Virus record (IMG/VR): IMGVR_UViG_3300009506_000118 | Location: 1-35,044 of that record | DNA length: 35,044 nucleotides | Origin: a virus | Direction: 5' to 3' (one strand) | Made by a program: the position numbers and the translations under genes | Shown here: positions 1-35,044 of the stretch, piece by piece | How the letters are laid out: each line of letters starts with the position of its first letter | How positions within the stretch are numbered: position 1 is the first letter of the stretch | The notes under the pieces: model-generated | What the model was told of the DNA's origin: nothing | Databases searched by the model: none | The model's input: only the letters and a program-made list of their open reading frames with translations

Positions 1-1
1 C

Positions 2-208
2 CCCGGTACAGATGGCCTCACCAAGCTTTCTGGCTGCTTTCGTTCTCAATCCCGTGTACAGGTAGAGTTTATCCGTTTAAGAAAGAAGGCGGGGGATGAG
101 CTGTCCCGTCAAATAGATAATGCGCTCTTTCTCGGCACTCCCGTTAAGACCAAGGGGATCTGGAGACAGATCCAGGACGGAGACATCAAAACCAAACCAT
201 CAGGTTAA
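2..208 (+). CDS. C-terminal end of an unrecognised protein (partial)
   Basis: An open frame enters from the left edge and runs 68 codons to a TAA at 206-208. The visible peptide is basic and polar (FIRLRKKAGDELSRQIDNAL, then KTKGIWRQIQDGDIKTKPSG). It has no membrane segment and no motif I can assign. The helical, charged centre followed by a Trp/Gln-rich end could suit a small DNA-binding or replication-module protein, but that is only a guess from position. A 43-base gap separates it from the phosphatase gene. The same 12-base string TTAAAATATGAA occurs over its stop codon (205-216) and again at the next start (245-256). Confidence 0.55.
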   Translation, partial: PGTDGLTKLSGCFRSQSRVQVEFIRLRKKAGDELSRQIDNALFLGTPVKTKGIWRQIQDGDIKTKPSG

Positions 209-251
209 AATATGAATTTTTTAATGTTTAGTAAGGATATAACCTTAAAAT

Positions 252-698
252 ATGAAGAAAGTAATTGTTGATATTGATGGAACGATCTCCAAACTCGGTG
301 ATCGCCTTAAGTATTTAAACCAAGATCCACCGGACTGGGATAATTTCTACGAGAACTGCATGGAGGATGAACCGATCTGGGAGATCATTTACCTCGTTGG
401 ATCCCTGATGAACTCCGGTTATCACATCGTTTTCTGCACCGGGAGGCGCGAATCGGTCCGGAATAAGACCAATATGTGGCTGCACCAGTACTTTGGGCAG
501 TATTTTGCACCCCTGGATCTGCTTATGCGTAGAGATGGTGACCACCGGCATGATACCGAGGTTAAGCCTGAGCTGATGTCCAATGCCTGTATCGCACCCG
601 ATGATGTCCACTTCGTACTGGAAGACCGTGCCTCCATGGTAAAGAAATGGAGAGAACTGGGATATAGATGTCTGCAAGTAGCAGAGGGGGATTTTTAG
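252..698 (+). CDS. T4 Pnkp-like polynucleotide 3'-phosphatase (HAD superfamily)
   Basis: Protein of 148 aa matching the C-terminal phosphatase domain of T4 polynucleotide kinase/phosphatase. Visible HAD motifs: D7-x-D9-x-T (VDIDGT), the motif II segment FCTGRR at 61-66, D101-x3-K105 (DTEVK, equivalent to the D/K pair of the T4 enzyme) and E124-D125-R126. The tail WRELGYRCLQVAEGDF closely resembles the end of T4 Pnkp. In that family the enzyme removes 3'-phosphate or 2',3'-cyclic phosphate from nucleic acid ends so that breaks can be religated. The N-terminal P-loop kinase domain of T4 Pnkp is absent, so this is a phosphatase-only version. The first residue of the last acidic pair is Glu rather than Asp. 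A repair role is inferred; no RNA ligase gene is visible nearby. Confidence 0.85.
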   Translation: MKKVIVDIDGTISKLGDRLKYLNQDPPDWDNFYENCMEDEPIWEIIYLVGSLMNSGYHIVFCTGRRESVRNKTNMWLHQYFGQYFAPLDLLMRRDGDHRHDTEVKPELMSNACIAPDDVHFVLEDRASMVKKWRELGYRCLQVAEGDF

Positions 699-754
699 TG
701 TCACCCGGATCCATGGATTCGACCGAAATCATGAATGATTCGAAAACTATGTTG

Positions 755-762
755 TATCTTTG
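755..762 (+). promoter_or_regulatory. Promoter -7 box (TATCTTTG) of a short transcript
   Basis: TATCTTTG fits the Bacteroidota -7 consensus TAnnTTTG. It lies in the gap after the phosphatase gene. No clear upstream element is seen at the usual distance, so the promoter is weaker than the others here. The only thing downstream before a terminator at 808-850 is about 40 bases of non-coding sequence. Confidence 0.5.
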
Positions 763-766
763 CAGA

Positions 767-850
767 GTAACCACCAGATTGTCATGTGACCGCCAGAACG
801 AACAGATCCCCGGTGTTCCCTTAAGGAAGGATGCCGGGGGTTTGTTTTTT
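767..850 (+). ncRNA. Putative small RNA of about 85 nt
   Basis: The unit runs from just after the -7 box at 755-762 to the end of the U-tract at 850. It contains no credible ORF and ends in a strong intrinsic terminator, which is the layout of a phage small RNA. The start is estimated from the box position. The same layout recurs at 18730-18807. It may instead be no more than an operon terminator with a chance promoter box. Confidence 0.35.
808..850 (+). terminator. Intrinsic terminator after the phosphatase unit
   Basis: CCCCGG (808-813) pairs with CCGGGG (834-839). Inside the loop a smaller TTCC/GGAA pairing is possible (816-828). The stem is followed by TTTGTTTTTT. It would end transcripts from the first two genes and from the promoter box at 755. 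Confidence 0.75.
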
Positions 851-865
851 ACTCTCACCCGAACC

Positions 866-900
866 TAAAAAACAGCATATGTAGGTCTTTACTACCTTTG
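866..900 (+). promoter_or_regulatory. Promoter of the replication operon (A-tract plus TACCTTTG)
   Basis: The -7 box TACCTTTG is at 893-900 and an upstream A-tract TAAAAAA at 866-872, with 20 bases between. Five other promoters in this window share that arrangement. Transcription would start near 905 and run into the structured leader at 945-1027 and then the replication gene. Confidence 0.75.
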
Positions 901-944
901 TAGTGTAATAAAATTCTGAGTAAGATGAATCACATTAAAAAATT

Positions 945-1027
945 CCAGGAGAGGGTGTCTGTGCCAGAGATGGGCGGATCGGTATACTTACTCTACCGAA
1001 TTACCACCCTACTCCTGGTTCTTTTTT
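945..1027 (+). ncRNA. Branched RNA hairpin with U-tract before the replication gene
   Basis: The outer stem pairs 945-957 (CCAGGAGAGGGTG) with 1005-1018, with a single bulged base. Two inner hairpins sit in the loop: TCTG-TGC-CAGA at 958-968 and CGGTA/TACCG at 980-984 with 994-998. A T-run (TTCTTTTTT, 1019-1027) follows and ends exactly at the ATG of the next gene. This looks like a terminator-type attenuator or a separate ~120-nt RNA controlling the replication genes. It could also be part of an origin. A 39-codon ORF (925-1044) crosses it but looks incidental. Confidence 0.6.
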
Positions 1028-1759
1028 ATGGATGGGTGGATTAAACTGCACAGGAAGATAATGGATAACAAGATGTGGTCTTGTGAACCATTCTCGAGAT
1101 CCCAGGCCTGGATCGATCTCTTATTACTGGCAAATAGGCAAAGCGGATACTTTTATGTGCGGGGTAATAAGGTGATGGTTGAAACAGGACAGGTAGGATG
1201 GAGTGCATTGAGCCTGGCAAAAAGATGGAAGTGGTCACGCGGAAAAGTTACACGTTTCTTAAATGAACTTGAAATGGAGCAGCAGATAGTACAGCAGAAA
1301 AACTTTGTAACTACCATTATATCAATTGTTAATTATGGCCAGTATCAGTTACACGGTACAGCAGATAAGACAGCAGGTGATACAGCAGACGGACAGCAGA
1401 CGGACACAAACAAGAAATATAGTATAGAGAATATAGAAGAGTTTAATACTTTTTATAAGAAAATACTAAACTTATTTCCCGTCAAATTTCATCCGCAAAA
1501 TAAGACCCAGCAAAATAACTGGATCGACTGCCTGGATAAACTGAACCGGATAGACGGTTATGACCTAAACACCATTTACCGAATAACGAAGTGGGCCCGG
1601 GAGGATGATTTCTGGTCCCAGAACTTCCACTCCATACTTAAGCTCAGGAAGACGAACAAGGAAGGGATTGTTTATCACCTTATCTTCTCTGAGAAAATGA
1701 AAGCCGCCTCCCCCCGCGGCGGCGCCGAACCAGTTCACCGTAAAAGATTAGGAGAATAG
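1028..1759 (+). CDS. Phage replication initiator / helicase-loader-like protein
   Basis: Protein of 243 aa. The N-terminus has the pattern of phage replisome-organiser proteins: GWIKLHRKIMDNKMW, then a winged-helix region around residues 55-95 (LAKRWKWSRGKVTRFLNEL). Next come a polar Gln/Thr-rich linker near 115-135 and a second helical domain (about 140-225). Proteins of this layout, related to the DnaD/replication protein O group, bind origin DNA and recruit the helicase. The DnaB gene lies two genes downstream. The start follows directly on a U-tract with no Shine-Dalgarno sequence. The basic end (HRKRLGE) is encoded by a GC-rich patch. Assignment rests on the fold pattern and the context rather than on a catalytic motif. 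Confidence 0.65.
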   Translation: MDGWIKLHRKIMDNKMWSCEPFSRSQAWIDLLLLANRQSGYFYVRGNKVMVETGQVGWSALSLAKRWKWSRGKVTRFLNELEMEQQIVQQKNFVTTIISIVNYGQYQLHGTADKTAGDTADGQQTDTNKKYSIENIEEFNTFYKKILNLFPVKFHPQNKTQQNNWIDCLDKLNRIDGYDLNTIYRITKWAREDDFWSQNFHSILKLRKTNKEGIVYHLIFSEKMKAASPRGGAEPVHRKRLGE

Positions 1760-1761
1760 TT

Positions 1762-2139
1762 ATGGGAAAGATAGAAATAGTACCAGGGGCTAAAAGCCCA
1801 TTTAAGAACTTCGATATTTACAAGGATAGTGATAAACTATCCAAAGAAAAATTCGAGAAATTTAAAGAATCATTTAATAATTCAGTTATGAAAACAGAAG
1901 AAAAAGAGTATCCAGAGAAGAGTGTAATAGACATTAAGTCTATTAAGTTCGAAACACAACCAACATCCTATCCGGGAATATATGATACTATTATCGTTAG
2001 GTGTATATATGATAAGGATGGATTAAATCTTGAAGGATCTTATACTTATACCGGAGATCCTAAACATTTTGATTTGACTCTTAGAGACATAATTAAAGAC
2101 GTCGAACATAAATTAGGTTTTTGGTGGAGGGCAATGTAA
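1762..2139 (+). CDS. Hypothetical protein in the replication operon
   Basis: Protein of 125 aa, Lys-rich at the N-terminus (KDSDKLSKEKFEKFKESF, helical) and then probably beta-rich (YDTIIVRCIYDKDGLNLEGS) with a C-terminal helix. I do not recognise it. It begins two bases after the initiator gene and its stop overlaps the next start (ATGTAATG), so it is translated within the operon. Its DNA is clearly more AT-rich than that of dnaB downstream, which hints at a separate origin. Confidence 0.7.
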   Translation: MGKIEIVPGAKSPFKNFDIYKDSDKLSKEKFEKFKESFNNSVMKTEEKEYPEKSVIDIKSIKFETQPTSYPGIYDTIIVRCIYDKDGLNLEGSYTYTGDPKHFDLTLRDIIKDVEHKLGFWWRAM

Positions 2140-2459
2140 TGAAAAAGAAAGACAAAGATTTAAGCCCTTTGTGGTTTTTATTGATTCTGATCGGGATCCC
2201 GGTAATTCTATTGATCAATTCCTCCCAGGCAGATCCTTATACTCCCTGGGAATACTGGAAAGAGTATTCAGAGTTTGTGATTACCCACGATAGTGAGGTC
2301 GATACGGTTGTTGCAGCTTATTATGTGGCCAGGGAAAGGAATTCGGGTAAGACGGTGATCACATTCTGTGCCAACACCCGGGATATGAAAACCTTCAGGG
2401 TAAGGGAATACTCGGTTGATACTACTTGTATAGAATGTTACATGCCCTGGTATGAGTAA
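2139..2459 (+). CDS. Small single-pass membrane protein
   Basis: Protein of 106 aa starting at the ATG that overlaps the previous stop; an upstream GTG in frame is less likely. A charged start (MKKKDKDLS) precedes one hydrophobic segment at about 11-27 (LWFLLILIGIPVILLI), then a polar, probably external, domain with three Cys residues in the last half. It overlaps dnaB by 8 bases. The function is unknown. Confidence 0.65.
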   Translation: MKKKDKDLSPLWFLLILIGIPVILLINSSQADPYTPWEYWKEYSEFVITHDSEVDTVVAAYYVARERNSGKTVITFCANTRDMKTFRVREYSVDTTCIECYMPWYE

Positions 2460-3819
2460 GCTCCCAGACTTCGGTAAGGTACCTCCCCAGGCCATTGAGG
2501 TCGAGCAGGCCGTTCTGGGTGCGTTGTTGATAGACAGCGAAGTCCTGGACCAGGTCTTTCCCATGCTCGACTACCGTGCTTTTTACCGGGAGAGCCATGC
2601 CGTGGTGTTCCGGTCCATGAAAAAGCTATATGTGGCGGGCGGCAAGATCGATCTCCTGACCGTGGTGGAGCAGCTCCGCAAGGATGGCCAGCTGGAGGCG
2701 GTTGGGGGGATTAGTTTTGTAGCTGGTCTATATGCGGGAGTGGGTAGTGGTGTCCATGCCGTGGAGCATGCCGCCATTGTCCTGGATAAGTATATTTTAA
2801 GGGAGGCGATACGGCTTTCCGCTGCGGTGACCGAGAAGGCCCTGGATCAGGAGGCCGATCCCGAGGATATAATCGCGGCTCTATTCACCCAGGTTAACGA
2901 CCTGCAGGGCATCCTGTTGTCGAACCAACGGGGTATGACCCTGACCGAGGCCGTGAATGCGTCGATTGAGGACTACTTCGAACGTAAGAAGCTGCGATCG
3001 ACCGGTAAGACCCTGGGCGTCCCTACACCGCTGCGTGCCATTAACCGTTACACGAACGGCTGGCAGGATTCGGACCTGATCATCCTGGCGGCCCGGCCCT
3101 CGATGGGCAAGACCGCATTCGCGGTCTCCTCGGTGATCGCTGCGGCCCGGCACGGGAAAAAGTGCGTGTTGTTTAGTATCGAGATGACCTCGAAAAAGAT
3201 CGCGGACCGCGTGATCCTGGGCCAGACCCTGGTGGATGATGCCCAATATCGGTCCGGCTCCCTACTCTATCAGGATGAACAGAAGATTGAGAACGTCACA
3301 GGTGAGATCGAGAACCTGAGTATTGTCATCGATGATTCTCCCAGGCTCACCATGCCGGATATCTGGGGTAAGCTCCGGATCCTGAAAAATAAGGGTCAGT
3401 GCGACTTCGTGGTGATCGATTACATCGGTCTGATTGTTCCATCCCGGGAACGGGGTAAGAACCGGGAGCAGGAGGTGGCGGAAATCTCAGCCTCCCTTAA
3501 ACAGATGGCCAAGGATCTGGACGTGCCCGTGATGGTTCTCTCCCAACTGAATCGGGGCGTGGAGATGCGGCCAGATAAGCGACCTAAACTGGCCGATCTC
3601 AGGGAGTCCGGTTCCCTAGAACAGGATGCCGATGTCGTGATCCTGCTCTATCGCGACGAGTACTACAACCCAGACGGTCCCATCAAAGGAATTGGGGAGG
3701 CCAATATCGCCAAGAACCGCAATGGAAATACCGGATACGTGGAATTCAAGTATAACGAATCCATGACAAATATCTACGATGTTGATAATTATCCGACCCA
3801 GGAGGAGGCAGATGAGTAA
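2452..3819 (+). CDS. dnaB: Replicative DNA helicase, DnaB family
   Basis: Protein of 455 aa, full length for DnaB. The N-terminal helical domain (about 8-150) starts with the family pattern PPQAIEVEQAVLGALL. The RecA-like motor domain has Walker A ARPSMGKT at 214-221, Walker B VVIDYIGLI at 320-328, SQLNRG at 365-370 and the DLRESGSLEQDAD segment at 382-394. It would unwind the phage chromosome at the fork as a hexamer. The initiator-like gene upstream is the likely loader partner. No primase gene is visible in this window. The coding DNA is more GC-rich than the small genes around it. Confidence 0.95.
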   Translation: MSKLPDFGKVPPQAIEVEQAVLGALLIDSEVLDQVFPMLDYRAFYRESHAVVFRSMKKLYVAGGKIDLLTVVEQLRKDGQLEAVGGISFVAGLYAGVGSGVHAVEHAAIVLDKYILREAIRLSAAVTEKALDQEADPEDIIAALFTQVNDLQGILLSNQRGMTLTEAVNASIEDYFERKKLRSTGKTLGVPTPLRAINRYTNGWQDSDLIILAARPSMGKTAFAVSSVIAAARHGKKCVLFSIEMTSKKIADRVILGQTLVDDAQYRSGSLLYQDEQKIENVTGEIENLSIVIDDSPRLTMPDIWGKLRILKNKGQCDFVVIDYIGLIVPSRERGKNREQEVAEISASLKQMAKDLDVPVMVLSQLNRGVEMRPDKRPKLADLRESGSLEQDADVVILLYRDEYYNPDGPIKGIGEANIAKNRNGNTGYVEFKYNESMTNIYDVDNYPTQEEADE

Positions 3820-3828
3820 ATTTTCTAT

Positions 3829-3836
3829 TATTTTTG
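3829..3836 (+). promoter_or_regulatory. Possible promoter box for the small-gene/glycan operon
   Basis: TATTTTTG matches TAnnTTTG and lies in the only gap (3820-3853) between dnaB and the long run of overlapping genes up to 18680. No A-tract at the usual distance is evident. If active it would give a leader of about 15 bases. The glycan operon could equally be read through from the replication promoter. Confidence 0.4.
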
Positions 3837-3853
3837 TATAAAACGATACTTTC

Positions 3854-4093
3854 ATGGAAATTTTACTTGGTGAAGAACGCATCGTGGCCTTGCTCGCAGG
3901 ATCCTCAGAGATCGAAAAGCAGGAGATCGAGCGTATTATCAAACAGGTATACGAAAATGGTTTTGACCGTGGCTACAAGTTTGCCAATCTCGTTCGCAAG
4001 CGCTCCTCTGAATCCCTGAAAAAGGTTCAGCACGATGATTTTGTCTTCCACCTGGATACCATCGATGACATCAGGCAATCCAAGTGGCAATGA
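3854..4093 (+). CDS. Hypothetical small protein
   Basis: Protein of 79 aa, charged and mainly helical (KQEIERIIKQVYENGFDRGY). No signal peptide or membrane segment. It follows the gap that holds a possible promoter and overlaps the next gene by an ATGA junction. I do not recognise the family. Confidence 0.65.
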   Translation: MEILLGEERIVALLAGSSEIEKQEIERIIKQVYENGFDRGYKFANLVRKRSSESLKKVQHDDFVFHLDTIDDIRQSKWQ

Positions 4094-4380
4094 TTCTGAA
4101 CCGACTCAATACCCTGGCTAAGATCCTCGAGGACCGGCTTCCCCATATCCGGCGCTGGGAGAAGGTTGGACTGTACTTTCACGGAGATAACTTTCCAAAG
4201 AACACCATCGACAATGAACTTACCATGTGCGGCCAGGTCTACATCCTCTGGTCCAATCCCAAAGGAAAGAACATAGCCAATCCTTACGAGTACAAAGCCG
4301 TGCCCCTGGATATCGAACACCTGGATGCTATGATCAAGCGCCAGAGAGAAAAACTAAGAACCGAATCTGAAAATCTATAA
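4090..4380 (+). CDS. Hypothetical small protein
   Basis: Protein of 96 aa, starting at the ATG that overlaps the previous TGA; a GTG six bases earlier is in frame. It has a helical N-terminus, a beta-like centre (GQVYILWSNPKGK) and a basic C-terminal helix (DAMIKRQREKL). No known motif was seen. Confidence 0.65.
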   Translation: MILNRLNTLAKILEDRLPHIRRWEKVGLYFHGDNFPKNTIDNELTMCGQVYILWSNPKGKNIANPYEYKAVPLDIEHLDAMIKRQREKLRTESENL

Positions 4381-4382
4381 TT

Positions 4383-4574
4383 ATGAGCAGTTCAAAATCA
4401 AGCAGCGGCGGAATAGGATTAAGCGGAGCCTTATTGATCGTCTTTATCGTATTGAAACTCACCGGTAACATAGACTGGAAGTGGATCTGGGTCCTGTCCC
4501 CGCTCTGGATAGGATTCTCAATTGCTATTCTTATTTTTATTATCGTTACCATTGTTTACTTTTCAACCAGATAA
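4383..4574 (+). CDS. Small two-pass membrane protein
   Basis: Protein of 63 aa. A Ser/Gly-rich start (MSSSKSSSGGIG) is followed by two hydrophobic segments, about 12-27 and 33-60, split by a Trp-rich turn (DWKWIW). It sits next to a second small membrane protein, and the pair may act together at the cell envelope. The function is unknown. Confidence 0.6.
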   Translation: MSSSKSSSGGIGLSGALLIVFIVLKLTGNIDWKWIWVLSPLWIGFSIAILIFIIVTIVYFSTR

Positions 4575-4576
4575 TT

Positions 4577-4789
4577 ATGTCCAAAAAGAAAAAGAAACCA
4601 GATCACTTGAAGGAATTCGCCTATGCGTTCGGTGCCGTGTTTTTCGGATCCGTCGGGATAGCCCTTTTAATCTATTCAGTCATGCTGTATAGTATCATCA
4701 GCGGATTTAATATCTGTCTCTTGATTCTTATCAGCCTATCCTTCCTATCCATGTTTATGGTCTTACTCAAACGCCTGTTTCTTTCATGA
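4577..4789 (+). CDS. Small two-pass membrane protein
   Basis: Protein of 70 aa starting at the ATG two bases after the previous stop. A strongly basic start (MSKKKKKPDH) is followed by two hydrophobic segments around 16-39 and 43-64. The basic end would sit in the cytoplasm. It joins the next gene by an ATGA overlap. The frame can be extended upstream but that would bury it in the previous gene. Confidence 0.6.
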   Translation: MSKKKKKPDHLKEFAYAFGAVFFGSVGIALLIYSVMLYSIISGFNICLLILISLSFLSMFMVLLKRLFLS

Positions 4790-5025
4790 TCAGGGAGCGA
4801 TACTATAGTCTGGGTGAATACGTGCATCAGTTCGATCATGCGAACCTGGACATGGATATCGATGTCGGCCATAATGTCAAGAGTGAGGCCACCATTCTGG
4901 CAAGGAAACAGGGTGTTAGGATTAAGTGGAAAGGAGATCTGAAGGTTCTTATCCTCCCGGCAGCGATCTGGGAAAAAGCAATTGATGCCGTTATCAATGA
5001 AAAAAGAGAAACAGAAGGAACTTAG
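4786..5025 (+). CDS. Hypothetical small protein
   Basis: Protein of 79 aa with Asp-rich (DMDIDVGHN) and beta-like segments. No recognised motif and no signal peptide. It overlaps the following glycosyltransferase gene by 29 bases, so it is probably translated together with the start of the glycan cluster. Confidence 0.6.
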   Translation: MIRERYYSLGEYVHQFDHANLDMDIDVGHNVKSEATILARKQGVRIKWKGDLKVLILPAAIWEKAIDAVINEKRETEGT

Positions 5026-6028
5026 TATTATCATTCCCTACATGAATGATGAGCAGTACCTGGAAACCACCATTCCGGTACTCCTTAATGGTATCAAAAA
5101 CAAGGATGCCGAGGTGATTATTATCGATAACGGAAGTTTTTCTCCCCTGCAGGTAAGTTACCCAAAGGTAAGAGTGATCCGAAACCAGAAAAATATCGGT
5201 GTAGGGGGCGCTTTCAATCAAGGGGTGGAGCTCGCTCAGAGCAACCGTCTGATCCTGATGGGCTGTGACGTGATGACCCGCAGGGGCTGGTACAACCGGG
5301 TTATCAAGACCCTGGACGAACATCCCTTTACGATCTTTAACTGTGTCAGCTCCGGGTTCTCCGATGCCAGCGAGACCGAACCCTTCCGCCCCAAGCGCTC
5401 CAAACGCTACGGAGCCTTTATCTTGTACAAGGTCCGTAAGCAGGATCTCCCGGGAAACAGCCCTTTACGCAATGATCCTAAGTTTTCCAAGATCCTGCAG
5501 GGAAAATGGAACTACCGGCAACCTTCCCAGGATGAGTTTATTCCGATCCGGTGCCTGATGGGTGCTTTTTACTGGATGCATAAGGATGACTTTCAGAGGA
5601 TCCATGGTTGGAACGGTCACCGGATGTGGGGCACACTCGAGCCCTTTCTGTCGATCAAGGCCCGCGCACATGGGATGAACCTCGTGGTAGACACCAAGCT
5701 GGAGACCGCCCATCACTTCGGTAGGAGCGTGTTGCGGCCCGGGCGTCCGGACCTGATGTACTACAACATGCTGTTCGCGGCCCACTCGATGTTCTCCGAA
5801 GCCCTGGCCCAGGAGCTCGAGTACTATCTTCGTTACGGGGACCGGGAGGAAAAGATCGAAAAGCTGAACGTGAATCAGGCCAGGGTTATGCTCAAACAGA
5901 ACCGGGGCCTGCTCATGAGAGAGAGGGACTACAACAACCGACACTTTATTGGAGGATTGATAAAGAGTATTGAACAGTTTGAGGAGAATTTTTACTTTCA
6001 CCCGGACCCACAAATTAATAAACGATAA
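4997..6028 (+). CDS. Glycosyltransferase family 2-like
   Basis: Protein of 343 aa (from the MKKEKQ start; an ATG four codons upstream is in frame). GT-A fold signals: the opening strand ELSIIIPYMNDEQYLETT, the strand EVIIIDNGS, the NIGVGGAFNQG loop typical of GT2 enzymes, and LILMGCDVM at the place of the DxD motif. Near 210-230 comes GWNGHRMWG followed by Glu, a usual acceptor/base region. It would move a sugar from a nucleotide donor, probably in the cytoplasm, since no membrane segment is present. It is the first gene of the glycan island. The DxD motif is not canonical (C-D-V), so donor and metal use are uncertain. Confidence 0.8.
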   Translation: MKKEKQKELSIIIPYMNDEQYLETTIPVLLNGIKNKDAEVIIIDNGSFSPLQVSYPKVRVIRNQKNIGVGGAFNQGVELAQSNRLILMGCDVMTRRGWYNRVIKTLDEHPFTIFNCVSSGFSDASETEPFRPKRSKRYGAFILYKVRKQDLPGNSPLRNDPKFSKILQGKWNYRQPSQDEFIPIRCLMGAFYWMHKDDFQRIHGWNGHRMWGTLEPFLSIKARAHGMNLVVDTKLETAHHFGRSVLRPGRPDLMYYNMLFAAHSMFSEALAQELEYYLRYGDREEKIEKLNVNQARVMLKQNRGLLMRERDYNNRHFIGGLIKSIEQFEENFYFHPDPQINKR

Positions 6029-6029
6029 A

Positions 6030-6248
6030 ATGGCACAGACAGAGGTTAACCTGGATTTTGTGAACTTCCTGCTCACCCTGGAGCGTAAGCTCGGTGAGAT
6101 CAACTCGATCATTACCGACTCGTACCAGCATCAGGATATGAACGAGGAAGATATCCTCCTGTTGGAGAAGCTGCACGGTCTCTACTACCGTGGAGAGGTC
6201 TCTTTTGGACAGGGTAATCTTGATACCAAACAATTAAAAGTTTTATAA
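6030..6248 (+). CDS. Hypothetical small acidic protein
   Basis: Protein of 72 aa starting one base after the GT2 stop. It is helical and acidic (NEEDILLLEKLHGLYYRGEV) with no known motif. It lies between two glycosyltransferase genes and may be an unrelated small phage gene. Confidence 0.6.
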   Translation: MAQTEVNLDFVNFLLTLERKLGEINSIITDSYQHQDMNEEDILLLEKLHGLYYRGEVSFGQGNLDTKQLKVL

Positions 6249-6249
6249 A

Positions 6250-6450
6250 ATGAAGTGGTTAAAAAAGTACAGAGTAGTATCTATCACGAACCCGATTATC
6301 GGTAAGGATGGGATCAAACAATACGACACCTGGATCGCTGAGGCTACCAAGGTAGAAATATATGACCGTGCCGTAGTGCTTCGACTCAATCGTAAGATTG
6401 TTTTCGTGGCTCCTATCGATAAGGTTGTGATTGAACTGGATAAGAGCTGA
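6250..6450 (+). CDS. Hypothetical small protein
   Basis: Protein of 66 aa, predicted as short beta strands (KYRVVSITNPI; IVFVAPIDKVVIEL) with a KQYDTW turn, resembling a small barrel. There is no recognised family. Its TGA overlaps the ATG of the next gene (TGATG). Confidence 0.6.
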   Translation: MKWLKKYRVVSITNPIIGKDGIKQYDTWIAEATKVEIYDRAVVLRLNRKIVFVAPIDKVVIELDKS

Positions 6451-7199
6451 TGGATCTCGTTGTTCTTACCGCTTTCCATGCCCGTTTTCTGCTGAACGAG
6501 GCCTTCGCCACGGCAATGGACCGGCTTCGCGAGGAGCTAGGAGTCCGTACTTACGTGGTAATTACACCAGGTGAGCCAGAAAATCGTGAGATCTGCGAGG
6601 AGCATGGGTTTACGTTCTGTCAGCACAAGAACAATCCGGTGAGCGATAAGCTGAATGCGGGGATGGCGCTACTTAAGGGCCAGGAGTGGAGTCACGTCAT
6701 GATCCTGGGATCAGACGACATACCATCCACTCAGTTCGTTAGGAACCAGATGTTCGGTGAGACCGAGGATTTTATTGCGATTCAAGACATGTGGTTCTGG
6801 GGAATGAATCCTAAACGTGCCGGGTATAATACCTTTTGGTACTGGTACGCGGGGTCCTCCCGCCTGGGCGCTGGAAGAGTGATCAGCCGCAGGGCTGTGG
6901 AGGCCTGTGACTACAAGATCTGGCCCAGTGGGTATAATGCCGGGATGGATTCCCAGTCCTATAAGAGGATCAAGCATGCGATAGGACAGGACCTGAAGGC
7001 AATGAGTTACCGAAACAAGGATACTGGCGGGTTCCTGGTGGATATCAAGTACGAACTGCATATCAGCAGCCTCTCACCCGTGATCCGCCGTGCTCAGGCA
7101 GAAAATCCAAATATTATTCGCAAACACCTTCCGGAAAAAGAGTGCGATTATTTATTCTGGTTGGATGAGAAAATCAAAAAGGAAAACTTTATAAAATGA
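6450..7199 (+). CDS. GT-A-type glycosyltransferase-like protein
   Basis: Protein of 249 aa. It opens with MDLVVLTAFHARFLL, has a nucleotide-sugar-type region (KNNPVSDKLNAGM) and a clear acidic site, HVMILGSDDIPS at about residues 88-99, matching the DxD-like SDD of GT-A enzymes. Trp- and Tyr-rich segments (MWFWGMNP; TFWYWYAGSSRLGAG) follow. It is probably a sugar transferase acting in the cytoplasm. The donor cannot be told. Its ATGA junction couples it to the 49-aa membrane gene. Confidence 0.65.
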   Translation: MDLVVLTAFHARFLLNEAFATAMDRLREELGVRTYVVITPGEPENREICEEHGFTFCQHKNNPVSDKLNAGMALLKGQEWSHVMILGSDDIPSTQFVRNQMFGETEDFIAIQDMWFWGMNPKRAGYNTFWYWYAGSSRLGAGRVISRRAVEACDYKIWPSGYNAGMDSQSYKRIKHAIGQDLKAMSYRNKDTGGFLVDIKYELHISSLSPVIRRAQAENPNIIRKHLPEKECDYLFWLDEKIKKENFIK

Positions 7200-7345
7200 T
7201 AGTTTTAGAATTATTTCCCAATGGGGTGATCGTTGGTGGCGGTGTAGTGGATACATTGATAGCCTGTGTGATCTGGGTATTTATTTATTATGGTATCAGT
7301 AAACTGAATGAACGTGAAGATTCTGGTCCTCTCATATTACGGTAA
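7196..7345 (+). CDS. Small single-pass membrane protein, 49 aa
   Basis: A short frame overlapping the previous stop by ATGA and the next glycosyltransferase start by 38 bases. The peptide has one hydrophobic segment at about 11-33 (VIVGGGVVDTLIACVIWVF) followed by a charged tail. The overlaps on both sides suggest it is a real coupled gene. The function is unknown; an anchoring role for the neighbouring split transferase is only a guess. Confidence 0.5.
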   Translation: MIVLELFPNGVIVGGGVVDTLIACVIWVFIYYGISKLNEREDSGPLILR

Positions 7346-7850
7346 CTCCACGGATGTTGGAGGTAAGCGCTGGAAGCTGTTGGTCGAACGGCTTTCCAAG
7401 AACCACATCGTCAAGGTGATCGCTTCGGACTGGATCCCGGATAAGCGGAAGAGCTCGTACCTAGTCAGGTTCCTGATCAATAACCTGATCTATCCCGATT
7501 ACCGGAAGTTGTTTCTGACAGAGTGTAAGAAAGCGATCGATTCAGGGTATTACGACCTTGTAATCTCCACCTATCCCCCCCTAGCTTCCATGCAGGCAGG
7601 CTATTATGCCAAACAAAGGGGAATGAAGTGGATCTGCGACCTCCGTGATCCCATTATTCTGTATGATAACCGGTGGGCTGGAAATACCAGGCTATCCAAC
7701 TGGATACGGATTAGGTTGATTGGAAAGTATCTGCGTGCTGCGGATTCCCTTATTTTTACCAATTCTTACCTTGTTTTCTCCTATATGGACGTTACGGGTT
7801 TTGATAAATTGATTAAAAAAGCGGACGTTATTTTTAACATGCATGAATAA
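7308..7850 (+). CDS. GT-B glycosyltransferase, N-terminal half (split GT4-like)
   Basis: Protein of 180 aa matching the N-terminal (acceptor) Rossmann domain of GT4-type enzymes. It opens VKILVLSYYGNSTDVGGKRW, has the LVISTYPPLA strand, then the WICDLRDP motif (normally WI-x-D-[FL]-RDP) near 110-117 and ends at the domain linker (ADSLIFTNSYLV). It stops where the C-terminal domain should begin. That domain is encoded by the next gene, in a different frame, overlapping by 8 bases. The two products probably assemble into one enzyme. A sequencing or evolutionary frameshift is the alternative, but a clean ATG start and stop at the linker favour a true split. Confidence 0.7.
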   Translation: MNVKILVLSYYGNSTDVGGKRWKLLVERLSKNHIVKVIASDWIPDKRKSSYLVRFLINNLIYPDYRKLFLTECKKAIDSGYYDLVISTYPPLASMQAGYYAKQRGMKWICDLRDPIILYDNRWAGNTRLSNWIRIRLIGKYLRAADSLIFTNSYLVFSYMDVTGFDKLIKKADVIFNMHE

Positions 7851-8292
7851 GAGCTTAATCTATACCGGTACCCTTACACCCTATCACAAATGGGCGACAG
7901 ATCTCTTAAAAGAGATCGGGGTATATTATCTGGCCGTAAGTAATCATCCCAATTATCAGGGACTGATCCAGCAATCCGGGTTCTGTTTGTCAATCATGCC
8001 AGATACTAAACACCCATACCCAATTGTTCAGGCTAAGATCTTCGATTATCTGAAGTATAAGAAGCCTATTATCCACATGACCAAACACTACGATGAGACA
8101 AGTATTATCATCAAGGACCTTGATGCTGGGATGAGTTACATCCAGGGGACAAGTAATCCGCAGGATATTTTGGATTTTATGAATGGCGAACACAAGTATT
8201 CTTACGACGGAAGATTCAGTGCAGATCGCGCTGTCGAACAGTTGGAAAAAATAATTTTTAAGACGTTATGGACCGCAGGCACAAATTTATAA
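7843..8292 (+). CDS. GT-B glycosyltransferase, C-terminal half (split GT4-like)
   Basis: Protein of 149 aa that begins with the strand typical of the C-terminal, donor-binding domain of GT4 enzymes (SLIYTGTLTPYHKW). It continues with a region where the nucleotide-sugar site would lie (FCLSIMPDTKHPYPIVQAKIFDYLKYKKPII), in which the usual acidic E-x7-E motif is reduced. Its ATG lies inside the end of the preceding N-terminal-half gene. Alone it lacks the acceptor domain, so it should need its partner. Its end overlaps the sulfotransferase gene by 25 bases. Confidence 0.65.
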   Translation: MNKSLIYTGTLTPYHKWATDLLKEIGVYYLAVSNHPNYQGLIQQSGFCLSIMPDTKHPYPIVQAKIFDYLKYKKPIIHMTKHYDETSIIIKDLDAGMSYIQGTSNPQDILDFMNGEHKYSYDGRFSADRAVEQLEKIIFKTLWTAGTNL

Positions 8293-8918
8293 TTAGCCCC
8301 GAATACAACTTTATCTATTACGAGATCCAGAAGTGTGCGACGGAAACCCTGCGGAAGTACTTTCTTGGGAACAAGAACCGAAATCGCAACCCGAATAAGT
8401 ACGGGGCAGTTCGCATTTCCGGCGGTTTATCCACAGTGGTTCCTTACCGCGCTGATGGTTTTTATCAGTTTACTTTTATCCGGAATCCGTTTGAGAGGAT
8501 TGTCAGTGCCTGGTTGAGTAAGTTTCCACAGTACCATGATCCAAAGCATCCGACCCTGCCAGGTATCAGGGATCCGAGGCTGTCACTTGACACAACTTTT
8601 GAGGAATTTGTCAGGTTTATTGCACAAATTCCTGACAAAAAGGCGGATTGTCACTTTAAGTCCATGCATGCTTTTTTACCGGATATAGAGAATGGAAGGG
8701 TCTGGACCTCTGATTTCACAATAGGAAGGGTTGAAAGTTTGGAATCTGATTTTAACTATATCAGAGTGAGGATAGGTCTTCCTTTAGATCCTATCCCCGT
8801 GGAGAATAAAACCAAAAAGGACAAACCTTGGAGGGAGTACTATACCCCGGAGCTCAGGGATCTGGTTGCTTTGCGCTATGCCAAGGATCTGAAAATATTT
8901 GGATATACTTTTGATTGA
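8268..8918 (+). CDS. Carbohydrate sulfotransferase-like (Sulfotransfer_2 type)
   Basis: Protein of 216 aa. The PAPS-binding signatures are visible: the 5'-phosphosulfate loop IQKCATETLRK at 20-30 (usually P-K-x-A-S/G-T-x-L) with Lys22, and the 3'-phosphate motif FTFIRNPFERIVSAW at 68-82 with Arg72 and Ser80. Enzymes of this family move sulfate from PAPS to hydroxyls of sugars. The host must supply PAPS, since no PAPS synthesis gene is visible. There is no membrane segment, unlike animal Golgi enzymes, so it would act in the cytoplasm. It sits among sugar transferases, which supports a sulfated glycan product. The C-terminal YTPELRDLVALRYAKDL helix also fits the family. Confidence 0.8.
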   Translation: MDRRHKFIISPEYNFIYYEIQKCATETLRKYFLGNKNRNRNPNKYGAVRISGGLSTVVPYRADGFYQFTFIRNPFERIVSAWLSKFPQYHDPKHPTLPGIRDPRLSLDTTFEEFVRFIAQIPDKKADCHFKSMHAFLPDIENGRVWTSDFTIGRVESLESDFNYIRVRIGLPLDPIPVENKTKKDKPWREYYTPELRDLVALRYAKDLKIFGYTFD

Positions 8919-9682
8919 TGATAAGTGTTATTCTAAACGTATACAAGCGACCCCATATGCTGGATAGGCAGATCGATGCCATCCTGGGCCAGACCATTCC
9001 AGTAGAACCACATAATATCCATGTGTGGTACAATTGGGCGGAGGGTTTTTCACCTTCACCCGCACCTGCGGAACAGAATGTCAAGACCTATTATTCCAGC
9101 TGGAACACCAAGTTCTTCGGTCGCTTCACCCTTCCCTTTCTCTGCCGGACCCCTTACATCGCTATCTTCGACGACGACAACATACCGGAGGCCCGCTGGC
9201 TGGAGAACTGCCTTACAGTTATTAACACGCCGGAGACCAACGGAATCCTGGGCGGCGTGGGAGTGATCATGAAAAATACCAAGAAGAAGTCACTGAGAAA
9301 GAACGAAAAACCTCTTTATCGAATAGGTTGGAACGGCTGGCACTTGGATCACACCGAGAGGGTGGATTATGTGGGACAGACCTGGTTCTTTCGGAAGGAG
9401 TGGGCTAAGTACATGTGGTACGAGGAACCCCGCAACTGGGACAACGGAGAGGACATCATGTTCTGTTACCTGGCCCAGAAGTATGGAGGGATCAATTGTT
9501 TCGTTCCTCCTCACCCGGATGACAATACCGAGCTGTGGTCCACGGATTACAATACTGCTTGGAGGGAGGGGCGGGATGAGAACGCATCCTGGAGGCTGGC
9601 TGGACATCGCGAGGTTCGTGAAAGCATTATGTGGCACTGTATCGATAATGGTTGGAAAACTGTACATGAAGTGACGAGATGA
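8918..9682 (+). CDS. Glycosyltransferase family 2-like
   Basis: Protein of 254 aa from the ATG that overlaps the previous TGA. GT2 features: MISVILNVYKRPHMLDRQI at the N-terminus and YIAIFDDDNIP near residues 83-93, a clear DDD metal site. A later segment, WDNGEDIMFCYLAQKYGG, carries the E-D pair expected for the catalytic base region. A HxxE/His-rich end follows. It is probably soluble and part of the glycan assembly line directly after the sulfotransferase gene. Confidence 0.8.
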   Translation: MISVILNVYKRPHMLDRQIDAILGQTIPVEPHNIHVWYNWAEGFSPSPAPAEQNVKTYYSSWNTKFFGRFTLPFLCRTPYIAIFDDDNIPEARWLENCLTVINTPETNGILGGVGVIMKNTKKKSLRKNEKPLYRIGWNGWHLDHTERVDYVGQTWFFRKEWAKYMWYEEPRNWDNGEDIMFCYLAQKYGGINCFVPPHPDDNTELWSTDYNTAWREGRDENASWRLAGHREVRESIMWHCIDNGWKTVHEVTR

Positions 9683-9694
9683 AAAATTATAGAG

Positions 9695-9937
9695 ATGGCG
9701 CATGATGATGTTTCTTTAATGAGATATGGATTTATCAAGGATGAATCTGGACTTTTGGAAGTATTATGGATGACGGATGATGGACACATGCACATGAAAT
9801 TAATGAAAACAGATACTGGTTATTGGGTGATATTGGAGAAAAATTCTTCTGGTCACCGCACATATATGAATATTGGTCACCTAACCTCTATTAAAAATAT
9901 TCTTGACTTAAGAGATCAATTAATAAAGACACAATAA
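9695..9937 (+). CDS. Hypothetical small protein
   Basis: Protein of 80 aa with alternating strands, rich in Met and His (TDDGHMHMKLMKTD), and a C-terminal helix (IKNILDLRDQLIKTQ). No family was recognised. Its DNA is more AT-rich than its neighbours. It interrupts the run of glycan enzymes and may be a small inserted phage gene. Confidence 0.6.
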   Translation: MAHDDVSLMRYGFIKDESGLLEVLWMTDDGHMHMKLMKTDTGYWVILEKNSSGHRTYMNIGHLTSIKNILDLRDQLIKTQ

Positions 9938-9942
9938 TAGAG

Positions 9943-10698
9943 ATGAAAGACTTTACCGAACACTTTTTCATGCTCTACAATAAACTCAAAAATAAGGAAC
10001 ACTATGCCTTCTCGAGATTCAGTGATGGCGAGCTCCGCATCATGGAGAACAAGGAGCTTATCCTGGGTGATAACTTCAACAAGATCGGAACCCGAAGGCG
10101 GAGAAGCCATTATACGCCTGAAGACCGTAAACATTTCGATCCCAAGTACCACCAGTACATCCGCCAGCGGCTAATGGACGCCTATCAGTACAAGAAAAAA
10201 AACTACTATGTGGGGTTGTCCTGCAGGTGCTGTGTAGGGCCAGCTGGGTTTAACAAGATGGTGAAGTGGAGGGGTGGTGATGACGAGTACCTGACATGGT
10301 CGAATCTCTGGGTCAATGCCAACTATCCGTTATTTGTTGAGCACATGATACCGGAATTCGGTAAGAATCGCATCGTTTATATTTGCAATGAGAATGCGAA
10401 TTTGTCTGGCTTGCCGTTCGAGGTGGAGAAGGATTTTCGGGTGGGAGACAACTGCATAGTCAATGATTTTCTGCTATACTGGGCCATTGGCGGCTGGATC
10501 CATCGGGAAGGTATCACGGATCGCGTGTTCCTGTTCAGTGCCAGCAGCCTCAGCAATGTCCTGATCTATGAACTCTACAGATGGTTTGGGCCCATTAATA
10601 CCTACCTGGACATTGGAACCACCCTGAATCCATATATTGGACTTCCTGGCACCAGGGGATACCTTACCGGTAAAAACCGCAAGCAATGCATTTGGTAA
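9943..10698 (+). CDS. GT-D-fold (DUF1792-like) glycosyltransferase
   Basis: Protein of 251 aa. The N-terminal AFSRFSDGELRIM (22-34) matches the [FY]xRFGDGE site of GT-D enzymes, with D28 and E30 as the DxE metal site. Near the C-terminus, VFLFSASSLSNVLIYEL and INTYLDIGTTLNPY match the usual 'GP/A-x-S...DIG' closing elements. GT-D enzymes add a further sugar, for example glucose, to a glycoprotein or polysaccharide glycan; the first described member extends the glycan of Ser-rich adhesins. That is notable here because Ser-rich virion proteins are encoded downstream. The exact donor is unknown. Confidence 0.7.
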   Translation: MKDFTEHFFMLYNKLKNKEHYAFSRFSDGELRIMENKELILGDNFNKIGTRRRRSHYTPEDRKHFDPKYHQYIRQRLMDAYQYKKKNYYVGLSCRCCVGPAGFNKMVKWRGGDDEYLTWSNLWVNANYPLFVEHMIPEFGKNRIVYICNENANLSGLPFEVEKDFRVGDNCIVNDFLLYWAIGGWIHREGITDRVFLFSASSLSNVLIYELYRWFGPINTYLDIGTTLNPYIGLPGTRGYLTGKNRKQCIW

Positions 10699-11081
10699 AG
10701 AATAAAGTCAAGTACTGGGAGTTCATCCGTAGGCTCCGGAACGATGAAAAAGTTAAGATTGGATTTATCAACCAGGATAATATAACTGTTGAACAACAGC
10801 TCGAATACATGGGAAAGTACAATGATAATTACTACATTTGTGTCCACCAGGGCATTCCGTTGGGATATATCGGCCAGGTAGATGGTGATATCCGCCTTGC
10901 CGTAACTCCCGCTTATCACGGACAGGGAGTGGCCACGTTTATGCTGACCAAGTTCATGACTCTATACCCGGAAGCCACGGCAAAGGTTAAGTTAGATAAT
11001 ATTGCAAGTAACAGATTGTTCCCTAGTTGCGGATTCGTACAATACGATCAGGATAAAAACTTTTTTTATTACAAGCTATGA
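10686..11081 (+). CDS. GNAT-family N-acetyltransferase
   Basis: Protein of 131 aa. The acetyl-CoA loop is LAVTPAYHGQGVATFML at 71-87, matching GNAT motif A with H-G-Q-G-V-A in place of the usual R-G-x-G-x-G/A. Strands before it and the VKLDNIASNRLFPSCGF segment after it (motif B) complete the fold. It would acetylate an amino group. The next gene is an aminotransferase with a 4-base overlap, so the pair could make an N-acetylated amino sugar, as in other nucleotide-sugar pathways. The substrate is inferred from context. Confidence 0.75.
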   Translation: MHLVKNKVKYWEFIRRLRNDEKVKIGFINQDNITVEQQLEYMGKYNDNYYICVHQGIPLGYIGQVDGDIRLAVTPAYHGQGVATFMLTKFMTLYPEATAKVKLDNIASNRLFPSCGFVQYDQDKNFFYYKL

Positions 11082-11704
11082 CACTTAAACACAGCAGAAA
11101 CAATCCCTACAACGTAGTGAGTATGTTTGAGGATGAGATCGAGGAATATACCGGAGCACCATATGCTATTGCCGTAGATAGTTGTACCAATGCCCTGTTT
11201 CTTTGCATGAAATATCTGGGAGTTGGTGGTCAGATGGTTATTCTTCCCAAAAAAACCTACTTATCTGTACCCATGATGCTCATTCATGCCGGTGGAATCC
11301 CGGTGTTTAAGGATATCGAGTGGTCCGGTATGTACCAGTTGGAGCCGCTTCCACTCTGGGACTCGGCCAAGCGCCTGACCAGCGGTATGTATAAAAATGG
11401 ACAATTTATTTGCCTATCTTTTCACATCAAGAAACAACTTGGAATTGGGAAGGGGGGTATGATTCTAACCGATGATTGGGAGGCGAAAAGCTGGTTTAAG
11501 ATGGCCAGATATGAAGGAAGGTCTGAAATGAACTATAAGGATGATAACATCAAGATGTTGGGCTGGAACATGTACATGACGCCCCAGCAGGCCGCTCATG
11601 GATTGGCCTTGATACAGAATTATCCAGAGCACATGCCGGACCTGGGAGAGAATGACGGGTACAAGGATCTTACTGAAAACGATATCTTTAAGCAGTATGT
11701 ATAA
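11078..11704 (+). CDS. DegT/DnrJ/EryC1-type aminotransferase, short form
   Basis: Protein of 208 aa resembling the large PLP domain of sugar aminotransferases: YAIAVDSCTNALFL near 29-42 (phosphate-binding serine/threonine region), D95 in WDSAKR (pairs with PLP nitrogen) and the catalytic SFHIKKQLGIGKGGMILTDD segment with K119 in the SFHxxK position. Typical members have 360-400 aa; the C-terminal small domain is missing here. It could act as a dimer with reduced substrate specificity, or be an active remnant. The order GNAT-aminotransferase suggests synthesis of an N-acetylamino sugar. Confidence 0.7.
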   Translation: MTLKHSRNNPYNVVSMFEDEIEEYTGAPYAIAVDSCTNALFLCMKYLGVGGQMVILPKKTYLSVPMMLIHAGGIPVFKDIEWSGMYQLEPLPLWDSAKRLTSGMYKNGQFICLSFHIKKQLGIGKGGMILTDDWEAKSWFKMARYEGRSEMNYKDDNIKMLGWNMYMTPQQAAHGLALIQNYPEHMPDLGENDGYKDLTENDIFKQYV

Positions 11705-12260
11705 CCATAATAAAAAACTGGTTTTTGTCCACGTACCACGTACCGGAGGGACCGCGATCAAGAATTCATTGGGCGGATTTCGGAAACCAGGGGTGGGCTA
11801 TCACGAGAACTGGGAGACGATTAAGGCCGCTAATCCAAAGGCGTGGGAAAATTACTTTAAGTTTTCCGTGGTAAGAAATCCCTGGGACCGGGTCTATTCC
11901 ATCTACAGCTATTACAAAAATAGTCCACGTCAAAGGACAGGGGTCAAACCCAGGGAGCTTCCGGATATGTTTGAGGATTTTGTGTGGGATCTCAGCCGGT
12001 ATCTTGGCATTCTTGGACTCAATTACAATCAGTGTGAATATATTGGGGATGAGCTTAATTTTGTTTGCAGGTTTGAGAATCTCAGGAATGATTTTAAGTA
12101 CATGTGTAAGCTCGCTGGGGTAACTCCTGTTCGTGAGTTTGAACGAAAAAGGGAATCGCGCAGGGATCCAAATTATACGAATGTTTATAATTCACAACTG
12201 GAGTACATTGTAGAATCTTACTTTGCGGAGGATATTGAAAAATATGGATATGAATACTAA
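11697..12260 (+). CDS. Second sulfotransferase-like protein
   Basis: Protein of 187 aa from the ATG that overlaps the aminotransferase stop by 8 bases. The 5'-phosphosulfate motif is VHVPRTGGTAIKN at 11-23, with Arg at the place of the usual Lys of PKTGGT. The 3'-phosphate motif is FKFSVVRNPWDRVYSIYSYY at 54-73 with R60 and S68. It has the compact size of bacterial and viral family-2 sulfotransferases. It is not a close copy of the enzyme at 8268-8918, so the two may sulfate different sugars or positions. The Lys-to-Arg change leaves some doubt about activity. Confidence 0.75.
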   Translation: MYNHNKKLVFVHVPRTGGTAIKNSLGGFRKPGVGYHENWETIKAANPKAWENYFKFSVVRNPWDRVYSIYSYYKNSPRQRTGVKPRELPDMFEDFVWDLSRYLGILGLNYNQCEYIGDELNFVCRFENLRNDFKYMCKLAGVTPVREFERKRESRRDPNYTNVYNSQLEYIVESYFAEDIEKYGYEY

Positions 12261-13074
12261 GAGAATAGCACTCTGTCTCTATGGTTACTTTAACAATAAA
12301 ACTAATCCGCACGCGGGGATACGTGGGTATCAGTACATTAAAGAAAATATACTGGATAAATATGTTACAGATGTTTACCTGCATTCTTGGGACGCGGACA
12401 ACGATAGTCTGATTCTGTCCCTGTATAATCCTATCAGTTGCACCATCGAGACCCAGATAGACTTTAATCCGATAGCTAGAGCGGAAGGGATAGATGAGGA
12501 TTGGATCAATGGAAGATATAAGAGGAAGGGTTCGCGATTCGCGAATTGTACAGTTCACAACTCCTTAAGCTTCTTTTATTCTCGTTCTCAGGCGATTTGG
12601 CATAAGTGTTGGGGGGAGATCGAGTTGGGTATTATCTACGATTATGTGATTGTATGCAGATTCGATCTTGGCCAGCGCAGCGGAGTGCACCGCGGGTTTA
12701 ATGTTTCGAAGATGCCGTTCGATCCAAAATTATCAATGGAGTTTATCTACAGCGCGATGTGGGACCAGCTCAATGCCGGATACGCCGATCAGTGGTTCTT
12801 TTCCAATAGCGCCAATATCGATAAGCTCGGGACGATGTATTCTGCATCACTTGAGTATTTAAGGCCCTATAGTTTTTATTTTACAATGTTAACAGGTGGA
12901 TGGCCCGAGAGTAACAGTAATGATGAATTCTCAAATGAACGGTTAGGGGGTCCGGGCACTTTTTATCCGGTGAAGTATCCCAGGTGGCAGATGATTAACA
13001 ATCATATCCTGCATAAGTGGCACTTTATTCAAACCGGATTGTATGAAAAATCCAAATTTTTAGACGGGACATGA
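12250..13074 (+). CDS. Glycosyltransferase-like protein of the glycan island
   Basis: Protein of 274 aa; an in-frame ATG lies two codons upstream. The opening KRIALCLYGYFNN, then KENILDKYVTDVYLHSWD and later YDYVIVCRFDLGQ, is a pattern I associate with uncharacterised glycosyltransferase-like proteins of viruses and polysaccharide clusters: an HSWD site and a CRFD acidic motif. No membrane segment is present. The function is inferred from this pattern and from its position between sugar-modifying genes. Confidence 0.5.
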   Translation: MNTKRIALCLYGYFNNKTNPHAGIRGYQYIKENILDKYVTDVYLHSWDADNDSLILSLYNPISCTIETQIDFNPIARAEGIDEDWINGRYKRKGSRFANCTVHNSLSFFYSRSQAIWHKCWGEIELGIIYDYVIVCRFDLGQRSGVHRGFNVSKMPFDPKLSMEFIYSAMWDQLNAGYADQWFFSNSANIDKLGTMYSASLEYLRPYSFYFTMLTGGWPESNSNDEFSNERLGGPGTFYPVKYPRWQMINNHILHKWHFIQTGLYEKSKFLDGT

Positions 13075-13745
13075 AACCAACACTCGTACTTTACACGCAC
13101 ACGGATATGGCTGATGTCTGGCCCATCTTCTTTGGACAGGTCTCGAAGTACATGTGGCAGTACCGGAAGATTGTTTATGTGGACCGGTATACGGATTTAA
13201 TACCATTGGATTACGAGAAGATTATTTATGATGATCGGTTGTCCTATAGGAAGAGGATGCTTTTTAGTCTCGCCCGGACCAACGATTTGGTGATCCTGTT
13301 CCAGCACGAGGATATGTTCCTGTATGATGCCCCGATGTTATCTGTTGTAGAGGATATGGCAGATGCGCTCATGCATCCGGGAGGACCTGCTTTCATGCGC
13401 CTGGTGCCCGTAGACGAGGATGTGGAGCGTAAGTATGGGTTCACGGTTCAACCAGCCATCTGGCCCCGGCAGCGTCTGTATAAGCTCCTGGATCAGTCCC
13501 GGGGAGAATCGATCTGGGACCTGGAGACTAAATCCAGGAGAGCTTTTCATCGATTAGCCTATAACAGTATCTCGATTCAGAAAGGGGAGAAGAGGGGGAA
13601 GTATCACTACGATTCGCCCATGTTCCCGGCCTGCGCCACAGCAATAACCAAAGGGAGGTGGAATACCAAGGAATATGGAAAGGAACTGGCAGAATTATTC
13701 TTTAAGTATAAGATCGATCCAAACGAAAGGGGAACCAATGATTAA
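13071..13745 (+). CDS. Unknown protein of the glycan island
   Basis: Protein of 224 aa with an ATGA junction to the gene before. Alternating strands and helices begin at PTLVLYTHTDMADVW, followed by KIVYVDRYTDL and DLVILFQHEDMFLYD. The H-E-D in the last segment could be a metal site of a GT-A-like fold. Similar proteins are often found beside glycosyltransferases, but I cannot name the family. Its end overlaps the bifunctional gene that follows by 8 bases. Confidence 0.5.
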   Translation: MKPTLVLYTHTDMADVWPIFFGQVSKYMWQYRKIVYVDRYTDLIPLDYEKIIYDDRLSYRKRMLFSLARTNDLVILFQHEDMFLYDAPMLSVVEDMADALMHPGGPAFMRLVPVDEDVERKYGFTVQPAIWPRQRLYKLLDQSRGESIWDLETKSRRAFHRLAYNSISIQKGEKRGKYHYDSPMFPACATAITKGRWNTKEYGKELAELFFKYKIDPNERGTND

Positions 13746-15111
13746 GGCTGTTATTTTTGATCTGGACGGCGTCCTTGTAGAACTCAAGGATGCCCATTTT
13801 GAGTGTCTGAACCGCGCACTTGCCGGTATTGGGGAAGAGTATGTGATTTCCATAGATGATCATTACGGAAAGTTTGACGGTCTTCCTACCCGTAATAAGT
13901 TACAAATGCTCACCGAGGACAGGGGGCTTCCGGAGAAGGAATACTGGCAGATCAACGACTGGAAGCAACGGTTTACTATTGGATATATCGAAGACCGGGT
14001 CGAGCGATCCCAGGATCTAAGAAATCTGATGGCCTGGTTAAATGCCAGCAGAATAAAGATTGCGGTTGCCTCCAACTCGGTTCGCAATACGATCTACACC
14101 GCGTTGGTTAAGCTCGGGGTAATCACTTATGTGGACTTTATTCTCTCCAACCAGGATGTAGTAAATGCCAAACCTAACCCAGAGATCTATTTAAAAACAA
14201 TAGCCGGACTTGGATTAAAGCCGGAGGAGTGCCTGGTGGTGGAGGATAGTCCATACGGGGTCAATGCAGCGGTAGCGAGTGGAGCCCGCGTTATGCGTGT
14301 GGCAGGAACGGGTGAGGTTAAAAAGTCCAACATCGAAAACTTTATCAAAACAATGAATATGGAAACCACTATAAAAAAATGGTCCGCCCCGAAGTGGAAA
14401 GTTTTGATCCCTATGGCCGGTGCCGGAAGTAGGTTCGAGAAGGCCGGTTATACCTTCCCCAAACCCCTTATCGAGGTCAATGGCAAACCTATGATCCAGG
14501 TCGTGGTAGAAAACCTGGGAATAGACGCCGAGTTTATCTACATCGTGCAGGAGGAGCACTACAAGAAGTACAATCTCTGGCACTTTCTCAACCTTCTTAC
14601 CCCGAACTGCAGGGTGATTACCATAAATGAGCTGACCGAAGGTGCCGCCTGTACTACCTTACTCGCCAAGAACATGATTAATAATGGCGATCATCTTCTG
14701 ATTGCTAATTCCGATCAGTTCGTGGAATGGGATTCTAATAGGTTTTATTACTCCATGGAAGACTCCGGAGTAGATGGCGGGATCCTGTGTTTCTACAATA
14801 CTCATCCGAAGTGGAGCTACGTTCAGCTCAATGACCGCGGGTTCGTGACCGAGGTGGCCGAGAAGGTACCGATAAGTACGAATGCAACGGTTGGAATCTA
14901 TTACTGGAAAAAAGGCAGCGATTATGTAAAATACGCTGAACAAATGATCCAAAAGAATATCCGCACCAATGGAGAGTTTTACGTGGCGCCAGTCTTTAAT
15001 GAGGCCATTGAGGCGGGGGCCAGGATAAGGTCCTTCTACGCCGAGCAGATGTGGGGTCTGGGCACTCCGGAGGATCTTGATCATTATTTAAAACACCATG
15101 GACGTAACTGA
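13738..15111 (+). CDS. Bifunctional HAD phosphatase / sugar-phosphate nucleotidyltransferase
   Basis: Protein of 457 aa made of two domains. Residues 1-205 are a beta-phosphoglucomutase-like HAD enzyme: D8-x-D10 in FDLDGV, VASNS at 110-114, K145, and E169-D170 in VVEDSPYG. Residues 218-457 are a nucleotidyltransferase: IPMAGAGSRF at 224-233 and FPKPL at 240-244, then an NSDQ acidic site (IANSDQFVEW). The start is the ATG overlapping the previous stop; an upstream extension in frame is less likely. The fusion would process a sugar phosphate and activate it as a nucleotide sugar, giving a donor for the transferases. The exact sugar and nucleotide are unknown. Confidence 0.85.
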   Translation: MIKAVIFDLDGVLVELKDAHFECLNRALAGIGEEYVISIDDHYGKFDGLPTRNKLQMLTEDRGLPEKEYWQINDWKQRFTIGYIEDRVERSQDLRNLMAWLNASRIKIAVASNSVRNTIYTALVKLGVITYVDFILSNQDVVNAKPNPEIYLKTIAGLGLKPEECLVVEDSPYGVNAAVASGARVMRVAGTGEVKKSNIENFIKTMNMETTIKKWSAPKWKVLIPMAGAGSRFEKAGYTFPKPLIEVNGKPMIQVVVENLGIDAEFIYIVQEEHYKKYNLWHFLNLLTPNCRVITINELTEGAACTTLLAKNMINNGDHLLIANSDQFVEWDSNRFYYSMEDSGVDGGILCFYNTHPKWSYVQLNDRGFVTEVAEKVPISTNATVGIYYWKKGSDYVKYAEQMIQKNIRTNGEFYVAPVFNEAIEAGARIRSFYAEQMWGLGTPEDLDHYLKHHGRN

Positions 15112-15709
15112 TGCAAAATATGCAATAGTTGTCCAGGGACCGTCGATGTACTATCCTATTTTGAGGCATAAATTTCGCGGTTTCAGCGTTATCTGGTCTA
15201 CCTGGAATGGAGAACGGGTGCCATGGATGAAAGGAGAAGTTGTTCTGAACAAGGTTCCGGAAATCAAGGGCACGCGCAACATCGCGATGCAACAGATCAG
15301 TACCTACAACGGGATCTTAAGGGCCAAAGAGCTTGGGTTTGAGCGGGTATTTAAGTGGAGAAGCGATATGTACCCTATCGGCATGCATAGAATACTTAAG
15401 CTATTGGATTTCAGCAGTATCAATATGATGTACTATCACAATCATCGCGATGGATACTTTGTGGACTTCTTCATGGAGGGGGATGTTGATACCATGCTTA
15501 AGATCTGGGACTTCAAGGATTTTGATGTTGAATATCCGGAGCTGGCCATCAAAAACAGCATCATTAAACACAGGATCGACAATATTTCATTCTTTGGTGA
15601 TGGGATAACGGAGGACAACGATATCTTTTGGATCAAGAAAGGGTTCTTTTTATCAGAATGCAGATCAAACGAAAGATTAACTTGCAATTATGAGATTCAT
15701 AGCACATAG
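15098..15709 (+). CDS. WavE-like lipopolysaccharide synthesis protein
   Basis: Protein of 203 aa. AIVVQGPSMYY at the start, VIWSTWNGE, then NIAMQQISTYNGILRAKEL and VFKWRSDMYP match the WavE family pattern (VVQGP...STW...NRQ...GL..A...KxRSD). WavE was named from an LPS core cluster in Vibrio and is thought to be a glycosyltransferase. The R-S-D segment is the likely metal site. It is shorter than typical members. The C-terminal part keeps a WIKKGFFLSE stretch. It overlaps its neighbours by 14 and 20 bases. Confidence 0.65.
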   Translation: MDVTDAKYAIVVQGPSMYYPILRHKFRGFSVIWSTWNGERVPWMKGEVVLNKVPEIKGTRNIAMQQISTYNGILRAKELGFERVFKWRSDMYPIGMHRILKLLDFSSINMMYYHNHRDGYFVDFFMEGDVDTMLKIWDFKDFDVEYPELAIKNSIIKHRIDNISFFGDGITEDNDIFWIKKGFFLSECRSNERLTCNYEIHST

Positions 15710-16166
15710 GGGGAACCTTGACGGACCAGATCCCAAGAACGAGAATACGTTGAATGCAATTAATATAGCAATTGCCGCAGGGTTTGATGTGGAGATTGAT
15801 ATTTGGCATGTAAATAATAGATTTTTTCTTGGACATGATTATCCGAAGTGTTATGTAGATGAATCTTTTTTAATTGATCACAGCAGTCGTCTTTGGTGTC
15901 ACGCGAAGACACTTCAGGCATTATATGCTCTTCTCGACATGCCAATGATGGAATGTTTTTTCCATAATATCGATCAATATACTCTTACTTCCAATGATCT
16001 TATTTGGACTTATCCAGATATGCCCGTTACAGATAAATCTATTATGCTTTTGTTTGAAAAATTTTCACTAGAGGATGCAAAAATACCTGAATATATCTAC
16101 GGACTTTGTAGTGATCACATAAAATACTACCGCAATGCTTTTAATCAGTTACGGGACCAGACCTGA
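15690..16166 (+). CDS. GDPD-like phosphodiesterase family protein
   Basis: Protein of 158 aa with all short motifs of the glycerophosphodiester phosphodiesterase fold at the N-terminus: H6-R7-G8, E18-N19-T20, E35-x-D37 and H49-D50. It resembles a compact subgroup found in capsule clusters and large viruses (RLWCHAKTLQALYAL; TLTSNDLIWTYPD; YIYGLCSDHI). Such proteins may cut or form a phosphodiester on the glycan, for example glycerol phosphate. At half the length of usual GDPD it is still complete for this subgroup as I remember it. The DNA is AT-rich compared with the flanking genes. Confidence 0.65.
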   Translation: MRFIAHRGNLDGPDPKNENTLNAINIAIAAGFDVEIDIWHVNNRFFLGHDYPKCYVDESFLIDHSSRLWCHAKTLQALYALLDMPMMECFFHNIDQYTLTSNDLIWTYPDMPVTDKSIMLLFEKFSLEDAKIPEYIYGLCSDHIKYYRNAFNQLRDQT

Positions 16167-17142
16167 ATACATCAAGATTAAACCACTAATCGATTATCTT
16201 TGGAAAGCAGATTATCCTTTTGTGGTGTGCAGGATCCGACAACATGAGAATCTTGTAGATAATTGTTACTTTGATTTTGAGTTAAAAGTAAGGGATAGAT
16301 ATAGTAGGTTAGATTGTCTTGTAGAATCTGCCCTGCATTGGTATAAGTGGAAGTATCCTTATACTCTCCCTGATATTACCCATGTTTTGGTGCAAGGGGA
16401 TACTACATCGGCAATGGCTATGGCACTTACTTCTTTTCATGCCGGTCTTAAGGTTATCCACATGGAGGCCGGTCTTCGATCGTGTGATGATAAAAATCCC
16501 TGGCCAGAAGAAGTTAATAGAAAACTCATATCTCAACTAGCAGATATCCATCTTTGTCCCACTCACAGTAATATGGTGAACCTAATCAATGAGAACGTAA
16601 CGGGTAAGAAGTACGTGGTCGGGAACACCTCGATTGATAGTATCAAAGAGCTTGGGTTCCAGTCAGCATATGGTGATCATGTGGTTATTACCCTGCATCG
16701 CCGGGAAAACTGGCCGATTATGGATAAGTGGTTTACACAATTGAATCTGATTGCTGGAAAGAGTAAGCTTAAGTTTATCTTTCCCATGCATCCCGGGGAG
16801 GCCGTCCAGAAGCACCGGGCGAAACTAAAAAACATTCAGATCCTGGATCCCATTGACCACGAAGGAATGGCCGAGTTGATCTCCGGAGCCCGCCTGGTTA
16901 TTACCGACAGCGGAGGCATCCAAGAAGAATGTTCTTACTATAAAAAGATTTGCCTGGTCTGCAGAACTACCACCGAACGAGTAGAATCCCTAGGGAAGAG
17001 TACGATCCTGATCAAACATCCGGAGGAACTACCCATACAGTTCGGCTACTATGAATATGAGTATAAAATAAACTGGCCTTGTCCCTACGGAGACGGGAGG
17101 GCCTCAGAGCAGATTTATGAAATCTTAAAGGATTTGAAATGA
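16135..17142 (+). CDS. wecB: UDP-N-acetylglucosamine 2-epimerase
   Basis: Protein of 335 aa, slightly shorter than typical (about 375). Family motifs in order: GTRPEYIKIKPLI at 7-19, VQGDTTSAMA, HMEAGLRS, PEEVNRKL, VITLHRRENW with the catalytic His, FPMHPG, and ITDSGGIQEE. The enzyme interconverts UDP-GlcNAc and UDP-ManNAc, giving a ManNAc-type donor for polysaccharide. It overlaps the GDPD-like gene by 32 bases and couples to the next gene by ATGA. An alternative is a related epimerase acting on a modified UDP-sugar. Confidence 0.9.
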   Translation: MLLISYGTRPEYIKIKPLIDYLWKADYPFVVCRIRQHENLVDNCYFDFELKVRDRYSRLDCLVESALHWYKWKYPYTLPDITHVLVQGDTTSAMAMALTSFHAGLKVIHMEAGLRSCDDKNPWPEEVNRKLISQLADIHLCPTHSNMVNLINENVTGKKYVVGNTSIDSIKELGFQSAYGDHVVITLHRRENWPIMDKWFTQLNLIAGKSKLKFIFPMHPGEAVQKHRAKLKNIQILDPIDHEGMAELISGARLVITDSGGIQEECSYYKKICLVCRTTTERVESLGKSTILIKHPEELPIQFGYYEYEYKINWPCPYGDGRASEQIYEILKDLK

Positions 17143-17714
17143 AACTGAATTGGACCGGTACCGACAGCCTGATGCTCGTGGATTATTCCATGCGCACCTT
17201 CCGAAAGAAGGTTTACTGGTGGATTTTCCGGAGATTAATCCGTGTTATGGAATATTTCATCGAGGGACATTTGTGTGATTCTGAACTGGTATTTAGGAAT
17301 GTTGTTAGGTTTGGAACTCGCAAGCCTATTTGGACATTGCTTCCCAAACTAACCTATACCGAGAAATTTCCAAAAAAAGAACACTCAACCTTTACCGTTC
17401 TGTATTATTTCCCACGGGGCGGTGATTTAAAATTTACACAATGGCTGTATGGATGGGATATCTTCAAGGCCGTTTGTCGTGCCTTTCCGGAATTCAGATA
17501 TGTGGTTGTGGAAGGCGATTCCGATATGGAATATATTTTCCCGGAGGTAGATTTTTACCTTCGTCCGAACCGGCACGACGGGTCTTCGAGATTGAGGATG
17601 GAGTGTGAGATCCAGGAAATACCTTATTATTGGTCTGTGCAGAACCCAGATCTCCCAAGAATATTTGTTATGATCGATGAATGTTACCAGCAGTGGCTGC
17701 AAGGAAGAAAATAA
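17139..17714 (+). CDS. GT-B-like glycosyltransferase, C-terminal domain type
   Basis: Protein of 191 aa. TFTVLYYFPRGGDLKFTQW, EFRYVVVEGDSD and the segment FYLRPNRHDGSSRLRMECE look like the donor domain of a GT-B enzyme, where R-x-x-x-HDG-x3-x3-E is the nucleotide-sugar site. The N-terminal 80 residues are short, Trp/Arg-rich (RTFRKKVYWWIFRRLI) and too small for a full acceptor domain. It may be a reduced transferase or work with a partner protein. Confidence 0.55.
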   Translation: MKLNWTGTDSLMLVDYSMRTFRKKVYWWIFRRLIRVMEYFIEGHLCDSELVFRNVVRFGTRKPIWTLLPKLTYTEKFPKKEHSTFTVLYYFPRGGDLKFTQWLYGWDIFKAVCRAFPEFRYVVVEGDSDMEYIFPEVDFYLRPNRHDGSSRLRMECEIQEIPYYWSVQNPDLPRIFVMIDECYQQWLQGRK

Positions 17715-18070
17715 AGCGAGCGGTTCGCATCAAGGTTTATTATGACCGTTCGGGTCCGTACATTAATTATGTCAGGAACCTTATGGTCATCGCCGTTGCC
17801 TATAAGGTCTATGAGGATGCCGCCATCGGGAGGTGGATCTATTCCAACCGGTACTGGGTGATTCCTGTTATTCTGGTATCCTATGTGTTGGGTAGAATAA
17901 TTATAGGGTTTACTGACAAAAGGATGAGAATCCGAGAATATGAGCTAGAGGAATATAACCGCACAAATCCTGATCTTCAAGACATTAAAAGCGGAGTTAC
18001 CAAAATACTCAATAAGTTAGATGAGAATAATTCAGTTAGCAACGATCCCGGGCAGGGAGGAAAGCCTTAA
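17681..18070 (+). CDS. Two-pass membrane protein
   Basis: Protein of 129 aa overlapping the previous gene by 34 bases. A basic N-terminus precedes two hydrophobic segments at about 33-42 and 60-78 (WVIPVILVSYVLGRIIIGF). A charged C-terminal coiled coil follows (EYELEEYN; KSGVTKILNKLDEN). It could recruit the soluble glycan enzymes to the membrane, but nothing in the sequence proves this. Another option is a lysis or envelope protein. Confidence 0.55.
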   Translation: MLPAVAARKKIKRAVRIKVYYDRSGPYINYVRNLMVIAVAYKVYEDAAIGRWIYSNRYWVIPVILVSYVLGRIIIGFTDKRMRIREYELEEYNRTNPDLQDIKSGVTKILNKLDENNSVSNDPGQGGKP

Positions 18071-18680
18071 GAAGACCATTAACAGCCTGCTCCCCCAGTC
18101 CGATGTCATTCAGGTGGTACTGAACGGCCACGATTCTGTTCCGGAATTTTTGGACAATTCCAAGATCGAAGTTATCCAGAGCGACAACCGGTATGGAGAT
18201 GCTGCCAAGTTCCTGAACACGGAGAGGCGGGATGGCTACATCCTGACCTGTGATGATGACCTGGCCTATCCGGAGGGATACGTTGGTTACATGATCGATG
18301 GCGTGAATCGCCACCAGGCCGCGGTAAGTTTGCTCGGTAAGATCTACGATAACCGTCCGGTCAATTCCTTCCGGGGTGGTTATACCCAGATATTCCGCTG
18401 CCTTACAAGCGTGAAGAATGATCATCGTGTGGATATCGGTGGTACGGGGGCAATGGCTTTTCATACCGATCTACTGAAGCTGTCTGTTAAGGATTTCCCA
18501 AGGAAAAACATGGCCGATATCTGGTTCGCCAGGGCCGCAAAGGAGCAAAACGTACCTATTTACGTACTTGCCCATCCCGCCCGTTACGTCAAGCACACCC
18601 TGCATAGCCGCAGGATCTGGGTGATGACTTCCAAGTGGGATCGGTACCAGACCAAGATCCTAAATGAATTCCTGAAATAA
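18021..18680 (+). CDS. GT-A-type glycosyltransferase, last gene of the island
   Basis: Protein of 219 aa. MRIIQLATIPGREESLKKTI at the start and YILTCDDDLAYPEGYVGYM near 74-90 give a clear GT-A layout with a DDD metal site. A Gly-rich GGTGAMAFHTDLL segment and a later D-x-W-F-A region (NMADIWFARAAKE) fit the acceptor side. It overlaps the membrane gene by 50 bases. It is followed by a promoter, a short non-coding unit and a terminator, so the operon ends here. Confidence 0.75.
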   Translation: MRIIQLATIPGREESLKKTINSLLPQSDVIQVVLNGHDSVPEFLDNSKIEVIQSDNRYGDAAKFLNTERRDGYILTCDDDLAYPEGYVGYMIDGVNRHQAAVSLLGKIYDNRPVNSFRGGYTQIFRCLTSVKNDHRVDIGGTGAMAFHTDLLKLSVKDFPRKNMADIWFARAAKEQNVPIYVLAHPARYVKHTLHSRRIWVMTSKWDRYQTKILNEFLK

Positions 18681-18692
18681 TGTTGAAGAACA

Positions 18693-18724
18693 TAAAAATT
18701 GCATTGATATTTTTCCTATCTTTG
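18693..18724 (+). promoter_or_regulatory. Promoter (A-tract plus TATCTTTG)
   Basis: TATCTTTG at 18717-18724 with TAAAAA at 18693-18698, 18 bases apart. A TTG follows the A-tract at 18699-18701. It starts just after the last glycan gene and points into a 77-base non-coding stretch that ends in a terminator. Confidence 0.7.
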
Positions 18725-18729
18725 TAGAA

Positions 18730-18807
18730 GAAAATTACAAGTCCTCCATAGTCACCTTCATTGTCGAGTTAGTTAGGTTGGGCCCCGGTAAGTGCCGGGG
18801 CTTTTTT
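18730..18807 (+). ncRNA. Putative small RNA of about 77 nt
   Basis: The unit is bounded by the promoter at 18693-18724 and the terminator at 18782-18807 and has no start codon followed by a useful frame. The 5' half is unstructured (CAAGTCCTCCATAGTCACC). It is the second unit of this design in the window; the other is at 767-850. A role as a base-pairing regulator of virion or host genes is only a hypothesis. Confidence 0.45.
18782..18807 (+). terminator. Intrinsic terminator after the glycan operon
   Basis: GCCCCGG (18782-18788) and CCGGGGC (18795-18801) form a perfect 7-bp stem with loop TAAGTG, followed by six T. It closes both the glycan operon and the small RNA unit. Confidence 0.9.
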
Positions 18808-18844
18808 GTATATTACAGCGAATAAGGCTCGATGATTTTCTTCT

Positions 18845-18852
18845 TATCTTTG
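18845..18852 (+). promoter_or_regulatory. Promoter -7 box of the virion-protein operon
   Basis: TATCTTTG lies only four bases before the ATG at 18857. With the usual start 4-7 bases past the box the mRNA would be leaderless or nearly so. There is no strong upstream A-tract. Confidence 0.65.
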
Positions 18853-18856
18853 CGGT

Positions 18857-19561
18857 ATGTTACTCAAGACCGAGATTACGGAGTATACCGGCCATGTATT
18901 TAAGAAACTCGGGTATCACGTAATAAACACAGATAAGATACAGAAACCCAAGGCCGTTAATGGATCCGGCTCCTGGTTTTTTTATGTTGCCAATCAGAGG
19001 GACCGGCGCAGCAAGCCCCTGCCGGTATATTGCAATAGCACGGTCGTAGATATCCGCCTTGCGCTGGACACGCCCCTGCACTCGAACAGGATGGAATTAC
19101 GTATCTTTCCGGATAATGATGACAGTCAAGACCCCATTATTAAGTACATTAACTACGATCAGTTTGTGCACGCTTCTGCCAGGGTCAGCAACGGCAATCA
19201 TTCCTGGGTAACGTATACGGAGGGTTTTTCAGAGATTCGTGTTTTGATCCTGGGATCACTGGATTGGCTCGTGGATATGGCTGAAACAGGGACCTCGACC
19301 ACCTCTAGCACATCGACATCTTCGACCTCATCGAGTTCTAGCTCGTCTAGCTCGAGTTCGTCGAGTTCCAGCTCCAGCACCTCGAGCAGTTCGACCTCAT
19401 CGAGCTCTACGTCCAGTTCCACAACCGAAAGTTATACCGATACGTATTTGTTTGATGACGGGGTGGATCAATTCAGGTGGCAGGTCAGAGACGGAAATTT
19501 ATGCATCGATAAGTATGTTGGTGGTACCTGGGTAAACATAGATGAATTATCGTTACCATGA
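18857..19561 (+). CDS. Virion protein with a mucin-like Ser/Thr tract
   Basis: Protein of 234 aa in three parts. Residues 1-143 are a beta-rich domain, clearly paralogous to the protein at 23436-23978: both have DRRSKP at 49-54, an LDTPLHSN/FDTALDSN-MEL segment and a [YI]DY[SD]xF block. Residues 145-190 are almost only Ser and Thr, about 46 in a row. Residues 195-234 are a short module (FRWQVRDGNLCIDKYVGGTW) that resembles the repeats of the next gene. No signal peptide is present. I infer a structural, exposed protein, such as a head fibre or tail fibre attachment, with a flexible linker that could carry O-glycans. Mixed TCN and AGY serine codons show selection for the amino acid, not a simple DNA repeat. 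Confidence 0.75.
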   Translation: MLLKTEITEYTGHVFKKLGYHVINTDKIQKPKAVNGSGSWFFYVANQRDRRSKPLPVYCNSTVVDIRLALDTPLHSNRMELRIFPDNDDSQDPIIKYINYDQFVHASARVSNGNHSWVTYTEGFSEIRVLILGSLDWLVDMAETGTSTTSSTSTSSTSSSSSSSSSSSSSSSSSTSSSSTSSSSTSSSTTESYTDTYLFDDGVDQFRWQVRDGNLCIDKYVGGTWVNIDELSLP

Positions 19562-19568
19562 GATTTGT

Positions 19569-19576
19569 TAACTTTG
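19569..19576 (+). promoter_or_regulatory. Possible promoter box
   Basis: TAACTTTG in the 49-base gap before the gene at 19611. It is followed 14 bases later by the CGGGT element. No A-tract is seen at the usual distance. Confidence 0.4.
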
Positions 19577-19590
19577 TAAAATTGTAGGAT

Positions 19591-19608
19591 CGGGTAAGAC
19601 TAAAAAAA
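19591..19608 (+). repeat. CGGGT...A6 junction element, copy 1
   Basis: CGGGTAAGACTAAAAAAA, two bases before the ATG at 19611. One of five near-identical copies at gene junctions between 19.5 and 34.8 kb. The frame of the downstream gene would read SGKTKK across it but has no good start codon upstream. Confidence 0.7.
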
Positions 19609-19610
19609 TC

Positions 19611-19931
19611 ATGGCAGACCAATATCACGAACTCGTAATTTCAGGCCCGACAACCATTGAGCTTACCGATGGTACGGATACCTTCAGAATCTATGTGGCC
19701 GGTACCGAACTTTATTACGCGCAGGCAATAACCGAGCTTGGATTTTCCGGAGAACAGGGTACCGATTGGGACATTATAGACTCGGAGAGTCTTCCAGGCA
19801 CCAAGAGGGGGTGGTTCAGGCTTGGGGCAAGAGATGATAATTACGTAACGGATCAAGCCATAACAATTACCGGGTTTGGTGGAACCAAGGGCACGGATTG
19901 GGAAAATGTATCAGAACGAAACGTAGCATAG
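19611..19931 (+). CDS. Small repeat protein, probably a tail-fibre-type module
   Basis: Protein of 106 aa built of two related units: FRIYVAGTELYYAQAITELG then FSGEQGTDWD (25-54), and FRLGARDDNYVTDQAITITG then FGGTKGTDWE (69-98). Both end in GTDW plus an acidic residue. The C-terminal module of the protein before it has the same FR...GTWVNIDELSLP shape, and this protein repeats DSESLP. No signal peptide. I infer a beta-structured module of an adhesion or fibre protein. Confidence 0.65.
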   Translation: MADQYHELVISGPTTIELTDGTDTFRIYVAGTELYYAQAITELGFSGEQGTDWDIIDSESLPGTKRGWFRLGARDDNYVTDQAITITGFGGTKGTDWENVSERNVA

Positions 19932-22160
19932 ATGAAAAAGATAATTTTTATATTGGCACTGGTCTTGGCCTCTGTTGTGTCAATGGGGCAGACCAAGCAT
20001 AATCAAGGCGTAAGGATAGGCCCCGAAGGAGTGGGGGCGACCATTGATTCCGTAAAAGATGAGAATAACCAGCTTGCCCCATATGTGGGCGGATCAAGGG
20101 ATAGCTTTTTTAACGATTCAATTTATACCCTATCTGAATATATTGGTGAATTGCTAACGGATTTATTGACATTAACCGACAGGGTGGAGGCCCTTGAAAA
20201 CGCTAACGCGGATACCACATCTCCTGTTATGAATTATGGAGAAGTTTTTGAAAGTACGCCGAATAAATGGGTGTTGGTGTTCAACGAGGCATTGATAACA
20301 ACGGGAGACAGTATTGATGATGCGTTCACTCTAACGGAGAATGGCGCTGCTGTATCTATAGATTCATTTAATGTAAGTGTTAATGTGTTGAATTTATATA
20401 CTTCCGCCGTGTCTGGTGGTACTACATTAAGAGCATCTTATGATGAACCGGTTAGTGGCGGCGTGAGGGATCTTGCCGGAAATACACTTAACAGTTTTGT
20501 GGATTCAACCGTCAGGGTGTTTAATAAAGTTTTGATTCCTATAGATTATTTATTTTATCTAAAAGGAAATGGTGATTTTACTGATGAAGGAGATAGGTTT
20601 AATGGGACAAAATATGGAACTGTTGATTTTGATGGAGACAGCTGTTTCTTATTTTCTGGATCTGGTGGCACTGATTATATCAAAATACCAGATCCGGGAA
20701 TAACTGGAGATTTTTCAGTAAGATATAGGGCGTGGTTTGAAGAAGATGCGAATGATGTATGGTATGTGTGGTCGAATGGAAATGAAGGTGGCAGTGAATC
20801 TGGAATATCTTCCAAGGCAGATGGTGATGGGGCGAGCAATTATTTTCTGTTTGTAAGATCTGGGAATGGAGCCTCAACCTCTTGGGCGCAAGGCGTTAAT
20901 GGAGACATATCAGAAGATACGTGGCACAATATAGTTGAAGTTTATGATGTAAATATTGGTGGATCTGCTGCATCATGTGAGATCTGGGTAGACGGAGTAA
21001 TGGTTAATTCGGCAGATACTACATTTACTATAACATTAGATTATACAGGCGATATTTATCTGGGGTCAATGTATACTCCTGCATTTGGAATGAGGAATGG
21101 GGCTAAATTGGATGAGATAACTTTTTTTAATTATAGACTCAGCCCGGCTCTTATTGATTCATTAAACACGAATCCGTTTAGAATGCCATTTCGCGAGGTT
21201 GACACGGGGGGTGGAACCGGAAATGATTCGGCATATATTATAAAATTTGGAGTGGATTACTCTACTGCAGGTGTTGGGCCATTAGACAATGCCGATCTCA
21301 CAAGCCTCTTTGGTTATACTTCTTATTTTACTGATAGCCGGAACTATAGTAATACAGTTGTTATAGATAATGATACATGTCAAAGATTTTATACCGAGGC
21401 TGGAGATATAACAAATTCACAGATTTACATAATCCTTGACAGTGCGTATGAGGAACTTTATTTCACATTGGATTTTAAAGTTAGGGACGGAATGATTATC
21501 CACCCAGACTATCCAGAGGGGGATGCAACAACCTACAGTGATTATGGCGGTAAATTATGGGGAGGACTAACCAGCACTTCTGCTTATACAAGCACGAGGA
21601 TAGTACCATGGAATTTATCCGACCCAACCGAGGGTTCTTTTAGCACGAGGATAAACTGGTACGGTGAAAGTGGTGCGTTAAATTCTTACACAATAGATCA
21701 AACGCCGGGATTAACAACATCCTATCATATACCATTTGGATATACCCCATGGACGGTTGAGGATAGTGCGTGTACTGGAAATAATTGCTATTCGATTTAT
21801 CAAGATGTTGATTGGGTTAACATGACGGTTAGGGTTTCAATGAATGATGCCACCGTCGGATCTTATAATGGAATCTTGAATGTATATGCTGGCGACTCAT
21901 GTATTTTTAGTAAGAACAATATGAGATGGAGGGGTAATTCCAATGTTGGTATAGACATTGCTTGGCTTCTTTACTTATGGGGCGGGCAAGGAAGACCAAT
22001 TGTTGACGAATATATAGACATAGACAATGTAATACTGTGGAGATATGCTGATAATATACCTGGAAGTCCGGATTATCCGACAGTAAAATTTCCACATCAA
22101 GGCAATGTGGAAGGAGATAAAATACCGCTTCCAGCTATGGCCGGGAGAAGAGTAGAATGA
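19932..22160 (+). CDS. Exported tail protein with lectin-like and polysaccharide-lyase-14-like domains
   Basis: Protein of 742 aa. Residues 1-20 form a signal peptide (MKKIIFILALVLASVVSMG, then Gln). Residues about 62-95 are a short coiled coil (LTDLLTLTDRVEALENAN). Residues 97-195 resemble a bacterial Ig-like or SwmB domain (VLVFNEALI...GNTL). Residues 205-420 resemble a LamG/concanavalin-type lectin (EDTWHNIVEVYD; LDEITFFNYRLSP). Residues 440-720 resemble polysaccharide lyase family 14: YGGKLWGGLT, then VNMTVRVSMND...GILNVYAGDS and a closing LLYLWGG. I infer a receptor-binding depolymerase that cuts acidic polysaccharide. A signal peptide on such a protein is unusual for a phage. The DNA is AT-rich compared with the glycan genes. 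Confidence 0.7.
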   Translation: MKKIIFILALVLASVVSMGQTKHNQGVRIGPEGVGATIDSVKDENNQLAPYVGGSRDSFFNDSIYTLSEYIGELLTDLLTLTDRVEALENANADTTSPVMNYGEVFESTPNKWVLVFNEALITTGDSIDDAFTLTENGAAVSIDSFNVSVNVLNLYTSAVSGGTTLRASYDEPVSGGVRDLAGNTLNSFVDSTVRVFNKVLIPIDYLFYLKGNGDFTDEGDRFNGTKYGTVDFDGDSCFLFSGSGGTDYIKIPDPGITGDFSVRYRAWFEEDANDVWYVWSNGNEGGSESGISSKADGDGASNYFLFVRSGNGASTSWAQGVNGDISEDTWHNIVEVYDVNIGGSAASCEIWVDGVMVNSADTTFTITLDYTGDIYLGSMYTPAFGMRNGAKLDEITFFNYRLSPALIDSLNTNPFRMPFREVDTGGGTGNDSAYIIKFGVDYSTAGVGPLDNADLTSLFGYTSYFTDSRNYSNTVVIDNDTCQRFYTEAGDITNSQIYIILDSAYEELYFTLDFKVRDGMIIHPDYPEGDATTYSDYGGKLWGGLTSTSAYTSTRIVPWNLSDPTEGSFSTRINWYGESGALNSYTIDQTPGLTTSYHIPFGYTPWTVEDSACTGNNCYSIYQDVDWVNMTVRVSMNDATVGSYNGILNVYAGDSCIFSKNNMRWRGNSNVGIDIAWLLYLWGGQGRPIVDEYIDIDNVILWRYADNIPGSPDYPTVKFPHQGNVEGDKIPLPAMAGRRVE

Positions 22161-22178
22161 TTATAAAAATCGTTAAAT

Positions 22179-22196
22179 CGGGTAAAACTAAAAAAC
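22179..22196 (+). repeat. CGGGT...A6 junction element, copy 2
   Basis: CGGGTAAAACTAAAAAAC, identical base for base to copy 5. A 20-codon frame at 22157-22219, which starts by ATGA overlap with the depolymerase stop, crosses it and reads SGKTKK. The start of the next membrane gene is seven bases later. Confidence 0.75.
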
Positions 22197-22203
22197 CAGA
22201 AAC

Positions 22204-22380
22204 ATGGAACATTTATTAAAAGTATTAAATTGGGTTAAGGTAAATTGGTTCGCGGCTCTTTGGCTCGTCGCGCTATTTTTTACTGCAGTTAAAGTTGTGC
22301 CAATCTGGGCATCATGGGCGGTTCCGTTCCTCGAACTCTTTGGGTGGTTAATCTATAAAATAGCAAAAAAGAGAAAATGA
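22204..22380 (+). CDS. Small two-pass membrane protein (58 aa), lysis-module candidate
   Basis: A 58-codon frame overlapping the next gene by ATGA. The peptide has two hydrophobic stretches, about 14-33 (VNWFAALWLVALFFTAVKVV) and 36-52, and a strongly basic end (KIAKKRK). The charge pattern puts the tail in the cytoplasm. Together with the next gene it may form a holin pair. The leader AAACCAGAAACA before the ATG recurs before the gene at 32764. Confidence 0.6.
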   Translation: MEHLLKVLNWVKVNWFAALWLVALFFTAVKVVPIWASWAVPFLELFGWLIYKIAKKRK

Positions 22381-22628
22381 AAGACAAAAAGCTTTGGCAA
22401 CAAATATTCCAATATCTGTTTGCTGCATTAATTGCAGTCGGTTTATATTGGGTGACATATTTTCTTTTCATGAAAGAGATGCCGGAAAGAAATCTTGAGG
22501 CCGGACTCATCATCTTGGGGGTGGTTGCTTCGGCATTCACCCAGGTTGTCGGTTTCTTTTTTGGCTCATCCAAGGGCAGCTCCGATAAGTCGGATGCCAT
22601 TAATGCAAAGTTGAACGGGGATAAGTAG
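22377..22628 (+). CDS. Holin-like protein
   Basis: Protein of 83 aa with two membrane segments, about 11-32 and 41-60, and the tail VGFFFGSSKGSSDKSDAIN. The GSSxGSxxK ending after the second segment is frequent in phage holin-like proteins. Small size, two segments and a polar tail support a role in host lysis. No endolysin gene is visible in this window, so the assignment stays moderate. Confidence 0.6.
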   Translation: MKDKKLWQQIFQYLFAALIAVGLYWVTYFLFMKEMPERNLEAGLIILGVVASAFTQVVGFFFGSSKGSSDKSDAINAKLNGDK

Positions 22629-23275
22629 TGACCTATACCCAACGGATATTAAACCAATTAAAGAGAAGCCCGAGTAAATACGTTTGGGATGATATCCGTG
22701 TTGCTCCTGGGCAATGGACGCTTCCGGTCCCGGCTGCTCCAAATCTTACGACATGGATCGTAGATAGCGTTACTTATTACGTTTATGAGTTTGCTGATGC
22801 AGATTATGTGGCTTTCTCGACCCAGATCCCGCACTGGTGGGTTCCAGACACGCCTCTGCGCCCTCATGTGCATTGGACGCCAAGGGGATTTGGCAGCGCA
22901 GAGTCTGGACACACCGTTGGTTGGACGGTGGAGTTCACCATTCAGAAGGTCACCGGCGTGTTCGAGGATTCTTATACACGGGTGCTTACTGGTGCCTGTT
23001 CGGGCGTCAACAACAAACATGAGATCGCATACGGTACGGGTAATACTGAGGATGTCCAGGTCGTAACCAAAAATAAGGGATACAAAGCATCCTCGATGAT
23101 TGTCGGCGTGATTTCCAGGGATGGTGGAAGCTGGAACAGCGCTTTGGCTGATGAGCAGCCCGTTCTTCTTGAGCTTGATTTTCATGCTCAGAAAGATCCG
23201 AGTGCATTGGGAACCTACTTTGAGTACCATCATCTGACCGATTACTATAAGAAACAATATGGCATAGAGGCTTAA
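22628..23275 (+). CDS. Structural protein with PHxHW motif
   Basis: Protein of 215 aa starting at a GTG that overlaps the previous TAG (TAGTG). It has the segment WDDIRVAPGQWTLPVPA at the start, then DYVAFSTQIPHWWVPDTPLRPHVHW around 58-83 and later VLLELDFHAQKD. Proteins with this 'F..Q.PH...PH.HW' pattern are common in tailed-phage structural regions and are predicted as beta-sandwich virion proteins. The exact place in the particle is not known. Confidence 0.6.
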   Translation: MTYTQRILNQLKRSPSKYVWDDIRVAPGQWTLPVPAAPNLTTWIVDSVTYYVYEFADADYVAFSTQIPHWWVPDTPLRPHVHWTPRGFGSAESGHTVGWTVEFTIQKVTGVFEDSYTRVLTGACSGVNNKHEIAYGTGNTEDVQVVTKNKGYKASSMIVGVISRDGGSWNSALADEQPVLLELDFHAQKDPSALGTYFEYHHLTDYYKKQYGIEA

Positions 23276-23292
23276 GCCGTGCATGGTCGCCC

Positions 23293-23356
23293 GGAGGGGC
23301 GGATACAGAGCGTCCTGCAGATGCGGTCGGGGTTAAATTCCCTAATCCGTCCCTCC
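23293..23356 (+). ncRNA. Three-way-junction RNA structure
   Basis: A 12-bp closing stem pairs 23293-23304 (GGAGGGGCGGAT) with 23345-23356 (ATCCGTCCCTCC), with one G-U. Inside are hairpin 23310-23324 (GCGTC/GATGC, loop CTGCA) and hairpin 23330-23342 (GGG/CCC with a 7-base loop TTAAATT). It fills most of the 160-base gap before the next promoter. There is no U-tract, so it is not a normal terminator, and it lacks D and anticodon arms, so it is not a tRNA. The rest of the gap (to 23435) holds only the promoter and leader. Confidence 0.5.
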
Positions 23357-23365
23357 TTTCTTCCC

Positions 23366-23400
23366 TAAAAAAAGGCGCTTTTAATTAATCCATACCTTTG
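23366..23400 (+). promoter_or_regulatory. Promoter (A-tract plus TACCTTTG)
   Basis: TAAAAAAA at 23366-23373 and TACCTTTG at 23393-23400, 19 bases apart. It drives the gene at 23436 with a leader of about 30 bases. Confidence 0.8.
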
Positions 23401-23435
23401 TTGTGATTTAATTTTAACGCTAAATTCTATTTGCT

Positions 23436-23978
23436 ATGTTGTTCAAAGAAACTATTGTAGATTGGAAAGGTCTGGGAGCCCCCAAGGCCACCGTTGTTGT
23501 TCTTAACACGAACAGAATTAACACGTTCCAGGTTAGGGCTACGAGTTATAGCAAGTTCTATTACTCATTAAACCCATGGGATCGAAGGTCTAAGCCGCAT
23601 TACATTGAAGCCACGAGCTCAGTTGCGACTCTGACCACTGCATTTGATACGGCCCTGGATTCAAACGTGATGGAGCTTGTTGTGTACCCCGATGATGATA
23701 TCACGGCTGATACGGTATCGAAGCACATTGACTATTCTGACTTCGCCTATGCCTATGCATACGAAGATGACTGGACCAAGTCCTGGGTGTGGTATACAAC
23801 CAAGGCGTTTGGTCTCGAGCGTGTCCTGGTAGACAACTCACTGGACGAACTCGTTGATATTGCGGCCACTGGTTCAACGACCACGACCACGACTTCGACA
23901 ACCTCGACCTCGAGTTCCTCGACCTCTAGCACCTCGACTTCTAGTACCTCGACTTCGACCAGTACAACTGGAGCCTAA
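23436..23978 (+). CDS. Paralogous virion protein with Ser/Thr tail
   Basis: Protein of 180 aa, paralogue of the protein at 18857. It shares DRRSKP at the same positions (49-54), LDSNVMELVVYPDDD, HIDYSDFAYA and SWVWYTTKAF. It ends in about 32 residues of only Thr and Ser (146-178), so here the tract is a free C-terminal tail rather than a linker. Its own promoter and terminator make it a single-gene unit, which suggests high expression, as expected for a multi-copy virion protein such as a decoration or fibre protein. O-glycosylation of the tail is a hypothesis. Confidence 0.75.
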   Translation: MLFKETIVDWKGLGAPKATVVVLNTNRINTFQVRATSYSKFYYSLNPWDRRSKPHYIEATSSVATLTTAFDTALDSNVMELVVYPDDDITADTVSKHIDYSDFAYAYAYEDDWTKSWVWYTTKAFGLERVLVDNSLDELVDIAATGSTTTTTTSTTSTSSSSTSSTSTSSTSTSTSTTGA

Positions 23979-24002
23979 TAAGCCCAGCAACGCATCAAGT
24001 CC

Positions 24003-24032
24003 AGCCCCGGGAAATCATCTCGGGGCTTTTTT
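24003..24032 (+). terminator. Intrinsic terminator
   Basis: AGCCCCG (24003-24009) pairs with CGGGGCT (24021-24027), followed by a run of T that ends one base before the next promoter box. Confidence 0.9.
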
Positions 24033-24033
24033 G

Positions 24034-24041
24034 TAACTTTG
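24034..24041 (+). promoter_or_regulatory. Promoter box of the packaging genes
   Basis: TAACTTTG immediately after the terminator T-run. An AAA at 24012-24014 is a poor A-tract at the right distance (19 bases). It would start the terminase operon with a leader of about 20 bases that contains the CGGGT element. Confidence 0.65.
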
Positions 24042-24047
24042 TAGCAC

Positions 24048-24064
24048 CGGGTAAAACCAAAAAC
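24048..24064 (+). repeat. CGGGT...A5 junction element, copy 3
   Basis: CGGGTAAAACCAAAAAC, ending one base before the ATG of the terminase-operon leading gene. It lies directly behind a promoter box and so at the 5' end of the mRNA. Confidence 0.7.
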
Positions 24065-24065
24065 C

Positions 24066-24740
24066 ATGACACTACCAGAAACACCCAAGACCAGGTACAA
24101 TATCCATGATGAGAACATAGCAACTAAGATCAGTGACGAGATTCCCGCCTTCCTGGGCTGGGAAGGATCCATTGATATCAAGCAGATCTGTCAGTATCTC
24201 GTTCTCATGTACGACCCGGACTCACCCATGCGTCGAGAAGTGGCCAACTACATGCAGCGCAAGTCCGCCTGTGCCGAGCTGGTTGGGTTCCCTAAAACAG
24301 GTAAGAAATGGTCCGAAGAGGCTGAGAAGATATTACTGGGACAGAACCAGGACTTCAATGTGCTCAAGGCCGGATTCCTATCCTCCCTGGCCATACCGGA
24401 ATATACTGAGCTTATTATTCTCCTGGAGATCCAGCGCCGCCGATCCATCGATGTGCTGAATGGAGAGATCACGGATAAAACACATGCGATCATGCAGTCC
24501 ATCACGCAACGGATCAATTCACTGACCAGCCAGTTGTTTGGATCCGGTGAGGAGGATGAGGTAGAGGCGGTGCGGAGAGCTCTTTACATGCAGATCAACG
24601 TGGATAAGTTAAGGATCCGACCCGAGGATGTTGTGGATCAGTTCAATGAAGAGGGCAACCTGGACGACTTCAGCCCATATGGAGAGGATTATGTGGTAGA
24701 AGAGATGCATTTTATAGATGACGAAGAACCCCAATCTTAA
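24066..24740 (+). CDS. Putative terminase small subunit
   Basis: Protein of 224 aa, mostly helical: a region with CQYLVLMYDPDSP near 40-55, a helical centre (LLEIQRRRSIDVLNGEI) and a long acidic tail (EEMHFIDDEEPQS). It overlaps the large terminase gene by 23 bases, the usual place for the small subunit, which binds DNA and stimulates the motor. No clear helix-turn-helix signature was seen, so the name rests on position and size. Confidence 0.5.
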   Translation: MTLPETPKTRYNIHDENIATKISDEIPAFLGWEGSIDIKQICQYLVLMYDPDSPMRREVANYMQRKSACAELVGFPKTGKKWSEEAEKILLGQNQDFNVLKAGFLSSLAIPEYTELIILLEIQRRRSIDVLNGEITDKTHAIMQSITQRINSLTSQLFGSGEEDEVEAVRRALYMQINVDKLRIRPEDVVDQFNEEGNLDDFSPYGEDYVVEEMHFIDDEEPQS

Positions 24741-27060
24741 GCTTTATAAACCCTACAAGGAATGGTTCGGTGTCAATCTTGGCGACCGGAATCTTAATCC
24801 TGTTTATATTTCCTTACCAAAGCCGCCTCCGGCGCATCTCGTGGATGGTTATGGTCTGCATCCCGATGATCAATATTTCCATCGCAAGGAAATCCCGCAT
24901 AAACTCATTAACCTAGAGAAAAGAATTGTCCGGGAGTTGCAACGGGATCACGAGAAGAATGCAAACATCAGACTGAACGAGTGGAGGATCTACAAGAGAT
25001 TCTGGAATGCGCTGGAGTCTGAGAAGGATCACTACAAGGAAGAAATCAAGTTCATTAAAAATGTGTGGTGGTGGAGAACTTATGGATACTTCTTCTACAA
25101 CGATGGTGAGATCACCTATATTCCACCAGATTATTTCGACTTCCTGAATTTCTGGCAAACCGCTGACATCAACGAGGATACCGGTGATTACTTCTTCGAA
25201 TATCGGGAAAAGGATCGGTTGAAGTATCTCTATAAGCACTATCTCGAAAATACCACTGAGGCTTTCGCGCATTACGACAAGGATGGTCGCGCCCTTAAAG
25301 TCAATGGTAAGTATAAGATGGTCGATATGGGAACCAGGACGTTTTATGGTTCTGGTGAACCCAAAACCAGGCGGTCTGGTGCAACAACCCAAGCTATTCA
25401 TAAGGTCTGGAAAACGGGTTGCACGAAGAAGGGGGCGAACTGTACCATGGTGTCCATGGATGGAGACAAGGCAGAGAAGCACTACTACCAGAAGATGGTT
25501 CCGGGGTGGAACACCTATCCGATCTGGCTCCGCCCACTCACCAGCGGAAACCGAAGGCCCTCAGAGATCAAGCTCGAATCTCCTCCCCAGCTCTATGGCA
25601 TGAACGAGATGAAGTCTTACGTGGGATTTACCAAGAGTGGTGGAGAGAAGAAGAATGATGGAGATAAGATTCACTGTATGCTCAGTGATGAAGAAGGTAA
25701 GGGTGGTCCAGACGTATATGAGCGCTGGAACGTGAACCAGCTCACTATGTCATTGAACCTTGGAACGAATATCATAGGGTGGTCCGATCATCCCTCTACC
25801 GTGGAGCAAATGGAGGGAGGAGGTATAGCCTATTACAAGATGATGCAGCAGAGCAACTTCTATGTCAGGCTTAAGGAGACCGGTCAGACAATATCTGGGC
25901 TGGCCCGTATATTTTTCCCCAATTACAAAGGCCAGGGTGGTTTTGTGGATAGATTCGGAAGGGATGTGGCAGACACCCCCACGGAGCGCCAGATCCGATT
26001 AAGGTCAAACTCTATGTTTGCTAAAACAGGGAAGGGCCTTCGGGAGATCATGCAGGAGGCCAGGGATCAGTTGCTTCGGGATGGATCTGCGGAAGCCATG
26101 GAGAAGTACCGGTCGCTTCGCCGTAAGCAACCGCTCGAATGGGACGAGTGCTGGTTGGGTGAGGCCGGTGATCTTGGATTTAACATGGATATCATCGATA
26201 AGCGTCTGGCCGAACACCGGCGTCTGATCGTGGTTCGTCAGCCACCCATTATAAGAGGAAACTTCATCGGAGATCTTTTCAACCCACGTTGGCAGACCGA
26301 TATGGATAACGGCAGGTTCGAGATGTCGCTTAAGCTCAAGAAGGAGATGCGGGCAGAGACTATTGAGATTCCGATGTGGGACGCCATTCATCAGACCATT
26401 TATCCACATCGGGGTCCAATGTTACCTACTAATTTTGTGGGATCTGCTGATGTGTTTGGGTTCGACAACAAGGATATTGCCAAGATGCGGGATTCTCATT
26501 CCAGAATGTCAGATGGTGGAATAGCTATTTTCATGGGTAGAAATCTGGTTACAGACATAGGGGACGATATGAGCACCTGGACCGGTCACAAGTTTGTGTT
26601 ATCCTACCGAAACCGCACTACGCTTATTGAGTTTTCCCGGGACGTTGCCATGGCTCACGTTTTCTTTGGGGCTATGTTCTACCCGGAACGGAACAAGGAG
26701 TGGCTCTGGCACTACTTCATTGACCAGGGTTTGATGGGGTATCTGCTTTATGATATCGACCCCATTACCGGGAAGCGCTCGGATAAGCCCGGATTTTATT
26801 CTATTGAACGCAGCAAGGAAGAGTTGTTCGCCTGGTTGAAGCAGTACATTGATTATCGCGGGAAGGATGAGGATTTTGCTTCGTTCCTGCAGGAGTGCAA
26901 GGAAATCAGGGGCACGGAACAGATGCGGTTATATGACAGATTGACAGCACACGGCGGTGCCGGGTTAGGCTACAAACAATTACGCATCCTTCAAACAGCA
27001 ACTCAACCCCAGACCCTAGACCTTAATAGTATCGCAATGTTTAGAAAGCATGCAATCTAA
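24718..27060 (+). CDS. terL: Terminase large subunit
   Basis: Protein of 780 aa, long for a large terminase. ATPase part: EPKTRRSGATTQ at 214-225 is a Walker A of the deviant K-x-R-R-x-G-x-T type; the usual Lys before Thr is replaced by Ala222 and Lys216 lies earlier. Walker B is IHCMLSDEEGK with D324-E325-E326. GTNIIGWSDHPST around 349-361 fits the coupling region. A nuclease-type acidic strand, VGSADVFGFDN, starts near 572. The enzyme cuts the concatemer and pumps DNA into the capsid through the portal encoded next. It has a long N-terminal extension (1-200) of unknown role. Confidence 0.88.
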   Translation: MTKNPNLKLYKPYKEWFGVNLGDRNLNPVYISLPKPPPAHLVDGYGLHPDDQYFHRKEIPHKLINLEKRIVRELQRDHEKNANIRLNEWRIYKRFWNALESEKDHYKEEIKFIKNVWWWRTYGYFFYNDGEITYIPPDYFDFLNFWQTADINEDTGDYFFEYREKDRLKYLYKHYLENTTEAFAHYDKDGRALKVNGKYKMVDMGTRTFYGSGEPKTRRSGATTQAIHKVWKTGCTKKGANCTMVSMDGDKAEKHYYQKMVPGWNTYPIWLRPLTSGNRRPSEIKLESPPQLYGMNEMKSYVGFTKSGGEKKNDGDKIHCMLSDEEGKGGPDVYERWNVNQLTMSLNLGTNIIGWSDHPSTVEQMEGGGIAYYKMMQQSNFYVRLKETGQTISGLARIFFPNYKGQGGFVDRFGRDVADTPTERQIRLRSNSMFAKTGKGLREIMQEARDQLLRDGSAEAMEKYRSLRRKQPLEWDECWLGEAGDLGFNMDIIDKRLAEHRRLIVVRQPPIIRGNFIGDLFNPRWQTDMDNGRFEMSLKLKKEMRAETIEIPMWDAIHQTIYPHRGPMLPTNFVGSADVFGFDNKDIAKMRDSHSRMSDGGIAIFMGRNLVTDIGDDMSTWTGHKFVLSYRNRTTLIEFSRDVAMAHVFFGAMFYPERNKEWLWHYFIDQGLMGYLLYDIDPITGKRSDKPGFYSIERSKEELFAWLKQYIDYRGKDEDFASFLQECKEIRGTEQMRLYDRLTAHGGAGLGYKQLRILQTATQPQTLDLNSIAMFRKHAI

Positions 27061-27091
27061 AAATTGCCCGTTGCTAAAAGTGTTAATTTTG
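27058..27091 (+). promoter_or_regulatory. Promoter of the portal gene (A-tract plus TAATTTTG)
   Basis: TAAAAA at 27058-27063, starting inside the terminase stop codon, and TAATTTTG at 27084-27091, 20 bases apart. The ATG at 27096 is only four bases past the box, which predicts a leaderless mRNA. Confidence 0.7.
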
Positions 27092-27095
27092 TAGC

Positions 27096-29624
27096 ATGGC
27101 TACGAAAAAGTATAAGAGTACCGATTACATAAGGGTAGATAACCGGTACAACGTCAGGTCCGACGATAGAAATATGGAACTCTTCCCTTTCCCCAACCGG
27201 GACATGAACCCGCTCTACAAAGACAATCCCAAGTATCACCGCAAATGGTCCGAGGCGATCTACTCGATCTACATCAGTGGACGAAGCGCCTGGGGCGTAG
27301 GTGACCTGGACACCATGACCATCAACCGCTCCTACTCGCGCGGCAGGCAGGGGACGGATAAGTATAAGAAGTTTCTCCTAGAGGAAGAGCAGTCCGATGG
27401 CACCACGATCACCAGCGTGGATGACATGCCCATCAGTCGGGTTGCCCGCCGGGAGGGATGGCTGAACGTGCTCTGGGAGAACCTGAGCATTGGTCCCAAG
27501 CTTATGAACTCCATGCACGGGATGTTCGACTCCGTGGACTTCGATCTCTACGTCGATGCTGTGGATCCAGACTCGATGAGCATGCAGGAGAACGCCAAGT
27601 ATCTGGCTCTGGTTAAGGGACAAAATGAGCAGTGGCAGAATGAATACAGGAAAAGGGCGGGTATTCCAATAGATGAGAACACCCTGAACCCTAAGACCCG
27701 TCAGGAGCTGGAAGCCATTGATCAGCAGGGTGGATTCAAGCTCGGCATAGCCAAGGCAATGGAGAAGCTCGCCAAGCACTCGTTCAATGTAAGCCAGTGG
27801 GATGGTGTGATCAAAAAGAAAATTACAGATGACCTTGTAACGATAAGGAGATGTGCTACCCATGACAGGTACGATTCCGAAGATGGAATGTTCAAAACAG
27901 AGTACATCGACCCTTCTCGTTTGGTCATCCAATATTCTGATGATGGCAACTATGCCAAATCGGAATATGGTGGATATTTCAGATTGATCTCGGTATCTGA
28001 TCTGAAGAAACGTATGCCCGAGCTGGGTGATGACGAACTCCGTAAGGTAGCTCGTTCGAACCAGGGACTGTTCGGAAATCCCCATATTCAGAATGATGGG
28101 CAGTGGCAGAACATGTACGATCTCTATGATGAGGTTACCCAGACCTGGGGTTGGTACGACTTCAAGCTCTGTGTGTTCGAAACGGCCTGGATGGACTGGG
28201 ATGTGAGTTATGCCACCGAATATACAACGAACAGCGGGAAGACCCGTTACAAGCAGGTGGCTTACGATGCCAAGCTCTCTGCCAGGGATGAGAATCGTAA
28301 GACCGTGACCGTGATCCGGAAACCCCGCCAGTGCACTTGGGTGGTGGGTACCAAGCATGTCTTTGATTACGGTCTCGTCCATATGGCCCCCCGGCCACAA
28401 CCTAGCAAGCCGAGATTACCGTTTCATGTCGAAGAACTGCATGGTCCTTCACTGATAGAGCAGGCCATACCGATTATGGATCAGATCCAGCTCTTGTGGT
28501 TGAGGTACCAGAACTCCGTGGCCAAGATGATCGAGTCCGGGTTCGCTGTGGATTTCGGCATGATCCTGAATATCAGTGACGGGAAGGACAAGAAATATCC
28601 CGTGGATCAGATCCTGAAGATGTGGAAGCAGACCGGTATCTTACCGTTCATGCCCTCGCGTTACGGCAACTATCAAGGAGGGGCGGTCACGCCCGTACAT
28701 CCCCTGCCCAGCGACTTCAGGGATAAGCTCGAGGCCACGATCATGGGACTGGATTTCCAGTTCCGCATGTTCGAGCAGGTGACCGGCATCAATCCCATTA
28801 CTCTGGGGCAGACGCCTTCTCCGGATGCGCCGGTAGGAACCACGGAGGCCGCGCTCCAGGCCACCAATAACCTGATCAAACCCATAGCTGCCAGCATCTT
28901 CGAGCTCAAGCGGGGAATAGGAGAGTGCCTGGTCAGCAGGATCCAGACCGGTATCCGGGTATCGGACCGGTGCAGGAAAGCCTATGCCGGAGTAATTGGA
29001 ACCAATGACATTGATCTTTTACGTAAGGCCGAGGAGTCCTCTGTGCGTTACGGACTATCCATGAAAGCCAAGCCCGATCAACTCTACCGTCAGAAACTGA
29101 CCGGTTACATCGAGATAGCTCTGGCAAGCGGCAGGGATGGCAAGGAAGGGATTAACATCGGAGAGGCCATGCTCCTGGAAGAAAAACTCTGGAGGGGAGC
29201 AGATATTGCAGATATTCGTAATGAACTGACCTACCTGATTGAAAAGAGCAAACAACAGATTTCCGCGGAGAAAAAAGCCCTGATCGATCAGACCACCGAG
29301 GGTAATCTGCAGCTCGAAGATAAGAAGAACCAGACCGCTCTGGCGCAGCATAAGATGAACCTACAAACAGCAGTGGTAACTGAGACGGAGAAACGGAAGA
29401 CAGCTCGCTTGAATGCTAATAATCAATTCCTACAGTTGCTTGTGGAACAATCGAATAAAGAGAAAGAGGCAGGGGGGATAACCGATGATACTTTTAACCG
29501 CTTGCGTCTGGCCCTGAATATTGCAGGCAGAGTAGGAGATCTGTCTCTGGTTGATTTACCAGCAATGGTGGGTAGGTACGAAGGAGTGACTCGTGCACCA
29601 CAACTTAATCAGCAATCAGCATAA
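27096..29624 (+). CDS. Portal protein
   Basis: Protein of 842 aa following the large terminase. It has the mixed alpha/beta architecture of large Bacteroidota-phage portals: polar N-terminus, a beta-rich wing (about 330-420), a long helical stem (IEQAIPIMDQIQLLWLRYQN near 448-470), a Pro/Gly-rich segment (GQTPSPDAPVGTTEAALQ near 570), and a Gln- and Lys-rich helical end (about 700-800) like a crown or barrel. The portal forms the 12-subunit DNA gate at one capsid vertex. The call rests on size, the APVGTTEAALQATNN region and the order terL-portal-scaffold-capsid. It ends in a TAATG junction. Confidence 0.8.
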   Translation: MATKKYKSTDYIRVDNRYNVRSDDRNMELFPFPNRDMNPLYKDNPKYHRKWSEAIYSIYISGRSAWGVGDLDTMTINRSYSRGRQGTDKYKKFLLEEEQSDGTTITSVDDMPISRVARREGWLNVLWENLSIGPKLMNSMHGMFDSVDFDLYVDAVDPDSMSMQENAKYLALVKGQNEQWQNEYRKRAGIPIDENTLNPKTRQELEAIDQQGGFKLGIAKAMEKLAKHSFNVSQWDGVIKKKITDDLVTIRRCATHDRYDSEDGMFKTEYIDPSRLVIQYSDDGNYAKSEYGGYFRLISVSDLKKRMPELGDDELRKVARSNQGLFGNPHIQNDGQWQNMYDLYDEVTQTWGWYDFKLCVFETAWMDWDVSYATEYTTNSGKTRYKQVAYDAKLSARDENRKTVTVIRKPRQCTWVVGTKHVFDYGLVHMAPRPQPSKPRLPFHVEELHGPSLIEQAIPIMDQIQLLWLRYQNSVAKMIESGFAVDFGMILNISDGKDKKYPVDQILKMWKQTGILPFMPSRYGNYQGGAVTPVHPLPSDFRDKLEATIMGLDFQFRMFEQVTGINPITLGQTPSPDAPVGTTEAALQATNNLIKPIAASIFELKRGIGECLVSRIQTGIRVSDRCRKAYAGVIGTNDIDLLRKAEESSVRYGLSMKAKPDQLYRQKLTGYIEIALASGRDGKEGINIGEAMLLEEKLWRGADIADIRNELTYLIEKSKQQISAEKKALIDQTTEGNLQLEDKKNQTALAQHKMNLQTAVVTETEKRKTARLNANNQFLQLLVEQSNKEKEAGGITDDTFNRLRLALNIAGRVGDLSLVDLPAMVGRYEGVTRAPQLNQQSA

Positions 29625-29872
29625 TGGCACTTACAAAAGATCAGAAAGAGTTAATCAAGTGGGTGGTTTGGATATTTGGCCTTATTGGTGTATTTGTCCA
29701 GGGCCAGGTATCGAAAGCAAAGATGGAAACCGAGCTCGTAGTTACTGTGGAGAACATGCAGGAGGATATTCGGGAAATCAAGGAAGATGGAAAGGAAACG
29801 AAAGAATATGCGCTTACTAATAAGGATAACATTACTCGCCTTACTGCTCTTAGGGTTGGAGACTCTCAGTAG
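29624..29872 (+). CDS. Small membrane-anchored coiled-coil protein
   Basis: Protein of 82 aa. A single hydrophobic segment at about 10-27 (LIKWVVWIFGLIGVFVQG) precedes a charged coiled coil (VVTVENMQEDIREIKEDGKE). This is the layout of an inner-membrane spanin, and another envelope gene starts inside it in a different frame. The location between portal and scaffold is unusual for lysis genes. The function is left open. Confidence 0.6.
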   Translation: MALTKDQKELIKWVVWIFGLIGVFVQGQVSKAKMETELVVTVENMQEDIREIKEDGKETKEYALTNKDNITRLTALRVGDSQ

Positions 29873-30044
29873 TCAGGAGCCCAAGAAGAAGGACGCTAAA
29901 GAGTCAATTGTGGTTGCAGAGCGTAAGCCTCAGGTCAAGGCCCAAGCAGAACCGGTTAAAATAGACAGCGTGGCCCTGGAGCAGAAGGAAATTGCCGCCA
30001 AGCTGGACTCTTTACTGATGGAGCAGAAAGCCAAAAAGCAGTAA
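29808..30044 (+). CDS. Small exported protein with signal peptide
   Basis: Protein of 78 aa from the ATG at 29808, 65 bases inside the previous gene; an ATG at 29787 is also in frame. The N-terminus is a signal peptide (MRLLIRITLLALLLLGLETL, then SSQ), followed by a Lys-, Ala- and Glu-rich coil (DSVALEQKEIAAKLDSLL). There is no lipobox cysteine, so it is not a classical outer-membrane spanin. It may act in the periplasm with the coiled-coil protein it overlaps. Confidence 0.6.
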   Translation: MRLLIRITLLALLLLGLETLSSQEPKKKDAKESIVVAERKPQVKAQAEPVKIDSVALEQKEIAAKLDSLLMEQKAKKQ

Positions 30045-30075
30045 AAAAAGGGTATTTTTTAAATATCTATCTTTG
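30042..30075 (+). promoter_or_regulatory. Promoter of scaffold and capsid genes (A-tract plus TATCTTTG)
   Basis: TAAAAAAA at 30042-30049, overlapping the stop codon of the previous gene, and TATCTTTG at 30068-30075, 18 bases apart. The leader of about 20 bases contains ACAGAAACA. It is one of the best matches to the window's promoter pattern, as expected for abundant capsid proteins. Confidence 0.85.
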
Positions 30076-30099
30076 TAACCGAACAGAAACACTTGCGTT

Positions 30100-31257
30100 A
30101 TGGGTAAAGAATTAGATGAATACATAGCTAGTCATCGTATTGGAAATGATCAGGGAGATGGCCAGAATCAGAACCAGGATCAGGACCAGAATCAGAATCA
30201 AACGGTTGATGGCACTGGAGCAGACAACCAGCAGAATCAGCAAGATGGTGGCCAGGGTGATAACAATGAACCCGAGGTCACGTTTGACGACGAACAGTTA
30301 AACAAGTTCTTTGAAACCGAAGGGAAAACCAGTGAGGACATCAAAAGCATCTTCACGCTTGGTGGTAAGTACTCGGACATTGAGAAGGAACTAAATGAGG
30401 TCAGGGTGGAGCTTGAATCCTCGAAGGAGCGGGAAGCCGAACTTCGTAAAGGCCTGGATCCCATGAGTTACTTCACCTCCGAACAGAACTACATCGCCGA
30501 GCAGCTTAGGAAGAAGTACCCGGACATGGATCCTCTGTCTATACAGAAGGCCGTGACCACGGATCTGACTAAGATGGATGATTTGGATGTACTGGCCCTT
30601 AAGGATGTGATCGAGACACCCGGATATTCCGGGGGTGAGGCCATGGCGAAAAAGATCCTGGCCGATGACTTTGGCGTAGACCTATCTGAGCCATCGGAAC
30701 AATGGGACGAGCTTGCCAGGGCAAAGATTGAACGGGCGGCGATCAAGGCAAGGAAAGAATTGTCGCAGTTCAAAACAGAGGTTGAGATACCATCCGTCAG
30801 GAATGAGGAGGATCTGAAGGCCGAGCGCGCACAAAAGCTGGAAGATCTAAAGACAAAGTGGAGACCAGCAATCTCTCAGTTATCTACAGGGTTTGACAAG
30901 ATAACGGTTCCGGGTGAGGAGCCAGGTCAGGTCCGGTACGAGTTTGTGGTACCACAATCATTCCGAGATGGATTGCCTCAGTACTTCGAGGATATAATCA
31001 CCAATGGTGAATTGGATCCGGGAGACGAGGTTGTCGCCGATCTTATTGTCGAACGCAACAAGGAGTTTATCTATCAAAACTTAGGTAAGATCCTAGAAGC
31101 TTTTGAAAAAGACATCAGGTCAGGCGTACAGAAACAAACCGATCAGAATCTCAACAACAACGAACCTCCGAACACATCCACGAAGCCAGATGAAGGTACC
31201 GTTGTAAGCGGTACCGAGGAATACATCAGAAGGCAACCCGGAAGGAGTAGGAGATAA
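30100..31257 (+). CDS. Capsid scaffolding-like protein
   Basis: Protein of 385 aa directly before the capsid gene. Residues 16-50 are a Gln/Asn/Asp/Gly-rich disordered stretch (GQNQNQDQDQNQNQ), then an acidic segment and a coiled coil around 85-120 (DIEKELNEVRVELESSKERE). Helices with KAERAQKLEDLKTKW follow. The C-terminus is basic (YIRRQPGRSRR), as in scaffolds that bind the capsid protein through a basic tail. It would be lost or cleaved during maturation. No protease gene is visible. Identification is by composition and position. Confidence 0.7.
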   Translation: MGKELDEYIASHRIGNDQGDGQNQNQDQDQNQNQTVDGTGADNQQNQQDGGQGDNNEPEVTFDDEQLNKFFETEGKTSEDIKSIFTLGGKYSDIEKELNEVRVELESSKEREAELRKGLDPMSYFTSEQNYIAEQLRKKYPDMDPLSIQKAVTTDLTKMDDLDVLALKDVIETPGYSGGEAMAKKILADDFGVDLSEPSEQWDELARAKIERAAIKARKELSQFKTEVEIPSVRNEEDLKAERAQKLEDLKTKWRPAISQLSTGFDKITVPGEEPGQVRYEFVVPQSFRDGLPQYFEDIITNGELDPGDEVVADLIVERNKEFIYQNLGKILEAFEKDIRSGVQKQTDQNLNNNEPPNTSTKPDEGTVVSGTEEYIRRQPGRSRR

Positions 31258-31276
31258 CACTCTAATACATAAATAA

Positions 31277-32701
31277 ATGGCACTGACAAAACAATCGGTA
31301 AGCAGTAACACTGTTGCTGCTGGTTATAATAAGAACTTCAATACGATCTACGATGCAATGTTGAAGCCGCAGGTTTTCGGAGAGCTCATCGATCTCTACG
31401 GAAAAGGACTGGGGATCTTCGACATGTTGTACTTCGCGGGGAACGTAGTTGATGTTAAAGGCCACAAGCAGACCGTGTGGTCACAGGGGGCTATTCAAAA
31501 GCCCATCACCCTATTGGGTACTATCGCAACCGGCGCAGCCGGAGCGGATATTACCTTTAAGATCGCCACCGCTGAATACGACGCGAACTACAAGACGTTC
31601 CTGTCGGTCAACGACGCGATCCTTATCCCAGAGGACTATATGGGAAGTACATCGAGCGGACCCGCTAAGTATCAGGTAACTGCCACTTCGGGATCCACTA
31701 ATGACATTACCTATACAGCCTCTCCTTTCCTGAGCACTTATCAGGTTACTACCGCAGTACCCACAGCCACCAAGCTGATGGTTACCGGTGGAAACTACGC
31801 TCCCGGATCTCAGGGCGCCTCAAGGAAATCCCGTGGCTGGTATTCAGCTGATTTCTACACCGCCATCAAAAGGGCTGCCTTCCTTATCGAAGGATCGATC
31901 CAGAGTGATGAGCGCTGGCAGGATCTGTTGAAGAATGGCGAGACCGGGATGTTCTCTAAAGCCTCTGTTGAGGCCGACTTCTTACTGAACTCCTTTATCA
32001 ACGACGAGTTGTTCCTGGGCGAGGTTCCTACCAACACAGGTCTTACCATGGCCAACCGCGAGAGCGATGACAACGCCATCTACGGTACCAAAGGTTACTG
32101 GAGGCACCTGAAAGACGGAGGTTGCTGGCAGGAGTACACCGACAGTTATGAGATCGCTGACTTCGACGATGTCAAGGAAGTGTTCCGTAGCCAGGGTGTG
32201 GTCAACCAGGCCGCTCTGTTTGGAGTCGGAAGTGGGCTGAACCAGGATATCGAAAACGCCGGTCTGGACTTCCTGAAGGAGTACAGTGGTGGAACCGACC
32301 TGATGAGGAACATGGACGAAGTGGGTATTAAGTTCCGGAAGGTTCTGAAGAACTCCATCCTGTTCAGTATCGTCGAGCTGGTCTCGTTCGATAACCCCCA
32401 GACCTACGGCCTATCGGCCTATGACTGGAAGAACAGCGGGTTCATAATTCCTAATGAGTACGGAACCGTGAAGATGGGTGACGAAAATTCCGAGTCCATC
32501 TCCATGAGTAACCTTACTCTTGGCCATAAGAACTACAACGGTGAAGACCGTACCAGGGTTTCTGGTGTTCTCGGTGGCGTGAACGGAATGGGATACCGGT
32601 TCGTGGACACCTATGATGATGTCCGTGGTGAACTGTTGGCTGAGTTCATGTTGATTGCAACTAAACTCAACCAGATGATTGGTGTTACCAAAGCATCCTA
32701 A
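31277..32701 (+). CDS. Major capsid protein
   Basis: Protein of 474 aa between the scaffold gene and a strong terminator. The size and the mixed alpha/beta sequence fit an HK97-fold capsid protein of Bacteroidota podoviruses. Features: a polar N-arm with FNTIYDAMLKPQVFGE, an insertion of Ser/Thr-rich strands (110-180), a helix with KRAAFLIEGSIQSDERWQD (spine helix type), and a regular end (YDDVRGELLAEFMLIATKL). No protease cleavage site can be told. It lies 19 bases after the scaffold gene in the same operon. Confidence 0.8.
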   Translation: MALTKQSVSSNTVAAGYNKNFNTIYDAMLKPQVFGELIDLYGKGLGIFDMLYFAGNVVDVKGHKQTVWSQGAIQKPITLLGTIATGAAGADITFKIATAEYDANYKTFLSVNDAILIPEDYMGSTSSGPAKYQVTATSGSTNDITYTASPFLSTYQVTTAVPTATKLMVTGGNYAPGSQGASRKSRGWYSADFYTAIKRAAFLIEGSIQSDERWQDLLKNGETGMFSKASVEADFLLNSFINDELFLGEVPTNTGLTMANRESDDNAIYGTKGYWRHLKDGGCWQEYTDSYEIADFDDVKEVFRSQGVVNQAALFGVGSGLNQDIENAGLDFLKEYSGGTDLMRNMDEVGIKFRKVLKNSILFSIVELVSFDNPQTYGLSAYDWKNSGFIIPNEYGTVKMGDENSESISMSNLTLGHKNYNGEDRTRVSGVLGGVNGMGYRFVDTYDDVRGELLAEFMLIATKLNQMIGVTKAS

Positions 32702-32710
32702 TATTTTTAC

Positions 32711-32743
32711 GGTGAGGAGGGAGCAATCCCTCCCACCTTTTTT
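32711..32743 (+). terminator. Intrinsic terminator after the capsid gene
   Basis: GGAGGGA (32716-32722) pairs with TCCCTCC (32727-32733) around a GCAA tetraloop. The outer GGTG/CACC pairs extend the stem past one bulged A. Six T follow. Confidence 0.92.
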
Positions 32744-32763
32744 CTAACCAAACCAGAAACAGT

Positions 32764-33882
32764 ATGTTACTAATCAATGGGAAGCAATTCATTCCCACAT
32801 CCAAAGACCCGGAGCATGCGATCCAGCGCGCTCATTACGAGGAATCCATTAAGTACATCAAGGAGACCTACGGACAGAATGGCAGGAACAATACCCTGAA
32901 GCTGATCCGTAGAAAGGAACCGGTCCGCAATGCCACCGGCCTACTGGAAGAGACCTCTCCTATGATCTTCCCGGCTAAGGCCTATCCCACGATCCAGTTC
33001 GCCCAGAGCGATGCCAAAAAGGCAGAGTCCATGGGGGGGATTGAGACCTGGGCCTACTCGAAGAACCGGCCCCTGAGAAAGAATGATCAGTTCGAACCCG
33101 ATCCTAAGAGTATTAAAATCATGTCTCATACCGAGCTCCTGGATATGGTCACCCAGATGGATCTGATCTACTTTCTTCTGTACAAATCACCGAAGGTCTA
33201 CTACCCACCGGCTATTGAACAGGGCAAGGTCCGGCGCGGCGATCTCATTGTTGAGGACAAGGCCGCTATGGCGCGCGAGAGGATCCGCAAAGAGCGGGAC
33301 GAACTCAAGCTCCGTAACGCCATTATGGCGCCCGATCAATCCTATCCCCTGCACTCCGATGCTGCCCTGCGCAAGGTCGCGGCAGCCTGGGGCCTGGATG
33401 GAGCTACTGATCCCTATGAGAGTGTGGATGAGCTGCGGCTCAGACTCCGTGAGAACGTCGTGGGCGCTGAGAAGCTCAAGTCCAAGCGGAACCGCGGGAA
33501 AGGTGTTGCTGAGTTCCTAGAGATGATCAACTTCGATGATGCCGTTCGCCAAAGAGCACTGATCATGTATGCCTTGGATCACAAGAAAGTAGTCTATGAC
33601 TGGAGCAAGATGCGATATCTGTATGCCAGTACCGACACAGTTCTGGCAGATATCCCCGCCAAGGATAAGGATGAACCCTTCGATTACCTGTCTCAGTACC
33701 TACTCAATGAGGTAAGGGCAAAGGAATGGGATCTATTCCGGAAAGAGATCATTGATGAGCAATACATCGAATCCCTGGCGTATGATGATCTGAAATGGTT
33801 GGCCAAGCAGAACGATCTGACGGTCAGCCAGAAAAATACGGAACAGCTCAAGAAAGAGCTGACAGACTTATACTGCGCGTAG
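32764..33882 (+). CDS. Unknown structural-region protein with SAP/LEM-like end
   Basis: Protein of 372 aa after the capsid terminator. It is charged and helical (KKAESMGGIETWAYSKN; MARERIRKERDELKLRN). Two regions resemble short LEM/SAP-type helix-extended-helix motifs: RKVAAAWGLDGATDPYESVD near 207-226 and LKWLAKQNDLTVSQKNTEQL near 344-364. Such motifs bind nucleic acid or other proteins. No promoter box was found before it, so it may be read through from the capsid operon or from an unrecognised promoter. The role is unknown; its place suggests a head or head-completion protein. Confidence 0.6.
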   Translation: MLLINGKQFIPTSKDPEHAIQRAHYEESIKYIKETYGQNGRNNTLKLIRRKEPVRNATGLLEETSPMIFPAKAYPTIQFAQSDAKKAESMGGIETWAYSKNRPLRKNDQFEPDPKSIKIMSHTELLDMVTQMDLIYFLLYKSPKVYYPPAIEQGKVRRGDLIVEDKAAMARERIRKERDELKLRNAIMAPDQSYPLHSDAALRKVAAAWGLDGATDPYESVDELRLRLRENVVGAEKLKSKRNRGKGVAEFLEMINFDDAVRQRALIMYALDHKKVVYDWSKMRYLYASTDTVLADIPAKDKDEPFDYLSQYLLNEVRAKEWDLFRKEIIDEQYIESLAYDDLKWLAKQNDLTVSQKNTEQLKKELTDLYCA

Positions 33883-33904
33883 CGTAGTGTTTCTGGTGGT
33901 TAGG

Positions 33905-33932
33905 GCCTCGTCACGATGTGGCGGGGCTTTTT
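33905..33932 (+). terminator. Intrinsic terminator
   Basis: GCCTCG (33905-33910) pairs with CGGGGC (33922-33927), one G-U pair, followed by five T. Confidence 0.8.
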
Positions 33933-33944
33933 GCGTTGCAGTTG

Positions 33945-33962
33945 CGGGTGAGACCAAAAAAC
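33945..33962 (+). repeat. CGGGT...A6 junction element, copy 4
   Basis: CGGGTGAGACCAAAAAAC. Its A-run also serves as the upstream A-tract of the promoter at 33981. An ATG follows it directly and opens a 14-codon frame. Confidence 0.65.
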
Positions 33963-33988
33963 ATGTGCCCCCAAAATAATTACCTTTG
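33956..33988 (+). promoter_or_regulatory. Promoter of the connector gene (A-tract plus TACCTTTG)
   Basis: A six-base A-run at 33956-33961 and TACCTTTG at 33981-33988, 19 bases apart. The leader to the ATG at 34004 is about 10 bases. Confidence 0.8.
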
Positions 33989-34007
33989 TAAAAAACCTGA
34001 AGAATGA
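33963..34007 (+). other. Possible 14-codon leader ORF
   Basis: Begins right after junction element copy 4 and ends by ATGA overlap with the connector start, encoding MCPQNNYLCKKPEE. It could couple translation on read-through transcripts. Transcripts from the promoter at 33981 would start inside it and lack its ATG, so it may be chance. Confidence 0.2.
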
Positions 34008-34747
34008 TTTCGGTAAGTTCTGTCTATGATACAATATTAGACCTCATCCGCAAGGACCAGCACGGACACGCCTTTAATATCACGGAGTTCAATAACATCA
34101 TCGACGTTGTTAATAAAGAACTCTACACAACCCTCACCAAACAGATCGGAAAGGATGTTGAAGTGATGGAAGATCTTAAAGAGTTTGTTACGCCCAATAC
34201 CGGTACAAGCCTTACCAATGGAGTGGGTAATCTGCCGAGCGACTATGACAGGATCCTGGGCGAACCCTGGTATACCAGCGGTACCGATGAGATCCCGATT
34301 GATATAGTCGATTATGCTGAGTTTACATGGCGCAGGGGTGATGAGCTGACCAAACCAACACTGGCTAATCCTATCGCTTTTATAGTTGGGGTAAGTGGAG
34401 TTAACCGGCAGATTTATGTCTGGCCAGCAAGTGGTATAACCACGATTAAATTCAACTATCTCACCGCACCGACTACTCCCTTTTTGGATTACTACGTGGA
34501 TGAGGATGCCGAGTATACCTACCTGGCAGAGGGAGCAACGAGCATAAGCCTTCCCAGCGGGGCCGAGTATAGGGATGGTACGTTGGGGCCTGGCACAATA
34601 TCAACCTCCCAGACCGTTGACTTGGAGTGGGAAGCCGAGAAGATGCCGACAATTGTTGCGATGGTGCTGCAGAAAGCAGGCATTATTTTAGAGAAACAAT
34701 TACCCGTTCAGTACGGAGTAGCCAGAGAAGTAAAAGAAACCGATTAA
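34004..34747 (+). CDS. Head-tail connector / adaptor protein
   Basis: Protein of 247 aa. The N-terminal helices SVYDTILDLIRKDQHGHAF and FNNIIDVVNKELYTTLTKQ, the GVGNLPSDYDRILGEP segment and later IYVWPASGITTIKFNYLTAP are typical of ring or adaptor proteins that sit below the portal in Bacteroidota podoviruses, comparable to P22 gp4-type adaptors. The end helix (MPTIVAMVLQKAGIILEKQL) fits this too. It would close the filled head and bind the tail. The assignment uses fold pattern and gene order. Confidence 0.65.
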   Translation: MISVSSVYDTILDLIRKDQHGHAFNITEFNNIIDVVNKELYTTLTKQIGKDVEVMEDLKEFVTPNTGTSLTNGVGNLPSDYDRILGEPWYTSGTDEIPIDIVDYAEFTWRRGDELTKPTLANPIAFIVGVSGVNRQIYVWPASGITTIKFNYLTAPTTPFLDYYVDEDAEYTYLAEGATSISLPSGAEYRDGTLGPGTISTSQTVDLEWEAEKMPTIVAMVLQKAGIILEKQLPVQYGVAREVKETD

Positions 34748-34748
34748 T

Positions 34749-35044
34749 ATGAAACAGATTTTTGCAGGTTCGGGTAAAACTAAAAAACTTATCCTCCTCT
34801 TCTTCCTTATCCTTATAGGTGTAGTAGCCAGTTCCCAGACCACTTTGGATACTATCAACTACAGAGGAGATCCCCACTATACCGGTGGTGATGATCTGGA
34901 AGAATCCTTTAGGAAGACCAATGTCATGACCATGGAGCTGGAGGATAGGATCGATGGTATAGGTGTCGCAGCTTACGATACCACTTACCTGTATGGGACC
35001 AAGCTCCAAAACATATCGGATAGTGTAGCCGCCAATGCCGATTC
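34749..35044 (+). CDS. Exported protein, N-terminal part (partial)
   Basis: A frame that runs off the right edge after 98 codons. It starts one base after the connector stop. Junction element copy 5 lies inside its coding sequence and reads SGKTKK. A hydrophobic signal segment follows (LILLFFLILIGVVASSQ) with probable cleavage before Gln. The mature part is Asp/Thr/Tyr-rich (TTLDTINYRGDPHYTGGDD) and resembles the start of the mature depolymerase at 19932. I infer another exported, surface-related phage protein, perhaps a tail or stem component. Confidence 0.65.
   Translation, partial: MKQIFAGSGKTKKLILLFFLILIGVVASSQTTLDTINYRGDPHYTGGDDLEESFRKTNVMTMELEDRIDGIGVAAYDTTYLYGTKLQNISDSVAANAD
34771..34788 (+). 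repeat. CGGGT...A6 junction element, copy 5
   Basis: CGGGTAAAACTAAAAAAC, identical to copy 2. It lies 22 bases into the coding frame of the last gene, 6 bases behind an imperfect -7 box (GATTTTTG). Confidence 0.7.

Follow-up and report, generated by a model that had tools for sequence, protein, structure and literature searches.

A sugar-synthesis island in a tailed-phage genome has a core that recurs as a viral cassette

Analysis of a 35,044-nucleotide stretch of viral DNA (IMG/VR record IMGVR_UViG_3300009506_000118; hereafter the window) confirmed that a sugar-synthesis island is present in a phage genome. New here is the finding, judged by homology and gene order, that the core of the island (8915-17142) recurs as a cassette across viruses. 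A cassette circulating among tailed phages is the best explanation for this core. As to function, we favour the reading that soluble cytoplasmic enzymes assemble an oligosaccharide that is N-acylated and sulfated, with a virion protein as the presumed acceptor, and give it a probability of about 0.5.

The island comprises about 20 open reading frames (ORFs), all on the plus strand, between dnaB and a terminator, with DnaD/DnaB-type replication genes on one side and terminase, portal, and capsid-region genes on the other. Within 4997-18680, nearly all ORF junctions overlap or abut, the main exception being a 108-nt gap (7199/7308). The ORFs were present at the following coordinates, listed with the neighbouring features and the supporting matches.

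3829-3836 (+): Bacteroidota-type -7 element TATTTTTG, after dnaB (motif scan)
4997-6028 (+): GT2 glycosyltransferase, variable flank (Glycos_transf_2, PF00535, 6e-18)
6450-7199 (+): putative glycosyltransferase, family unconfirmed, variable flank (no Pfam family)
7308-7850 (+): possible GT-B N-terminal half (Glyco_transf_4, 0.007, below cut-off)
7843-8292 (+): possible GT-B C-terminal half (no family match; position only)
8268-8918 (+): sulfotransferase 1 (Sulfotransfer_2, 3e-21; phrog_3347, 2e-13)
8915-9682 (+): GT2 glycosyltransferase, cassette core (PF00535, 6e-8)
9943-10698 (+): GT-D glycosyltransferase, cassette core (AlphaFold model)
10686-11081 (+): GNAT N-acyltransferase, cassette core (Acetyltransf_1, 8e-7)
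11078-11704 (+): half-size DegT aminotransferase (mini-DegT), 208 aa, cassette core (PF01041, 7e-28)
11652-12260 (+): sulfotransferase 2, likely start 11697 (Sulfotransfer_2, 7e-9)
12250-13074 (+): putative glycosyltransferase, phrog_13607 family, cassette core (8e-10)
13071-13745 (+): GT-A-fold glycosyltransferase, cassette core (model pLDDT 84, GT-A structures matched; no Pfam match)
13738-15111 (+): HAD phosphatase-sugar nucleotidyltransferase fusion (HAD-NTase), cassette core (HAD_2, 3e-29; NTP_transferase, 2e-10)
15098-15709 (+): WavE-like putative glycosyltransferase, weak (WavE, 0.035, below cut-off)
15690-16166 (+): short GDPD-like phosphodiesterase, cassette core (catalytic residues conserved; PDB match weak)
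16135-17142 (+): non-hydrolysing UDP-GlcNAc 2-epimerase, WecB type, cassette core (Epimerase_2, 1e-61)
17139-17714 (+): ORF without family, variable flank (no Pfam match)
17681-18070 (+): small, probably membrane-anchored protein (sequence; DUF2062 weak only)
18021-18680 (+): GT2 glycosyltransferase, last island gene (PF00535, 1e-5)
18780-18803 (+): intrinsic terminator, island end (10-pair G+C-rich stem, then a T run)
18857-19561 (+): candidate acceptor, with an N-terminal domain, a pure Ser/Thr tract, and a C-terminal domain (role inferred)
23436-23978 (+): second candidate acceptor, with a paralogous N-terminal domain and a Ser/Thr tail (role inferred)

The original prediction of coupled sugar genes between dnaB and the virion genes was borne out by these ORFs, their one-strand overlap, and the Pfam families, with matches for the GT2, epimerase, HAD-NTase, short aminotransferase with its GNAT partner, and both sulfotransferases. 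Other enzyme calls fared less evenly. The predicted split GT-B remained weak, as joining the two halves gave no better Pfam score, and so did the WavE call, for which one relative reached 4e-4, also below the cut-off. The GDPD-like call was upheld by the His-Arg, Glu-x-Asp, and His residues kept across phage relatives and gained little from the PDB comparison.

The -7 element at 3829-3836 was the only intergenic copy found between dnaB and 18717. Across the window, the -7 motif scan gave 25 forward matches against approximately 10 expected and 9 in reverse, with 10 intergenic matches against 1.2 expected; a scan of the window for sigma-70-type promoters stayed at chance level. The promoters of the phage are of Bacteroidota type, and its host is probably a member of the Bacteroidota. 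Counting TAnnTTTG gave no clear hosts for the jumbo contigs. A scan of IMG/VR with a single TerL sequence returned nothing, and a five-row TerL alignment returned 564 relatives at approximately 25%. The phage is distantly Pachyviridae/Elemovirus-like, with TerL at 22-26% and the TerL-portal-scaffold-capsid order in common, a likeness for which no family rank is claimed; tblastn with the capsid gene gave no match in phages.

Conservation in other phages differed along the island. Cassette contigs gave just weak GT2 matches to the 4997-6028 gene, the 6450-7199 gene had a weak relative in one contig (L087), and the 17139-17714 gene had none in the fetched cassette loci. For the core GT2 gene (8915-9682), the DDD and ED motifs were kept across eight phages and the family occurred in 44/80 mini-DegT loci. 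Pfam was blind to the predicted GT-D enzyme (9943-10698), whose AlphaFold model had 4pfx, 4phr, and 5v4a, all DUF1792/GT-D structures, as its sole PDB matches below E 0.001, which confirms the original call; its R..DGE motif was invariant across nine phages. Folds were needed for the GT-D and GT-A calls because PDB sequence profiles gave nothing useful for these families, nor did they for that of 12250-13074. The last had relatives at 50-53% in L367, L346, and L354 and further relatives in cyanophage islands. Profile comparison revealed no kinship between this family and the WavE-like one, which had relatives at 34-39% in L122, L097, and L123. Sulfotransferase 2 had a 46% relative at the equivalent place in L367. 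The HAD-NTase fusion was found at more than 580 viral loci among the matches listed, and its tree placed the window, on a long branch, among viral sequences and no finer. The GDPD-like family occurred in 62 of 80 viral HAD-NTase loci. The epimerase scored 209.8 bits on NCBIfam TIGR00236, for which the cut-off is 210.15. No 4,6-dehydratase was found, which speaks against the functional reading favoured here. Defence-system models matched none of ten island proteins.

The mini-DegT is, on the evidence of its conservation, a half-size viral form. Its PLP domain was recognised by PF01041 and its active-site Lys was invariant in six phages, whereas the full two-domain DegT/DnrJ/EryC1 fold, with approximately 360-400 aa, is not reached by its 208 aa. 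We considered a truncated pseudogene and rejected it on account of this invariant Lys and the conserved length: relatives were mostly 198-239 aa, the longer ones including a GNAT-DegT fusion. The family was present at 306 viral loci and in 1/395 Bacteroidota genomes. Its usual neighbour is an N-acyltransferase, for which three folds occur: GNAT (present in 54/80 loci, the neighbour in 52/80), a formyltransferase in 5/80, and hexapeptide acyltransferases in several more. This swapping of partners hints at the chemistry of the mini-DegT, which, if active, would add a new minimal version to an enzyme family that has been studied in depth.

The core recurred well beyond the window. Two jumbo-phage contigs, L346 (362 kb) and L354 (366 kb), carried nine families in identical order, and a 34-kb contig (L367) had the same nine-family order plus a sulfotransferase and two gene fusions. 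Further contigs showed a similar cassette order, several of them with a T4-type capsid gene, and in a phage with a window-like TerL the mini-DegT lay directly upstream of TerL. An integrated host locus, the outcome that would have spoken against the original prediction, was not what we found: the flanks are phage genes, and relatives of the core stand in the same order in other virus contigs. That giant phages without kinship have this order in common suggests a viral system, shared among them, that coats something, perhaps the virus particle. Beyond the original prediction, our results show the core to be a cassette that recurs among viruses and the "short" aminotransferase to be a conserved viral form, with no truncation.

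The genes for initiating and exporting a lipid-linked glycan were missing. The Wzx flippase (PF01943; 13/14 controls positive) was found in 0/34 virus records with the HAD-NTase and 0/22 with the mini-DegT (55 records, the window in both sets), and the initiating transferases PF02397 and PF00953 (9/14 and 12/14 controls positive) were each found in none of the 34 virus records, window included. The island therefore lacks both the flippase and the phosphoglycosyl-transferase of a Wzx/Wzy-type O-antigen or capsule locus, and the original description of a phage glycan-synthesis island without its own flippase or polymerase agrees with what the tools find. ORFs with at least six predicted transmembrane segments numbered 0/1580 in viral HAD-NTase loci versus 24/319 in bacterial ones, as counted by a simple hydropathy rule and with polytopic proteins rare in phages anyway. 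The island is not wholly soluble, because the product of 17681-18070 has hydrophobic segments.

In the favoured reading, the epimerase would convert UDP-GlcNAc to UDP-ManNAc, the HAD-NTase would activate a sugar phosphate, and the mini-DegT and GNAT would aminate and N-acylate a keto-sugar nucleotide from the host. Several glycosyltransferases would then extend the chain stepwise in the cytoplasm, and the two sulfotransferases would sulfate it. Ser/Thr residues in virion proteins of the phage would be the likeliest acceptors, and the Ser/Thr-tract proteins encoded at 18857 and 23436 may be the ones concerned. The mode would be cytoplasmic sequential O-glycosylation as in serine-rich repeat adhesins, though outside that system; virions would exit the cell with a sulfated coat. 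Two pure Ser/Thr tracts lie directly behind the island. That of 18857-19561, a 41% paralogue of 23436-23978, includes a 30-residue stretch of 100% Ser/Thr, and 0/777 ORFs of TerL-related loci reached 70% Ser/Thr. The idea that such tracts characterise cassette phages in general was rejected (0/1695 ORFs around 80 mini-DegT genes at 65%), Thr tracts were also present in a control phage, and no relatives of the two proteins were found in viral contigs. No protein-priming transferase of the GtfA or OGT type was recognisable in the island. A wider proposal, that a lipid-carrier-free cassette with its own half-size aminotransferase moves horizontally among unrelated tailed-phage lineages and directly glycosylates mucin-like Ser/Thr tracts in virion proteins with an oligosaccharide that is sulfated and N-acylated, strikes us as unlikely to hold in full; if true, it would be a bacteriophage counterpart of self-glycosylating giant viruses.

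Phage protein and host polysaccharide, both named in the original prediction, are still the two leading options for the target, and the sequence evidence is not decisive. The enzymes may instead modify, in the cytoplasm, host precursors of lipid-linked O-antigen, LPS core, or capsule and rely on the host for initiating transferase, flippase, and ligase. With the surface so altered, attachment to the infected cell or its debris would be denied to other phages or to progeny of the phage itself. We consider this possible, if somewhat doubtful. It has been published for cyanophage and jumbo-phage clusters (PMC7824862), for pelagimyophages (PMC7029224), and for Bacteroidetes bS21 phages, which also carry DegT (PMC9723584). 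The island follows the replication genes, and a terminator stands between it and the virion genes, which counts against a virion target and which host modification fits equally, and bacterial HAD-NTase genes often lie near polytopic membrane proteins (12/22 loci). However, initiating enzyme and flippase were absent from all tested records, yet the cassette order is kept across presumably different host glycans, and lytic infection leaves little time for repainting a surface.

Transfer of the sugars to phage DNA bases as a shield from restriction is highly improbable. DNA-modifying phage glycosyltransferases are known (cited in PMC12619734) and the replication genes adjoin the island, but the window, an incomplete genome, contained no recognisable nucleotide hydroxymethylase or enzyme for base modification, and at least five supported transferases, together with two sulfotransferases, are more than known base glycosylation calls for. 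A further alternative is that the island makes a diffusible glycan or secondary metabolite; for other sugar clusters of cyanophages, a metabolite role has been proposed (PMC7824862). We judge this improbable here, together with misassembly of the contig, given the overlapping genes on one strand throughout and the mini-DegT directly upstream of TerL in another phage.

Sugar clusters are already known in cyanophages and jumbo phages. Those of Kyanoviridae (S-PRM1, S-CAM9, B23, S-SM2, and Bellamy), described as glycan/LPS clusters, are likewise compact sets of same-strand glycosyltransferases in lytic phages, and they share three families with the island: the HAD-NTase fusion (52-54% over the full length, three phages), the GDPD-like protein (28-38%), and the 12250-13074 family. 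In contrast, the five tested cyanophages have no mini-DegT, and their clusters carry NAD-type epimerases and some heptose or transketolase genes and are sited elsewhere in T4-like genomes. The bS21 Bacteroidetes phages, similar in size to the L346, L354, and L341 contigs, have sugar and polysaccharide genes including DegT, as in the window; PMC9723584 reads them as LPS remodelling and, in the passages covered, describes neither a collinear cassette nor a half-size DegT. Cultured Flavobacterium phage vB_FspM_immuto, a T4-type myovirus with Gp23, encodes a short DegT (gp172, 39% to that of the window) beside a hexapeptide/PglD-type acyltransferase, with several glycosyltransferases around it, although neighbours and order are unlike those of the window.

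In S. parasanguinis, a DUF1792 GT-D enzyme is one of the transferases that glycosylate the serine-rich adhesin Fap1 step by step, and the O-glycan chain was rebuilt in E. coli from the transferases alone (PMC5063993). By fold match, the island has a GT-D extending enzyme in common with the Fap1 system; its Pfam scans gave no family of the GtfA/GtfB-type priming GlcNAc transferase pair, and it adds sulfation and an N-acylated amino sugar, with the acceptor inferred only. Giant viruses encode their own virion glycosylation (PMC9614988), and mycobacteriophage virions are also glycosylated (Freeman 2023, as cited in PMC12619734), with one or two genes noted. There, virus-encoded glycosyltransferases decorate virions, whereas the present system is known from genes alone; the phage here is tailed and probably infects Bacteroidota, and its cassette is far larger than the mycobacteriophage set. 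On whether the sugar genes, so common in environmental phages, serve a virion coat or host repainting, the published readings found favour LPS remodelling. The cassette is compact, keeps its order, and lacks the lipid-initiation and flippase genes tested, and a cultured phage, immuto, carries a related island; this makes the question directly testable.

The window spans all 35,044 bases of an IMG/VR virus record. The following genes were recognized in it on either side of the glycan island:

1028-1759, DnaD-like loader (left part)
2452-3819, DnaB helicase (left part)
24718-27060, terminase (TerL), phrog_6681 (right part)
27096-29624, portal protein, phrog_6547 (right part)
right part, one scaffold-like gene and another located where the capsid gene would be expected

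The TerL shares 23-26% identity with its counterparts in Cellulophaga phage phi18:3 (Pachyviridae), a Flavobacterium elemo phage, Maribacter phage Panino, and an environmental podovirus, all of which share the TerL-portal-scaffold-capsid order with the window. The genomes of its TerL relatives measure 60-77 kb, so the window probably covers roughly half of a phage genome. The 1,889 intergenic bases contain 10 copies of TAnnTTTG, the Bacteroidota promoter element (1.2 expected), making a Bacteroidota host likely. The left end encodes a PNKP-type HAD phosphatase (252-698; PF25109, 6e-31), and an ORF running off the contig (34749-35044) starts with a signal-peptide-like stretch, unusual for a structural region. 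A 742-aa protein (19932-22160) with a signal-peptide-like N-terminus showed weak SWM-repeat and Polysacc_lyase_14 matches, both under cut-off, and may be a polysaccharide-active tail protein. In the nearest TerL relative, the region upstream of TerL (L009:1858-3873) holds a DUF6734 gene and two genes resembling methyltransferases, perhaps a similarly placed modification module of smaller size.

The island genes (4997-18680) are all on the plus strand, and nearly all junctions overlap or abut. Pfam, PHROGs, and NCBIfam supported three GT2 enzymes, two sulfotransferases, a GNAT, a DegT, a HAD phosphatase-sugar nucleotidyltransferase fusion (HAD-NTase), and a WecB-type epimerase, thereby backing the GT2, UDP-GlcNAc 2-epimerase, fusion, short aminotransferase with GNAT, and paired sulfotransferases of the original prediction. 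Structure prediction bore out two further assignments to which Pfam is blind, a GT-D (DUF1792) fold at 9943-10698 and a GT-A fold at 13071-13745, while the proposed GDPD-like protein retains the family's catalytic residues among its relatives. The split GT-B and WavE-type assignments remain weak, with no Pfam match above the curated cut-offs.

Between dnaB and 18717, TAnnTTTG occurs in intergenic sequence only once, at 3829, and the island ends in a strong terminator (18780-18803); this arrangement suggests that the island may be a single transcription unit behind the replication genes. A 19-nt element, TCGGGTAAAACTAAAAAAC, occurs at 19590, 22178, 24047, and 34770 with 0-3 mismatches (none expected from shuffling), with weaker copies at 33944, 16815, and 844 (minus strand). 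Since the copies at 19590 and 24047 lie between a TAnnTTTG element and a start codon, it may form part of the leaders of virion mRNAs.

The island core (8915-17142) recurs as a cassette in other virus contigs. By short-pattern scans, whose counts are not rates, IMG/VR holds at least 580 viral HAD-NTase loci (best 80 at 53-58% identity), and the same alignment picked out about 22 full-length fusions among the matches listed for 84,980 species of bacteria and archaea; some of these sit on short, possibly viral contigs. When window proteins were mapped on the viral loci, L122 and L169 showed the order GT2, epimerase, GT-D, GNAT, DegT, 12250 family (a putative glycosyltransferase), GT-A, HAD-NTase, GDPD, most of which is also found in L148, L133, and L137. 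A DegT-based search recovered L346 (362 kb), L354 (366 kb), and L367 (34 kb), with nine families ordered as in the window and the epimerase last; the probability of an exact nine-gene order by chance is 1 in 9!. In L367 the second sulfotransferase likewise keeps its position (46%), and the cassette contains GT2 + GT-D (496 aa, L367:8100-9590) and GNAT + DegT (354 aa, L367:9584-10648) fusions. Judging from sequence comparison, the cassette is present in different phage lineages, because a T4-type Gp23 capsid gene is present in L122, L346, L354, L341, and several more contigs, whereas the window has none and its TerL is Pachyviridae-like, and because L347, with window-like TerL and portal genes, encodes a 208-aa DegT immediately before TerL.

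The window DegT (208 aa) reaches about half the length typical of DegT enzymes. It is no truncated copy: its identity to five viral relatives is 64-69%, the active-site lysine is conserved among them, and 74 of 80 relatives measure 198-239 aa. This mini-DegT was found in 306 viral loci versus, at E 1e-15, 1 of 395 Bacteroidota genomes, the lone match lying in a 3.6-kb locus without other cassette genes; as a positive control, the model detected seven virus records. Of 80 loci, 52 have a GNAT next to the mini-DegT, 5 a formyltransferase, and 1 both; several of the other 22 have a hexapeptide acyltransferase (two confirmed by Pfam), as does the cultured Flavobacterium phage vB_FspM_immuto beside its short DegT (Pfam-confirmed). 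The GNAT-DegT fusion was confirmed in L367, and further fusions were inferred from ORF length. Because three unrelated acyltransferase folds occupy the same place, we argue that the mini-DegT would produce an amino sugar, with N-acylation as the next step. Near one mini-DegT lies a 1,197-aa ORF with 21 predicted hydrophobic segments (L386:17011-20601).

A Wzx flippase was found in none of 34 virus records with HAD-NTase and none of 22 mini-DegT records (the window being in both sets), and PF02397 and PF00953 in none of the 34, many of the records searched being fragments, so that absence is evidence rather than proof; each control search detected most of 14 known genomes. By hydropathy count, ORFs with at least six transmembrane segments numbered 0 of 1,580 in viral HAD-NTase loci versus 24 of 319 in bacterial loci with the same fusion.

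As for what the glycan is built on, we favour virion O-glycosylation, with a probability of roughly one half. Paralogous proteins with pure Ser/Thr stretches, candidate acceptors, lie directly behind the island (18857-19561) and at 23436-23978, and a DUF1792-type GT-D is known to lengthen the O-glycan on Fap1, a serine-rich adhesin, as one of a chain of successive transferases (PMC5063993). None of 777 ORFs in TerL-related loci has a comparable tract, but neither does any of the 1,695 ORFs surrounding other mini-DegT genes, and Thr-rich tracts are present in a control phage. That the enzymes instead modify host surface glycans comes a close second in probability, and is the reading published for related phage clusters (PMC7029224; PMC7824862; PMC9723584). 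A few genes behind another cassette, adjoining a fibre-like gene, L105:17492-19414 encodes a subtilase-like protein whose linkers are homopolymers of Pro and Thr.

The collinear cassette and the half-size DegT appear undescribed, no description having been found in the literature searched, which excluded most subscription journals. Large phage sugar clusters as such are already known, mainly from cyanophages and jumbo phages (PMC7824862; PMC9723584), and those of cyanophages have three families in common with the island.

Follow-up and report, generated by a model that had tools for sequence, protein, structure and literature searches.

The DNA analysed here, virus record IMGVR_UViG_3300009506_000118, is a linear 35 kb fragment; the term window denotes this whole stretch of 35,044 nucleotides. 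It belongs to a bacterial virus and carries two very different, apparently intact sulfotransferase genes: ST-A (positions 8268-8918; 216 amino acids) and ST-B (positions 11697-12260; 187 amino acids when counted from an ATG overlapping the stop codon upstream, in a frame that opens at 11652). Both are located on the plus strand, as are the cassette genes listed below, and both are contained in a sugar-enzyme cassette of about 13.7 kb. A GT2 glycosyltransferase (4982-6028) marks the 5' end of this cassette; a GT4-like glycosyltransferase (7308-8292) precedes ST-A, is apparently split into two overlapping frames (7308-7850 and 7843-8292), and is matched weakly and in its N-terminal half only. 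Between the two sulfotransferase genes lie another GT2 glycosyltransferase (8915-9682), an unnamed enzyme (9943-10698) that found no Pfam or PHROG match above cut-off and is likely a sugar transferase, a GNAT N-acetyltransferase (10686-11081), and a half-length DegT/DnrJ aminotransferase of 208 amino acids (11078-11704), which serves as the anchor of the recurrent cassette and whose Asp95 and Lys119 are shared by 95% or more of 81 copies. Downstream of ST-B follow a conserved phrog_13607 protein with no assigned function (12223-13074, with a likely start at 12244 or 12250), a conserved cassette protein that has no family match (13071-13745), a fusion of a HAD (beta-phosphoglucomutase-like) domain with a sugar nucleotidyltransferase (13732-15111), a WavE-like protein (15098-15709; below cut-off, E 0.035), a phrog_34507 protein recurrent in the cassette (15690-16166), a non-hydrolysing UDP-GlcNAc 2-epimerase of the WecB type (16135-17142; 209.8 bits, just under the cut-off of 210.15), and, at the 3' end, a further GT2 glycosyltransferase (18021-18680). 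Promoter and terminator scans gave no signal above chance.

The preliminary description of this DNA had proposed two divergent sulfotransferases, each with a 5'-phosphosulfate and a 3'-phosphate motif, and had named the loss of PAPS-binding residues as a finding that would speak against them. Our data bear out the assignment. Both proteins match PF03567 (Sulfotransfer_2) above the curated cut-off of 22 bits, ST-A with 77.3 bits (E 2.7e-21) and ST-B with 37.2 bits (E 4.6e-9), and both match phrog_3347, annotated as 'Galactose-3-O-sulfotransferase'; the PF03567 profile matched none of 14 control genomes. As the two proteins share 22% identity over 167 amino acids and fall into different clades, a recent duplication can be ruled out. 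Searches with single sequences were of little use: phmmer against the PDB returned nothing useful, and no relatives came up when ST-A, ST-B or the terminase was used on its own to scan viral contigs, so that small alignments were needed.

The PAPS-binding residues are retained at the level of both sequence and predicted fold. In ST-A, the 5'-phosphosulfate loop reads IQKCATETLRK and contains Lys22, and the 3'-phosphate motif is FIRNPFERIVSAW, with Arg72 and Ser80 in the segment RNPFERIVS. The corresponding loop of ST-B, VPRTGGTAIK, carries Arg15 where Lys is usual, and its 3'-phosphate motif is VVRNPWDRVYSIY, with Arg60 and Ser68 in RNPWDRVYS. Both segments conform to the pattern P-x-x-R-x-x-S described for the 3'-phosphate motif on the PB helix (PMC11625862), in which, across 51 distinct sulfotransferases, the Arg is present in all 51 and the Ser in 48. 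The catalytic bases of the two enzymes seem to differ. In ST-B, this role would seem to fall to His36, which aligns with the His of the HS6ST motif 'GLHADW' and is kept at this position in 42 of the 51 sulfotransferases; in ST-A, the base is probably His129, a candidate put forward by its conservation, within AD-x-HFKS, in ST-A and two close relatives only.

The acceptor cannot be read from the Sulfotransfer_2 family, and the sulfation of proteins, lipids or small molecules is possible as well. One or both proteins might accordingly be fold-retaining enzymes that act on small molecules, lipids or tyrosine, or might be degenerate, and the replacement of Lys by Arg15 in ST-B and the lack in ST-A of any residue at the position of ST-B His36 could be taken as hints in this direction. 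We consider this unlikely. A loop Arg occurs in nine of the 51 sulfotransferases (ST-B and eight others) and has a precedent in the mycobacterial Stf0 (PMC11625862), the His in question is missing from the whole ST-A clade while His129 is shared with two relatives, and the frames of both genes are intact and translationally coupled to their neighbours in the cassette.

Our structural models agree with the family assignment, as both ST-A and ST-B have a predicted sulfotransferase fold, and every match listed in the structural alignments of the two models is a sulfotransferase-fold chain. The AlphaFold model of ST-A (pLDDT 79.8, with a low stretch at residues 39-59) gave a best Foldseek E-value of 0.008 and aligns with the heparan sulfate 2-O-sulfotransferase HS2ST (4ndz) over 183 residues (Z 10.4, rmsd 4.0). 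That of ST-B (pLDDT 91.6) aligns with SULT1C3 over 168 residues (Z 10.9, rmsd 3.1) and with HS6ST (5t03) over 171 residues (Z 10.6, rmsd 3.7). The heparan sulfate 6-O- and 2-O-sulfotransferases, solved relatives within PF03567, thus resemble the viral proteins in the PAPS loop, the 3'-phosphate Arg/Ser pair and the fold; ST-A and ST-B, however, are only 13-20% identical to them, are smaller, and have no membrane anchor.

Two divergent PAPS-type sulfotransferases with retained binding residues, placed inside a sugar-enzyme cassette, make a sulfated glycan the most economical product, and the phage product is probably a sulfated sugar made within the context of a recurrent cassette. We favour, with a probability of roughly 0.7 and on the basis of sequence and models, the reading that ST-A and ST-B are carbohydrate sulfotransferases that depend on PAPS, work in the cytoplasm and each place sulfate at a different position on a cassette-built glycan. 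In this pathway, WecB would provide a ManNAc-type nucleotide sugar, the half-length DegT together with the GNAT enzyme would yield an acetamido sugar, and the glycosyltransferases would assemble a short chain. Each sulfotransferase would then carry out one SN2-like sulfate transfer, with His36 (ST-B) and probably His129 (ST-A) as the base and with PAPS drawn from the host, leading to two regiospecific sulfations on the phage-directed glycan.

The gene content of the cassette gives a hint as to where such a glycan would be attached. Neither a clear flippase, nor a polymerase, nor a membrane-anchored glycosyltransferase was recognised in the 35 kb fragment, and this makes virion proteins, to which we give a little less than an even chance, a somewhat likelier target than a surface glycan of the host. 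The competing idea, that the sulfotransferases modify the capsule or O-antigen during infection and thereby block the adsorption of competing phages or adapt the receptor, is nonetheless a possibility that we would place not far behind. It draws on the many sugar enzymes of the cassette, on two weak matches, one linking 4982-6028 to phrog_841, a GtrB-like family of O-antigen conversion, and one linking 15098-15709 to WavE of LPS synthesis, and on a segment of the large protein encoded at 19932-22160 that putatively resembles polysaccharide lyase 14 and hints at a polysaccharide receptor. Yet no GtrA-like flippase was recognised in the fragment, a membrane-like segment is found in one frame only (17681-18070) between 4982 and 18680, and no integrase was noticed in this contig fragment, which consequently gives no sign of lysogeny. 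While the preliminary description is supported in its proposal of a sulfated glycan, the functions attached to it do not fare as well: we obtained no finding in support of a masking of the particle, and none that would point to sulfated polysaccharides being mimicked. A Bacteroidota host is plausible from the terminase, which most resembles those of Cellulophaga phage phi18:3 and its relatives (about 25% identity); a link to sulfated-polysaccharide diets is not favoured, since copies of the cassette in other virus contigs mostly lack a sulfotransferase.

Sulfotransferases have also reportedly been tied to predicted phage base-modification systems (PMC10829341, citing Iyer et al., 2013), and the cassette could on this ground be thought to hypermodify phage DNA, attaching first a sugar and then sulfate to its bases. 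This is very improbable, as no match to the thymidylate synthase family (PF00303) was found in the 35 kb window or in the contigs of the viral loci L033, L015 and L012, and as the amino-sugar and WecB enzymes indicate glycans.

The window itself gave no sign of a PAPS supply: APS kinase (PF01583) found no match in its 35 kb, and the sulfate donor would hence be host-derived, although genes for PAPS supply and export may lie beyond the ends of this linear fragment. Among the records searched, 13 of 38 matched PF01583. In two other viruses with related cassettes, the APS kinase directly follows a sulfotransferase gene, with a match to TIGR00455 of 175.5 bits (cut-off 138.7) in L033 and one of 65 bits, below cut-off, in L015. 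No account of a sulfotransferase together with cysC in viral genomes was found in the literature searched. Some viral APS kinases can be read as providing PAPS for sulfation rather than for cysteine synthesis.

ST-A and ST-B are additions to an already known family; what is new here is the recurrence of the sugar cassette across many virus contigs. The half-length DegT query matched 102 IMG/VR stretches, of which 80 were kept, and the order GT2, WecB, unnamed enzyme, GNAT and half-length DegT is frequent among them. In L120, the GT2 homologue is fused ahead of the 9943 homologue and GNAT is fused to the half-length DegT. Sulfation appears as an optional trait of the cassette, since 43 of 48 cassette-bearing contigs have no sulfotransferase and five do. 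The IMG/VR contig 3300033049_000053 carries an orthologue of ST-B (46% identity) in the same cassette slot; a further viral scan with ST-B and the L120 orthologue as the query did not find a second close one. The slot of ST-A was not found to hold a sulfotransferase in the other cassette loci, and a scan of genome contigs for ST-A led to a single locus, in Halioglobus. Among 113 near neighbours of viral sulfotransferases, the few repeated families are glycosyltransferases, epimerases and APS kinase. Some glycosyltransferases are, however, also found among 94 farther neighbours, and the enrichment of sugar families is weak in general, so that the sugar context pertains to certain lineages and not to all viral sulfotransferases. 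It is a doubtful proposition, but one worth stating, that a mobile half-DegT glycan cassette circulates among environmental phages with sulfotransferases as interchangeable tailoring plug-ins, some bringing their own APS kinase, and that it builds a doubly sulfated virion glycan here.

The role of phage sulfotransferases has been called unclear (PMC10580990). A recurrent syntenic cassette with two divergent sulfotransferases, and with APS kinase as a neighbour elsewhere, turns it into a testable question: is sulfate placed on phage-made glycans? Known phage sulfotransferases of the same family (phrog_3347; Stenotrophomonas phage DLP_6; phage CBW1004C-Prop1) are 25-33% identical to those studied here, but DLP_6 and CBW1004C-Prop1 have one such gene each, outside any sugar cassette in the annotated stretches. 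The glycosylation cassette of Flavobacterium phage immuto shares the half-length DegT (39% identity) and also includes glycosyltransferases; the whole immuto genome gives no Sulfotransfer_2 match. In the huge phages LR756508 and LR756500, sulfotransferases reside, as here, among glycosyltransferases and sugar-nucleotide enzymes, although their sugar pathways differ and are Kdo- or sialate-like by frame reading. The presence of several sulfotransferases in one virus is not unique, as three are arranged in tandem in the 484 kb phage LR756508 and eight matches were found in a 167 kb contig.

The two open reading frames that the preliminary description had read as phage sulfotransferases, ST-A (8268-8918) and ST-B (11697-12260), add two members to a known family. 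This reading proved right and robust, as both proteins exceed the Pfam Sulfotransfer_2 cut-off, keep the PAPS-binding residues and are predicted to adopt the corresponding fold; both also match the phage family phrog_3347. Sulfotransferases have in common a Lys or Arg in the loop, a Ser in the PB-helix, and a His or Glu as the base (PMC11625862). Among 51 distinct viral and bacterial relatives that we aligned, the Arg contacting the 3'-phosphate is invariant, the Ser is present in 48, and the loop position is occupied by Lys in 39 and by Arg in nine; the matching residues are Lys22, Arg72 and Ser80 in ST-A, and Arg15, Arg60 and Ser68 in ST-B. The AlphaFold2 folds are confident (pLDDT 91.6 for ST-B, 79.8 for ST-A). 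Foldseek E-values alone were weak for ST-A (best 0.008); in a second look with VIA-align, every row shown for either protein was a sulfotransferase-fold chain, including SULT1C3 (Z 10.9) and HS6ST (Z 10.6) for ST-B and HS2ST (Z 10.4) for ST-A.

The divergence noted initially holds as well: judged from their sequences, ST-A and ST-B are two different enzymes, with 22% identity over 167 residues. In a tree of 48 sequences, ST-A clusters with three relatives (L074, L075 and L070, the latter from a cyanobacterial plasmid) with support of 99/91, and ST-B falls outside this clade; the deep forks are not resolved. His36 of ST-B, which aligns with the His in the GLHADW segment of HS6ST, is kept in 42 of the 51 relatives, and ST-A and the three other members of its clade have a gap at this position. 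An AD-x-HFKS motif with His129 is common to ST-A and two compared relatives. The two enzymes may consequently use different catalytic bases, a difference compatible with two acceptors or two positions.

Two sulfotransferases in one phage are not unusual. At least two PF03567 matches were found in about a quarter of 41 virus records searched whole, a proportion biased by the fact that nearly all were picked for carrying at least one. The 167 kb virus contig IMGVR_UViG_3300009103_000004 has eight Sulfotransfer_2 matches, situated among glycosyltransferases, FkbM-like methyltransferases and other sugar genes (named by frame reading), and the 484 kb phage LR756508 carries three sulfotransferases in tandem. 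In contig IMGVR_UViG_3300013126_001964, searched whole, the sulfotransferase frame is broken by one TAG, which may stem from decay or error or may be a stop codon with a new meaning.

More interesting than the proteins themselves is the recurrent cassette into which they are plugged. Its best probe is the gene directly 5' of ST-B (11078-11704), which encodes a 208-residue DegT-type aminotransferase. This half-DegT matched 102 viral stretches, of which 80 loci, 48-72% identical, were kept; it represents a conserved viral family (at least 80 IMG/VR loci), typically of about 200-220 amino acids, in which the C-terminal portion of the full-length enzyme is missing. Asp95 and Lys119 are retained in 95% or more of 81 copies, a conservation that a PLP enzyme would be expected to show. 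Within the 80 loci, the GT2 glycosyltransferase (8915-9682) has homologues in 40, the 9943-10698 protein in 46, GNAT (10686-11081) in 50 and WecB (16135-17142) in 33, counts that exceed the independent cases since the contigs include near-duplicates. The usual order is GT2, sometimes WecB, the 9943-10698 homologue, GNAT and half-DegT; a subset continues with homologues of 12223-13074, 13071-13745, the HAD-nucleotidyltransferase fusion (13732-15111) and 15690-16166. From presumed resemblance, we tagged the 9943-10698 and 15690-16166 products 'GTD' and 'GDPDlike', respectively. Joint action of neighbouring enzymes is supported by two fusions in contig 3300033049_000053 (L120; 6100-8648), one of GT2 with the 9943-10698 homologue and one of GNAT with half-DegT.

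A sulfotransferase lies nearby in only six of the 80 half-DegT loci, and five of 48 half-DegT contigs searched whole have a PF03567 match. L120 carries an ST-B orthologue (46% identical over its full length) in the identical slot with the canonical Lys, so that Arg15 of ST-B looks derived. The near-identical pair L114 and L117 also has a sulfotransferase in this slot (31% to ST-B for L114), and the ST-A slot is without one in all other half-DegT loci compared. An otherwise different phage, L033, has the block of 9943-10698 protein (52%), GNAT (50%) and half-DegT (61%) without ST-B; its sulfotransferase lies farther downstream, with a bona fide APS kinase as the very next gene (L033:9531-10262). 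In L015, a sulfotransferase is paired with an APS-kinase-like gene (L015:8589-9038) and the HAD-nucleotidyltransferase fusion (56%). APS-kinase-like genes likewise adjoin viral sulfotransferases at L017:7603-7995 and L022:2949-3779; the apsK cut-off is passed only in L033. Sulfation is thus optional, joining a shared sugar pathway at varying points.

The linear IMG/VR virus record of 35,044 bases encodes a DnaB-like helicase, a terminase and a portal; the latter two are distantly related to their counterparts in Cellulophaga phage phi18:3 (24.7 and 21.7% identity, respectively), which makes a host from the Bacteroidota plausible. From the helicase to the downstream structural genes runs a series of sugar enzymes (about 4,982-18,680), all on the + strand. 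ST-A overlaps its neighbours on both sides, the preceding frame at that frame's end and the GT2 gene at its start; ST-B starts just ahead of the half-DegT stop codon, and the next frame begins before ST-B ends. Both are therefore positioned like co-translated members of an operon. A GT4-like glycosyltransferase (7308-8292) is split over two overlapping frames, either naturally or by a frameshift.

In this family, an acceptor hydroxyl or amine receives the sulfo group directly from PAPS, in a single step (PMC11625862). PAPS would be supplied by the host, and a Bacteroides control genome is among those in which an APS kinase was detected; the cassette would provide an acetamido-sugar pathway, with two positions becoming sulfated. 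A sulfated glycan, as initially proposed, is a reasonable product; masking of the particle and mimicry of sulfated polysaccharides are guesses. As membrane segments are nearly absent from the cassette and it lies ahead of the structural genes, virion proteins are only slightly favoured over the host surface as the site of the product. Farther downstream, a large protein (19932-22160) has a hydrophobic N-terminus and matches polysaccharide-lyase-14 weakly (E 3e-4, below the cut-off); it could be a depolymerase, either secreted or part of the tail. Related repeats at 19290-19418 and 23881-23961 encode Ser/Thr-rich low-complexity linkers in two different proteins.

Follow-up and report, generated by a model that had tools for sequence, protein, structure and literature searches.

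Paralogous Ser/Thr-tract proteins and a GT27-like glycosyltransferase point to possible mucin-type O-glycosylation in a phage lineage related to viruses of Bacteroidota

Tract proteins and the glycan island

Within the window (the whole stretch of DNA that was analysed, 35,044 nucleotides), two genes encoding proteins with long Ser/Thr runs (the tract proteins), a glycan island, a GT2-family glycosyltransferase gene and the terminase region were distinguished (Table 1). The phage is related to viruses of Bacteroidota. Judged by the portal, its nearest cultured relatives are Flavobacterium elemo phages (22%); an MCP search of phage records returned nothing useful. A 42-kb stretch of a Flavobacterium elemo phage was compared by blastp with the 4982-6028 enzyme and the tract proteins and matched none of them at E ≤ 1e-4.

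Table 1. Features of the window relevant to the proposed tail glycosylation
Feature	Position	Strand	Description
GT2-family glycosyltransferase	4982..6028	+	348 aa; profile and predicted fold nearest polypeptide GalNAc-transferases
Glycan island	6450..18680	+	further glycosyltransferases, two Sulfotransfer_2 proteins, others
Lineage glycosyltransferase-like gene, family A13	6450..7199	+	in 6 of 7 records, G004 being the one without a hit; also in fragment G002
Glycosyltransferase	18021..18680	+	KfiA / heparosan synthase B (GlcNAc-transferase type) matched by its family profile
Tract protein 1	18857..19561	+	234 aa; N-terminal domain common to both tract proteins, then a Ser/Thr linker (45 residues) and some 44 C-terminal residues
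Tract protein 1, Ser/Thr run	19292..19426	+	45 residues, no breaks
Tract protein 2	23436..23978	+	180 aa; same N-terminal domain, Ser/Thr tail free
Tract protein 2, Ser/Thr tail	23874..23969	+	32 residues, no breaks; overlaps 15-bp tandem repeat
Small-terminase-position gene and large terminase	24066..27060	+	downstream of the tract-protein genes, a conserved neighbourhood

Both tract-protein ORFs were found where the preliminary description had placed them, and its view of their products as paralogs was borne out: BLASTP with their first 144 residues aligns 143 aa at 41% identity (E 2e-30), and the motif DRRSKP occupies residues 49-54 of each. The same description had put the tracts at 32-46 residues, as a linker in one protein and a free tail in the other; the long runs and this arrangement stand, and the lengths were corrected to 45 and 32. 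The longer run is composed of 34 Ser and 11 Thr, the shorter of 17 Thr and 15 Ser. When each protein was shuffled 2000 times within its own composition, the longest Ser/Thr run never exceeded 10 residues, and among the 48 non-overlapping ORFs of the window runs of at least 5 occur only in these two proteins. The two tracts draw on nine and ten different Ser/Thr codons and are thus not a simple trinucleotide run. The tract of protein 2 overlaps a tandem repeat (15 bp, 4.9 copies, 81% matches; positions 23886-23958), so growth by slippage is plausible, and the repeat would permit neutral growth of the tract. Pfam matches of the tract (Tir_receptor_N, SOG2, US29, DUF4614, BUD22) are weak, fall below the cut-off and result from Ser composition; they were rejected as a sign of function. 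The C-terminal piece of tract protein 1 is weakly similar, over 24 residues, to ORF L003:13617-13961 of the lineage (E 8e-4 in one comparison).

The N-terminal domain, modelled from tract protein 2 (pLDDT 88.1), is predicted to consist of two similar small beta units. Half of the domain resembles a small FlbD-like phage beta protein of BFVD (TM 0.71 of the target, rmsd 2.7, 76 columns), a weak match with a Foldseek E above 1e-3; unlike the FlbD-like phage proteins, the tract proteins have two units per chain and a display part. The BFVD protein is annotated with flagellar/swarming motility. Profile and fold searches of the PDB gave no match to the domain (best VIA Z 3.3), which is no indication of a new fold.

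The last gene of the island, 18021..18680, is separated from that of tract protein 1 by about 0.18 kb, and the island also encodes a WecB-type UDP-GlcNAc 2-epimerase, a short DegT-type aminotransferase and a HAD-nucleotidyltransferase fusion. The partner enzyme of the tracts had been thought to be a GT-D glycosyltransferase. ORF 9943-10698, which we took to be the enzyme meant, carries an RFSDGE-like motif (by eye) and matched no GT-D entry of Pfam (E ≤ 0.1) or NCBIfam (E ≤ 0.01); these searches lend a GT-D partner no support.

The sugar-nucleotide genes and sulfotransferases of the island, together with the KfiA/heparosan synthase match of the 18021 family, would also suit a different function, in which a polysaccharide of the host surface is made or altered by the 4982-6028 enzyme together with the island (e.g., as a block to superinfection) and the Ser/Thr tracts are unrelated. 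Against this function, a membrane-type segment was found among the island ORFs only in the small protein 17681-18070, and no flippase, polymerase or lipid-linked starter was recognised among them.

The tract-protein family in related phages

Seven phage records, including the window, hold the tract-protein family, with the near-identical G011, G012 and MAG contig G021 counted as one; fragments G002 and G006-G010 yielded no family copy and were counted neither way for co-occurrence. Searches of viral contigs and phage records with a single tract protein gave no useful match, and PHROGs searches with the tract proteins and with an 11-member alignment gave no informative one.

In the relatives, the family forms a tandem pair. 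The first copy ends in Gly and a short Ser/Thr-rich stretch, which is expanded in the window, and the second copy is either tailless or fused to a C-lectin-like FISUMP domain (PF09603; 9e-25 and 4e-26 on two family copies). All eight tailed copies have a Gly after the domain, and 4-6 of the 5-6 residues beyond it are Ser/Thr. The five tailed first copies constitute one clade of the tree, and the two window copies are mutually closest (96/93) and adjoin that of G001. The gene of tract protein 2 lies shortly before the small- and large-terminase-position genes, an arrangement shared with the relatives. Ser/Thr runs of at least 5 are present in 6 of 14 family ORFs vs. 9 of 588 ORFs from outside the family (Fisher p 2e-7), or in 4 of 12 vs. 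9 of 542 with the window left out (p 8e-5), against a background that is a greedy non-overlapping ORF set, may include spurious ORFs, contains one locus each from G013 and G020, and comprises slightly overlapping pieces of one contig.

The tracts might instead be unmodified, flexible spacers or tails generated by repeat slippage, with the stalk of tract protein 1 distancing its C-terminal piece from the particle. This would agree with the 15-bp repeat, with tails that range from a few to 45 residues across the family while the GT2-family enzyme is constant, and with the short TTTT linkers of other proteins of the lineage (e.g., L003:13617-13961). However, all eight tailed copies stay Ser/Thr rather than taking on Gly, Pro, Ala or Asn as in a generic linker, and a ppGalNAc-T-like enzyme accompanies the family in each of the seven records; we regard unmodified spacers as unlikely.

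A coupling between the tracts and the island, also implied by the preliminary description, is not borne out by three of the relatives. G001 and G005 have large islands but only short tails, while G004 keeps a Ser/Thr tail with a 4982-type enzyme as its sole Pfam Glycos_transf_2 match; no member of the 6450-type or 18021-type families was detected in G004. These records speak against tract length being coupled to the whole island, and the independent variation of island size and tail would also fit a polysaccharide function.

The GT2-family enzyme and its resemblance to polypeptide GalNAc-transferases

The 4982-6028 enzyme belongs to a family present in all seven records with the tract-protein family, and neither of the other two lineage glycosyltransferase families checked has this distribution. 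In five of the records (G004, G005, G012, G013 and G020) its gene is located directly upstream of the tailed copy, on the same strand; in the window and G001 it does not adjoin the tract gene. Presence in all records would also fit a core gene with another substrate.

PF00535 was recognised in 6/6 members of the family, which together with the structural matches given below indicates a GT-A catalytic domain whose N-terminal half is GT2-like. Compared with the PDB, the family profile matches ppGalNAc-T9 (2e-9 when built from four sequences, 5e-18 from six), and its best sequence match is a polysaccharide enzyme, chondroitin synthase. By themselves, profile positions 167-262 also match ppGalNAc-T9 (i-E 6e-7); this stretch corresponds to the C-terminal Gal/GalNAc-T motif (GGLF..WGGEN.E.S...GG....P....GH.F), of which W, S, GG, GH and F line up while E is shifted by one. 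The window enzyme alone (phmmer) had no ppGalNAc-T among its matches at E ≤ 0.1. Control glycosyltransferases, namely families A12 and A13 and the single ORF 8915, gave no ppGalNAc-T match in a sequence-level comparison with the PDB.

The structure model of the enzyme is of moderate quality (pLDDT 76.8). Its Foldseek matches, among the 50 listed, are all ppGalNAc-Ts (best 1.5e-16). In VIA-align the best 29 entries are ppGalNAc-Ts (Z 27.2, rmsd 3.7, 294 aligned), followed by an entry with Z 21.3 (rmsd 2.1, 184 aligned), a ranking in which the long ppGalNAc-T catalytic domains favour high Z. The position of DxH, the metal motif of ppGalNAc-T, reads [G/A]xD in the window enzyme and its close relatives, with DAH only in the distant L058, and a later His (GHVF) is retained in the family. 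The protein ends after the catalytic domain and a ricin-type lectin domain is absent; a search for membrane-type segments found none in the enzyme or in either tract protein.

The chondroitin synthase match adds to the case for a polysaccharide function, yet the nearest folds of the enzyme are protein-modifying glycosyltransferases. Moreover, in a survey of 395 Bacteroidota genomes (five candidates per genome scored), every match to the family except the phage contig itself reached at most 74 bits, vs. 449. Overall, we hold the polysaccharide function to be rather improbable, if a stronger contender than the spacers. Modification of phage DNA bases by the glycosyltransferases, with the tracts incidental, has a precedent in phages with sugar-modified DNA, which encode glycosyltransferases; PF00303 (thymidylate-synthase/dCMP-hydroxymethylase family) was found in none of the seven records, some of which are fragments, and we consider this use of the enzymes very improbable.

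Proposed tail glycosylation and comparison with known systems

The chances that the GT27-like enzyme O-glycosylates, in the cytosol, a Ser/Thr tail dedicated to this role on a display protein of the phage appear to us evenly balanced. The earlier suggestion that the phage may glycosylate its own Ser/Thr tails is strengthened, but with another enzyme (4982-6028 in place of the GT-D candidate) and not through the whole island. The N-terminal domain would serve as the common anchor of the family, and the C-terminus as a swappable display part: (i) a Ser/Thr tail, (ii) a Ser/Thr linker with a small domain, (iii) FISUMP, or (iv) nothing. The first copy of an ancestral tandem pair would have ended in Gly and a Ser/Thr-rich stretch; in the window phage this copy may have been duplicated and its stretch lengthened to 32 and 45 residues. 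While the virion is being assembled, or earlier, the soluble enzyme would most likely put the first sugar on Ser/Thr of the tail, still in the cytosol; further enzymes of the island may lengthen or decorate it. We infer the glycosylation, its donor sugar, the order of these steps, the anchor role and the location of the proteins in the virion. The place of the family ahead of the terminase genes and its FISUMP fusions are indirect pointers to a possible virion role.

More tentatively, and with less confidence than in the tail modification itself, a phage lineage related to viruses of Bacteroidota might run its own mucin-type O-glycosylation, in which the soluble GT27-like enzyme starts glycans on the display-protein tail and variable island genes extend them, giving each phage a genetically encoded sugar coat and, next to it, a C-lectin display, both of them exchangeable. 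Few phages are known to glycosylate their virions. If real, the pair of enzyme and acceptor tail would be a compact, simple, genetically encoded system akin to the start of animal mucin-type O-glycosylation; it would account for glycan islands beside packaging genes in some phages, have implications for where GT27 enzymes came from, and provide a soluble enzyme with which Ser/Thr tags could be glycosylated in bacteria.

Serine-rich adhesins of Gram-positive bacteria are glycosylated, with GT-D enzymes involved. The tract proteins resemble them in having a long Ser-rich tract as a putative O-glycan carrier, but lack a secretion signal and have much shorter tracts, and the Pfam and NCBIfam searches gave no GT-D match for the window candidate. 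In the open-licence literature searched, neither a phage polypeptide GalNAc-transferase nor a phage system for Ser/Thr-tail glycosylation was found.

For the mycobacteriophages Che8, Corndog and Myrna, virion glycosylation has been described (Freeman et al., 2023, as discussed in PMC10877033 and PMC12363180), with glycans and enzymes reportedly demonstrated experimentally on capsid and tail-tube proteins. Common to both is a phage-encoded glycosyltransferase that may act on the phage's own structural proteins; unlike there, a GT27-like enzyme would act here on a Ser/Thr tail dedicated to this purpose.

The closest likeness in fold is to the ppGalNAc-Ts (CAZy GT27), which perform mucin-type O-glycosylation in animals and Toxoplasma: the phage enzyme has a C-terminal Gal/GalNAc-T motif, and the acceptor tails, putative in the phage, are Ser/Thr-rich in both systems. 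Polypeptide GalNAc-transferases have a C-terminal ricin-type lectin domain (PMC4202792). In contrast, the phage enzyme dispenses with this domain, [G/A]xD replaces DxH in the window lineage, and the window enzyme is phage-encoded and soluble.

Tract proteins of the window and their relatives

The presence of two ORFs with Ser/Thr tracts, as given in the preliminary description, was confirmed (see table). Their products are paralogous (41% identity across 143 residues, E 2e-30), and in shuffled sequences (2000 per protein) the longest Ser/Thr run never exceeded 10 residues. Nine and ten different Ser/Thr codons are used in the two tracts, the second of which is overlapped by a 15-bp tandem repeat. 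Among the 48 non-overlapping window ORFs checked, no other ORF contains a run of at least 5 such residues.

The terminase and portal genes of the window, a virus record of 35,044 bases, match PHROGs head-and-packaging families. By portal, the closest cultured phages are the Flavobacterium elemo podoviruses (about 22%), and closer relatives occur in IMG/VR: locus L003 of record G002 (portal 45%), L004, L005 (G001, 83 kb), L014 (G004, 77 kb), L019 (G005, 84 kb), the near-identical L025 and L027 (G011 and G012; 20.6 and 85 kb), L057 (G013, 82.6 kb) and L103 (G020, 86 kb). A Bacteroidales MAG from fen contains one near-identical G012 copy (L106).

The tract-protein family comprises 14 copies in seven records: three in G004, one in G001 and two each in the window, G005, G012, G013 and G020. 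A tandem pair is located upstream of the terminase genes in G004, G005, G012, G013 and G020; the single copy of G001 and the second window copy lie just upstream of these genes, the first window copy being placed 3.9 kb further up. The first copy of every tandem pair has a Ser/Thr-rich end, which the second copy lacks in G004, G005, G012 and G013. The second copy of G020 and the third of G004 are composed of the shared N-terminal domain, a putative anchor, fused to FISUMP (PF09603; 9e-25 and 4e-26, respectively), a C-lectin-like, putative display part. In all eight tailed copies, Gly is followed by 4-6 Ser/Thr within the next 5-6 residues, e.g., GTTTTW (G001), GTTSTTTTSEAETTTTQHL (G004), GTTTSSTEQ (G013) and GATTTTTTTTEEREQ (G020). 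In a tree of the 14 N-terminal domains, the five tailed first copies cluster (97/94), and the two window copies form a pair (96/93) adjoining G001 (86/85). Given these short ends and this grouping, the long window tracts are best read as an older, short Ser/Thr end that expanded and, in this lineage, was duplicated.

Runs of at least 5 Ser/Thr were found in 6 of the 14 family ORFs vs. 9 of 588 others (Fisher p 2e-7) and, with the window left aside, in 4/12 vs. 9/542 (p 8e-5). The tailed copies of G012 and G001 were scored as misses, because the run is interrupted by Phe in the former and is only 4 residues long in the latter; the six tail-less copies were scored likewise.

The N-terminal domain model is of good quality (pLDDT 88.1) and is built of two similar beta units. 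It had no match among solved structures, the best values being E 0.076 (Foldseek) and Z 3.3 (VIA). Among viral models, matches to half of the domain were obtained, one of them (rmsd 2.7, 76 columns, E 0.025) to a phage protein with a flagellar/swarming motility annotation, which may be considered a weak lead.

Several other features were distinguished. Leader CGGGTAAAACTAAAAA is repeated in the window (0-2 mismatches), just upstream of starts 19611 and 24066 and of an ATG near 22205, and also near 34770; it gives 8 matches (up to 3 mismatches, both strands) vs. 0.08 expected, and may be a phage expression signal. An L003 protein contains four TTTT spacers and, after these, a domain similar (59%, 32 residues) to the C-terminal half of ORF 19611-19931 of the window. 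A large window protein has an N-terminus of signal type and resembles, below threshold, an SWM repeat and polysaccharide lyase 14; it is a candidate fibre or enzyme.

Coordinates of the features in the window and in related loci
Feature	Location	Size
GT2-family enzyme	4982-6028	348 aa
Glycan island	6450-18680	
Sulfotransfer_2 proteins	8268-8918; 11652-12260	
DegT-type aminotransferase, window	11078-11704	208 aa
DegT-type aminotransferase, L039	16659-17270 (-)	203 aa
HAD/nucleotidyltransferase fusion	13675-15111	
Small ORF, membrane-type segment	17681-18070	
18021-type glycosyltransferase	18021-18680	
First tract protein	18857-19561	234 aa
Its Ser/Thr run	19292-19426	45 residues
Second tract protein	23436-23978	180 aa
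Its Ser/Thr run	23874-23969	32 residues
Leader repeats	19590; 22178; 24047; 34770	
Signal-type protein	19932-22160	742 aa
TTTT-spacer protein, L003	13617-13961	
FISUMP copy of G020, L103	8545-9681	
FISUMP copy of G004, L017	853-1932 (-)	
GT2-family member and STTTT-stretch protein of G001, L012	1284-1694 and 1739-2623	

GT2-family enzyme and glycan island

Relatives of the GT2-family enzyme are present in 7/7 records having the tract-protein family. In G004, G005, G012, G013 and G020 the enzyme gene precedes the tailed copy and is encoded on the same strand (gaps of about 1.5, 1.4, 0.05, 1.25 and 0.3 kb, respectively). In the window about 12.8 kb, including the island, separates it from the tract gene, and in G001 about 21 kb, on the opposite strand. 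The 6450-type glycosyltransferase was found in six of the seven records (not in G004), and the 18021-type in four (window, G001, G005 and G012) of the five in which it was sought separately, G004 being the exception.

The island varies freely: the window, G001 and G005 each have a large one, that of G012 is small and, as far as detected, G004 is left with the GT2-family enzyme alone. Large islands accompany short tails in G001 and G005, and a tail is kept in G004, whose only Glycos_transf_2 match is that enzyme. The constant pair is the GT2-family enzyme and a tailed protein; the island enzymes may elongate the predicted first sugar or add substituents to it. In G001, a second GT2-family member lies beside an STTTT-stretch protein, and the two may represent another pair of enzyme and acceptor.

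Within the island, the 18021 family profile matches heparosan synthase B (8e-30) and KfiA (6e-19), suggesting a GlcNAc-type step. Two Sulfotransfer_2 proteins (PF03567; about 22% alike) are encoded, and the glycan may be sulfated. In another protein, a domain of HAD phosphatase type and a sugar-phosphate nucleotidyltransferase are fused. Two DegT-type aminotransferases, from two phages (34% alike), are short compared with the Pfam model (360 positions); this conserved shortness suggests functional rather than decayed proteins.

Similarity of the enzyme to polypeptide GalNAc-transferases

A profile of four enzyme-family members matched chondroitin synthase (4e-12), a polysaccharide enzyme and its top sequence match, and several polypeptide GalNAc-transferases (ppGalNAc-Ts; T9 2e-9). 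A six-member profile matched ppGalNAc-Ts at 5e-18, and the C-terminal Gal/GalNAc-T motif separately (i-E 6e-7). With the AlphaFold model of the enzyme (pLDDT 76.8, pTM 0.81), ppGalNAc-Ts constituted all 50 Foldseek matches listed (best 1.5e-16) and the top 29 entries in VIA (Z 27.2, rmsd 3.7, 294 residues). Next in the VIA ranking came a glycosyltransferase of Leptospira (Z 21.3, rmsd 2.1, 184 residues) and human B4GALNT1 (Z 20.6, rmsd 3.6, 221 residues). This likeness was not seen with control glycosyltransferases of the island: the 18021 family gave the matches described, and the 6450 family and ORF 8915 gave none at E≤0.1. The His of GHVF is invariant in the enzyme family. The enzyme is termed GT27-like, and is not filed as a GT27 member, because the window sequence searched alone gave no ppGalNAc-T among the matches listed, the window lineage carries [G/A]xD where the DxH metal motif would stand, a lectin domain is lacking and the top profile match is a polysaccharide enzyme.

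Predicted acceptor and comparison with known systems

No membrane-type segment or signal was found in the enzyme or either tract protein, and among island ORFs only one small ORF has such a segment. Nor could a flippase, polymerase or lipid-linked starter be recognised among the island ORFs. An exported polysaccharide is thus the less natural reading, and a cytosolic acceptor the more natural one. In 395 Bacteroidota genomes (5 candidates scored each) one strong match to the enzyme family was obtained (449 bits), that of the phage contig; all others scored ≤74 bits. Within the scope of this survey, the enzyme is therefore no common polysaccharide enzyme of the hosts. A role of the glycosyltransferases in DNA modification is weakened, as a PF00303 gene was not found in any of the seven records. 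O-glycosylation of the Ser/Thr tail by the GT2-family enzyme seems to us about evenly balanced. Self-glycosylation of the tracts, as originally proposed, is partly supported, with the GT2-family enzyme replacing the GT-D enzyme as putative partner.

A search of open-licence literature listed no phage polypeptide GalNAc-transferase, phage GT27 or mucin-like phage protein. Virion self-glycosylation is already known: according to two reports, mycobacteriophage capsid and tail-tube proteins are glycosylated by the phages' own enzymes (PMC10877033, PMC12363180). The new element would be the combination of a GT27-like enzyme and a dedicated Ser/Thr tail: whereas the mycobacteriophage acceptors are capsid and tail-tube proteins, the putative acceptor in the window phage is such a tail, and its enzyme is GT27-like.
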